Shown piece after piece: positions 1 to 51,695 of a DNA stretch of 51,695 nucleotides; position 1 is the first letter of the stretch, and each line of letters begins with the position of its first letter. Under the pieces are notes generated by a model. The model was not told the DNA's origin. It was given only the letters and a program-made list of their open reading frames with translations, and did not search any database. Source of the DNA: Betaproteobacteria bacterium. Lineage in GTDB: Bacteria; Pseudomonadota; Gammaproteobacteria; Burkholderiales; Rhodocyclaceae. The stretch is taken from contig JAGVUA010000033.1 of NCBI GenBank assembly GCA_019136545.1, positions 1 through 51,695 of the forward strand, in the 5' to 3' direction. The translations under genes and the position numbers were made by a program.

Positions 1-1225
1 CCATGCCGGCCATGCCCACCATGCCGCCGCCCGGCGCCGGCGCGCCGCCGCCGATGGTATCGAGCGCCGTCCATTTGCCGTCCTTGGCGATGTAGAGGCT
101 GATGGCGCCGTCCTTGAGATCGCCGTTGTCGTCGAAGGCGATGCGCGTCGTGACGCCCCGGTAGTCCGTGTTCGGCAGCTCGGCAAGAATGCTGGCCGGC
201 GCCACCGACTTGGCGCGCTTGATCGCCTCGACGACGACCATCACGGCATCGTAAGCATAGGGCGCGTAGAGCTGGATCTCGCCGTACTTCGCCTTGAACC
301 GCTCGATGAAGGCGGGACCGCCCGGCATCTTCTCGTAGGGAATGCCCGGCAGCGAGCAGTAGTGGCCTTCCGCCGCCTCGCCGGCGTTCCTGACGAATTC
401 CGTGGTGCAGCCGCCGTCGCCCATCAACAGCCTGGCAACAATGCCCAGTTCCTTCATCTGCTTGGCCATCGGCGCCGCCTGCGGGTCCATGCCGCCGTAG
501 AAGATCAAGTCGGGTTTCTTGCCCTTGATCTTGGTGAGAATGGCCTTGAAGTCGACGGCCTTGTCGTCGGTATGCTCCTCGGCGACCACCTTGACGCCCG
601 CGGCGACGGCCGATTTCTTGAACTCGGTGGCCAGGCCTTCGCCGTAGGCGGTCTTGTCGTCGATGATCGCCACGGTCTTGGCCTTCAGCTGGTTGCCGGC
701 GTAGGCACCGAGCACCCGGCCCTGCTGCTCGTCGTTGGCCATGACGCGAAAGGCCGTCTTGAACCCCTGATGGGTGTAGGTCGGATTGGTGGCCGAGGGC
801 GAAATCTGCGGAATGCCGACATCCGCGTAGATCTTCGACGCTGGAATGGTGGTGCCGGAGTTCAGGTGGCCGATGACGGCATTCACCTTGGCGTCGACCA
901 GCTTCTGCGCCACCAGGATGCCCTGCTTCGGGTCGGCCTGGTCATCCTCGCCCTGCAGCTCGATCCTGAGCTGGCGGTCGCCGAGCTTGATCCCCGCGGC
1001 ATTGGCGTCGTCGACCGCCATGCGCGCGCCGTTCTCGTTGTCCTTGCCGATGTGCGCCTGCGGTCCGGTCAGCGGCGCCGAATGGCCGAGCTTGACGACC
1101 AGCGGCTCGGCCGCCGACGCGCTGGCCGCCGCCGGGGGCGCGGCCTCCTCCTTCTTGCCGCAAGCGACGGCGATCAGGGTCGCGACCACCGCCAGGGCGA
1201 TGGGCTGGGTGGACAATCCGGACAT
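1..1225 (-). CDS. Branched-chain amino acid ABC transporter substrate-binding lipoprotein (3' end outside window)
   Basis: This is a periplasmic binding protein of the type 1 (LivK / Peripla_BP_6) family, which captures amino acids or related small solutes for an ABC importer. The ATG at 1225-1223 is preceded by GGAGG with a 7-base spacer. The frame stays open for 408 codons to the window edge, so the stop is outside. The N-terminus is a hydrophobic signal ending AVAC-GKKEE with Cys22 as the likely lipidated residue, followed by an Ala/Pro-rich linker. The body has the family's typical opening (KLGHSAPLTGPQAHIGKD) and a later VAIIDDKTAYG segment. The visible C-terminus is an odd Gly/Met/Pro-rich tail. 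The ligand cannot be told from sequence. Permease and ATPase genes would be expected outside the window. Confidence 0.88.
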   Translation of the reverse strand, partial: MSGLSTQPIALAVVATLIAVACGKKEEAAPPAAASASAAEPLVVKLGHSAPLTGPQAHIGKDNENGARMAVDDANAAGIKLGDRQLRIELQGEDDQADPKQGILVAQKLVDAKVNAVIGHLNSGTTIPASKIYADVGIPQISPSATNPTYTHQGFKTAFRVMANDEQQGRVLGAYAGNQLKAKTVAIIDDKTAYGEGLATEFKKSAVAAGVKVVAEEHTDDKAVDFKAILTKIKGKKPDLIFYGGMDPQAAPMAKQMKELGIVARLLMGDGGCTTEFVRNAGEAAEGHYCSLPGIPYEKMPGGPAFIERFKAKYGEIQLYAPYAYDAVMVVVEAIKRAKSVAPASILAELPNTDYRGVTTRIAFDDNGDLKDGAISLYIAKDGKWTALDTIGGGAPAPGGGMVGMAGM

Positions 1226-1313
1226 GGGTCGACCTCCGTAATGGGTTGTGGGTGGCTTGCCAGCGTCGATGGGGAGCGCGGCTGATTCTGCGTTGCACGC
1301 CGGGGCTTGTCAA

Positions 1314-1916
1314 TCAAGGTTCGGCTGGTAGCACGCGGGCAATTTCCCTGGCAATGCCCGCCAGCGCCCGACCGTGCGCCGCCGCCAGCGCCTCGAACCC
1401 CGTACCCGTCACCGGTTCGCGAACGAGCGCATGACCATATTGCACCTGGCCGCCGCGTCGTGGCCGCAAGCTCCACTGTGCCTCGATCAGCGCCTCGGCA
1501 TCGCGCCGGGATTCGAAGCGCAGAATATCCACGACGACACGCACGTCGGGCTCGCCGAAAGTGGCTTGGCCGAGCAACTGCACGCGCGGCAGCCCTGGCG
1601 ACTGGGCCAGATGCGCCGCCAGGCCGCGACTGACTTCCGCCCGCAAAGGTTGCGCCCAACGAACGTCGTCCAACACCTCGACCCGGCTCGCGCTCAGATT
1701 GAGCACGAGATGGGCCCGATCGACCGTTTCTGGAATACTCACCGGCCCCACGGCGACCACCGGCCCGGCCGGCGTTGCCGATTGCACCGTCGGCGCAGGC
1801 GGCAAGGGCAGCGTGAAGTACTGGACGCGCGGCGAGGAAGCGCATGCGGCCATCAGCAGAAGCAAGCCCGCCAGTACACCCAAGCGCTTAGCCGCGCGGC
1901 TCTCGATTCTGGACAT
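1314..1916 (-). CDS. pqiC: PqiC-family ABC-transport auxiliary lipoprotein
   Basis: This 200-residue outer-membrane lipoprotein belongs to the PqiC/YmbA family, the outer-membrane partner of the PqiB MCE tunnel that moves lipids between the two membranes. It starts with a signal peptide and a lipobox LMAAC (Cys25), followed by the family's opening RVQYFTLP. The VAVGPVSIPETVDRAHLVL stretch is typical of the domain. Its ATG overlaps the pqiB stop by one base (TGATG), so the two genes are translationally coupled. It is the last gene of the pqi operon, and the next gene downstream is a separate binding-protein gene. Family assignment is firm; the lipid cargo is unknown. Confidence 0.88.
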   Translation of the reverse strand: MSRIESRAAKRLGVLAGLLLLMAACASSPRVQYFTLPLPPAPTVQSATPAGPVVAVGPVSIPETVDRAHLVLNLSASRVEVLDDVRWAQPLRAEVSRGLAAHLAQSPGLPRVQLLGQATFGEPDVRVVVDILRFESRRDAEALIEAQWSLRPRRGGQVQYGHALVREPVTGTGFEALAAAHGRALAGIAREIARVLPAEP

Positions 1917-3580
1917 CAGCGCGTTTCCCCTTTCTTGCCGCGAATGAGCGATTCCGGTTCCCGTTCCAGCGTATCGGACAAGACGCGGAAAGACTGCGCC
2001 GCCCGCCCGACTTCGCGCATGGCGTCACGCACCTCCTGCTGCAGGGGCGAATCCGCCGCCAGAAGACGCTCGACCGACGCCAGGGCCGTGCGCAACTCCC
2101 GCAGGCTGGCATTCACTTCCGGACCGATATCGTCTTCCATGCGCCGGGCGAGCCGATCGATGCTGGAGACCGATTGATCGAGCGTTGCCAGCACCTTGCG
2201 CAGGTCGCCGCCGATTTCCTCCAGCGGCAGCTTGTCGATCTTGGCCAGGATTTTCGCCAACGAAACCTGCAACTCGTCGAAGTTGCCGCGGACCGTCGGT
2301 AGGTTGCGCGGCGACTTGCTCCAGTCCAGCGACAGTTTTTTCGCGCCCGGGAAGAAATCCAGCGCGACGTACTTTTGGCCGGTCAGGAGGTTGCCGCTGC
2401 GCAGTTGCGCACGCAAGCCACGCTCGTTGATCGCCTTGAGCAGCCCGCGCCGCACGCTGTCGGCCAAATCCGCCGTCTTGGCGTCGCGTTCCTGTTGGCC
2501 TGACGGCGCGGCCGGACCGCGCAGACGAATGCGCTCGGGATAAAGCGAGATGCGGACCGGAAAATGGAACCACTCGCGCCCCGGCTCGTAGTCGGCGCCG
2601 ACGGACAACACTTCGCCAACCACCATGCCGCGGAAATCGACGGGCGCGCCCGGCGTCAAGCCGCGAATCGAATCCCAGAAGTTCAGCGTCAGGACCAGCG
2701 GATTGGCATCCGGCGCCTTCATCGCCTGAACGCGGTCCGGGAACAAGGTGAAATGCACGCCATCGGCCGCCGGCTGGTCCTCCTGGTCGTCATCGACGGC
2801 GCCAAAGGCGATACCGCCGAGCAGCACCGAGGCCAAGGATTGCGACAGGAAGCGAACGCCATTGGCATCCAGCGAAATATCGACGCCGCTCGCGTTCCAG
2901 AAGCGGACACGGGTGGTCACGTAGCGGTCGTAGGGGGCATGAATGAAGACCTGCATGGAAATGTTCTTGCCATCGGCATCCAGCTCATGCGCGACGATCT
3001 CGCCCACGGGGAGGCGGCGAAAAAAGACCGGTGAGCCGACCTCGAGGGAACCGATATCGTCCGTTTTCAGGACGAAATGGCGGCCCGGCCGGCCATCCGT
3101 CAGAACGGGCGCCACTTCCAGCCCGACGAACTCGCTCGCCGTTTCGGGCGATTTACCGATATCGAGCCCGAGATAGGCGCCGGACAACAAGGTGCCGATC
3201 CCTGAAATCTTGCCGCCCGCCACGCGCGGCCTCACTACCCAGAAGCGGGTGTCCTTGGGCACTTCCCGACCAATCTGGTTTTCGAGCTGCGCCGTCACCT
3301 GCACGTGTTGACGATCGGGTGAGAGCGTCACTTTCCGCACTTCGCCGATATCGACGTCCTTGTAGCGAATGCGGGTCTTGCCCGGCTCGATGCCCTCGGC
3401 GGTGAGAAAGCTGATGATCACGGTCGGTCCGCGACTCGTCAGGGCGTTCACGATCAGCCAGGCGCCTATCAGCAAGGCGATCAGCGGCACCAGCCAGACC
3501 AGTTGCGGCGCCCGGCGGCGGCGCGGCACCAGGATCGCCTCGGGAAGATTGCCGGGCGGATGAGAAGCGTCGTCAGCCAT
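1916..3580 (-). CDS. pqiB: PqiB-like MCE-domain intermembrane lipid transport protein
   Basis: This is a 554-residue inner-membrane-anchored MCE (MlaD-like) protein. PqiB of E. coli forms a periplasm-spanning tube for lipids. One N-terminal membrane helix lies at about residues 24-47. MCE repeats follow at roughly 50-140, 165-250 and 290-400, each with the typical G-x-P-V-x-F/Y-R pattern (GSPVFFRR, GAPVDFRG). A long helical tail that would form the upper needle follows, ending in a charged LIRGKKGETR. I chose the ATG at 3580 because GGAAG lies 7 bases upstream. An in-frame ATG at 3598 is also possible. The start overlaps the end of the preceding pqiA gene by 8 bases. Length is close to E. coli PqiB. 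Confidence 0.9.
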   Translation of the reverse strand: MADDASHPPGNLPEAILVPRRRRAPQLVWLVPLIALLIGAWLIVNALTSRGPTVIISFLTAEGIEPGKTRIRYKDVDIGEVRKVTLSPDRQHVQVTAQLENQIGREVPKDTRFWVVRPRVAGGKISGIGTLLSGAYLGLDIGKSPETASEFVGLEVAPVLTDGRPGRHFVLKTDDIGSLEVGSPVFFRRLPVGEIVAHELDADGKNISMQVFIHAPYDRYVTTRVRFWNASGVDISLDANGVRFLSQSLASVLLGGIAFGAVDDDQEDQPAADGVHFTLFPDRVQAMKAPDANPLVLTLNFWDSIRGLTPGAPVDFRGMVVGEVLSVGADYEPGREWFHFPVRISLYPERIRLRGPAAPSGQQERDAKTADLADSVRRGLLKAINERGLRAQLRSGNLLTGQKYVALDFFPGAKKLSLDWSKSPRNLPTVRGNFDELQVSLAKILAKIDKLPLEEIGGDLRKVLATLDQSVSSIDRLARRMEDDIGPEVNASLRELRTALASVERLLAADSPLQQEVRDAMREVGRAAQSFRVLSDTLEREPESLIRGKKGETR

Positions 3581-4211
3581 TGCGTTCTTCCGGACCATCC
3601 CAGATCAGGCGCGGATCGAAGGCCATCGAAGCCAGCATGGTCAACACCACGACGGCGCCGAACGCCAACGCGCCCGGACCCGCCTTGATCGTAGCCAACG
3701 ACTGCAGGCGCACCAAAGCGGCCAGCACGGTGACGACGAAGATGTCCAGCATCGACCAGCGGCCGACAAATTCGACGAACCGGTACAGGCGGGTACGGAT
3801 CCCGCGCCAGCGGCGCATCCGGTAGTGAACGGACACGAGCAGAAAACCGAGAATCGCCAGCTTGGCGAGCGGCACTACAATGCTGGCGAAGAACACCAGC
3901 GCTGCCAGCGGCCAGGAGCCCGATGTCCAGAGATAAATCACACCGCTGATGATCGTATCTTGCTGGCTGCCGAACAGCGATCCCGTTTCCATGATCGGCA
4001 ACAGATTGGCGGGAATGAACAAAACGCAGGCAGCGGTCAACAGGGCCCAGGTGCGACTGACGCTCTCGGGCTTGCGCGAATGCAGCGGGTTGCCGCAGCG
4101 CCCGCACGGAGCGTCTTCGCGGGACAGCGGTTCGATCCGGCCGCACGCCGGGCAGGCGGCAAGCCCCAGCGAACGCGCCGACGATGCGGCAAGGGCAGCG
4201 GTCTCGCTCAT
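3573..4211 (-). CDS. pqiA: PqiA-domain membrane protein (second half)
   Basis: This 212-residue inner-membrane protein carries a single PqiA domain. E. coli PqiA/LetA has two such domains in one chain of about 417 residues. Here each domain is a separate gene. Cys20, Cys23, Cys36 and Cys39 (CPACG...CGRCG) form a zinc-ribbon-like N-terminus, followed by about four hydrophobic helices. The segment LLPIMETGSLFG is characteristic of the domain. It probably works with the upstream pqiA half to load or unload lipid at the inner-membrane end of PqiB. Its ATG overlaps the stop of that half as ATGA, and its own stop overlaps the start of pqiB. Confidence 0.87.
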   Translation of the reverse strand: MSETAALAASSARSLGLAACPACGRIEPLSREDAPCGRCGNPLHSRKPESVSRTWALLTAACVLFIPANLLPIMETGSLFGSQQDTIISGVIYLWTSGSWPLAALVFFASIVVPLAKLAILGFLLVSVHYRMRRWRGIRTRLYRFVEFVGRWSMLDIFVVTVLAALVRLQSLATIKAGPGALAFGAVVVLTMLASMAFDPRLIWDGPEERNG

Positions 4212-4822
4212 GTTCTCCGGGGTTCGCTCAAGGACACCGATTGCCAGACGTCGCGCGCATTGAAAGTCGCCGACTTGGCGGCCAACAGCAGCATGAGCCC
4301 GATGAACGACCAGAGCGCCACGCCGGGAATGAGGATGGCCAGATGAGACAGCTTCTGAATGGAAACGAGCAGTCCGAGCACGAAGACTTCGATCATGGCC
4401 CAGGGCCGAATCGCCGGAAGCCAGCGGAGCAGGCGGATCGAGGGCCGGCGCGCGGCGAGCACGGCGATCATCATCGCAATCTCGGTCGCAGGCGCCAGGA
4501 CGGTGGTGACCAGCACCAGCAAGGCCACCAGTCCGTCATGATCGCGCCATAGGGTCAGCACCGCGCCGAGGAGCGTACTGGCATTGTGCTGCCCCTGCGT
4601 TTCGATGCCGACGATCGGGAACGCGTTGGCGATGAGGAACAGGACTGCCGCCGCCAGCGTCAAGGCGAGCGTGCGCTCGCGGTTGCCTGGATTGCAGCGG
4701 TAGAGGACCGCGCCGCAGCGCACGCATTTGACGACCGCGCCGGACGGCTCGGCCGGTTCGCGTTGCAACAGGTCGCAGTCGTGGCAAATACTCAAATTGG
4801 ATCGGGCGTTCATCGAGTGCAA
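4208..4822 (-). CDS. pqiA: PqiA-domain membrane protein (first half)
   Basis: This 204-residue protein has one PqiA domain and is the first gene of the pqi operon. Cys13, Cys16, Cys33 and Cys36 (CHDC...CVRCG) form a rubredoxin-like zinc site. It is followed by about four membrane helices and the domain signature ANAFPIVGIE. The listed start is a TTG with GAGG placed 6 bases upstream. The nearest ATG is three codons later (4813) but lies 15 bases from that GAGG. The gene begins only 18 bases after the terminator of the upstream cytochrome gene, so the operon promoter must lie within or across that terminator, or the operon depends on readthrough. Confidence 0.85.
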   Translation of the reverse strand: MHSMNARSNLSICHDCDLLQREPAEPSGAVVKCVRCGAVLYRCNPGNRERTLALTLAAAVLFLIANAFPIVGIETQGQHNASTLLGAVLTLWRDHDGLVALLVLVTTVLAPATEIAMMIAVLAARRPSIRLLRWLPAIRPWAMIEVFVLGLLVSIQKLSHLAILIPGVALWSFIGLMLLLAAKSATFNARDVWQSVSLSEPRRT

Positions 4823-4840
4823 AGCTTACCTCGATACCCG

Positions 4841-4868
4841 AAAAAAAACCCGCCGCAGCGGGTTTCTT
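4841..4868 (-). terminator. Rho-independent terminator after the cytochrome c gene
   Basis: On the minus strand AACCCGC and GCGGGTT form a 7-bp stem (4858-4864 with 4847-4853) around a TGCG loop and run straight into eight T residues. It lies 17 bases past the cytochrome stop. The stem could also end weak transcripts from the other side, but no plus-strand gene is present. Confidence 0.88.
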
Positions 4869-4885
4869 TTCGACTTCGGCGCAGC

Positions 4886-5197
4886 TTACTTGGCGCCGGC
4901 CAGCACCCACTTGACGAGCGTCTTGATGTCATCGTCCTTGACGTTGGCATTCGGCGGCATCGGGATCGCGCCCCAGGTGCCCTTGCCACCCTTCTTGACC
5001 TTCTCGAACAGCATGGCCTCGGCATCCTTCTGGCCGGCATACTTCTTGGCGATGTCCTGGTAGGACGGGCCGACCAGCTTCTTGTCGACGGCATGGCAGG
5101 ACAGGCAGTTGCTCTTCTTGGCCAGATCGGCGTTGGCCATGGCGTTGGTGGCGACCAGCGCGGTCGCGGCGAAAAGGGTGGCGGTAAGCAGTTTCAT
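4886..5197 (-). CDS. Class I c-type cytochrome (c551/c8-like)
   Basis: This is a small soluble periplasmic electron carrier of 103 residues. A signal peptide (MKLLTATLFAATALVATNAMA) precedes a mature domain of about 82 residues. The haem-binding motif CLSCH is at residues 31-35 and the likely axial methionine is Met80 in IPMPP. This is the layout of cytochrome c551/c8, donors to cytochrome oxidases or denitrification enzymes. The start at 5197 is favoured over an in-frame start at 5236 because GAGGA is 6 bases upstream and the signal peptide then begins correctly. It is a single-gene unit, closed by a strong terminator. The redox partner is unknown. Confidence 0.92.
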   Translation of the reverse strand: MKLLTATLFAATALVATNAMANADLAKKSNCLSCHAVDKKLVGPSYQDIAKKYAGQKDAEAMLFEKVKKGGKGTWGAIPMPPNANVKDDDIKTLVKWVLAGAK

Positions 5198-5258
5198 GAA
5201 TAGTCCTCTGCGAAGTTGTCGGATAAATTGGTACAACGGCCCGTGAGTCTATCCGAAT

Positions 5259-7127
<1,869 letters not shown>

Positions 7128-7157
7128 CGGCGTATCCTCGGCGTCGTATTTCCGAGT

Positions 7158-7186
7158 AATTTAGTCTACTTTAGACTGATACGCAA
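7158..7186 (-). promoter_or_regulatory. Promoter with internal operator-like palindrome for the DUF255 gene
   Basis: Reading the minus strand, TTGCGT (7186-7181) and TAAATT (7163-7158) are separated by exactly 17 bases and lie about 24 bases upstream of the likely leader. The spacer is almost filled by a perfect inverted repeat, AGTCTA-3-TAGACT (plus 7163-7177). Placement of a palindrome between -35 and -10 is typical of a repressor site. The regulator is unknown. Confidence 0.5.
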
Positions 7187-7227
7187 CCATGGGTCGTGCG
7201 CGCGGTCTATCTACCCCGCGCTTGCGC

Positions 7228-7899
7228 TCAGCATCCCTGGGACCAGGCCTGGTTGTCGTGCTTGCGCTTTTGCTCGCGCAGATTGTCCATGGTCGCCGCC
7301 GAACCGCCACGACGTTCCTGGTTTTGGATCTGCTGGATGTTTTCGCGCAGAGCGGCACAACGTCGTTCTTTTTCGATCGCCGCCCGCCGTGCCGATTCTT
7401 CCTGCGCCGCACTATAGTCGCTGCCGCTGGCGGCAAAGCGGGTTTCATCGGAGGCGGCAGGGTCATCTGGCGACGCTTGCTTGGTTTTCGGCGCGGGCGG
7501 TGCTTTTTCGCCGGTATCGGTCAGCACTTCAACCACTTCGTCATCCTGGATTTTGACGATGAAATCCTGGCTCGACAATTTCGATTTGCGATAAAGCCAT
7601 ATCAAGCTGACGCCGCTCTTCGTGCTCGTTTTCTGCACGCGTTCTGGTTCGCCGTAGAGTCTGCGAACTTCCTCCGCCTTCATGCCCGGTTGCGGTACGG
7701 AGGTCTGCTGCTTCGCTTCGCGCAGGACCGGCACATTCTTGATTTCCTTGGCAACGGGGCGGTCGCCGTATTGCACCTTGCCCTTCTCGTCCACCCACTT
7801 GTATACCTGCGCCTGGACCATCAGAGGGAAAAGCGTCAGCAGCAGCATCGTTCGTCTCGGCATGGTCGCACCCGTCGCCCCGGAAAATGGCGCCATCAT
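7228..7899 (-). CDS. DUF4124 domain-containing secreted protein
   Basis: This 223-residue protein starts with a signal peptide ending VQA, then has the DUF4124 signature QVYKWVDEKGKVQYGDRP right at the mature N-terminus. A SmpA/OmlA-like stretch follows (PGMKAEEVRRLYGEPERVQ...), and the C-terminus is charged and helical (QEESARRAAIEKERR). DUF4124 proteins are common in beta- and gammaproteobacteria and have no established function; a cell-envelope role is likely. ATG at 7899 has GAGG 7 bases upstream. The in-frame ATG at 7863 would give a more standard signal peptide, so the start is uncertain by 12 codons. The C-terminus ends with Cys. Confidence 0.8.
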   Translation of the reverse strand: MMAPFSGATGATMPRRTMLLLTLFPLMVQAQVYKWVDEKGKVQYGDRPVAKEIKNVPVLREAKQQTSVPQPGMKAEEVRRLYGEPERVQKTSTKSGVSLIWLYRKSKLSSQDFIVKIQDDEVVEVLTDTGEKAPPAPKTKQASPDDPAASDETRFAASGSDYSAAQEESARRAAIEKERRCAALRENIQQIQNQERRGGSAATMDNLREQKRKHDNQAWSQGC

Positions 7900-7906
7900 A
7901 GCAGCC

Positions 7907-8326
7907 TCATCGTCCGGTCAGCGCCCGCCACCAGCGGCGACGGCCTTCGGGCGGCTTGCGTTCGGCCCGCAGGTCGTCGGGCGGCACGCGGCTCATGATC
8001 CAGCCCGGCAGCGGCGGATGGGTCGAAAAGCCGCAGGAGACGCCGAGGTTGTTGGGGTCGTAGATCTTGACGAAGGACGGCGCGTCGAGATTGTCGGCAT
8101 AGACGATGGCGCAGTAGTCGTGGCGGTGGTCGTCGCGCAGCAGCGCATCGATGCGCCTGACGAACTCGGCCGTCGTTTCTGCCGGCGCCGGCGCCGTCGG
8201 TACCTCCTCGCCCACCGCATAAAGGTACCAGCCCTCGCCGCCGACGCGCGCCCAGAAGGCCGTCAACTGGTCCCAGGACATGATGGACCAGAGGCGGCCG
8301 GTGTAGAGATCGTGAAAGGCGCTCAT
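7907..8326 (-). CDS. Conserved hypothetical protein
   Basis: This is a 139-residue soluble protein that I cannot assign to a named family. It has no signal peptide or membrane segment. Features include an N-terminal helix-rich part with several aromatic residues (LYTGRLWSIMSWDQL, WYLYAV), a middle portion FVRRIDALLRDDH and a basic C-terminus. ATG at 8326 is preceded by GGAGGGG with an 8-base spacer, which favours it over the ATG six codons upstream. It lies between the DUF4124 gene (7 bases downstream) and a hairpin-rich spacer after ilvD. Codon use looks native, which supports it being a real gene. Confidence 0.68.
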   Translation of the reverse strand: MSAFHDLYTGRLWSIMSWDQLTAFWARVGGEGWYLYAVGEEVPTAPAPAETTAEFVRRIDALLRDDHRHDYCAIVYADNLDAPSFVKIYDPNNLGVSCGFSTHPPLPGWIMSRVPPDDLRAERKPPEGRRRWWRALTGR

Positions 8327-8344
8327 ATCGCCCGCCCCTCCCAA

Positions 8345-8388
8345 CCTCCCCTCGCGGGGAGGTGACGAAGGTTCGCCGCGACGCGGCG
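8345..8388. repeat. Two GC-rich hairpins in the ilvD downstream spacer
   Basis: CCTCCCC (8345-8351) and GGGGAGG (8356-8362) form a perfect 7-bp stem with a TCGC loop. Shortly after, CGCCGCG (8374-8380) and CGCGGCG (8382-8388) form a second near-palindrome. With the hairpin at 8403-8423 the whole 97-base spacer is built of three stems, like a REP/BIME-type intergenic element. Confidence 0.5.
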
Positions 8389-8402
8389 CCGGTTCGTTGG
8401 CT

Positions 8403-8423
8403 GCGCCGTCCTAGGGACGGCGC
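8403..8423 (-). terminator. Hairpin directly after the ilvD stop
   Basis: GCGCCGTCC and GGACGGCGC form a perfect 9-bp stem with a 3-base loop. It abuts the ilvD stop codon (8426-8424). No T-run follows on the minus strand, so it may act as a 3' stabilising stem or as part of a repeat instead of an intrinsic terminator. Confidence 0.5.
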
Positions 8424-10274
8424 TCACTTGCCGAGCTTGCTCACGTCGCGCACCGCGCCCATGTCGGCCGACGTGGCCATCGCCGCGTAGGCGCGCAGCG
8501 CCGCCGAGACGGCGCGCTCGCGCTTGGCCGGCTGCCAGGCGGCCGTCCCTCGCGCGACCATGGCCGCGCGGCGTGCCGCCATGACTGACTCTGCCACAGC
8601 CAGATGGATGCGCCGGTTGGGGATGTCGATCTCGATGGTGTCGCCCTCTTCCACCAGGCCGATGGCGCCGCCGGCGGCGGCCTCCGGCGAGGCGTGGCCG
8701 ATCGAGAGGCCCGAGGTGCCGCCGGAGAAGCGACCGTCGGTAAGCAAGGCGCAGTCCTTGCCCAGGCCCATCGACTTGAGATACGAGGTCGGATAGAGCA
8801 TCTCCTGCATGCCGGGGCCGCCTTTCGGCCCTTCGTAGCGGATCACCACCACGTCGCCGGCGACGATCTGCCCCGCGAGTATCTTGTCGACGGCTTCTTC
8901 CTGCGATTCGCACACCCGCGCGCGACCGGTGAACTTGAGGATCGAGTCATCGACGCCGGCGGTCTTGACGATGCAGCCCTTCTCGGCGATGTTGCCGAAC
9001 AGCACCGCCAGGCCGCCGTCCTGCGAATACGCATGCTCCTTGCTGCGCACGCAGCCGTTGGCGCGATCGAGATCGAGCTTCGGATAGCGGCGGTTCTGCG
9101 AGAACGCCATCTGCGTCGGCACGCCGCCGGGCGCGGCGCGATAGTAGTCGTGCACCGCCTTGCTGTCGGTACGCTTGACGTCGCAGCAGTCGAGCTGCTC
9201 GCCGAGCGTCGGGTAGAGCACGGTCGGGCTGTCGCGGTGAATGAGGCCGGCGCGGTCGAGTTCGCCGAGGATGGCCATGATGCCGCCGGCACGGTGCACG
9301 TCTTCCATGTGATATTGCTGCGTCGCCGGCGCCACCTTGGCCAGGCACGGCACCTTGCGCGACATGCGGTCGATGTCGGCCATCGTGAAATTCACGCCGG
9401 CTTCCTGCGCGGCGGCCAGCAGGTGCAGCACGGTGTTGGTCGAGCCGCCCATCGAGATGTCGAGGGCGATGGCATTCTCGAAGGCCTTGAAGCTGGCGAT
9501 GCTGCGCGGCAGGACGCTGGCGTCGTCCTGCTCGTACCAGCGGCGGCAGAGATCGACGGCGACCTGGCCGGCCTTGACGAACAGCATCTCGCGGTCGACA
9601 TGGGTGGCCATCAGCGATCCGTTGCCGGGCAGCGAGAGGCCGAGCGCCTCGGTCAGGCAGTTCATCGAGTTGGCGGTGAACATGCCCGAGCAGGAGCCGC
9701 AGGTCGGACAGGCCGAGCGCTCCATGGCGTTCACTTCCTCGTCGGAGTTGTGGACATCGGCCGCCTCGATCATGGCGTCGATCAGGTCCACCATGCGGTA
9801 TTCGCCGTGCCACTTGACCTTGCCGGCTTCCATCGGTCCGCCGGAAACGAACACGGCCGGGATGTTGAGGCGCAGCGCCGCCATCAGCATGCCCGGGGTG
9901 ATTTTGTCGCAGTTGGAGATGCAGACCATGGCGTCGGCGGTGTGCGCGTTGCACATGTACTCGACGCTGTCGGCGATCAGGTCGCGCGAGGGCAGCGAAT
10001 AGAGCATGCCGCCATGGCCCATGGCGATGCCGTCGTCGATGGCGATGGTGTTGAATTCCTTGGCGATGCCGCCGGCCGCCTCGATCTGGCGCGCGACCAG
10101 CTGACCCATGTCTTTCAGGTGCACGTGGCCGGGCACGAACTGGGTGAAGGAATTGACGACCGCAATGATCGGCTTGCCGAAATCGCCGTCCTTCATGCCG
10201 GTGGCGCGCCACAGGGCGCGGGCGCCGGCCATGTTGCGGCCGTGGGTCGAAGTGCGGGAACGGTAGTGGGGCAT
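8424..10274 (-). CDS. ilvD: Dihydroxy-acid dehydratase
   Basis: IlvD dehydrates 2,3-dihydroxy-3-methylbutanoate and the isoleucine homologue to the 2-keto acids, the third step of valine and isoleucine synthesis, in the cytosol. It uses a Fe-S cluster and Mg2+. The protein is 616 residues, the same length as E. coli IlvD. It shows the IlvD/Edd signatures NCDKITPGM (Cys122) and [11 protein letters not shown], and the C-terminal [15 protein letters not shown] motif. ATG at 10274 follows GGAG with a 9-base spacer. An upstream in-frame start at 10331 would add 19 unrelated residues. The gene stands alone, apart from other ilv genes, with a plausible promoter 25-40 bases upstream. Confidence 0.97.
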
Positions 10275-10305
10275 CGCGGAATCTCCTGCCGGAAAACGGT
10301 CTTCG

Positions 10306-10311
10306 ATTTTA
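10306..10311 (-). promoter_or_regulatory. Candidate -10 box for ilvD
   Basis: On the minus strand GCTAAAATCG contains TAAAAT (10311-10306), giving a start point about 25 bases before the ilvD ATG. No clear -35 is seen. The same GCTAAAAT string sits at an equivalent distance before metH. Confidence 0.35.
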
Positions 10312-10332
10312 GCCGAAGCGCCCGCGAACACC

Positions 10333-10357
10333 GGCGCCCCGCGGGGACTGACTTTCG
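10333..10357 (+). repeat. 25-bp dispersed element, intergenic copy between ilvD and PilZ gene
   Basis: Perfect core CTGACTTTCG at 10348-10357. The 5' block at 10333 starts GGCG in the standard register but its second half (GGGGA) diverges and forms a CCCCGCGGGG palindrome instead. This is the only copy found fully outside a coding region. Confidence 0.5.
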
Positions 10358-10377
10358 CCGATCCGGACGCGGCGCGG

Positions 10378-11280
10378 TCAGGCGCGCGAATTCAACAACC
10401 GCGTCTTGATCTCGATGGCATCCATCATCCGGATCCGCTCGAAGTCGCCATCGCGGTACAACTGCTCGACCTGGACGACGCAGAAATCACCCTCGCCGCG
10501 CATGGTCTTGCCGCGAATGCGATAGGTCGTCTCGATGCTGCCAAAATCGAACTCGACGACCACCGGGCCGCCGGGCTTGAGCGCCGGCATGGGTCGGCCG
10601 TCGCCGCTGACGCTCAGCCGCAGCGAGTTTTCGGAAAAATCGCGCAGCACGCAGCGGAACGGCGGCGTGTCCTTGGCGAAATAGAGATCGGCCCAGAGCG
10701 CCGCCGCCACGCGCTGGTGGCGGCGTTTGTCGACCACTTTCAGCGTCGCGAAATCCGGCGCCAGCAGGATGGTCGCGCTGCCGGCGTAGGGGCCTTCTTC
10801 CATCACCTGACGGCGCTCGACCACCGTGTCGACGCTCGGCAAACAGCGCTCGACGTTCTCGGCGACCAGCGTAATGGTGTTGCCCTTGCGGAATTGCCCG
10901 GCCGGACCGAGCGCCGCGCGGGTGACGTAGTCGAGCTTGCGTTCCATTTCACTGGTGTCGGGCACGAGAATCTCGAAGCTCGTCAGCTTGTTGACCGGCA
11001 GCACCTCGCCGTCGTCCAGCCGGAAACCGGTCGGATGACCCTGGCCGTCGAGCAGCACGGCGTCGTGGGTATAGATCAGACGCTCATTGACGCGATAGCC
11101 GATCGCCAACGTGTGCAGCACCGCCTTCTGGTGGTATTCCGGGTAGTACAGCAGCTTGCGGCCGATCGGGAAATAAGTGGCGAGCTGCTTCAGCTTGATT
11201 CGGTCGAAGACGAACGCCGGCGCCTTTTTCTTATCGGCAGTCTTGGCCGAACCGCGGCCTTTCCAGAGCTTGTCGAGCAT
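10378..11280 (-). CDS. PilZ-domain protein
   Basis: This 300-residue cytosolic protein ends in a PilZ domain, which binds cyclic di-GMP in many bacteria. The PilZ part begins near residue 190, with the Arg-rich KRRHQR loop, and continues to [11 protein letters not shown]. The usual (D/N)xSxxG motif is present but its Gly is Leu here, so c-di-GMP binding is probable but not certain. The N-terminal 180 residues form a YcgR-like or flagellar-brake-like domain that I recognise only loosely ([24 protein letters not shown]). It is divergent from lgt. A role in motility or surface attachment is inferred from the fold. A CheZ-like gene sits elsewhere in the window (34551-35132). Confidence 0.8.
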
Positions 11281-11294
11281 GAAGTATTGTCAGT

Positions 11295-11316
11295 GCGCTG
11301 ATCGCGGAATCAGCGC
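11295..11316. repeat. Inverted repeat upstream of the PilZ gene
   Basis: GCGCTGAT (11295-11302) and ATCAGCGC (11309-11316) form a perfect 8-bp stem with a CGCGGA loop, 15 bases upstream of the PilZ gene start. It would lie in that gene's leader or act as an operator in the divergent region with lgt. A related CGCTGATCGC string follows at about 11329. Confidence 0.45.
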
Positions 11317-11366
11317 GCAAGATACACGCTGATCGCCGCGGACGAAAGACGTCGGCCGTCCCGCGC

Positions 11367-11372
11367 TAAACT
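11367..11372 (+). promoter_or_regulatory. Candidate -10 box for lgt
   Basis: TAAACT within GCGCTAAACTGG places a start point about 36 bases before the lgt ATG. No convincing -35 is visible in the GC-rich sequence before it. Confidence 0.28.
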
Positions 11373-11414
11373 GGCATCTGCCGCCGACCGCCGATTCCGA
11401 TTCGATTCCATCGC

Positions 11415-12193
11415 ATGCTGATCCATCCCCAGTTCGACCCCGTTGCCGTCAGTCTTGGTCCGCTGGCCGTCCGTTGGTATGGCTTGATGTATCTCGCCGG
11501 CTTCATCGCCTTCCTCGTGCTCGGCCGGCGCCGCGCGGCGAGCCAGCCCTGGCACGGCATCGACCTCAAGGCGCTCGACGACCTGCTGTTCTACGGCGTG
11601 CTCGGCGTCATCGTCGGCGGCCGGCTCGGCCAGGTGCTGTTCTACGAGCCCGGCTACTACGCCGCGCATCCGCTGGAGATCGTCGCCGTCTGGAAAGGCG
11701 GCATGAGCTTCCACGGCGGCTTCCTCGGCGTGCTGGTGGCAATGGGCCTGTGGGGGCGGCGGCACGGCAAGACCTTCTTCCAGGTCACCGACTTCATCGC
11801 GCCGCTGGTGCCGCTCGGCCTGATGGCGGGCCGCATCGGCAACTTCATCAACGGCGAGCTGTGGGGGCGTGTCGCCGCGGCTGACTTTCCGCTGGCCATG
11901 GTGTTCCCGCAGGTCGACAGCCTGCCGCGCCACCCCTCGCCGCTCTATCAGGCCGTCGGCGAAGGGTTGCTGCTGTTCGTCGTCCTCTGGTGGTACTCGG
12001 CCCGGCAACGGCCGCGCGGCGCGGTCTCCGGCGTGTTCCTGATCGGCTACGGCATCGCCCGCTTCGTCGCCGAATTTTTCCGCGAGCCGGACGCCGGCAT
12101 CTTCGGCCATTCCTACGTCGTCAGCATGGGACAATGGCTGAGCCTGCCGATGATCGTCGCCGGTCTTTATCTGCTCACGAGGAAAACCAAGTC

Positions 12194-12197
<4 letters not shown>
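11415..12197 (+). CDS. lgt: Prolipoprotein diacylglyceryl transferase
   Basis: Lgt transfers diacylglycerol from phosphatidylglycerol to the lipobox cysteine of prolipoproteins, the first step of lipoprotein maturation, in the inner membrane. The protein has 260 residues and about seven membrane helices. The family signature [14 protein letters not shown] is complete, and the essential HGG motif is in [14 protein letters not shown] at 11415 opens with [25 protein letters not shown], the usual start of proteobacterial Lgt. The stop overlaps the next gene's ATG (ATGA), so the VOC gene is translationally coupled. A copy of the dispersed repeat is embedded in the coding sequence (11866-11890, encoding GRVAAADFP just after the signature). 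Confidence 0.97.
11866..11890 (+). repeat. 25-bp dispersed element inside lgt
   Basis: 5' block GGCGTGTCGCCGCGG followed by CTGACTTTCC: four changes from the consensus 5' block and one in the core. It is read in the gene's frame as part of RVAAADFP. Confidence 0.5.
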
Positions 12198-12655
<458 letters not shown>

Positions 12656-12656
12656 C

Positions 12657-13520
12657 TCACAGGCTCGCCGCCTGGAAAGTGTTGCACTGGTTCATGTCGC
12701 CGCTTTCGATGCCGCGCTTGAACCAGCGCACGCGCTGTTCCGACGTGCCGTGGGTGAAAGCGTCGGGCACCACGCGGCCGCGCGCCTGCTTTTGCAAGGT
12801 GTCGTCGCCGATCGCCGAGGCGGCCGTCAGCGCCTGCTCGACGTCGCCGGCTTCGAGGATGTGGCGCGCCTCGTTGGCCTGCGCCGCCCAGACGCCGGCC
12901 AGGCAATCCGCCTGCAATTCGAGGCGCACGGACAAGGCATTGGCCTGACCTTCGCTGCGCGCGCGCTGCTGAGCGTTCTGCACTTTTTCGGAGATGCCCA
13001 GCAGGTTCTGCACGTGATGTCCCACTTCGTGCGCGATGACATAGGCCTGGGCGAATTCGCCGGGCGCGCGGAAGCGGTTCTTCAGTTCCTGGTAGAAGGC
13101 GAGGTCGATATAGACCTTGTGGTCGAGCGGACAGTAGAACGGCCCCATGGCGGTCTGGCCGGTGCCGCAGGCCGTCGGCGTGCCGCCGCTGAACAGCACC
13201 AGCTTCGGATCCTCGTACTGGCGGCCCATCTGCCGAAACTGATCCTGCCAGGTGCGCTCGGTGGAACCGAGCACTTTGCTGACGAAGCGCGCCATTTCGT
13301 CATCCGCCGGCGGCTTGCCGGCGGGAACTTCCTGCACTTGGCCGCCGCCCTGCATCTGCGTGGCGACGCCGATCACGGCGGACGGATCGACGCCGAAGAA
13401 GTAACTGGCCGCCAGCGCCAGGATGATGGTGCCGATGCCGACGCTGCCGGCGCGCATGGGCATGCCCATGCCGCGCCGGTCCTCGACGTTGCCGCTTTCC
13501 TGTTCGTCATCCATGCGCAT
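12657..13520 (-). CDS. Neutral zinc metallopeptidase (YpfJ family)
   Basis: This is a 287-residue membrane-anchored putative zinc peptidase of the YpfJ / zinc_peptidase family. One membrane helix lies at residues 27-45 after a polar N-terminus. The zinc motif HEVGH is at residues 164-168, and the downstream ELQADCLAG (Glu201) likely supplies the third ligand. The C-terminal THGTSEQRVRWFKRG segment is strongly conserved in this family. The substrate is unknown. ATG at 13520 has GAGGAG 6 bases upstream; the long upstream extension of the frame overlaps the outer-membrane-factor gene and is not real. The stop is one base from the convergent VOC gene's stop. Confidence 0.92.
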   Translation of the reverse strand: MRMDDEQESGNVEDRRGMGMPMRAGSVGIGTIILALAASYFFGVDPSAVIGVATQMQGGGQVQEVPAGKPPADDEMARFVSKVLGSTERTWQDQFRQMGRQYEDPKLVLFSGGTPTACGTGQTAMGPFYCPLDHKVYIDLAFYQELKNRFRAPGEFAQAYVIAHEVGHHVQNLLGISEKVQNAQQRARSEGQANALSVRLELQADCLAGVWAAQANEARHILEAGDVEQALTAASAIGDDTLQKQARGRVVPDAFTHGTSEQRVRWFKRGIESGDMNQCNTFQAASL

Positions 13521-13569
13521 GAGATTCTCCTCGCTTGCCATCGATGACGCATGATACTCGCGGCTGTCC

Positions 13570-14826
13570 TCAGTGCTCGTGGTCGGCGTCGTCGTCGAGC
13601 GACCACAGCGCATGGGCGTCGAGCAACAACCGGTAGCGCGCCTCGTTGGCGTCCAGCCGCGCCTGACTTTCGGCCAGCCGCGCCTCGATCGCCTGCCGGC
13701 GCGCCGTTTGCAGCTCACCGAACTGGCCTTCGCCGAGCCGCCAGGCCTTGTCCAGCAGATGGGCGTTGCCCGCCATTCGCTGTGCGACTTCGGCCAGCCG
13801 CTGCCATTGGGCGTAAGCGCCGTGGGCGGCGGCGACCGTGCGCCGCGCTTCCGTCTCCACCCGCGCGCGCACCAGGGCCTCGCGCGCACTGGCCGCATCG
13901 GCCTCGGCCACGCCGGCGCGAGCGCTGGCGGCGCGCGAGGCGCCGCCGAGCGGGATGGTCAGCTGCAGCCCGACGATGTGTTCCTGGCCGCCGCGCTCCG
14001 ACATCGCGCGCAGGCCCACCGTCGGATCGGCGACGCGATCGGCATCGAGCCGCTGCGCGGCCAGCCGGCTGCGCCGCGTCGCCAGCGTCGCCACGCGTTG
14101 TTCGTGGCTGTGCGCGAGGATGCGCTCGCGCCAATGCTCGGCGGCATCGGTAGTATTGGCCGGCGGCTGCGGGTCCGCCGGAACGATCGTCGTCGGCAAC
14201 GCGACGGCCGGGAAATCCTGCGACACCGCTAGCGCCGCATGTTCGCGCCGCGTCTGCGCCTGCGCCAGTTGCGCCTGCGCCTGCAGCAATTGCGCTTCGG
14301 CCAGCAGGGCCTCGAGACGCGCCGCATCGCCCGCGCCGACCCGCTTGGCGACCACCTCCTGCTGGCGCTGGAGGACGACCACCTGCGCCTGCCACTCCTG
14401 CGCGGCAACCGTCTCCCGCTGCCAGTCGAACCAGCGTTTCAGCAACAGCCGGCTGCTTTCGTGCAGGGCGTCGCCGACCATGAAACGGGCCTGCTCGACG
14501 CCCACGGCGCCCAGTTCGGCATCGACGGCCGCCTTGCCCGGCAGGCGGAACGCGCGTTCGACGCCGATCTCATGCTCGTTGTAACTGGCGTCCAGCGGCC
14601 GATCGCGGCGCTGCTGCCCCGACAGCTTGAGCGCAAACTCGTGCGGTCCGGCTTCGAGCCGCTCGCGGTTGGCCTGCTCGGCGCGCAGGCCGGCCTCGGC
14701 CGCACGCACCGTCGGATGCTCGTGCAAGGCCCGCTCGACCTGCGCCCCCGGCGGCAGGTCGGGAAAATCGGCCGCCGCCGCCGCCGCGGCCAGCAGCCAA
14801 AAAATCGGCAGCAGCCCGCCTTTCAT
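13570..14826 (-). CDS. TolC-family outer-membrane efflux protein (CzcC-like)
   Basis: This 418-residue outer-membrane factor is the exit duct of the metal efflux pump encoded just upstream. It has a signal peptide (MKGGLLPIFWLLAAAAAAA) and two OEP repeats rich in Ala/Gln/Arg coiled coil. ATG at 14826 overlaps the DUF3240 stop (ATGA) and follows GGGGAG with an 8-base spacer. A His/Asp-rich end (DDDADHEH) could touch metal. It is the last gene of the B-A-DUF3240-C operon, whereas in the classic czc operon C comes first. A dispersed-repeat copy lies in its 3' part (13648-13672). Confidence 0.88.
   Translation of the reverse strand: MKGGLLPIFWLLAAAAAAADFPDLPPGAQVERALHEHPTVRAAEAGLRAEQANRERLEAGPHEFALKLSGQQRRDRPLDASYNEHEIGVERAFRLPGKAAVDAELGAVGVEQARFMVGDALHESSRLLLKRWFDWQRETVAAQEWQAQVVVLQRQQEVVAKRVGAGDAARLEALLAEAQLLQAQAQLAQAQTRREHAALAVSQDFPAVALPTTIVPADPQPPANTTDAAEHWRERILAHSHEQRVATLATRRSRLAAQRLDADRVADPTVGLRAMSERGGQEHIVGLQLTIPLGGASRAASARAGVAEADAASAREALVRARVETEARRTVAAAHGAYAQWQRLAEVAQRMAGNAHLLDKAWRLGEGQFGELQTARRQAIEARLAESQARLDANEARYRLLLDAHALWSLDDDADHEH
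13648..13672 (+). repeat. 25-bp dispersed element inside the CzcC-like gene
   Basis: 5' block GGCGTCCAGCCGCGC plus perfect core CTGACTTTCG. The 5' block differs by only two bases from the metH copy at 41337-41361, defining a subfamily. It is antisense to the gene and read there as ESQARL. Confidence 0.5.
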
Positions 14827-15134
14827 ATCAGGCTCCCCGCTTCGAGCACCGGGCTCAGCCACCAGACCACGGCGCGGCTGGGCAGTTCGGCGCGCAGCTC
14901 CTGCAGCAGTTCGGCAACATGGCCGCCATCCATCAGGATCTCGATCTCGACGCGCGCCGCGCGGCCGCGCACCTGCTCTTCCGCGCTTTCCATGCTCTCG
15001 GGATCGCCATGGCCCTCGACATGACGGGTGATGAACGGGCCGACCCATCGCGGGTGCTGGAGCAGGCAATCGATGACCTGGGTTTCCAGCGCGCGCGGCA
15101 GGAGCAGCTTCAGGCAGGCATCGAGGCGTTTCAT
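14823..15134 (-). CDS. DUF3240 family protein of a metal efflux operon
   Basis: This small soluble protein of 103 residues is DUF3240-like, with a PII-like ferredoxin fold expected. It begins MKRLDACLKLLLPRALETQV and contains ILMDGGHVAELLQEL. Genes of this type occur next to CzcA/CusA pumps, where they are suspected of sensing or regulating the metal pump, by analogy with CutA/PII proteins (inference). Its ATG overlaps the czcA stop and its stop overlaps the next ATG, both as ATGA, so it is translated together with the pump. No metal-binding motif is evident apart from a few His residues. Confidence 0.85.
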   Translation of the reverse strand: MKRLDACLKLLLPRALETQVIDCLLQHPRWVGPFITRHVEGHGDPESMESAEEQVRGRAARVEIEILMDGGHVAELLQELRAELPSRAVVWWLSPVLEAGSLI

Positions 15135-18100
15135 TCGCTTCCCCAGCGGCGATAGAGGATGGGCAGCATCACCAGCGTCAGCAGCGTCGAGGTGACGAGA
15201 CCGCCGATGACGACGATGGCCAGCGGCCGCTGGATTTCCGAGCCCGGGCCGGTGGCGAACAGCAGCGGCACCAAGCCAAAAGCGGCGATCGAGGCGGTCA
15301 TCAGCACCGGCCGCAGGCGACGCCTGGCGCCCTCGACGACGACGCGGTCGAGCGGCAGGCCCTGCGCGCGCAGCTGGTTGAAATGGGAGATCAGCACCAG
15401 GCCGTTGAGCACGGCGATGCCGAGCAGGGCGATGAAACCGACCGAAGCCGGCACCGACAGGTATTCGCCGGTGATCAGCAGCGCAAAGACGCCGCCGATC
15501 AGCGCGAAGGGGATATTCACGAACACCATCGCCGCCTGCTTTATCGAACCGAAGGTGGTAAACAGGATGTGGAAGATCAGCGCCAGCGCGATAGGCACCA
15601 CCAGCATCAGCCGCTGCGCGGCGCGCTGCTGGTTCTCGAACTGGCCGCCCCAGGCCAGGCGGTAGCCGGCGTCGAGCTTGACCTCGGCGGCCACTTTCGC
15701 CTTCGCGGCCTCGACGAACCCGACCAGGTCGCGACCGGTGACGTTGGCCTGCACCACGGCCATGCGGGCCGCGTCCTGGTGGTCGACTTTCACGGGCCCG
15801 GCGACGCGCTTCAGGCGCGCCAGCGCCGAGAGCGGCACGTTGCCGCCATCGGGCAGCGCCAGCTGCATGTTGGCGAACAGCACCGGCGAATGGCGCATGC
15901 CCTCGCCGCCCTTGATCATCAGCGGCGTGCGGCGGTTGCCTTCCAGCACGATGCCGACCGACCGCCCCTCGATCTGGGCGCGCAACGCCGCGGCGATCTC
16001 TTCGATCGAGAGCCCGAAGCGGCCGGCCGCCAGACGATCGATCTCGACGGAGTAATACTGCACGCCCTCGTTCTTCACGGTCAGCACGTCCTGCGCGCCT
16101 GGAATGGTCTTGAGCAGCGCGGCGATACGCTCGGCCAGCGCGTTGAGCTCGGCGAGGTCGGGGCCGAAGATCTTGATCGCCAGGTCGCCGCGCGTGCCGG
16201 TCAGCATCTCCGAGACGCGCATCTCGATGGGTTGCGTGAAGGCGATGTCCATGCCCGGAAAGTCCGCCATCACCTTGCGGATCTCCCCGGTCAGCCACTC
16301 CTTGTCCTGCTTGCGCCATTGTTCGCGCGGTGCCAGCACCAGGAAGCTGTCGGTTTCGTTGAGGCCCATCGGGTCGAGGCCGAGCTCGTCGGAGCCGGTA
16401 CGTGCAACGATGTCCTTGATCTCCGGCACGCGTTCCAGCAATGCGCGCTGCACGGCCAAGTCGGTTTGCGCGCTTTGTTCAAGCGCGATCGAGGGCAGCT
16501 TGGCCAGCTGCAGCAGAATATCGCCCTCGTCCATGGTCGGTATGAAGGTCTTGCCGAGCAGCAGGAAAGCGGCGACGGTGGCGGCGAGCAGGCCCAGCGC
16601 GGCGGCGATGACTTTCCTGGCGTTGGCCAGGCTCCAGACCAGTACCGGCTCGTAAAGACGCATCGCCTGGCGCGGCAGCCAGGGTTCATGATGCTCGCGC
16701 GCAGGCTTCAGCAGATACGAGGTGAGCACCGGAATCACGGTCAGCGACAGCAGCAGCGAACCCGACAGGGCGAAGACGATGGTCAACGCGACGGGGATGA
16801 ACAGCTTGCCTTCGAGACCTTGCAGCGTCAGCAGCGGCAGGAAGACGATGACGATGATGGTCATGCCCGACACCACCGGCGCCGTCACTTCGCTCACCGC
16901 GCGATAGACGCGATGCAGGAACGGCAGCTTGGCGCCCGCCGCATCGGCGAGCCGGCTTTCGATGTTCTCGACCACCACCACCGCCGCGTCGACCAGCATG
17001 CCGATGGCGATGGCCAGGCCGCCGAGACTCATCAGGTTGGCCGACATGCCCGTCAACCGCATCATGATGAAGGTGATCAACGCCGCCAAGGGCAGCACGC
17101 AGGCCACGGCGATGGCCGCGCGCAGATTGCCGAGGAAGGCCAGCAACAACACCAGCACCAGGACGATGGCCTCGCCCAGCGCCTTCGACACCGTGCCGAC
17201 CGCGCGTTCGACCAGGGCGCCGCGGTCGTAGAAGACCTGCGTCGTCACGCCGGGCGGCAGCGAGGGCGCGATATCGGCGAGCTTGGCGCGCACCGCCTCG
17301 ACGACCTGGCGGGCATTGGCGCCGCGCAGACCCAGCACCAGGCCCTCGACGGCTTCATCCTTGCCGCCGTGGGTGACGAAACCGTAGCGCGTCAGGCTGC
17401 CGATGCGCACGGTGGCGACGTCGCCGAGCCGGGTGACGCGGCCGCCGACGTCGCGATGCACGACGATGGCGCGCAAGTCCTCTATGGTCCGGACATTGCC
17501 ATCGACGCGGACGAGCAGCGATTCCTCGCCCTCGGTGAGGCGGCCGGCGCCGTCGTTGCGGTTGTTGGCCTCGAGGGTGCGTGCCAGATCGGCGATCTGC
17601 AGGCCGCGCGCCTTGAGCGCGATGAGGATGGGCGTCACCTCGAAAGTCCGTACGAGCCCCCCCAGGCTGTTCACGTCGGCGACGCCGGGCAGGGTGCGCA
17701 GCTGGGGCCGGATCGTCCAGTCGAGCAGCGTGCGCTTTTCTTCGAGGCCGATGTCGCCCTCGACGGTGAACATCAGCATTTCGCCAAGCGGCGTGGTGAT
17801 CGGCGCCAGACCGCCGGACACGCCTTCCGGCAGGTCCTTGAAAACCCCGGCGAGACGCTCGGCGACCTGCTGTCGCGCCCAGTAGATGTCGGTGCCGTCG
17901 TCGAAATCGAGCGTGATGTCGGCGATGGCGTACTTGGCCGTCGAGCGCAGCATGCGCTTGTGCGGAATGCCGAGCAGTTCGACCTCGATCGGCGTGACGA
18001 TGCGCGCCTCGACCTCCTCGGGCGTCATGCCCGGCGCCTTCATGATGACCTTGACCTGCGTGGACGAGACGTCCGGGAAGGCATCGATGGGCAGGCCGTT

Positions 18101-18193
18101 GAAGGCGAAGATGCCGGCGCCAACCAGCAGCAGCGCGGCAATCAGCACCAGCAGGCGCTGGCTCAGACAAAACTCGGTCAGCCGTGCGAACAT
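15131..18193 (-). CDS. czcA: Heavy-metal RND efflux pump, CzcA/CusA family
   Basis: This is a 1020-residue inner-membrane proton-driven pump of the HME-RND group, exporting divalent or monovalent metal ions with the adaptor and outer-membrane factor encoded alongside. It has 12 predicted membrane helices with two large periplasmic loops. The family segment LMSLGGLAIAIGMLVDAAVVVVEN carries the helix-4 Asp of the proton relay. TM1 begins FCLSQRLLVLIAALLLVGAG and is followed by LPIDAFPDVS. The start at 18193 lies one base after the adaptor stop. In-frame upstream ATG/GTG codons would extend into the adaptor gene and are rejected. Metal specificity (Zn/Co/Cd versus Cu/Ag) is not determined here. 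Confidence 0.95.
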   Translation of the reverse strand: MFARLTEFCLSQRLLVLIAALLLVGAGIFAFNGLPIDAFPDVSSTQVKVIMKAPGMTPEEVEARIVTPIEVELLGIPHKRMLRSTAKYAIADITLDFDDGTDIYWARQQVAERLAGVFKDLPEGVSGGLAPITTPLGEMLMFTVEGDIGLEEKRTLLDWTIRPQLRTLPGVADVNSLGGLVRTFEVTPILIALKARGLQIADLARTLEANNRNDGAGRLTEGEESLLVRVDGNVRTIEDLRAIVVHRDVGGRVTRLGDVATVRIGSLTRYGFVTHGGKDEAVEGLVLGLRGANARQVVEAVRAKLADIAPSLPPGVTTQVFYDRGALVERAVGTVSKALGEAIVLVLVLLLAFLGNLRAAIAVACVLPLAALITFIMMRLTGMSANLMSLGGLAIAIGMLVDAAVVVVENIESRLADAAGAKLPFLHRVYRAVSEVTAPVVSGMTIIVIVFLPLLTLQGLEGKLFIPVALTIVFALSGSLLLSLTVIPVLTSYLLKPAREHHEPWLPRQAMRLYEPVLVWSLANARKVIAAALGLLAATVAAFLLLGKTFIPTMDEGDILLQLAKLPSIALEQSAQTDLAVQRALLERVPEIKDIVARTGSDELGLDPMGLNETDSFLVLAPREQWRKQDKEWLTGEIRKVMADFPGMDIAFTQPIEMRVSEMLTGTRGDLAIKIFGPDLAELNALAERIAALLKTIPGAQDVLTVKNEGVQYYSVEIDRLAAGRFGLSIEEIAAALRAQIEGRSVGIVLEGNRRTPLMIKGGEGMRHSPVLFANMQLALPDGGNVPLSALARLKRVAGPVKVDHQDAARMAVVQANVTGRDLVGFVEAAKAKVAAEVKLDAGYRLAWGGQFENQQRAAQRLMLVVPIALALIFHILFTTFGSIKQAAMVFVNIPFALIGGVFALLITGEYLSVPASVGFIALLGIAVLNGLVLISHFNQLRAQGLPLDRVVVEGARRRLRPVLMTASIAAFGLVPLLFATGPGSEIQRPLAIVVIGGLVTSTLLTLVMLPILYRRWGSE

Positions 18194-18194
18194 G

Positions 18195-19289
18195 TCACTG
18201 CTCGGCCGCACCCAGCCCCAACCAGACGCCTTTGAGCGTGGCGATGCCCTTGACGGCGATGCGCGCCGACGCATCGACCGGCATGGCGACGCGCGACGAC
18301 TGCGCCGATTCTTCCAGCACCTGTACCGCCACCGGCCGGAAGCCGCCCGGCACCTCGACGAACGCCCAGGTGCGCGAGAGATGGCGGGTCAACGCGCCGG
18401 CCGGCACGCGCCAGGCATCACTGCTGCCCGTCTCCGCCGGCTGCACGTCCACTTGCACGAACTGATTGGGCCGCACGCAGGCGACGCGGTAGGGCAGTTC
18501 GGCGCGCAGGCGCAGGGACTGGTCGTGAGCATCGACCTGCGGCGCGATGACGGTGACGCGGCCGCCCGACGGACAGCCAGGCACCTTGACCTCGTCGCCC
18601 ACCGCGATGCCGGCGGCCTGCGCCGGCGTCGCCTGGATCTCCACCCACAAGGGCGAGATGCGGCCGAGCTTGAACAGCGGCGTCATGGCATCGACGCGCT
18701 GGCCCGGCTGCGCCGACGCCTCCAGCACCACGCCGTCGAAGGGCGCACGGATGTCGGCGCCGCTCGCCAGGGCGGCCTGCGCCCCGGGTTCCGCCAGGCC
18801 GGCGAGTCGCAGCGACTGACTTTTCTCGGCCAGCGCCAGCGCCGCCTGCCGCTCGGCGGCGCGCGTGGCCGACAGGCGGCCTTGAGGAATGATGCCATCT
18901 GCGTAGAGGCTCTCGTCGCGACGCAGGTTCTCGATGGCCAGGCTGGCTTGCGACCGGGCCTGGGCAAACTCGCGCTGCAATTCAAGCAGCGGCGCGCCCT
19001 GCAAACGAGCCAGCACCTGGCCCTTCTTCACAGTCTCGCCGTGCCCGATGCGCACGGCCGCGACCATGGCCGGCAACGGCGCGGTGATCACCTCGATCCG
19101 TGACGGCGGCACCACGACCTGCGCGGGCAGGCGGATGCCGCCGGTCGCCTTCATGTCCGCCAGCGCCGCGGCGGCAATACCGGCTTTGCCGGCCTGCTCC
19201 GCCGAAATGGCGATCAACTCGTCGGTGGCGAAAGCCGCGGCGGCATTCGCTGCGGCCAGCAGCAACAGACAGCTACGAAATGGCACCAT
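18195..19289 (-). CDS. RND efflux periplasmic adaptor (CzcB/CusB-like)
   Basis: This 364-residue membrane-fusion protein bridges the RND pump and the outer-membrane factor in the periplasm. A signal peptide (MVPFRSCLLLLAAANAAAAFA) is followed by barrel-sandwich hybrid halves (PAMVAAVRIGHGETVKKGQVL and IRAPFDGVVLEASAQPGQRV), a helical hairpin between them and a C-terminal beta-barrel. The ATG at 19289 is preferred to a TTG eight codons upstream because it begins the signal peptide. It is the first gene of the operon, directly downstream of a palindrome-bearing promoter. A copy of the dispersed repeat lies in the hairpin region (18801-18825). Confidence 0.9.
   Translation of the reverse strand: MVPFRSCLLLLAAANAAAAFATDELIAISAEQAGKAGIAAAALADMKATGGIRLPAQVVVPPSRIEVITAPLPAMVAAVRIGHGETVKKGQVLARLQGAPLLELQREFAQARSQASLAIENLRRDESLYADGIIPQGRLSATRAAERQAALALAEKSQSLRLAGLAEPGAQAALASGADIRAPFDGVVLEASAQPGQRVDAMTPLFKLGRISPLWVEIQATPAQAAGIAVGDEVKVPGCPSGGRVTVIAPQVDAHDQSLRLRAELPYRVACVRPNQFVQVDVQPAETGSSDAWRVPAGALTRHLSRTWAFVEVPGGFRPVAVQVLEESAQSSRVAMPVDASARIAVKGIATLKGVWLGLGAAEQ
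18801..18825 (+). repeat. 25-bp dispersed element, degenerate copy inside the adaptor gene
   Basis: GGCGAGTCGC starts in the standard register 15 bases before CTGACTTTTC. The rest of the 5' block has drifted. It is antisense to the gene, read there as EKSQSLRLA, the same frame as in the CzcC-like gene and cca. Confidence 0.38.
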
Positions 19290-19323
19290 CTGGATCGATC
19301 CTGGCTGAAACAACTAAAACCGA

Positions 19324-19355
19324 ATTATTGTCGATCCAGGTTAAGGTATTCTTAA
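19324..19355 (-). promoter_or_regulatory. Promoter/operator of the metal efflux operon
   Basis: A perfect inverted repeat TTAAG-5-CTTAA (19341-19355) lies upstream of a near-consensus -10 AATAAT (minus 19329-19324). The -35 position is poor and coincides with the palindrome. This suggests an activator site, such as a CusR/CzcR-type response regulator. The start point would be about 28 bases before the adaptor ATG. Confidence 0.42.
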
Positions 19356-19370
19356 GCAAGCAGTCTCGCG

Positions 19371-21365
<1,995 letters not shown>

Positions 21366-21436
21366 AGGACGCTTTCTATCATTGATTGATATCCGCGGTG
21401 GGGATCGCCGGAGGCGCCCCGCCCGCTCCGCTTCGT

Positions 21437-22783
21437 CTATTTCCTGATCTGCTCCAATACGTCCACCGACGGCTTCTCCAGCCGCACTTGCAGCCAGCGG
21501 CGCAGTGCGGCTCGCTGGTGCGCGCTGAGGCGCGGCGTCCCGTCGACGACCACCACCGTGGCTTCGTCCGAGCGCTCGGCGCCGCCTTCGCTGCGGGTGC
21601 CGTAGGCCAAGGTCAGGCTGCGTATCGACGGGAACTGGGCGCTGACCTCGTCGCGCAGCTGGGCGGCGTCCGGCAGCGCCGAACGCTGGGGGGCGGCGAC
21701 AAACTCGGCGAGCTTCGTTTCCAGCGCCCTGACCCGCTCGTCGGCCTGCCGCAAAGTCTTGATGCGTTCGCCTTCGAAGTCTTGGGCGAACTGGTTGCGC
21801 AGCGCGCCGACATCCACCGGCGCATCGCCGGCATGTCGCAGGCTCAAGGTGACGTTGGACAAGCCTTCGTTTCTGAGCAGGGCGGTCGCCACCTCGCGCA
21901 CTTTCTGCTCGCCGCGAGCGTTCAGCAAGACGAGGTGCAGCGTCCGCGCGGCGTTGTCGCTCTGGTAGGCGACGACATCGAGCGCCGGATCGTCGCGCAG
22001 TTGTTTGGCCACCCGCAGCACGCCCTGAGCGAACACCTCCTGGTGCACGAAACGGTAGCCGAGCCAGACGCTCGGCAGCAGCACGGCGCCGATGCCGACG
22101 GTGATGAAAACGCGGTGGCGCATGCGCGCTTCCGGCGTCACGTTGCCGCGCAGCGGCAGCTTCAGGAGTTTGGAGATTGCCAGCGTGGCGGCGGCGATGA
22201 ACACGCTGTTGATCACGAACAGGTAGAAGGCGCCGCCGAACATGTCCCAGCGCGCATGGGCCACGCCAAAGCCGGCCGTACAAAGCGGCGGCATCAGCGC
22301 GGTGGCGATCGCCACGCCAGGCAGCACGTTGGAAACGTCCTTGCGCGTCGCCGCCACCATGCCGGCGGCGCCGCCGAAGGCGGCGATCAGCACGTCCCAG
22401 AGCGTCGGCGTGGTCCGCGCCAGCAATTCGCTGCCCGGCTGGTCGAGCGGGCTGAGCGTGAAATAGAGCGTCGATGTCACCAGGCTGATGGCTGTGAACA
22501 GGCCCAGCGCGCGCATGCCGTGACGGATCAAGCTCACGTCCTGCACGGCGGCGCCGTAGCCGACGGCAATGATCGGCCCCATCAGCGGCGAGATCAGCAT
22601 CGCGCCGATGATCACCGCCGTCGAATTGACGTTCAGGCCGACCGAGGCGATCAGAATGGCAAAGAACAGCACCCACAGATTGGCGCCGACAGGTTCGCTG
22701 CCGGCGCGAATTTCGGCGTCGATGATGTCCGGGTCGTCCTGGTCCCGGCGCAGATTGAACAATTGCCTGAGCTTGCGGTCCAT
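21437..22783 (-). CDS. DUF389 (TIGR00341) membrane protein
   Basis: This 448-residue inner-membrane protein of the DUF389 family opens with a cytosolic basic stretch and about six membrane helices. The conserved NVNSTAVIIGAMLISPLMGPI segment marks the family, and VLPGVAIATALMPPLCTAGFG is its second repeat. The C-terminal 180 residues are soluble and alpha/beta. The family's function is not established; a transport or stress role has been proposed from context. It sits between pccB and pccA on the same strand, 71 and 94 bases from its neighbours, so it is likely cotranscribed. ATG at 22783 follows AAGGAGCAGACTTCG, with GGAG about 9 bases upstream. Confidence 0.9.
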   Translation of the reverse strand: MDRKLRQLFNLRRDQDDPDIIDAEIRAGSEPVGANLWVLFFAILIASVGLNVNSTAVIIGAMLISPLMGPIIAVGYGAAVQDVSLIRHGMRALGLFTAISLVTSTLYFTLSPLDQPGSELLARTTPTLWDVLIAAFGGAAGMVAATRKDVSNVLPGVAIATALMPPLCTAGFGVAHARWDMFGGAFYLFVINSVFIAAATLAISKLLKLPLRGNVTPEARMRHRVFITVGIGAVLLPSVWLGYRFVHQEVFAQGVLRVAKQLRDDPALDVVAYQSDNAARTLHLVLLNARGEQKVREVATALLRNEGLSNVTLSLRHAGDAPVDVGALRNQFAQDFEGERIKTLRQADERVRALETKLAEFVAAPQRSALPDAAQLRDEVSAQFPSIRSLTLAYGTRSEGGAERSDEATVVVVDGTPRLSAHQRAALRRWLQVRLEKPSVDVLEQIRK

Positions 22784-22877
22784 CGAAGTCTGCTCCTTCG
22801 CCTAGACGATCAAACGCCGCGGCGCGGCCAGACGCCGCCTGCCGGGGCGCCAAGCCTGGTTTTGTCGCGCATGCCGT

Positions 22878-24410
<1,533 letters not shown>

Positions 24411-24431
24411 GGCGGTCTCCTGCGAAAATGC

Positions 24432-25436
24432 CTAGAAATAGCGGTTCAGCATGTTGAGCAACTTGTGCGCGGCGGCGGCCGGCGTGACGGCGCCGGCTTC
24501 CACGGAACGCGCCAGTTCGGGCAGCGCGCCGTGTACCGCCGGGTGTTCGCGGAAGCGCCGGCGCAGGCCGGCGTCGATCATGGTCCACATCCAGTCCCGC
24601 GCCTGACGGCGCCGCTTGGCGGCCAGTTCGCCGGCGTCGGTCATCGTCTGCCGATAGTTGAGCAGCGTCTGCCAAAAGTCAGCGATGGCGGTACGCTGAA
24701 TGGCGCTGACGGTCAGCACCGGCGGCTGCCAGCGGGCCGCTGCCGGCCGCAGCATGGCCAGCGCGGCGCGCATCTGCGCCGCCGCACGCTCGGCGGCCAC
24801 CGGATCGATATCGGCCTTGTTGAAGGCCACGATGTCGGCCAGCTCGACGACGCCTTTCTTGATCGCCTGCAGGTCGTCGCCGGCGTTGGGCAGCTGCAGC
24901 AGCACGAAGCAGTCGGTCATGCCGGCGACTGTAGTTTCGCTCTGACCCACGCCGACGGTCTCGACCAGGATGACGTCGAAGCCGGCCGCCTCGCACAGCA
25001 GCAGCGCCTCGCGGGTTTTTTCGGCGACGCCGCCGAGCGAACCGGAGGACGGCGAGGGGCGAATGAAGGCCTCGGTGCGCTGGCTGAGAATCTCCATGCG
25101 CGTCTTGTCGCCGAGGATGGAGCCGCCGGTGACCGATGAGGAGGGATCGACCGCCAGCACGGCGATGCGATGGCCCTGCCCGATCAGATGCAGTCCGAAC
25201 GCCTCGATGAAGGTCGACTTGCCGACGCCGGGAACGCCGGTGATGCCGATGCGCAACGATCGGCCGGTGTGCGGCAGCAGCGTTTCGAGCAGCGCCTCGG
25301 CGCGCTGTTGATGGTCCGGCTTGATCGACTCGATCAGCGTGATCGCCTTGGCCAGCGCGCGCCGGTTGCCGCCCAGCACGCCGTCGGCGAGCGCGCGGTC
25401 TTCCGCGGACAATGCGCTTGGCGAAAAGTCAGCCAT
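24432..25436 (-). CDS. meaB: MeaB GTPase, methylmalonyl-CoA mutase chaperone
   Basis: MeaB (ArgK family) is a G3E-like GTPase that loads B12 into methylmalonyl-CoA mutase and protects it from inactivation. The 334-residue protein has the P-loop GVPGVGKS (residues 67-74), the long switch region LAVDPSSSVTGGSILGDKTR, the typical ETVGVGQSE and the base-specificity motif NKAD. It lies 23 bases downstream of the mutase. The start at 25436 falls inside a copy of the dispersed repeat, so the first residues MADFS are encoded by it, and no clear SD sequence precedes it. A second copy lies near its 3' end (24673-24697). Both copies are in the same orientation as the gene. Confidence 0.95.
   Translation of the reverse strand: MADFSPSALSAEDRALADGVLGGNRRALAKAITLIESIKPDHQQRAEALLETLLPHTGRSLRIGITGVPGVGKSTFIEAFGLHLIGQGHRIAVLAVDPSSSVTGGSILGDKTRMEILSQRTEAFIRPSPSSGSLGGVAEKTREALLLCEAAGFDVILVETVGVGQSETTVAGMTDCFVLLQLPNAGDDLQAIKKGVVELADIVAFNKADIDPVAAERAAAQMRAALAMLRPAAARWQPPVLTVSAIQRTAIADFWQTLLNYRQTMTDAGELAAKRRRQARDWMWTMIDAGLRRRFREHPAVHGALPELARSVEAGAVTPAAAAHKLLNMLNRYF
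24673..24697 (-). repeat. 25-bp dispersed element near the 3' end of meaB
   Basis: 5' block AGCGTACCGCCATCG, two changes from the best copy, then CTGACTTTTG. Read in the gene as RTAIADF, matching the RTAMADF of the copy at the meaB start. Confidence 0.55.
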
Positions 25437-25447
25437 GGCGGTGCGCC
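25423..25447 (-). repeat. 25-bp dispersed element spanning the meaB start codon
   Basis: 5' block GGCGCACCGCCATGG and CTGACTTTTC. The ATG of meaB (25436-25434) is part of the block, and codons 2-4 (Ala-Asp-Phe) are read from the core. Confidence 0.55.
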
Positions 25448-25459
25448 GATCCGGGCCGC

Positions 25460-27625
25460 CTAGGCGTCGCGCGGCGCGCGCTGGCCGCAGATGGCGCGCA
25501 GCACCTTGTGCGCGGCCTCGGGAATCGGCGTGCCGGGCCCGAAGATGCCGGCGACGCCGGCCTGCTCGAGAAAGGCGTAGTCCTGTGCCGGCACCACGCC
25601 GCCGACGAAGACGACGATGTCGGAGGCACCTTCCTGCTTCAGCGCCGCGATCAGCTGCGGCACCAGCGTCTTGTGGCCGGCGGCCAGCGTCGAAATGCCG
25701 ATGGCGTGGACATCGTTTTCCATCGCCTGACGCGCCGCTTCCTCGGGTGTCTGGAACAGCGGGCCGACGTCGACGTCGAAGCCGAGGTCGGCAAAGGCCG
25801 TCGCCACCACTTTGGCGCCGCGGTCGTGGCCATCCTGGCCGAGCTTGGCGACCATGATGCGCGGCCGCCGGCCTTCTTGGGCGATGAAAGTTTCGACCTG
25901 TTCCAGCAAGGATTTCATGCTTTCCCCCTCCCCGAAGGCCGCGCGATAGACGCCGCTCACCGTCTGGTGGCTGGCGCGATGGCGGCCGTAGGCCTTTTCC
26001 AGCGCGTCGGAAATCTCGCCGACTGTCGCTCTTAGCCGGGTGGCCTTGATCGCCAGATCGAGCAGGTTGCCGGTGCCGTTCTTCGCCGCTTCGGTCAGCG
26101 CGTCGAGCGCGGCCTGCGTCGCCGCCTGATCGCGCGTCGCCTTGATCTTCTGCAAGCGGGCGATCTGCGCCTCGCGCACGGCGTGGTTGTCGATGTCGAG
26201 GATGTCGATCGGCGCCTCTTCCTCGAGCTTGTACTTGTTCACGCCGACGATGACGTCCTGGCCGGAGTCGATGCGCGCCTGCTTTTCGGCGGCGCATTTC
26301 TCGATCTGCAGCTTGGCCCAGCCGGTCTCGACGGCGTGGGTCATGCCGCCCATCTTCTCGACATCCTCGATGATCTGCCAGGCCGCGTCGGCCATGTCCT
26401 GGGTTAGCTTCTCCATCATGTAGCTGCCGGCCCAGGGGTCGATGACCTGGCAGATGTGGGTTTCTTCCTGGATCAGGATCTGGGTGTTGCGGGCGATGCG
26501 CGCGGAAAACTCGGTGGGCAGCGCGATGGCTTCGTCGAAGGCGTTGGTGTGCAGCGATTGCGTGCCGCCGAACACCGCCGCCATCGCCTCGATGGTCGTG
26601 CGTACGACGTTGTTGTACGGGTCCTGCTCGGTCAGCGACCAGCCGGAGGTCTGGCAATGCGTGCGCAGCATCAGCGATTTCGGATTCTTCGCCCCGAACT
26701 GCTTCATGATGCGCCACCAGAGCAGGCGCGCGGCGCGCAGCTTGGCGACTTCGAGGTAGAAGTTCATGCCGATGCCGAAGAAGAAGCTCAGCCGGCCGGC
26801 GAAGGCATCGACGTCGAGGCCTTTGGCCATCGCCGTGCGCACGTACTCCATGCCGTCGGCGAGCGTGAATGCCAGTTCCAGCGTCTGCGTCGCGCCGGCT
26901 TCCTGGATGTGGTAGCCGGAGATCGAGATCGAGTTGAACTTCGGCATGTGGCTGGCCGTATAGCCGATGATGTCGGCGATGATGCGCATCGACGGCTCGG
27001 GCGGGTAGATGTAGGTGTTGCGGACCATGAACTCCTTGAGGATGTCGTTCTGGATGGTCCCGGCCAACTGATCCTGCGGCACGCCCTGTTCCTCGGCGGC
27101 GATCACGTAGCCCGCCAGCACCGGCAGCACGGCGCCGTTCATGGTCATCGAGACCGACACCTGGTCGAGCGGGATGCCGTCGAACAGGATCTTCATGTCC
27201 TCGACCGAGTCGATCGCCACCCCCGCCTTGCCGACGTCGCCGACCACGCGCGGATGGTCGGAGTCGTAGCCGCGATGCGTCGCCAGGTCGAAGGCCACCG
27301 ACACGCCCTGCGCGCCGGCGGCCAGCGCCTTGCGGTAGAAGGCGTTGGAGGCCTCGGCGGTGGAGAAGCCGGCGTACTGGCGGATGGTCCAGGGGCGCGC
27401 CGCGTACATGGTCGGCTGCGGGCCGCGCAGGAAAGGCTCGAAGCCCGGCAGCGTATCGGCGAAGGGCAGGTCGGCCGTATCGGCCTTGGTGTAGAGCGCC
27501 TTCACCGTCAGGCCTTCGGGCGTCCGCCAGTCGAGCCTGGCCACATCGCCCCCGGGGGCGGCCTTGGCCGCCGCCTTGGTCCATGCCTCGGTGCCCGGAA
27601 TGCTCGCATCAGGATACTTGCTCAT
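25460..27625 (-). CDS. scpA: Methylmalonyl-CoA mutase, single-chain
   Basis: This B12 enzyme rearranges (R)-methylmalonyl-CoA to succinyl-CoA, joining propionyl-CoA oxidation to the TCA cycle, in the cytosol. The chain has 721 residues, like E. coli ScpA (about 714), so it should form a homodimer. The TIM-barrel half includes [20 protein letters not shown], and the C-terminal B12 domain has DGHDRG with the cobalt ligand His600. ATG at 27625 has GGAGGAG 8 bases upstream. An upstream frame extension into the divergent gntR gene is spurious. It heads the mutase-meaB-pccB-DUF389-pccA unit and shares a 90-base divergent control region with the GntR gene. Confidence 0.97.
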
Positions 27626-27675
27626 GTTCCGCTCCTCCGGCGCTCGCCGGTCATCATAAAGGGTGCCCGACGGGC

Positions 27676-27725
27676 TTGACATCTTGCTGTCTCGCATAAT
27701 ACTGTATCCATAATTATGAATGCAA
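27676..27725. promoter_or_regulatory. Divergent promoter/operator region between the mutase unit and gntR
   Basis: Toward the mutase, TTGCAT (27725-27720) and TATTAT (27701-27696) are 18 bases apart on the minus strand. Toward gntR, TTGACA (27676-27681) has a weak -10 TACTGT at 18 bases, which would leave gntR with almost no leader. Two nested palindromes cover both: CATAAT-12-ATTATG (27695-27718) and the perfect CATAATTATG (27709-27718) on the gntR start codon. They are likely operator sites for the GntR protein (inference). Confidence 0.5.
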
Positions 27726-28381
27726 GACGGGATAGCCTGGCTGCGCCGGCCCTCTACGAACAAGTCGCCGAACGGCTGCGCACCCGCATTTTCGCCCACG
27801 AGCTGGCGCCCGGCGCCCGGGTGGACGAGCAAGCGCTGGCGGAGGAATACGGTATCTCCCGCACGCCCCTGCGCGAAGCGCTCAAGGTCCTGGCCTCGGA
27901 GGGCCTGGTGACGCTCAAGCCGCACCGCGGCTGCTACGTCACCGAACTGTCGGAGCGGGATCTGGACGAGATTTTCCCGGTCATGGCCCTGCTGGAGGGT
28001 CGTTGCGCAGCGGAGGCCGCCGCCAAGGCGTCGCCGGCCGACATCGCCCGCCTGTCGGAAATCCACGAGGCGCTGGAGCAGCACGCTGCCGCCAACGATG
28101 CCGATCGATTCTTCGATGCCAACCAGAGGTTCCACAGCGCCTTGCAGGAACTTGCCGGCAACAACTGGTTGCGGCAACTGATCGAGGAAACCCGCAAGTT
28201 CATCAAGTTAACCCGACGCGACTCGCTGAACCTCGAGGGTCGGCTGAAACAGTCCCTGAACGAACATCGGGCCATTCTGGCGGCGATTCGTCGGGGCGAT
28301 GCCGATCTGGCCGCTGCTCTGATGCACGACCATATCCTGTCCGGACGTACCGCGGTGGCCCATCTGCAGACTGCCCGGTAG
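27716..28381 (+). CDS. GntR-family (FCD) transcriptional regulator
   Basis: This 221-residue DNA-binding regulator has an N-terminal winged helix (residues 10-78: [21 protein letters not shown], then [21 protein letters not shown], the typical GntR recognition helix) and a C-terminal FCD helical ligand-binding domain (about 85-215) with the acidic/His residues typical of small organic-acid binding. It is divergent from the methylmalonyl-CoA mutase unit and is the obvious candidate controller of it. The ligand could be propionate, methylmalonate, 2-methylcitrate or another acid; none is shown by the sequence. The start lies inside the palindrome CATAATTATG, suggesting autorepression. Confidence 0.92.
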
Positions 28382-28468
28382 CCGATCGCCGGTTTCATGG
28401 CGGTGCGACAAGACATCGCGCCTCCGGTCTGCGAGAATGAGTTTTTTCGACCGTCGCAGGAGGTCTTC

Positions 28469-28675
28469 ATGGCCCAGAATGACCCGCAGTGGCAGTTGCA
28501 GCCCGGAGTCGTCATGAACGAACAGGTGGCAGCGGACGTTGCCAGGATTGCCTGTGCGCTCAAGTCGCTCTCGATGTACACAAGCTTAGTTCTGGAACGG
28601 GACGATTGTCCCGCGGACTTGCATGAAGTCGTCGACGAGGGCGTCGCAGCGATCGGCAGGGTGTTTGTCTGGTAA
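28469..28675 (+). CDS. Small hypothetical protein upstream of SQR
   Basis: This 68-residue protein starts at an ATG preceded by AGGAGG with a 7-base spacer, which is a strong start. It has no signal peptide or membrane helix. Two predicted helices are visible (EQVAADVARIACALKSLSMY and HEVVDEGVAAIGRVF), with two cysteines (one in IACAL, one in DDCPADL). I do not recognise a family. It lies 34 bases upstream of the sulfide:quinone reductase gene on the same strand and is probably cotranscribed with it. Confidence 0.65.
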   Translation: MAQNDPQWQLQPGVVMNEQVAADVARIACALKSLSMYTSLVLERDDCPADLHEVVDEGVAAIGRVFVW

Positions 28676-28709
28676 CCAGTCAGGCCATCTAGTCAGAGGA
28701 GGAAACGAC

Positions 28710-29978
28710 ATGGCTCACGTGGTAATTCTCGGGGCGGGCATCGGCGGCCTCAATGCCGCCTACGACATGAAGGAAAAGTTGCGCCCGCAGGACAGCGTCA
28801 CCGTCATCAGCGAAAACCCCTACTTCCAGTTCACGCCTTCCAATCCGTGGCTGGCGGTGAATTGGCGCAGCCGCGACGACATCACTTTCAGCATGGCGCC
28901 TTACCTGGAAAAGAAGGGTATCAAGCTGATCGCCGCCGCCGCCAAACGTGTGCATCCAGAGAAGAACGAGGTGGAAATGGCCGACGGGACCACGGTCGGC
29001 TACGATTACCTGATCATCGCTACCGGACCCAAACTGGCCTTTGACGAAGTCGAGGGTGCCGGCCCGGAACATCACACCAACTCCATCTGTACCGTCAATC
29101 ACGCCGAACAAGCCGCGAAGCGTTGGGAGGCTTTCGTCACGGACCCAGGTGAAGCCATCGTCGGCGCGTTCCAGGGCGCCTCCTGCTATGGTCCGGCCTA
29201 CGAGTTCGCCATGATCATGGATACCGACCTGCGCCGGCGCAAGATACGCAGCAAGGTGCCGATGACCTTCGTCACCGCGGAACCCTACATCGGCCACCTG
29301 GGCCTCGGCGGCGTCGGCGATTCGAAGGGCATGATGGAATCGGTGCTGCGCGACAAGCACATCAAGTGGATCTGCAACGCCAAGGTCACCAAGATCGAGG
29401 CGGGCAAGATGCACGTCGTCGAGCACAACGACGACGGCAGCGTGAAGAAGGAGCACGACCTGACCTTCAAGTACTCGATGATGCTGCCCGCCTTCAAGGG
29501 CGTCGACGCCGTCTTCGGCATCGAGGGGCTGACCAATCCGCGCGGCTTCATCGTCATCGACCCGTTCCAGCGCAATCCGAAATACCAGAACATCTACTCG
29601 ATCGGCGTCTGCGTCGCCATCCCGCCCGTCGAAGCGACGCCGGTGCCCACCGGCACGCCCAAGACCGGCTACATGATCGAATCGATGGTCACGGCGACGG
29701 TGCACAACATCCGCAACGCCATCGACGGCAAGGAGCCCGATCGGAAAGCCACCTGGAATGCGGTGTGCCTCGCCGACTTCGGCGACAACGGCGCCGCCTT
29801 TGTCGCTCTTCCGCAGATCCCGCCGCGCAACGTCAACTGGTTCAAGAAAGGCAAATGGGTGCATCTGGCCAAAATCGGCTTCGAAAAATACTTCATCCGC
29901 AAGATGAAGAAAGGCAATACCGAGCCGGTCTATGAGAAGTACGTCCTCAAGATGATGGGCGTCACGAGGCTGCACTGA
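28710..29978 (+). CDS. sqr: Sulfide:quinone oxidoreductase
   Basis: This membrane-associated flavoprotein oxidises sulfide to polysulfide or sulfur and passes electrons to quinone. The 422 residues begin with a GxGxxG FAD fold (VVILGAGIGGLNAA). All three catalytic cysteines are where they occur in the Acidithiobacillus ferrooxidans enzyme: Cys127 (NSICTV), Cys159 (GASCYGPAYEF) and Cys353 (WNAVCLAD), against 128, 160 and 356 there. The C-terminal amphipathic membrane-anchoring region (YFIRKMK...YEKYVLKMMG) is intact. ATG at 28710 has AGAGGAGG about 6 bases upstream. The lack of a signal peptide is normal for SQR. Confidence 0.93.
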   Translation: MAHVVILGAGIGGLNAAYDMKEKLRPQDSVTVISENPYFQFTPSNPWLAVNWRSRDDITFSMAPYLEKKGIKLIAAAAKRVHPEKNEVEMADGTTVGYDYLIIATGPKLAFDEVEGAGPEHHTNSICTVNHAEQAAKRWEAFVTDPGEAIVGAFQGASCYGPAYEFAMIMDTDLRRRKIRSKVPMTFVTAEPYIGHLGLGGVGDSKGMMESVLRDKHIKWICNAKVTKIEAGKMHVVEHNDDGSVKKEHDLTFKYSMMLPAFKGVDAVFGIEGLTNPRGFIVIDPFQRNPKYQNIYSIGVCVAIPPVEATPVPTGTPKTGYMIESMVTATVHNIRNAIDGKEPDRKATWNAVCLADFGDNGAAFVALPQIPPRNVNWFKKGKWVHLAKIGFEKYFIRKMKKGNTEPVYEKYVLKMMGVTRLH

Positions 29979-30008
29979 GGCCTGCGCCAGGGCCTGCGCT
30001 GAACTCGG

Positions 30009-30782
30009 TTGGGCGACATCCTGATCAGCCGTGACGGCGGCATCGCCACCGTCACGCTCGCCAATCCCGGCAAGCTCAATGCCGTCGACGCCGCCATGTG
30101 GCGCCGGCTGGCAGCGGCCATGGCCGGTCTCGACGGCGACGAGACGCTGCGCGCGGTCGTCGTGCGCGGCGACGGTGCGGCGTTCGCCGCCGGCGGCGAC
30201 CTCGAGGAGTTCAGCGAGGCGCGCGACACGCCCGACAAGGCGCTGGCCTATCACCACGCGGTCGGCCGTGCGCTCGACGCGCTGGCCGCATGCCGGCACC
30301 CGACGGTCGCGCTCGTTCACGGGCCGTGCGTCGGCGGCGGCCTGGCGATCGCCTGCGCTTGCGACCTGCGCATCGCCGGCGAATCGGCCCGCTTCGGCGC
30401 GCCGATCGGCAAACTCGGCTTTTCCATGTACCCCGGCGAAATCGCTCTGCTGCTTTCCCTGGTCGGCCCGGCCGTGGTCAAGGAGATCCTGCTCGAGGGC
30501 CGGTTGCTGACTGCGCGCCACGCGCTCGAGAAGGGCTTGGTCACGCGCGTGGTCGGCGACGCCGAGGTCGACGACGAGGCGTATGCCACGGCCCGGCGCA
30601 TCGCCGCCGGCGCGCCGCTGGTCGCCCGCTGGCACAAGCAGTGGATCGCCCGGCTGCAGGATACGGCGCCTTTGACGCCCGACGAGCGGCGCGCATCCTT
30701 CGCCTTTCTCGACACCGCCGACTATCGCGAGGGCATGGCCGCCTTCCGCGAGAAGCGGCCGCCGCGCTTCACCGGCAAGTAA
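30009..30782 (+). CDS. Enoyl-CoA hydratase/isomerase family protein
   Basis: This 257-residue crotonase-fold enzyme acts on acyl-CoA thioesters. Oxyanion-hole segments are FAAGGDLEEF and GPCVGGGLAIACACDLRIA, both typical of the family. The segment GKLGFSMYPGEIALL differs from classical hydratases, where a catalytic Glu lies in this region; Glu in PGE may serve. The exact substrate cannot be called. The start is a TTG at 30009 (reading GDILISRDGG next), with no strong SD, 30 bases after the SQR stop. It is followed by the dsrE-like gene 15 bases downstream, so the SQR, hydratase and DsrE genes may form one transcript. Confidence 0.82.
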   Translation: MGDILISRDGGIATVTLANPGKLNAVDAAMWRRLAAAMAGLDGDETLRAVVVRGDGAAFAAGGDLEEFSEARDTPDKALAYHHAVGRALDALAACRHPTVALVHGPCVGGGLAIACACDLRIAGESARFGAPIGKLGFSMYPGEIALLLSLVGPAVVKEILLEGRLLTARHALEKGLVTRVVGDAEVDDEAYATARRIAAGAPLVARWHKQWIARLQDTAPLTPDERRASFAFLDTADYREGMAAFREKRPPRFTGK

Positions 30783-30797
30783 TCGGAGCGCCATGTA

Positions 30798-31250
30798 ATG
30801 CGTCGATTCCTGATCCTGTTGGCTGCGCTGGCGTCATTGCTGGCGGCCCCGGTGTCGGCCGCCGGTTCGAAAGTCAGTGGCGGCACAGCGCCGAAAGCGC
30901 TCGACCGTGTGGACCGTGTGGTCGTCCAGATCAACGAGGACGACTCGAAGAAATGGCACGCCGTGCTCGCCAACATCCACAACATTCAGGCCGAGTTGGG
31001 CGCCGGCAACGTCAGGATCGCCGTCGTCGTCATCGGCCCCGGCCTGGGCATGCTGATGGCCGACGCGCTGACCGCCAACGGCGTGCAGGACGCGATGGCG
31101 GCGGGCGTCGAATTCGTCGCCTGCGGCAATTCCATGAAGGCGCTGAAGATCGACAAGGCCGATCTGATCGATGGCGTGGGCGTCACCGTGGCCGGCTACG
31201 TCGAGCTGATCCGCCGGCAACGGCAGGGCTGGGCCTACCTGCGGCCATGA
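30798..31250 (+). CDS. Secreted DsrE-family protein
   Basis: This 150-residue protein has a signal peptide (MRRFLILLAALASLLAAPVSA) and a DsrE/DsrF-like domain. The single Cys109 (FVACGNSM) is in the place of the DsrE-like persulfide cysteine. DsrE proteins relay sulfur as protein persulfide. A periplasmic version next to SQR could accept polysulfide sulfur (inference). Residues 24-32 (SKVSGGTAP), just after the signal peptide, are encoded by a copy of the dispersed repeat that lacks three bases and so keeps frame. The stop overlaps the next ATG (ATGA). An ATG at 30798 is favoured by the signal peptide. Confidence 0.85.
   Translation: MRRFLILLAALASLLAAPVSAAGSKVSGGTAPKALDRVDRVVVQINEDDSKKWHAVLANIHNIQAELGAGNVRIAVVVIGPGLGMLMADALTANGVQDAMAAGVEFVACGNSMKALKIDKADLIDGVGVTVAGYVELIRRQRQGWAYLRP
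30868..30889 (-). repeat. Dispersed element, 22-bp variant inside the dsrE-like gene
   Basis: 5' block GCTGTGCCGCCA followed directly by CTGACTTTCG; the three bases preceding the core in other copies are missing. It is antisense to the gene and read as SKVSGGTAP. Confidence 0.55.
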
Positions 31251-31927
31251 CCGCCATGACGCTGGCCGACTGGTCCCGGATCGACACCGTCCTGCTCGAC
31301 ATGGACGGCACCTTGCTCGATCTCCACTTCGACAACCACTTCTGGCAGAGCCACGTGCCGCAGCGCTATGCCGAGACGCGCGGCCTGAGCCGCGAAGCGG
31401 CCCGCGAGGAACTGATGAGCCGCTACCATGCGCGCGCCGGCACGCTCGACTGGTACTCGGTCGATTTCTGGGCGACAGAGCTGGAAATGGACATCATGCG
31501 CCTCAAGGAAGAGGTCGCGCACCTGATCGCCGTGCATCCGACCGTCACCGAATTCCTCGCCGCCGTGCGCGCCACCGGCCGGCGCGTGGCGCTGGTCACC
31601 AACGCGCATCACAAGAGCGTGACGCTGAAGATGGCGCGCACCGGGCTGCGCCCTCATTTCGACGCCATCGTCAGCTCGCATGCGCTCGGCCTGCCCAAGG
31701 AGGACGTCGGCTTCTGGCACCGGCTGCAGGAAGTCGAACCTTTCGAGCCGGCGCGCAGCCTGCTGGTCGACGACAGCCTGCCGGTGCTCGATTCGGCGCG
31801 TGCCCACGGCATCGGCCAACTGCTAGCCGTGCGCCGGCCGGACACCCGGCAACCGGAAAAGGATACCGCCGGCTATCGCGCCATCGGCAGCTTTGCCGAG
31901 ATCATGCCGGCGCGGCGCGCCGGCTGA
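31247..31927 (+). CDS. HAD-superfamily hydrolase (YrfG-like GMP/IMP nucleotidase)
   Basis: This 226-residue cytosolic phosphatase has the HAD motif I DMDGTLLDL (nucleophile Asp18, acid Asp20), motif II LVTNAHH, motif III lysine in GLPKEDVGFW and motif IV VDDSLPVLDSA. The opening LLDMDGTLLDLHFDNHFWQ is characteristic of the YrfG-type GMP/IMP nucleotidases found in proteobacteria. It starts at the ATG that overlaps the dsrE-like stop by ATGA; a second ATG three codons on is possible. It would be translated with the upstream genes. It is unlikely to be part of the sulfur function. Confidence 0.88.
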   Translation: MTAMTLADWSRIDTVLLDMDGTLLDLHFDNHFWQSHVPQRYAETRGLSREAAREELMSRYHARAGTLDWYSVDFWATELEMDIMRLKEEVAHLIAVHPTVTEFLAAVRATGRRVALVTNAHHKSVTLKMARTGLRPHFDAIVSSHALGLPKEDVGFWHRLQEVEPFEPARSLLVDDSLPVLDSARAHGIGQLLAVRRPDTRQPEKDTAGYRAIGSFAEIMPARRAG

Positions 31928-31939
31928 CGTTCACCGCGC

Positions 31940-32263
31940 TCAGACGCCCCACACGATCGGCTTGCCGGCCTTCAGCGAGCATTCGAACATCTCGAGCAGC
32001 GGCACGATGCGCTGGGCCAGGCCGACATAGGCGCGCTGGCCGCCGCCGGGAACCTCCTCGGTCTTCGGCTGCTCCTGTTCGCCGGCATGGCGGGCGTGGT
32101 CTTCGGCGATGGCCGCCTTCAGCCGCGCGATGGCATCGGGCAACTGCTCGACGGTGACGATGCCGCGCTCGGTGTCGTCCTTGCCGAGAATAGCCATCAT
32201 GCGCTTGGCGACATCGTCGAACATCATGATGTCTGCCGTTGCGTCGGAACGAAATGTGATCAT
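31940..32263 (-). CDS. DUF1840 domain protein
   Basis: This 107-residue soluble protein opens MITFRSDATADIMMFDDVAKRMMAI, the DUF1840 signature, and ends EMFECSLKAGKPIVWGV. The middle is charged and helical. DUF1840 proteins are frequent in betaproteobacteria; function is unknown. Its ATG overlaps the alpha/beta-hydrolase stop by ATGA, so the two are coupled. It is convergent with the HAD gene, with a 12-base gap and no obvious terminator between them. Confidence 0.88.
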   Translation of the reverse strand: MITFRSDATADIMMFDDVAKRMMAILGKDDTERGIVTVEQLPDAIARLKAAIAEDHARHAGEQEQPKTEEVPGGGQRAYVGLAQRIVPLLEMFECSLKAGKPIVWGV

Positions 32264-33090
32264 GCCTTCCTCTCCTCTTGTGTGCCGATTCCGGCGATTT
32301 CGTCGAACCAGCGCCGCAGCCGCTCGGCAACCTTGCGCCAGTCATGTTCCAGCATCAGGCCGTGGCCCATGCCGGTAAAAATCTCGGCCTCGACGCCGTA
32401 GCTGGCGGCGGTCATGCGGGCGGTCGATACCGGCATCAGGTGATCGTGCTCGGCGCCCAGCACCAGCAGCGGCACGTCGCGCACGCGCGACGGGCGCGGC
32501 AGATCGAACATGCTCATGTCCCAGATGGCGCGATGCGATTCCGGCTGCGACCAGCGATAGAAGCGCGTCAGGTCGTCGACGCTGATCGGCTGCGCGAACA
32601 GCGCCTCGCGCAGGGTTTCGAGCGCCACCCGGCCGCCGCCCATCAGGCTATTGATGTCCTGGAACAGCGTCGGCCGGGAAAACATGACGTTCAGCGCCGC
32701 CGACATCAGGCCTTGCGGCGGCACCGTACACATCAGCACGGCGCCGGCGGCATCGTGTTGTTCGAGATACTTCTGCACGACGAAGCCGCCCATGGAATGG
32801 CCGATCAGGATGGGCGGCGCCGGCAACTGCGCCGCCACCTCGGTGACGTCGGCGACATAGTCGGCGATCGACAGCTGATCCAGGCGATCGCGGCCGCGGC
32901 TGCCGCCATGACCCGAGAGGCTGACGGCGTACGAGGCGTAGCCGGCGGCGGCGAAGAACGGCAGGAAATGCTCGTCCCAGCACCAGGCGCCGGTGAAGGC
33001 GCCATGGACGAACAGCAGGGGCACGGGCTTGACGGGCGCGCTCGGCACGCGCGCCAGCACCTCGAGATTCCGGAAACGACTGTGACTCAT
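32260..33090 (-). CDS. Alpha/beta hydrolase
   Basis: This 276-residue serine hydrolase has the nucleophile elbow GHSMGG (Ser99), the HGAFTGAWCWDEHF oxyanion region, a likely acid in GAEHDHLMP and the catalytic His in GMGHGLMLE near the C-terminus. The lid region suggests a lipase or esterase acting on small esters, but no substrate can be named. It lacks a signal peptide. The gene is divergent from the DUF2905 gene, 58 bases away, and its stop overlaps the ATG of DUF1840. Confidence 0.87.
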   Translation of the reverse strand: MSHSRFRNLEVLARVPSAPVKPVPLLFVHGAFTGAWCWDEHFLPFFAAAGYASYAVSLSGHGGSRGRDRLDQLSIADYVADVTEVAAQLPAPPILIGHSMGGFVVQKYLEQHDAAGAVLMCTVPPQGLMSAALNVMFSRPTLFQDINSLMGGGRVALETLREALFAQPISVDDLTRFYRWSQPESHRAIWDMSMFDLPRPSRVRDVPLLVLGAEHDHLMPVSTARMTAASYGVEAEIFTGMGHGLMLEHDWRKVAERLRRWFDEIAGIGTQEERKA

Positions 33091-33148
33091 GGCAACGCCT
33101 GCGGCGGGTTATGATGACGAGGAAACCACGATTCTACCCGGTGTCATC

Positions 33149-33346
33149 ATGCTGAAATGGGCATGGGTCCTATTCCTCGTCGTCGCCGTGCTCGGTCTGC
33201 TGCATCCGGCGCTGGCGGCGCGTCTGCGGCTGGGCCGCTTGCCGGGCGACCTGCGCTTCCGGCATCGCGGCCGCGACTACCTCTTCCCGTTCGCCAGCAC
33301 GCTGCTGCTGTCGCTGCTGGCGACGCTACTGTTCCGCTGGTTGTAG
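33149..33346 (+). CDS. DUF2905 small membrane protein
   Basis: This 65-residue protein has two membrane helices (residues 4-22 and about 46-64) separated by the basic loop LRLGRLPGDLRFRHRGRDYLFPF. The GRLPGD...FPF pattern is the DUF2905 mark. The function is unknown. The ATG at 33149 is chosen over an earlier one (33089) because the protein then begins directly with the helix. Its last 21 bases overlap the 3' end of the convergent cca gene. Confidence 0.82.
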   Translation: MLKWAWVLFLVVAVLGLLHPALAARLRLGRLPGDLRFRHRGRDYLFPFASTLLLSLLATLLFRWL

Positions 33347-34549
33347 CGCAGCAAGCACGGCGGCCGCGCGCGCTTCGTGAAGGCGCGCGGGAATTTGCGC
33401 CGGATCGGCGCAGGCGGCGGCAATCGCACCGGCATCGACGGCGCGCGCCGCGCCCGCGGCGCGCCGCCACGCCTGACTTTGCGGATAGTCGCGCGATTCG
33501 TATCCCAGCCGGCCCCGGTAATCCGCTTCGCACGCCGACAGGACTTCCTCGAAGCGTTCCGGCCGGCGGAAGACGTCGCAGCGCTCGAGCAGGCGCACCA
33601 CCGTGGTCGGCCGCAGCTCGGCGATCCTGTGCATGTCGCCGTGAAACCGAGCCACCAGCAGCGCCACGTCGCGGCAGTCGGTGGGTACGCGCAGGCGCTC
33701 GCAGAGGGGGCCGAGCAGGGATACGCTGCGCTGTTCGTGGCCAAAATGGCGCGGCAGCACGTCGGGCGGCGTCAGGCCCTTGCCCAGATCGTGCGTCAGG
33801 GCGGCGAAGCGCGCCGGCAAGGACAGCGCCATCGCCGCCGCCCTATCCACCACCATCATGACATGCGTACCGGTGTCGATCTCCGGATGGTGATCGGCGC
33901 GCTGCGGCACGCCCCAGAGCCGGTCGAGTTCCGGCAGGATGCGCGCCAGCGCGCCGCACTGGCGCAGCAGTTCGAACATGCGCGACGGCCGGGCCTCCAT
34001 CAGCCCGCGCGCCAGTTCCTGCCAGATGCGCTCCGGCACCAGATGATCGACTTCGCCGTTCGCCACCATGCGCGCCATCAGCGCCAGCGTTTCCTCGGCG
34101 ACGGTGAACTCCTGGAAGCGCGCCGCAAAGCGCGCCACGCGCAGCACGCGCACGGGATCTTCGGCAAAGGCGGGCGACACGTGGCGCAGCACCTTGGCGG
34201 CGAGATCGTTCCGGCCGTCATGCGGGTCGACATAGGCGCCGTCCTCGGACCGGGCGATGGCATTGATGGTGAGATCCCGCCGCGCCAGGTCGTCCTCGAG
34301 CGTAACGTCGGCATCGGCATGGAATACGAAGCCCTTGTAGCCGGGCGCGGTCTTGCGCTCGGTGCGCGCCAGCGCATATTCCTCGTGCGTCTCCGGGTGC
34401 AGGAAAACCGGGAAATCCTTGCCGACCGCCGTGAAGCCGCGCGCCGCCATCTCTTCCGGCGTCGCGCCCACCACCACCCAGTCGCGGTCCTGGACCGGCA
34501 GGCCCAGCAGTTCGTCGCGGACGGCGCCGCCGACGGCGTAGATCTTCAA
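33326..34549 (-). CDS. cca: CCA tRNA nucleotidyltransferase with HD domain
   Basis: This enzyme builds or repairs the 3' CCA of tRNAs without a template, and the HD domain (bacterial multifunctional type) adds phosphatase/phosphodiesterase activity. The 407 residues start MKIYAVGGAVRDELLG, with the nucleotidyltransferase motif, and contain RRDLTINA and the HD motif LTHDLGKG. Length and layout match E. coli Cca (412 residues). It is followed upstream by a CheZ-like gene one base away, so they are cotranscribed. A dispersed-repeat copy is embedded at 33458-33482, near its 3' end. Confidence 0.95.
   Translation of the reverse strand: MKIYAVGGAVRDELLGLPVQDRDWVVVGATPEEMAARGFTAVGKDFPVFLHPETHEEYALARTERKTAPGYKGFVFHADADVTLEDDLARRDLTINAIARSEDGAYVDPHDGRNDLAAKVLRHVSPAFAEDPVRVLRVARFAARFQEFTVAEETLALMARMVANGEVDHLVPERIWQELARGLMEARPSRMFELLRQCGALARILPELDRLWGVPQRADHHPEIDTGTHVMMVVDRAAAMALSLPARFAALTHDLGKGLTPPDVLPRHFGHEQRSVSLLGPLCERLRVPTDCRDVALLVARFHGDMHRIAELRPTTVVRLLERCDVFRRPERFEEVLSACEADYRGRLGYESRDYPQSQAWRRAAGAARAVDAGAIAAACADPAQIPARLHEARAAAVLAALQPAEQ
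33458..33482 (+). repeat. 25-bp dispersed element inside cca
   Basis: 5' block GGCGCGCCGCCACGC and core CTGACTTTGC. The block is one or two bases from the metH copy at 41337 (same subfamily). Read antisense in cca as SQAWRRA. Confidence 0.5.
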
Positions 34550-34550
34550 G

Positions 34551-35132
34551 CTAGAACAGTTCGATATCGCCGCCGCTGGCTTCCACTTCCTGCATGCGCG
34601 CGGTCATGTACTGCTCGAGGGCGTCCTTGACCGGCATGCCGCGCATGACGGCGTCGAACATGGCGCGCTCCTCGACCATGGTGTACTTCGAGGCGATCAA
34701 CTGCTGCAGCGCCGCCCACTCGCCGGGGTTGTAGCGGCGCGCCGGACTCGTCACCAGCTCCGAGAGCGAGGCCAGGCTCTGGCAGACATGGTCGAGGCGC
34801 TGCACCAGGCGGTCGTAGAACTGAAAGGCGATCACCGACTGCTGGGCCTGCTGCGCCACCTGGCGGGCGCTGTCGCGGACTTCGCCGATCTCCGGTTCGT
34901 GCACGCGCTCGCCGAGGCCGGCCATCTTGCGGTCGATGTCGTCCAGCAGGGTCGCCATGGCGGTGAAGGACCCGGTCAGCACATTCACCGACGCGTTGGA
35001 ATCGCGCATGGCAGCATCGACCTGACCGGCGGCCAGTTCCAGCATCAACACCGTCTCGCGCACCTGGCTCCAGGCCAGATCGGGCGCGTGGGCCTCGGTG
35101 CCGCGCGGCGCTCCCTCGTTCTGCTCCGACAT
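34551..35132 (-). CDS. CheZ-like hypothetical protein
   Basis: This 193-residue soluble helical protein is mostly predicted long helices. The central QSVIAFQFYDRLVQRLDHV recalls the CheZ phosphatase motif DLTGQ..., but the catalytic Gln pattern is not clearly the same, so I call it CheZ-like only. Its C-terminus ends ASGGDIELF, a short acidic-aromatic tail like the CheY-binding tail of CheZ. That makes a chemotaxis or signalling role plausible (inference). It is encoded one base upstream of cca, which is unusual for a chemotaxis gene. No other che or fli gene is seen nearby. Confidence 0.6.
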   Translation of the reverse strand: MSEQNEGAPRGTEAHAPDLAWSQVRETVLMLELAAGQVDAAMRDSNASVNVLTGSFTAMATLLDDIDRKMAGLGERVHEPEIGEVRDSARQVAQQAQQSVIAFQFYDRLVQRLDHVCQSLASLSELVTSPARRYNPGEWAALQQLIASKYTMVEERAMFDAVMRGMPVKDALEQYMTARMQEVEASGGDIELF

Positions 35133-35213
35133 CTTGGTCTCCCAGTCTGCGAAGGCGACATGTTAGCGCCTCCCGCCGGGCCCGGCGCCGCGATGAGGCC
35201 GGGAAAACCGAAG

Positions 35214-35690
35214 CTACTGCACGCGCTCGGGACCGCGCCCGATGAATGACACCGGGAAAACCGCTTCCGGGCCGGCGCCGACGCTGGGCGCGCCGGCATA
35301 GTCCGGCATCGCCGCCGGCAAATTGCCGCCAGCCTGCATCAGCTTCTGGATCAGGACCTGAACCTGGCCGACCAGCCAGCCCTCCTCGACCCGGGTCGGC
35401 ATGAACCGCAAGGCCCTCACGCTGTCCGGCACCTCGGCGGGCGTCATCGTCTCGTTGGCGGCGAACGCGGTCGAAAAGAAGGGCCCGGCGACGAAACGCA
35501 GCCGCCAGCCAGCCGCGCCGTCGCTTTCGACGATGAAAACCCGGGCGCCTTCGGCGCGCTGCTCCTCGTCCTCGCTGCGCTCGCCGAACACCGGCGCGGC
35601 GGCGAAGGCGGCCTGGCCGGGATGCTGCTGGACGTAATGTACCGCCTGCTCGAAACTCATGCGGCCATCGCCGCTGGTAGTGCTTTCCAT
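35214..35690 (-). CDS. Conserved hypothetical protein
   Basis: This 158-residue soluble protein shows no signal peptide, membrane segment or recognised family. It begins MESTTSGDGRMSFEQAVHYV and contains a likely beta-rich middle (ARVFIVESDGAAGWRLRFVAGPFFS). ATG at 35690 has AGGAGAC about 8 bases upstream. An internal ATG at 35660 is an alternative. It is on the same strand as the CheZ-like gene, 81 bases upstream of it. Codon usage is native. Confidence 0.6.
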   Translation of the reverse strand: MESTTSGDGRMSFEQAVHYVQQHPGQAAFAAAPVFGERSEDEEQRAEGARVFIVESDGAAGWRLRFVAGPFFSTAFAANETMTPAEVPDSVRALRFMPTRVEEGWLVGQVQVLIQKLMQAGGNLPAAMPDYAGAPSVGAGPEAVFPVSFIGRGPERVQ

Positions 35691-35843
35691 GACCGATGTC
35701 TCCTTGCTATTGCATTGGTGATCGTCCGCCAGGCGTCGCGGTGGCGTGTCGATGCGCGCATAGCATGACGGTTCCCGGCATTGAACGCTACTGGCTCGAT
35801 TTCGAGAAAAACCGAATCCTCCATATGCCAGGTATCTAGGGGA

Positions 35844-36890
35844 TCACGGCACGGCGACCAAGCAACTCGCCTGTCCGCGCGGACAATTTCGCTCGATCCT
35901 GAACGATGAAACCCTACCCCCTTTTTCGTCGGCATGGCCGATTTCCATGAAGCCGGCTTCGACGCGGGCGCTGACGAAGCCATAGCCCGATCGGGCGAAG
36001 ATCAGATCGGCGGGGTGTTCCCGAATGGGATAAAGCGCCGCGCCGCCGCCACCGTCGATGAACTGGAATGGCTCGCCATCGCGCACGATCACTTGCTGGT
36101 TGTGGTCGTGGCCGGACAGATAAATGTCCACCCCCGCATCCCGCAAGGCCGGCAGCAGCGCGGCGGCAACGCCGGCGACCTTGCCGCGGTGCGCGCCGTA
36201 GGTGTTTACCGGATGGTGGCCGACGACGATGCGCCAGACCGGCGCATCGGCGCCCTCGCGAAAAGCCTGCCGGATGAACTCCGCCTGCCTGGCCAGCAGC
36301 TCCGGCTTGAGGCTGGTGTCGATGAACACGACCCGCAGCAAGGGCCTCGCGCCGGCCTTGCCGAAGTCGGCGCTGTACCACTGGTCGGGCATCCGCCACC
36401 GGTTCGACCCCAGGTGGCGCCGGGCATACTCGATCTCCGCCTGCGCCAGCGGCCGTCTCGGCGGCGAGCCTGCAGCGTCGGCCGCCCCGCCGCCCTTTTC
36501 TTCCACCTCGCCATGATCGTGATTGCCCAATACCGCATAGAAGGGCACGACGCTCAAGTAGGTTCCCGCATAGACGCGTTCGAACTTCGACAGCCACTCC
36601 TGGCTATCGGCGCTGGCGCCAGCGGCACGGTATAGGTTGTCGCCAAGCAGCAGCACGAAGTCGAGCTGCCCTTGCCGTTCCGCCAGGCGCTCCATCCCGT
36701 GCGCCACCTGCCATTGGCGGAAACCGCCGCTGCCCTGGTCGCCCAGGGCAAAAAAGCGGATGCTGTCGGCTTGGGTTGGATCGGACGGAATGCGGTAAAG
36801 CGGTCGATGCGTGTAGCGATACACGCCGACAGCGAGCAAGGCCGCGACGAGGCCCAGCGCCCAGGCGATCCGGCGGCGGATTTTGCTCAC
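35844..36890 (-). CDS. Calcineurin-like metallophosphoesterase, membrane-anchored
   Basis: This 348-residue phosphoesterase has one N-terminal membrane helix (residues 8-24) and a catalytic domain facing the periplasm. Metal ligands fit the calcineurin family: GDQG (Asp51), GDN (Asp84), GNHDH, GHHP and SGHDHNQ. It resembles purple-acid-phosphatase-like enzymes. The GTG at 36890 is chosen because CGGAG precedes it by 7 bases and the longer frame would run into the glycosyltransferase gene. It is 19 bases downstream of that gene, so likely cotranscribed. Confidence 0.88.
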   Translation of the reverse strand: MSKIRRRIAWALGLVAALLAVGVYRYTHRPLYRIPSDPTQADSIRFFALGDQGSGGFRQWQVAHGMERLAERQGQLDFVLLLGDNLYRAAGASADSQEWLSKFERVYAGTYLSVVPFYAVLGNHDHGEVEEKGGGAADAAGSPPRRPLAQAEIEYARRHLGSNRWRMPDQWYSADFGKAGARPLLRVVFIDTSLKPELLARQAEFIRQAFREGADAPVWRIVVGHHPVNTYGAHRGKVAGVAAALLPALRDAGVDIYLSGHDHNQQVIVRDGEPFQFIDGGGGAALYPIREHPADLIFARSGYGFVSARVEAGFMEIGHADEKGGRVSSFRIERNCPRGQASCLVAVP

Positions 36891-36909
36891 GCCGCGGCTC
36901 CGGAATTCA

Positions 36910-38529
36910 TCACTCTTGTCCCTCCCGATGGCCGCCGCCGGTCGGCACGGCGACCCAGTATTCGTCCGAACCCACCCGCCATGCCCGTTCGACACGCAGG
37001 CCGGCCAGACCTTCGGCATCGCTCGCCCTGATCAGCAGCCGGGCCTCCGGCCAGCGCTGCCAGGCCTCGTCGAGTTCGGCGGCCGTCGCCACTGTCGGCA
37101 CCGGCCCCCGCAAATAAAAGCGGGCGGCGCCGGCCACCCGTTCGCTCGGCTTGAACAGCACGACCTGATCCGGATGCCAATCCGCCCTCGGCAGCTCGGC
37201 GAAGACCCGCCGCAGCGAATCCTTGTTGATCTTGTCCGGAAGGACCAGCGCGCCGTAAACCGTGTAGCCGGCCGCCATGAGCGTCATGCCGGTCAGGAAA
37301 TAGGCGCGCCACTGCCTCCGGAGCGCCGCCCGCCACAGCAGGACCAAGCCGCCACCAGCGCCGGCCAGCGCCAATGCCATGGCAGGCGGCGCGAGCAGCT
37401 TGCGCAAGGCCAGCGCCATGGCGACGGCAGCGCCGCCGAGCACGACGGCCTCAGCGATCGCCAGGCGCCGCAACACCCGTGCTCCATCGGAGCCGCCCTC
37501 CTCGAACAGATAGCTCGTGATCAGCAGCGCCGCCGCCGGATAGAGCGACAGCAAGTACGACGGCCGCTTGCCGGCGGACAGCGACAGCAGCACGAAAGGC
37601 GCGAACAGCCAGCAAAGGAGGAAGACTTGATGCCGATCGACCCGCCACCGGCCGCGCAAACGCCAGATCGCCACGACCAGCGGCAACATCCAAGGCTGGA
37701 AAATCTGGGGGAGCAGCTTCAGGTAGAAATACAGGGGCTCGGCGTGGGCGCCCTGCTCGTAGTTGCCGACGAAGCGACCGACGCTGTTGGCCCAGACCAC
37801 TTCGCGCACCGGCGCCAAGCCCTGCTGGCGACCCAGCAGGAACAGCCAGATGCCCAGCGGCACCAGCGCCAGCAGCGCCAGCAGCGCAGGATGAACCCAC
37901 CGCGACAGGACCAGGCGACGATCGAGCCAGCAGGCCTCGATCGTCAGGAACGCGAAAATCGCCGCGCCCGGAATCGCCAACCCGATGAGCCCCTTGGCGA
38001 GCGTGGCGATGCTCAAGCCCATCACGTAGCCGAACCAGGCGCGGATCGGGCGGTCGGCGTTGCGGGCCTGGTAATAGGACAATAGGCTCAAGGTCACGCC
38101 GAACACCAGCAGGGCATCCTGCCCCGCCTCGCGGGCGTGCAACCAGAACGAGCCCATGGTCAGCAGCAGCGCACCCGCCATGGCGCCCGCGACCGGCGTC
38201 TGCCGCTGCCGGCCCATGTACCCCGCGAGCAGCAGAACACAGCCGACTGCCGCCGCCAGCGAGGGAAGGCGCGGCGCGAGATTCGTGTACCCGAACACCT
38301 GCAGGCACAGGCTCTGCAGCCAGTAGCTTAGAGGCGGCTTCTCCAGAAACGGCTGGCCATTCAGCCTGGGCAACAGATAATCGTTGTCCTGCAGCATTCC
38401 GGCCGACACGCCCGCTTCGCGCGGTTCCGTGGACTCGTAAAGGTCGAGCCGAGGCAAACCCGCCGGCAAGATAGCCAGAGCAAGCAGTAACAGCGCGAGA
38501 AAGGCGAAGGGCCTGGGCAGCTTAGTCAT
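36910..38529 (-). CDS. ArnT-like glycosyltransferase (GT39/GT83 family)
   Basis: This 539-residue inner-membrane glycosyltransferase has about 11-12 membrane helices and uses polyprenyl-phosphate sugars. The first periplasmic loop has YESTEPREAG, carrying the acidic residues needed in ArnT/PMT enzymes, and the following NGQPFLEKPPLSYWL segment is characteristic of ArnT. ArnT adds aminoarabinose to lipid A, but other members modify other envelope glycans, and no arn genes lie nearby, so the sugar is unknown. The paired metallophosphoesterase might act on the same lipid carrier (inference). Confidence 0.85.
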   Translation of the reverse strand: MTKLPRPFAFLALLLLALAILPAGLPRLDLYESTEPREAGVSAGMLQDNDYLLPRLNGQPFLEKPPLSYWLQSLCLQVFGYTNLAPRLPSLAAAVGCVLLLAGYMGRQRQTPVAGAMAGALLLTMGSFWLHAREAGQDALLVFGVTLSLLSYYQARNADRPIRAWFGYVMGLSIATLAKGLIGLAIPGAAIFAFLTIEACWLDRRLVLSRWVHPALLALLALVPLGIWLFLLGRQQGLAPVREVVWANSVGRFVGNYEQGAHAEPLYFYLKLLPQIFQPWMLPLVVAIWRLRGRWRVDRHQVFLLCWLFAPFVLLSLSAGKRPSYLLSLYPAAALLITSYLFEEGGSDGARVLRRLAIAEAVVLGGAAVAMALALRKLLAPPAMALALAGAGGGLVLLWRAALRRQWRAYFLTGMTLMAAGYTVYGALVLPDKINKDSLRRVFAELPRADWHPDQVVLFKPSERVAGAARFYLRGPVPTVATAAELDEAWQRWPEARLLIRASDAEGLAGLRVERAWRVGSDEYWVAVPTGGGHREGQE

Positions 38530-38620
38530 CGGCAGCAGGCGAGATTATCGCGGCCGATAGCTTGCGTATGCCTGACGAATCCTTGCCGGCTGGATACGCC
38601 TCACGCCATGACGGGCGGCG

Positions 38621-42355
<3,735 letters not shown>

Positions 42356-42387
42356 AAATTACCGGAACTTATTGATATGAAATGCAA

Positions 42388-42393
42388 ATTTTA
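42388..42393 (-). promoter_or_regulatory. Candidate -10 box for metH
   Basis: GCTAAAATTTG on the minus strand contains TAAAAT (42393-42388), placing a start about 26 bases before the metH ATG. There is no clear -35, and no MetR-type TGAA-N5-TTCA site is evident. Confidence 0.33.
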
Positions 42394-42397
42394 GCAC

Positions 42398-42414
42398 GCC
42401 GGCCACTGGCCGGC
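42398..42414 (-). terminator. Hairpin after the histidine kinase gene
   Basis: GCCGGCC and GGCCGGC pair around an ACT loop, five bases past the kinase stop. The next 15 bases on the minus strand are AT-rich (GCTAAAATTTG) but do not form a pure T-run, so termination is plausible and not certain. Confidence 0.45.
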
Positions 42415-42418
42415 CAGC

Positions 42419-45400
42419 TCATGGCGCCTTGTCGCGCGCTGCGGCGGAATGACCGATGGCCTCGATCAAATGCTCGAGCTGCCGCGTAACCGTGGCCATC
42501 AAGGGCGCCATGTCATCGTACCCGGCGCTCGATGGTTCGCGCAATCGAACGTCCACCGCCCTCGCCGCCTCCGCCAAAGCCCGGGCGCCCAGCGTCGCCG
42601 CCACGCCTTTCAGCGTATGCGCAATGCGGCAGGCGTCTTGATGGGCGCCATTTCGCAGGCAGGCTTCCAGTTTTCGCATATCGTCGCGGTGCGAAGTCGC
42701 CATGGTGTGCAACAAGCTGATCCACCGGCCCTGCTTGCCGCGCACGACCATCAAGCCTTGTCGAGCGTCCATGGCCGGATCGAGCGCCAGCGCCGCCACG
42801 ATTTCCGCGACGCCCCGGCTTTTCGCCGGGCCGGCGGGCTGGCGCACCGTGGCGCTTGTTCCGGACTTGTCGACGCCGTGGTCCACCTTGACCGCCTGCA
42901 GCCATTTGCCCAAGGTGGCGTACAGGGCGGGCGGATCGACCGGCTTGGCGACGAAGTCGTTCATGCCCGCCGCCAGGCAGGCCTGGCGATCCTCTTCGAA
43001 GACGTTGGCCGTCATGGCGAGAATCGGAACGACGCCGCCGCGCGCATGGCGCCGGATCATGCGCGTCGCCTCGAGACCATCCATCTCCGGCATCTGGATG
43101 TCCATCAAAATCAGGTCGTATTGCTTCGCGCAGGCCTTGTCGACCGCCGCCCTGCCGTTTTCCGCGACATCCACCGTCAGCCCGGCATCCTGCAGCAGTT
43201 CGGTCGCCACTTCGCGGTTGATCGCATTGTCCTCGGTCAGCAGGATCGCGGCGCCGGCATGCAGGCGTCGCAGGTCCGCCACGCTGCCGCTGGCAGCGGA
43301 TGCGGTGGACTGCACGGGCGCGCCGTACTCCAGCCAAACGGTAAACCAGAACCGGCTCCCGGCGCCGGGGATGCTTTCGGCGCCGGCATCGCCGTCCATC
43401 ATCTGCGCCAGGCGCCGCGTGATGGCGAGTCCCAGCCCAGTGCCGCCGAACGTGCGGGTCGTCGTGACATCGGCCTGCTGGAAGGACTGGAAGAGCTGCG
43501 GCAATACCTCGGGGGCGATGCCGATGCCGGTATCCTCGACCTCGAAGCGGATGAGGCAGCGGGTGTCGACGGATTCCATCAGCCGGGCGCGCAAGATGAT
43601 GCCGCCCTGGTGAGTGAACTTCACCGCATTGCCCGCGAAGTTGAGGAGCCCCTGGCGCAAACGGGTCAGGTCGCCCCGCAGCCAGTGCGGCACATGATCG
43701 CTGTCGATCCGCACCGTCAGCCCCTTGGCGGCGGCGCTATCGCCGATCAGCGTCGCCACGTGGTCGAGCACGGCATCCAGCGCGAAATCGCACTTCTCCA
43801 GTTCGATCTTGCCGGCCTCGATCTTGGACAGGTCGAGGATGTCGTTGATGACCGAGAGCAAGTGCTTGGCCGCCCCGTCGATCTTCTCCAGGCGACCGAT
43901 CTCGAGCGAAGAGCGCGCGTCGCGTCGCATCAGGTGCGTGAAGCCGAGGATGGCGTTCATGGGCGTACGGATTTCGTGGCTCATGTTGGCGAGGAACGCG
44001 GACTTCGCCCGATTGGCCGCCTCGGCCTGGGCGCGCGATTTCTCGAGCGCCTCGGTTCGGTCCGTCACCAGCTGCTCAAGATTCCGCCGATAGCCATCCA
44101 GTTCGGCACCCATGCGCTTTCTCTCGGTAATGTCCTCCTTCACGGCGACATAGTGCGTGATTTCGCCGTTGGCCTGGCGTATCGGCGCGACGATGGCGGA
44201 CTCGATGTACTCGCTGCCGTCCTTGCGCCGGTTGTAGAACTCGCCTCGCCAGGCTTGGCCCGCCATCAGGCTGGCCCACAGGGCGGCGTAGTTTTCCGGC
44301 GAGGTCTTTCCTGAATGCAGGATGCTCGGATTCTGGCCGATGACCTCGGCGCGCGTGAAGCCGGTTTGATCGACAAAGGACTGGTTGACATATTCGATCC
44401 TGGCCTCGAGATCGGTGATGATGACGCTTTCCGGGCTTTGCTCGACGGCCATCGAAAGCTGACGCAGCTGCAAGGCCGTGTCTTCCGCGGCCCGGCATGC
44501 CTGCCGCTGTTCCTCCAGGGCTTGTTCCAGTTTCCTTTCCGCCCGCTTGCGGCGCGTGATGTCCTCCGAGAAAATGACGATGCCGCCGATACTGCCTTCC
44601 TCGTCGGACCACGGGCGCACCGCCCAACACAACCACTGTTCCCTGCCGTCGGCGCGCTCGAAACGGTCCTCGTCGACGCTGATGGCCTCGCCCGCCAGCG
44701 CGCGCCGATGGACTTCCTTCCACGCCGCGCCGATCTCCGGGAAAACCGCGTAATGCGACTGGCCGACGATTTCCCGATCGTTGAGGTCGTAGTCCTCCAG
44801 CCAGCGGCGGCTACAGGCCAGGTAGCGCATGTCGCGGTCGAACATCGCCAACGCCGCGGGCGCATGGTCGATCAAGAGCTGCAGCTGGTTCCGGCTTGCC
44901 TCCAGGTCGCGTTCGACCTGCTTGCGCTCGGTGATGTCGCGCGAGATGCCAAACAGGCCAAAGACATTGCCGGCGACATCCCGCAACGGCCCTTTGGTCG
45001 CCAAGAAGAACCGCCGCCCCCGGTTCGTTTTGAGCACTTCCTCGCTGGTCCCGGTTTCACCGGCCGCCATGATCCGCCGGTCGATGCTCATCAGGGTTCT
45101 TGCTTGCTCGGCGGGGAAGATATCGCGATCGTCATGGCCGAGAACGTCCTCGGCGGGCCTGCCGACGGCCGCGCAGGCCGCCGCGTTAAAAAGCAGGTAG
45201 CGGCCTTGCCTGTCCTTGGCGTATATCGCATCCCCGGAATTCTCGATGAGGGCGGTCAGGAGATCGAGCACCTTTTGCCGCTCCTCGAGCGCCGAAACCT
45301 CGCGACGGTGGGTGTTCTGGATATTGCGGAGCAAACGCAGCACCAGGAAATACAGGAGCACGGTGGTGATCGCGACGAAGAACCAGCCTTTGACCATGCT

Positions 45401-45550
45401 GGCCTGCATGAGCGCGGCCGGATCGCTGAACAACGCGCCCAGCGCGCGATCCGACAGCAGAATCCAAAGGCTGGCGACCAGCGCATACGCCAGCACGACG
45501 GCAAAAATGCCGCGCGATAAGGATCCAGCCTCCTCCTCCACCCTGTTCAC
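42419..45550 (-). CDS. Hybrid sensor histidine kinase with PAS domains, receiver and HPt
   Basis: This 1043-residue inner-membrane sensor has two N-terminal helices (residues 14-33, 52-72) and three PAS domains (about 97-210, 220-335, 362-477). A HisKA/HATPase core follows, with the phospho-acceptor His525 in NMSHEIRTP and the G box [10 protein letters not shown] receiver domain accepts phosphate at Asp817 ([13 protein letters not shown]), and a C-terminal HPt domain carries His977 (AHTLKG). The phosphorelay would therefore be complete inside one chain, awaiting a separate output regulator. No response regulator is adjacent. The start is a GTG at 45550 with AGAGG upstream. The signal sensed is unknown. 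Confidence 0.93.
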
Positions 45551-45605
45551 GCGCCTCCTCTCGATCGGTGCGTCTACGCGCTATGCTCTGCTCCGGAGCG
45601 CGGCC

Positions 45606-45611
45606 ATTATA
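45606..45611 (-). promoter_or_regulatory. Perfect -10 box for the histidine kinase gene
   Basis: TATAAT on the minus strand (45611-45606), in a short AT-rich patch, is about 56 bases upstream of the GTG start. No -35 resembling TTGACA lies at the right distance. The rest of the 204-base spacer 45551-45754 shows nothing I can identify apart from the rhodanese SD. Confidence 0.4.
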
Positions 45612-45754
45612 TAAAATTATGCGATTTGGCACCTCTTCATGAACCCGATCGCGTCGATTCGCAACAGGCTTTTGCCGCGGGCTGCGATAATCCGCTGACT
45701 GGATTCATGCCTCGATCGGCTTTAACTGTCCGCGCCCAACCCACGGAGACCGAT

Positions 45755-46147
45755 ATGGAACATCTCACCCCCAAGGAAGCTGCCCAGTTCCTGGATGACA
45801 ACCCCAAGGCGCTGTTCATCGATTGCCGCAGCGAAATGGAGTTTCTTTTCGTCGGCCATCCCAAGGATTGCCTGCATGTTTCGTGGAACGACGGCCCGGA
45901 CTGGGAGGTGAATCCCCATTTCGTCGGCGAGGTGAAAAAACTCGCCGGCCACGCCCATGACCGCCCCGTCGTCATCATCTGCCGGTCCGGCAACCGCTCG
46001 GTCGATGCCGGCAACGCGCTGGAAGCCGCTGGCTTCGAGCGCGTCTATAACGTCCTCCACGGTTTCGAGGGCGAACTGGACGACGACCACCACCGCGGCA
46101 TGACCAACGGCTGGCGTTTCGACGGCCTGCCCTGGGAGCAGTGCTGA
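45755..46147 (+). CDS. Rhodanese-like sulfurtransferase
   Basis: This 130-residue single-domain rhodanese has the active-site loop CRSGNRS (Cys76 forms the persulfide). The early LFIDCRSEMEFLFVGH segment is the CH2A-like motif of the fold. It would move sulfane sulfur to thiols in the cytosol. ATG at 45755 follows GGAG with a 7-base spacer. Its last codons overlap the GTG start of the thioredoxin-like gene, so translation is coupled. It may detoxify or pass on sulfur formed elsewhere, such as by SQR (inference). Confidence 0.93.
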   Translation: MEHLTPKEAAQFLDDNPKALFIDCRSEMEFLFVGHPKDCLHVSWNDGPDWEVNPHFVGEVKKLAGHAHDRPVVIICRSGNRSVDAGNALEAAGFERVYNVLHGFEGELDDDHHRGMTNGWRFDGLPWEQC

Positions 46148-46641
46148 AGCGTTGGCGGAAGCGGGCGCTGGAAGCGGGCGTCATCCTCGCCGTCATTCTC
46201 GGCGCGCAGTACTGGCAAACGCGCGGTTTGCCCGAGGGTTCCGCGCCGCCGCTGGCCGGCACCTTGCTCGATGGCCGATCGACCAGCCTCGAAGACACCC
46301 GTAAGACGGCCGGCGGCAAACCCGTGCTGGTCGTCTTCTGGGCCACTTGGTGCCCGGTCTGCGCGGCCGAGGAAGGCAACATCGAGGCCGTCGCGCGCGA
46401 CCATCCGGTCCTTTCGGTGGCCATGCAGTCGGAAGACGTCGCCCGGCACATGCGGACGCGCGGGCTGAGTTTCCCGGCCATCGACGACCCGGAGGGCAGG
46501 ATCGCGTCGGCCTGGAAGGTCAATGGCGTGCCGGCGCATTTCGTCGTCGACGGCGCCGGCAAGGTGCGCTTCCGCGTGGTCGGCTACGCCACCGAGTGGG
46601 GCCTGCGCGCCCGCCTCTGGTGGTCGAGGCAGTTCTTGTGA
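46141..46641 (+). CDS. Membrane-anchored thioredoxin-like protein (TlpA/ScsD-like)
   Basis: This 166-residue periplasm-facing redox protein has one N-terminal anchor helix (residues 11-26, after a basic stretch) and a thioredoxin fold with CPVC (Cys71, Cys74) in FWATWCPVCAAEEG. GVPAHFVVDGAGKV supplies the cis-Pro region. It resembles ScsD/TlpA-type disulfide reductases. The start is GTG at 46141, seven bases before the rhodanese stop ends, and its own stop overlaps the GTG of the MFS gene, making a three-gene coupled unit. Confidence 0.9.
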   Translation: MLKRWRKRALEAGVILAVILGAQYWQTRGLPEGSAPPLAGTLLDGRSTSLEDTRKTAGGKPVLVVFWATWCPVCAAEEGNIEAVARDHPVLSVAMQSEDVARHMRTRGLSFPAIDDPEGRIASAWKVNGVPAHFVVDGAGKVRFRVVGYATEWGLRARLWWSRQFL

Positions 46642-47954
46642 CGCACCCGCCCGCTCGCTTGGCCTGGACGATCTGGGGTCTGGGCGCGCTGGTCTATCTC
46701 GTCGCCTTCTTCCAGCGCGTGGCGCCGGCGGTGATGACGGAACAGTTGATGGCCGACTTCGCCATCGGCGGCGCGGCGCTCGGCAACCTTTCGGCGTTCT
46801 ACTTCTACGCCTACGTGGCCATGCAGATTCCGACGGGGCTCCTGGCCGACCGCTGGGGACCGCGCCGGCTGTTGGCCTCGGGCACGGCGGTAGCGTCGGT
46901 CGGCGGCCTGCTGTTCGCGCTGGCGCCGGGGTTCGAGCTGGCCGCGGCCGGGCGGCTGCTGGTCGGCGCCTCGGTGGGCGTCGGCTTCGTCGCCATGCTC
47001 AAGCTGTCATCGCATTGGCTCGAGCCGCGCCGCTTCGCGCTGGTCTCGGGCCTGCTGCTGATGATGGGCCTGATCGGCGGCGTCATCGCCGGCGTGCCCT
47101 TGCGACTGGCCGTCGACGCCTTCGGCTGGCGTCCCGTGATGGCCGTGTTCGCGGTGAGCACGGCGGCGCTGGCCGCCGCCCTCTGGCTGTTCGTGCGCGA
47201 CGATCCGTCCGAGCGCGGCTACGCCAGCCACTTCCACGCGCCCGGCGCGAAAGTCAGCCGTGGTCACACGCCGATTCTCGCCAGCCTCGCCGAGGTGCTC
47301 TCCTACCGCAACATCTGGCTGTTGATGCTGGTGCCGATCGGCTTTTCCGGCGCGGTGCTGACTTTCGCCGGCCTCTGGGGCGTGCCCTGGCTGCGGCAGG
47401 TGCACGGCCTCGACGCCAAGGCCGCTGCCGCCATCACCTCGACCATGCTGGTCGCCTGGGGCATCGGCGGCCCGGTGCTGGGCAACTGGAGCACGCGCCT
47501 GGGCCGGCGCAAGCCGATCTACCTCGCCAGCGGCATCGTCGCCGTGATCGGCTGGGCCATCGTGATCTGGGCGCCGTTGCCGCTGGCGGCGCTGGTCACG
47601 CTGCTCGCCATTACCGGCTTCGCCTCGGGCAACATCATCATCGGCTTCGCCTGGGCCAAGGAATCGGTGCCGCTGCGGCTGATGGGCACGGCCTCGGGCG
47701 TGGCCAACATGGGACCGCTGATGGGCGGCATGTTCCTCCAGCCGGCGGTCGGCTGGATGCTCGACCGGCGCTGGAGCGGCGCGCTGGCCGGCGGCGGCCG
47801 CGCTTACGACGCGGCGGCCTACCAGGCCGGCTTCGCCCTGATGTTCGCCGCGGTGGCCGTCAGCCTCAGCGCGAAGGTTGTCAGGCCGAGCGCGAAGTGC
47901 TTTCAAATCCAAGCGCAATCGACTGGAATGGACGCCATCACTCGACGACTGTGA
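46638..47954 (+). CDS. Major facilitator superfamily transporter
   Basis: This 438-residue inner-membrane permease has about 12 helices and the MFS loop motif after TM2 (GLLADRWGPRRLLASG). It resembles the anion/sugar-phosphate or nitrate-type MFS group only broadly, so the substrate is unknown. GTG at 46638 overlaps the thioredoxin stop and has GAGG upstream. Two dispersed-repeat cores lie in it (47248-47272 and 47358-47367). The last about 24 residues (AKVVRPSAKCFQIQAQ...) look unlike a normal MFS end and run 17 bases into the convergent gene, in DNA of lower GC, so the original C-terminus may have been replaced. Confidence 0.88.
   Translation: MTHPPARLAWTIWGLGALVYLVAFFQRVAPAVMTEQLMADFAIGGAALGNLSAFYFYAYVAMQIPTGLLADRWGPRRLLASGTAVASVGGLLFALAPGFELAAAGRLLVGASVGVGFVAMLKLSSHWLEPRRFALVSGLLLMMGLIGGVIAGVPLRLAVDAFGWRPVMAVFAVSTAALAAALWLFVRDDPSERGYASHFHAPGAKVSRGHTPILASLAEVLSYRNIWLLMLVPIGFSGAVLTFAGLWGVPWLRQVHGLDAKAAAAITSTMLVAWGIGGPVLGNWSTRLGRRKPIYLASGIVAVIGWAIVIWAPLPLAALVTLLAITGFASGNIIIGFAWAKESVPLRLMGTASGVANMGPLMGGMFLQPAVGWMLDRRWSGALAGGGRAYDAAAYQAGFALMFAAVAVSLSAKVVRPSAKCFQIQAQSTGMDAITRRL
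47248..47272 (-). repeat. 25-bp dispersed element inside the MFS gene
   Basis: GGCGTGTGACCACGG followed by the perfect core CTGACTTTCG; five changes in the 5' block. Antisense to the gene, read as AKVSRGHTP in a cytosolic loop. Confidence 0.48.
47358..47367 (+). repeat. Bare core of the dispersed element in the MFS gene
   Basis: Perfect CTGACTTTCG but no recognisable 5' block. It encodes LTF in a membrane helix and may be chance or a remnant. Confidence 0.3.
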
Positions 47955-49413
47955 AGTACTTGTGTGCGAGCGTGCCGCCGTAGTTGGACAGAACGCCGTT
48001 GAGGTTTCCGTTCACATACTTCTCGATGGCGAAGCCGATCACCGGCAGCCCAACGTGTCGGTGGCCTTCCCTGCTTGTCAAGATGGCTGGTGGAGAAGGG
48101 AATTCGATTCCTATCCAGCCGTATGGAGTTGCGAAGTATTGCGAGATATCAGTCCGGCTTTGCGCATCGAGTACGTTGCCGAAGCTGAACACGGAGGTTG
48201 CCCAGCACGCCGATCGTGGATCAATGGGAAATGGCCCGGGAAAGTTGAGACCGCCGGCTACCGAGTTCTGGCGGCCATCGGGCGCATAACGGTTCATGTA
48301 GATGGGCTCACAAGCCCCCCTGCTTGTACCGTCGGCCAAGGGATCCCCTGATGCGCCCTGTCCCGCCGGCAAGAGATCATCGAACTCGGCGCTGAAGGGA
48401 GGCGAGGTGAATTGACCGCCGTCGCTCTCGCGGACGACATGCAATCCCTTGGTCGGAAAAGTCAAGATGATGTCGGTCGCCGCGTCCAATTGCGGGGTCT
48501 TGTCGATATATTCGTTCAGGACCTTCGCGCGGGCAAGCGTTGCGCTCACCGCATCGCGGCCGTTGTTCCAGGTGCTGACGTGGGCCACATTGCCAACTGT
48601 CACCAGGCTGACGGGGTCGGCGTCGCCCAGGTTGGGTGACATATCGCCGGGCGCGGTGTGGTGGGGCAAGGTCGAAAAGCCGTCGAGCGCGACCGGATCG
48701 AAGGAATAATCGGTCCCCTGAGGAACGTTGATGATCGTGCCCATGCCGAAGAGTCCTCCGGCGGGGGGCAACAACTCCGCGCCGCCCGAGGTACGGAATG
48801 CCCCACCGGTCGCCCAGGCCGCCGCAACCGCCCCGCAGTCCTGCGAGTCGACGATGAGATTGGGGCCCGCATACTGCAGGGCCGTCCAAAGCGACTTCCC
48901 ATTGGGAAGCGCAAAGCCCTCGTATACTTTACCCATCTCGATGGCCTCGAAGTATCCCTCGCGCGCGCGCTCGATCCCGCTGCCGGCACGGTCGTAGCCG
49001 GCGTAGGCGGCGTTCGAGAACGGCAGTTCCGTCCAGCCCGGCATGGCGGTGCTGGGCGCAAAGCGCGGCACGGTACAGGCCGGGCTCTGAGTGACCAATA
49101 TCGGCCGGCCTTCCGGATTGCGGGTCACCATGCCGGTGAATACCATGCCGGGCGCCAGATAGAGGTTGAAATCGGCCACCGGCCGGCCATTGCGGTGTTC
49201 GCGGAATCGGACCTTGACGGCTTTGAACTGGCCCAAGCGACCGTACCAGGGGTTGGCGATCGAGAAGAGCGTGTTGTTCTCACCTTGCACCGTGTAGTAG
49301 GGATAGAGAAGGGCTTGACCGGCGCCGTTCTGAGACAGGGATACGGCGTTGGCGGCCGGCGTCAGCGCCAGGCAGGCGAGAGAAACAACTAGCGTACGTG
49401 CATTCATTGCCAT
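47938..49413 (-). CDS. Secreted protein of unknown function (YPYYTV-type)
   Basis: This 491-residue protein has a signal peptide (MAMNARTLVVSLACLALTPAANA) and a mature start VSLSQNGAGQALLYPYYTVQ. I recognise this opening (N-x-x-GxGxxLLYPYYTV...NTLFS) as a recurrent, unnamed family of exported proteobacterial proteins. The family is linked to no known enzyme. The body is beta-rich with segments such as VRFREHRNGRPVADFNLYL and six or more Cys that could form disulfides. ATG at 49413 (MAMN) fits the signal peptide. It follows the S8 peptidase gene by 25 bases on the same strand, and codon GC is lower than in the rest of the window. Confidence 0.78.
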   Translation of the reverse strand: MAMNARTLVVSLACLALTPAANAVSLSQNGAGQALLYPYYTVQGENNTLFSIANPWYGRLGQFKAVKVRFREHRNGRPVADFNLYLAPGMVFTGMVTRNPEGRPILVTQSPACTVPRFAPSTAMPGWTELPFSNAAYAGYDRAGSGIERAREGYFEAIEMGKVYEGFALPNGKSLWTALQYAGPNLIVDSQDCGAVAAAWATGGAFRTSGGAELLPPAGGLFGMGTIINVPQGTDYSFDPVALDGFSTLPHHTAPGDMSPNLGDADPVSLVTVGNVAHVSTWNNGRDAVSATLARAKVLNEYIDKTPQLDAATDIILTFPTKGLHVVRESDGGQFTSPPFSAEFDDLLPAGQGASGDPLADGTSRGACEPIYMNRYAPDGRQNSVAGGLNFPGPFPIDPRSACWATSVFSFGNVLDAQSRTDISQYFATPYGWIGIEFPSPPAILTSREGHRHVGLPVIGFAIEKYVNGNLNGVLSNYGGTLAHKYFTVVE

Positions 49414-49438
49414 TACTCCTGGTGGCCCAACGAGATCA

Positions 49439-51695
49439 TTACTGAATGGTCGGGATGACGCCGGTCAGGTTCGGGTAGACGTAGCCCAGCCAGTTGCTAC
49501 CAGAATCCTCAGTGTAGCCCTGCGCTTGCATGGTCGCGAGCATGTTGTCCGGAAAGATCGCATGATCGTCTCTGGCCGGGTTGTATTTGCGCATGAGCTT
49601 GCGCGTCCCGGTCGGCTGGTGGCTCATCGTCTTGGGATAGATGTAGCCCTCGATCCCATCTAACCGATATCCAACATCCTGAAACGCCAAGATGCCATCC
49701 GGATCGGCGGTGTACGTCACGTCGACGTGATTCCCGTTGGTCGAGCAGATGGTCGGCGGTGAGGGCGTCCAATCGGAGCACTTCCAACTCAGTCGATAGA
49801 GAGGCACGAGCGGAATGGCGGCATTCTTCGGATTCGCCGGCGTCGTGAATATCCAAACGTCGGCGCGGGGCGCGGCGACACCCGCTTTGTGGGCCGGAAA
49901 GGCGCTGTAGCCAGTAATGGCTGCCGTTCCCGTCGGCAGATATGGCGTTGCGGTCGTAACCTTCGGTTCAAGAGTGCCGTAGATAGCGGCTGTACCCATC
50001 TGCGGGACGGTTGTGTAAAAGTAATCGAGGCGCCCGCTGCTGTAGAAGGAGAATAGCGGTGTAAGCCGGCTGGAAGGCGTCTGGGTCAGGACCTTGTTCA
50101 CCGCCGTCAAGGCGTTGGGCAACCCGTATCCGTAACTCGCCAGCCTGGCGTTTGCCTTGTCGCCAGCAGTCTGTATGGCCGACTTGATCGCAGCCAAACC
50201 GAGACGAGGATTGACGGAACGCAGGATGCCCGCAAGACCGGCAATATGCGGCGCGGCCATCGATGTTCCGGTGCAGGAAGCATATCCGTCGGCATGGCCA
50301 AGCGCGAGCGTCGATCCGGTCGCCGACTGGTCGACAGGATAGTAATCCGAGCAATAGAAGGGTGGGTCGGGAACGTAGCTCTTACTGTGTGGGTTGTCCG
50401 GAACGACCGAAACGATGGCCTTGGCAGGTGCGACGACGCCGTCCAGACCAGCTGCATCTGATCCAAAATTGCTCCCATAATCCGGTGCGAGAACAGATGA
50501 AGACCACATGGTCCAACTCGACGGAATATTGATGTTGGTGTTGGCGGCCCCTGCGACCGAGAGGACATCGGGCATATTCGCCGGGAACCCCGGGGCGGAC
50601 CGACTGAAGTTGCCAGCGGCAGCGACAATAAGCACATCACGCATTGACGCATACGCAATGGCGGTGCAAATTTCTTGGTAGTTAAAGCTTGAGCAGGTGT
50701 ACTCAGGGCCGCTTGGATTGACTGCAGTCATGCTGTAGTTGATGATCTGTACTCCCCGATCCACAAGTCTCCTATACGCGGCAGCGATGACCGAACTCGA
50801 CACGTCCACCCGGGCCATCATAGCGCTGCATGTCGGACATACACCTGAGACGCCTATCCCGTTCTTTTCGGTAGCAGCGATAATCCCAAGCACATGCGAA
50901 CCATGGAAGTCTTCCGGCCAGCTGTCCCACTCATACGGATCGCGTGAGAACTGCAACCGAAAGTTGTTTTGCAGATCAAGCGGCGCAGCGGCCCCGTTTG
51001 GCGATTGGTATGGAAGACCGCCATCAACCGCCCCGACATAGCCGTGTCCCTTGGTGATATTCCACGCGGCCGGGAAATTCATGGCCTGCAACCCCCACTG
51101 ATACTGGCCGACGTTCGTCGCCCCCGCCTTCTTCGCGAAATACGGGTCCGCCGCTCCCGATGGCGGCGCCCACGAGAAGTCAATTCAACGATCGTTGCCA
51201 ACGTAAGCAATGCCGGGGTGTTGCCGAAGAATCTCTTGGGCCGACAAGGCGGCCGATACCGTTGGATAGGTCAGCACGATGTACTGTTCCAACACTTCCC
51301 GTGGATCGTCTGGCGAATTCTCTGATCTCGCGTCGGCCGAAAGGCGATCCATTTCGATGAGATGATTCGCGTCAATCGGCCCTGCCAGCGCTCGTCGTGT
51401 TACGGCATCGCCACCAGCGACCGCCACCACCACCGCTCGTTCAAGATCAGGCCGGGATCCCTCCGATTGCAGGGTCGCGACATTCACGAACATGCCTGGA
51501 TTATCGTATTTCACGCGAATCACCAGCCGGTTCGATCGACCTTCGTTGTCGAAGACGGCCAGACTCCTTCTCGAGACGGTGAAGCTTGTTGGCTGAATTG
51601 CTTTACCTGCCTGCCGACTGAAGACGCCGCCCTGGAACGGTGCTTCCGCGCCGGAGCCGTCTTGAGCCCACCCGGTATCAAAGGTCAGGACGGCT
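49439..51695 (-). pseudogene. S8 (subtilisin-like) serine peptidase, interrupted by an in-frame stop; 5' end outside window
   Basis: A subtilase reading frame runs from the right edge to 49439. The part at 51188-51695 encodes the end of a probable signal/lead region and an I9-like propeptide (LEQYIVLTYPTVSAALSAQ). The frame then meets a TGA at 51187-51185 and continues in the same frame into the catalytic domain. Counting from the TTG at 51091, the triad is Asp23 (VGAVDGG), His63 (FHGSHVLG) and Ser277 (GTSMAAPHIAG), with Asn161 for the oxyanion. A C-terminal part resembles DUF5648-type repeats (YFYTT, GYVYPN). A TTG or ATG after the stop could still make the catalytic part without its prodomain. 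A sequencing error is the main alternative. Confidence 0.75.

What the first reader, a model, noticed from the sequence alone, without database searches (positions are those of the whole stretch)
10333..47367. Undescribed 25-bp dispersed repeat, about a dozen copies in 52 kb
A 10-base core, CTGACTTTCG, occurs perfectly seven times by my reading (10348, 13663, 30868, 39174, 41337, 47248, 47358). By base composition about 0.06 are expected in both strands. Five more sites carry one or two core changes. Ten of the twelve have a 5' block aligned at a fixed 15 bases before the core, with consensus GGCGTGCCGCCATSG or the subfamily GGCGTCCCGCCACGC; one more (30868) has the block with three bases missing. 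The element is on both strands and mostly inside genes of unrelated function (lgt, cca, meaB, metH, RND, MFS). It could be a DNA-uptake-type sequence, a tiny mobile element, or a genome-wide architectural motif.
Basis: partly seen in the sequence, partly recalled or inferred. Interest (0 to 1): 0.85.

Follow-up and report, generated by a model that had tools for sequence, protein, structure and literature searches.

The report
Likely DNA-uptake tag in Rhodocyclaceae
A 24-26-base DNA word is scattered hundreds of times through the genomes of some environmental bacteria of the family Rhodocyclaceae, in different "dialects" in different genera, and it most likely marks DNA as "own kind" for uptake, a habit so far known from only two other bacterial families.

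Summary
The repeat is real and genome-wide. Its core occurs 196 times in the window's 3.4-Mb genome, against 5 for the reversed word. The unit is a 26-bp two-box motif, CGGCGTGYCGCCAYGGCTGACTTTCG, with random flanks. Codon-shuffled genes give 0-2 hits against 77 real ones. It does not look inserted: 119 of 145 orthologous sites lacking it align within 3 bp of equal length, and insertion-sized differences fall at one orthologous site. It exceeds 50 copies in 38 of 249 family genomes, 9 of 68 genera. Its dialects are nearly genus-exclusive. Outside the family, 385 genomes hold at most 10 copies each. In a complete relative it is evenly spread without replication-strand bias, and two overlapping inverted pairs form terminator-like hairpins.

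This matches neisserial DUS and pasteurellacean USS. I conclude (about 0.72) that it is a DNA uptake sequence in a third family, with an unusually long signal. Uptake is untested and the receptor unknown; ComEC and ComP-type pilins also occur in element-poor genomes. Unexpectedly, phages carry one dialect.

The parts
1614..1639 (+). doubtful element copy CGCCGCCAGGCCGCGACTGACTTCCG
   Evidence: PWM 18.4 bits; no homolog found among fetched loci
8569..8594 (+). element copy, antisense inside the ilvD-type dehydratase gene (8424-10331, -)
   Evidence: PWM 31.8; host gene PF00920/PF24877; ungapped against G028 and G030
10332..10357 (+). element copy in the gap between two minus-strand ORFs (8424-10331 and 10378-11280)
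   Evidence: PWM 28.9
11865..11890 (+). element copy, sense inside lgt (11415-12197, +)
   Evidence: PWM 31.9; PF01790; ungapped against one homolog, G028
13647..13672 (+). element copy, antisense inside the outer-membrane efflux protein ORF (13570-15069, -)
   Evidence: PWM 28.1; PF02321; no gap across the element against 5 relatives in the multiple alignment
18800..18825 (+). element copy, antisense inside the HlyD-type membrane-fusion protein ORF (18195-19313, -)
   Evidence: PWM 27.1; PF16576/PF13437; ungapped across the element against 5 relatives
24673..24698 (-). element copy, sense inside meaB (24432-25436, -)
   Evidence: PWM 30.4; PF03308; of 9 homologs G002 and G004 carry it, G001 carries it split by a 24-bp insert, and the others align without a gap
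25423..25448 (-). element copy spanning the start of meaB: it contains ATG GCT GAC TTT, read here as the start codon and first codons (MADF)
   Evidence: PWM 31.1; homologous copies in G002, G004 and, weaker, G001; MeaB match for the ORF begun there
30868..30893 (-). element copy, antisense near the 5' end of a DsrE-like ORF (30798-31250, +)
   Evidence: PWM 28.2; PF02635; sequence
31908..31933 (+). degenerate element copy in a gene-poor gap
   Evidence: PWM 21.7; G002, G001 and G004 carry better copies at or near the homologous place
33457..33482 (+). element copy, antisense inside the poly(A) polymerase / tRNA nucleotidyltransferase (cca-type) ORF (33326-34549, -)
   Evidence: PWM 32.8; PF01743/PF12627/PF01966; ungapped across the element against 6 relatives in the multiple alignment
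39158..39183 (+). element copy, antisense in a variable-length linker of metH (38621-42355, -)
   Evidence: PWM 37.0; PF02965 and others; the one orthologous site with insertion-sized differences; G006 carries its own dialect there
41337..41362 (-). element copy, sense inside metH
   Evidence: PWM 36.2; ungapped across 12 homologs, with different dialects in G001/G002/G004, G015 and G043 and none in G051, G006, G046, G005, G030
   Evidence: PWM 33.6; G001 and G002 share the copy; in several relatives without it the region is 3 or more bp shorter; Pfam scan

Best explanation
The repeat is a DNA uptake sequence: a self-DNA label read at the cell surface during natural transformation, probably by a type IV pilus subunit. 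DNA carrying it is taken up and recombined more often than DNA without it, so copies that arise by mutation or arrive by recombination spread within the lineage by molecular drive, settle at protein positions that tolerate them and between genes, and diverge into genus-specific dialects. Shown here: real repeats, genome-wide, even spread, both strands, in place rather than inserted, permissive sites, dialects, family-restricted patchy distribution, inverted pairs forming terminator-like hairpins. Inferred: that it is bound and favours uptake, and that the receptor is a pilin.
For: Copy number against controls. The core-bearing 10-mers are the most over-represented 10-mers (of those seen 25 or more times) in both sampled genomes: GGCTGACTTT 48 vs 0.9 expected in G000, GACTGACTTT 126 vs 0.3 in G015. 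In-place evolution: 82 of 145 motif-lacking pairs with zero net length change, 119 within 3 bp; the metH site shows ungapped alignment of three dialects and of relatives without the motif. Permissive sites: random places give zero net change in 1343 of 1473 pairs, element sites in 82 of 145. Dialects nearly exclusive by genus. No replication-strand bias and Poisson spread in complete genome G015. Two overlapping inverted pairs with a T tail, -52.4 and -39.7 kcal/mol. Genus members with few copies (G003, G005, G281, G197, G286) fit gain/loss of a non-essential trait. Type IV minor-pilin locus with a ComP_DUS-family pilin beside a GspH/FimT-type protein, and ComEC, in this genome. Published DUS/USS traits used for comparison: passages of PMC3630211, PMC12616744, PMC1852404, PMC2397512.
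Against: No uptake or binding data. No gene tested separates rich from poor genomes: ComP_DUS 18 of 18 and 26 of 26, ComEC 26 of 28 and 28 of 28, including element-poor genomes; element-rich G004 (85% complete) had no ComEC hit. The motif is longer and more informative (28.7 and 31.9 bits) than the continuous DUS of up to about 13 nt. Neisserial DUS are reported absent from recently acquired genes, but phages carry one dialect here. Close pairs are not in excess (3 of 136 gaps under 100 bp in G015, 1 of 91 in G000). The CTG core shared by all neisserial dialects is CCG in the commonest dialect here.
Confidence: 0.72

Rival explanations
1. Chromosome-architecture motif: a site bound by a nucleoid, segregation or replication protein (in the manner of matS, KOPS, SlmA or Noc sites), kept by selection wherever coding permits.
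For: Hundreds of near-even copies on both strands, in place, in genes of unrelated function.
Against: No ori-ter pattern and no strand bias in complete G015: 98 of 192 leading, variance/mean 0.93. Nearly absent from members of the same genus (G003 5 and G005 2 copies at 3 mismatches, against 145-313 in G000, G001, G002, G004), which is odd for a housekeeping site. Inverted terminator-like pairs and mutually exclusive dialects are more typical of uptake sequences.
Confidence: 0.13
2. Recombination-promoting site (Chi-like, or a hotspot for gene conversion) that spreads because repair copies it.
For: In-place gain of a 26-bp word is hard by point mutation alone and suggests copying by recombination; in phages the element often joins a shared flank to differing flanks.
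Against: Chi-type sites are short and, as I recall, skewed to the leading strand; here 98 of 192. The motif carries about 29-32 bits. Loss in sister species is unexplained.
Confidence: 0.07
3. Very small mobile element (like cyanobacterial small dispersed repeats, REP/REPIN or Rickettsia palindromic elements) that inserts copies of itself.
For: Fixed length, sharp edges, bimodal score distribution; one linker site in metH with insertion-sized differences; a ~60-bp stretch between attC-like sites in a phage contig that holds little but the element.
Against: Only 5 of 145 motif-lacking pairs are +21 to +34 bp, all at that one orthologous site; 119 of 145 are within 3 bp. The 5' hairpin GGCG-TGY-CGCC of this genus is absent from the other dialect consensus sequences. 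77 of 112 and 120 of 192 copies lie fully inside called ORFs.
Confidence: 0.04
4. Artefact of codon bias, low complexity, or the assembly of one metagenome bin.
For: The window's genome is a fragmented 162-contig assembly of unnamed origin.
Against: Codon-shuffled controls 0-2 vs 77 and 0-1 vs 120; present in independent genomes, among them single-contig ones such as G015 and G124.
Confidence: 0.01

Closest known systems
DNA uptake sequence (DUS) of Neisseriaceae
   Same: Hundreds of copies per genome, both strands, in place at permissive coding and intergenic sites, dialects that follow lineage, a stop codon (TGA) in one reading frame that is avoided, inverted pairs as terminators; Neisseriaceae are also Betaproteobacteria.
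   Different: 24-26 bp in two boxes instead of about 12 nt; the CTG core is not conserved in all dialects (CCG in the commonest); fewer copies (about 120-730 per rich genome, apart from G024 with 53) than the 2245-3269 quoted for one dialect in a passage of PMC3630211; receptor unknown; phages carry it.
Uptake signal sequence (USS) of Pasteurellaceae
   Same: An extended motif with a strong core plus a flanking conserved block, many copies, two dialects, terminator pairs (passages of PMC12616744).
   Different: No sequence similarity seen by eye; the second box here is GC-rich and lies 5' of the core; different class of bacteria.
Small dispersed repeats (SDR) of cyanobacteria (Elhai et al. 2008; recalled, seen only as a phrase cited in the listing, not read)
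   Same: Very short (about 21-27 nt as I recall) dispersed repeats with sharp edges.
   Different: SDRs are described as inserted mobile elements; here orthologous sites show no insertion.
REP / REPIN sequences with RAYT transposases (recalled; PMC3116915 and PMC3733652 seen in a listing)
   Same: Short, high copy number, one dialect has a small inverted repeat at one end.
   Different: Mostly inside genes (77 of 112), no conserved hairpin across dialects, no sign of transposition.
HIP1 octamer of cyanobacteria (PMC4390886 seen in a listing)
   Same: Genome-wide in-place motif of disputed function.
   Different: HIP1 is an 8-bp palindrome; this motif is about 26 bp and directional.

Membership tests
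DNA uptake sequence system (DUS/USS kind) | Short directional motif over-represented genome-wide against composition and codon controls | tested here: met
DNA uptake sequence system (DUS/USS kind) | Gained in place, at permissive sites, not by insertion | tested here: met
   82 of 145 zero net change, 119 within 3 bp; insertion-sized at one orthologous site
DNA uptake sequence system (DUS/USS kind) | Both strands, spread over the chromosome | tested here: met
   96/100 exact cores on the two strands of G000; G015 even spread, 98 of 192 leading
DNA uptake sequence system (DUS/USS kind) | Lineage-specific dialects within one family | tested here: met
   family restriction
DNA uptake sequence system (DUS/USS kind) | Inverted pairs co-opted as terminators (typical, not universal) | tested here: inconclusive
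   Two ideal hairpins among 136 neighbouring pairs sampled in G015, none of that overlapping geometry in the G000 sample; close pairs not in excess
DNA uptake sequence system (DUS/USS kind) | Depleted in mobile and recently acquired DNA | tested here: inconclusive
   Two dialects gave no exact match in viral contigs; a third gave 112 stretches. Depletion within the bacterial genomes was not measured
DNA uptake sequence system (DUS/USS kind) | Type IV pilus and ComEC-type uptake genes present | tested here: met
   G000 has ComEC and a minor-pilin locus; not discriminating, since poor genomes have them too
DNA uptake sequence system (DUS/USS kind) | Preferential uptake or transformation of motif-bearing DNA | not testable with these tools
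   Needs a bench assay
Neisserial DUS proper | About 12-nt motif with invariant CTG core | tested here: not met
   24-26 bp; core is CTG in g1 and g11 but CCG in the dialect of g2, g9, g20, g39, g47, g105
Neisserial DUS proper | ComP receptor | tested here: inconclusive
   PF16732 matches in all genomes tested, rich and poor, at modest scores in g1 (18 of 18; 26 of 26)
Mobile small dispersed repeat | Precise insertion relative to empty orthologous sites | tested here: not met
REP/REPIN | Extragenic, hairpin-forming | tested here: not met
   77 of 112 and 120 of 192 fully inside called ORFs; hairpin not conserved across dialect consensus sequences
Segregation/replication motif (matS, KOPS, Chi type) | Terminus clustering or replication-strand skew | tested here: not met
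   (one complete relative, 900 kb of 3.145 Mb sampled evenly; ori and ter inferred from GC skew of the samples)

The most novel reading that the evidence does not exclude
A third family-wide self-DNA labelling system has evolved in Rhodocyclaceae. It has a long two-box uptake signal read by a pilus receptor still to be found, dialects that act as barriers to gene exchange between genera, and phages that have adopted a host dialect so that their DNA, too, passes as 'self'.
Probability: 0.55. Interest if true: 0.9.

Novelty: new variant of a known kind. Interest (0 to 1): 0.8.

Why it matters
Sequence-specific self-DNA uptake is said to be known from only two bacterial families (passage of PMC12616744). 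A third case, in environmental bacteria, with a 24-26-bp signal and at least three dialects, would give an independent test of how uptake sequences arise, why they persist and whether dialects isolate species, in organisms that matter for groundwater and wastewater. It also gives a simple tag for tracing DNA donated by these bacteria to others (stray dialect copies in G329) and to or from their phages.

Tried and rejected
Rejected: mobile insertion; codon or composition artefact; replication-oriented or terminus motif; a known RNA family in the window (0 matches).

Led nowhere or went against the reading. ComP_DUS (PF16732) as a marker of element-rich genomes: present in all, 18 of 18 and 26 of 26. 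ComEC as a marker: 26 of 28 and 28 of 28; the two without a hit are G003 (poor) and G004 (rich), both incomplete. Element copies near the minor-pilin loci: 12 of 25 loci had at least one near match at up to 3 mismatches, not informative. BLAST of one 30-base copy against plasmids and phages gave only matches with E of 0.1 or worse. Paper searches: the core string sits in 54 papers, 20 listed and by title unrelated, not opened; 'GCGCCGACTTT' in 1 unrelated paper by title; 'DNA uptake sequence' with 'Rhodocyclaceae' 0 papers; 'uptake sequence' with 'Rhodocycl' 0 papers; broader searches listed nothing on uptake sequences in this group (only the listed titles and abstract starts were seen). These searches cover open-access papers only. 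Orthologous-site comparison within phage contigs gave only 4 motif-lacking pairs, too few.

Dropped rows: pairs whose best match at the site had 3 or 4 mismatches, and pairs whose alignment did not span the site, were left out; the 34 'sites' there are element instances, not merged orthologs. In one search (looser, all up to 3 mismatches) 123 of 193 motif-lacking spanning pairs (my sum of the printed tally) had zero net change. The G000 stretches were chosen because they held cores, so their density is not the genome average; the G015 stretches were evenly spaced. Score bins above 35 and 33 were not printed. In one search the reversed control had 3 and the Markov control 1 hit at 14 bits or more, against 112 real.


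Full report
What was checked. In the whole genome of the window (G000, 3,404,842 bases, 162 contigs, 94.8% complete) the core occurs 196 times, 96 forward and 100 reverse, against 5 for the word read backwards. In 424,515 bases (the window plus 20 stretches chosen for holding cores) 46 exact cores were aligned: columns -16 to +9 are conserved and the columns outside are not. Iterated, this gives 112 copies of a 26-bp motif with consensus CGGCGTGCCGCCACGGCTGACTTTCG and a clearly two-peaked score distribution; the reversed sequence gave 3 hits and a Markov sequence 1 hit at or above the 14-bit threshold. Shuffling codons within called genes leaves 2, 1, 0, 1, 0 hits where the real genes hold 77. 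In the sample the top over-represented 10-mer is GGCTGACTTT, 48 against 0.9 expected; CTGACTTTCG follows with 46 against 1.4.

Copies in the window. Fourteen sites score 13 bits or more. The copy at 25423-25448 spans the start of meaB. The core at 47358 has no 5' block and is not counted.

Who has it. A scan of named genome contigs with a strict pattern found 18 stretches, all from three metagenome-assembled genomes labelled Rhodocyclaceae or Rhodocyclales (EFPC_121, NC_groundwater_1816, fen_999); their match positions coincide with those of G002, G001 and G004. At up to 3 mismatches of the 26-bp pattern, G000 has 313 copies, G001 145, G002 237, G004 157, but G003 has 5 and G005 2, and the reversed control is 0 in all 101 genomes. 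With a dialect-tolerant pattern 38 of 249 family genomes have 50 copies or more (53 to 732; my count from the table), in 9 of 68 genera; the next highest are 32, 16, 15, 13 and 12, and the reversed control is at most 4 in the 38 rich genomes. Across the order, 385 genomes of other families hold at most 10 copies and most hold none (399 genomes, 14 of them from the family). Three dialects are nearly exclusive (28 genomes tested): GCCGTNYCGCCAGCRCCGACTTT is exact 25 to 361 times in g2, g9, g20 (33 in G024), g39 and g47 members and 23 to 86 times in three g105 members, 0 in g11 and 0 or 1 in g1; GCCGTNYYGCNGNGACTGACTTT is exact 169, 128 and 95 times in three g11 members, 0 or 1 in g1, and 0 in the others except 3 each in G028 and G329. 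G028 (g24, 121 tolerant copies) has few exact copies of either (8 and 3). Depleted members of rich genera are G003, G005, G281 (32), G197 (12), G286 (0) and G128 (1, a 79% complete genome).

Not inserted. The window was compared with relatives. The metH site at 41337 aligns without gaps in 12 homologs: the g1 dialect in G000, G001, G002 and G004, the g11 form in G015, the g39 form in G043, near matches in G028 and G003, and no motif in G051, G006, G046, G005 and G030. Over 50 strict element instances, 145 spanning pairs in which the relative lacks the motif gave zero net length change in 82, within 3 bp in 119, and +21 to +34 bp in 5; these 5 come from the metH linker (window 39158) and its ortholog in G006. 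Random places in the same loci gave zero change in 1343 of 1473 pairs, so element sites lie in more indel-tolerant places. Pairs with an intermediate match (3-4 mismatches) and non-spanning pairs were left out.

Layout on a complete chromosome. G015 (single contig, 3,145,360 bases) was sampled in 60 evenly spaced 15-kb stretches (900 kb). It holds 192 copies, variance/mean per stretch 0.93, 112 on one strand and 80 on the other; with origin and terminus placed by GC skew near 0 and 1.56 Mb, 98 of 192 lie in leading orientation (the strand sums are mine from its table). Of these, 120 of 192 lie fully inside called ORFs (coding fraction 0.82), against 77 of 112 in G000 (0.86), so non-coding DNA is somewhat enriched; the reading frame that would place TGA in frame is used 0 of 120 and 1 of 77 times. 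ORF calling was a simple length and GC3 rule. Two inverted pairs overlap head to head with the same 24-bp offset and fold to -52.4 and -39.7 kcal/mol with a T-rich tail (L148 at 4679/4703 and 12864/12888); close pairs in general are not in excess (3 of 136 gaps under 100 bp).

Reading. These are the marks of DUS and USS: many in-place copies, permissive sites, dialects that follow lineage, inverted pairs as terminators (passages of PMC3630211, PMC12616744, PMC1852404, PMC2397512). [quoted passage not shown] the same must hold for a 26-bp motif. I therefore take the repeat as an uptake sequence. What is not shown: uptake, binding, receptor. The genome has ComEC and a minor-pilin locus with a ComP_DUS-family pilin (39.5 bits, cut-off 27.3) next to a GspH/FimT-type protein; PDB sequence matches are to pilins in general. 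FimT as a DNA-uptake pilin is known to me from the title and abstract start of PMC8897410. Neither family separates rich from poor genomes, so the receptor is open.

Against the simple picture. The motif carries 28.7 bits (26 positions, G000) and 31.9 bits (30 positions, G015), more than I recall for DUS. It also occurs in phages: the g2-type dialect has 112 exact stretches in viral contigs (80 fetched), while the g1 and g11 dialects have none. Five of the contigs were checked with 10 proteins: 7 matched phage families, among them a major head protein, tail fiber, primase and integrase, with L238 and L234 giving identical rows. In the 80 loci (750,967 bases) the tolerant pattern has 123 matches. 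Neisserial DUS are reported to be absent from recently acquired genes, so this needs explaining: phage modules may be exchanged through transformation, or phages may gain from the label. I mark this as unexplained.

Novelty and score. As a kind, self-DNA uptake sequences are known; a third family with a long two-box signal would be a new variant. If true it opens an independent test of how such signals evolve. Interest 0.8; confidence in the uptake reading 0.72.

Noticed in passing
L209-L288 (viral contigs): One dialect (CGCCGTNYCGCCAGCGCCGACTTT) is present exactly in 112 stretches of viral contigs, at many different places, often as an in-frame ...AV(S/P)PAPTF... linker; the other two dialects tested have none.
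   Followed up: partly
L250, minus strand near 1455 of the reversed locus; similar flanks in L213, L214, L217, L224, L234, L238, L255, L262, L288: The element lies between two attC-like (integron cassette type, recognised by eye) sites in a phage contig, in a stretch of about 60 bp with no room for a gene; across contigs the same left flank meets different right flanks.
   Followed up: partly
window 25423-25448: An element copy seems to supply the start codon and first codons (ATG GCT GAC TTT) of meaB; related copies stand at the same place in G002, G004 and, weaker, G001.
   Followed up: partly
L039 (G001), ortholog of window 24673-24698: In G001 the meaB-internal element is split by a 24-bp insert.
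   Followed up: no
G329 (another family of the order); also clustered copies in G101: A genome of another family holds 10 stray copies, some in the g2-type and some in the g11-type dialect, which looks like a tag of DNA received from different Rhodocyclaceae; G101 of the own family has its few copies clustered on some contigs.
   Followed up: no
L170 12579 and 12656 (G015): An inverted element pair 77 bp apart encloses a separate long palindrome; the whole folds to -88.1 kcal/mol.
   Followed up: no
window 30102-30197: ARAGORN reports a 96-base tRNA-Ala (ggc) inside a long minus-strand ORF; its length and place make a false call likely.
   Followed up: no
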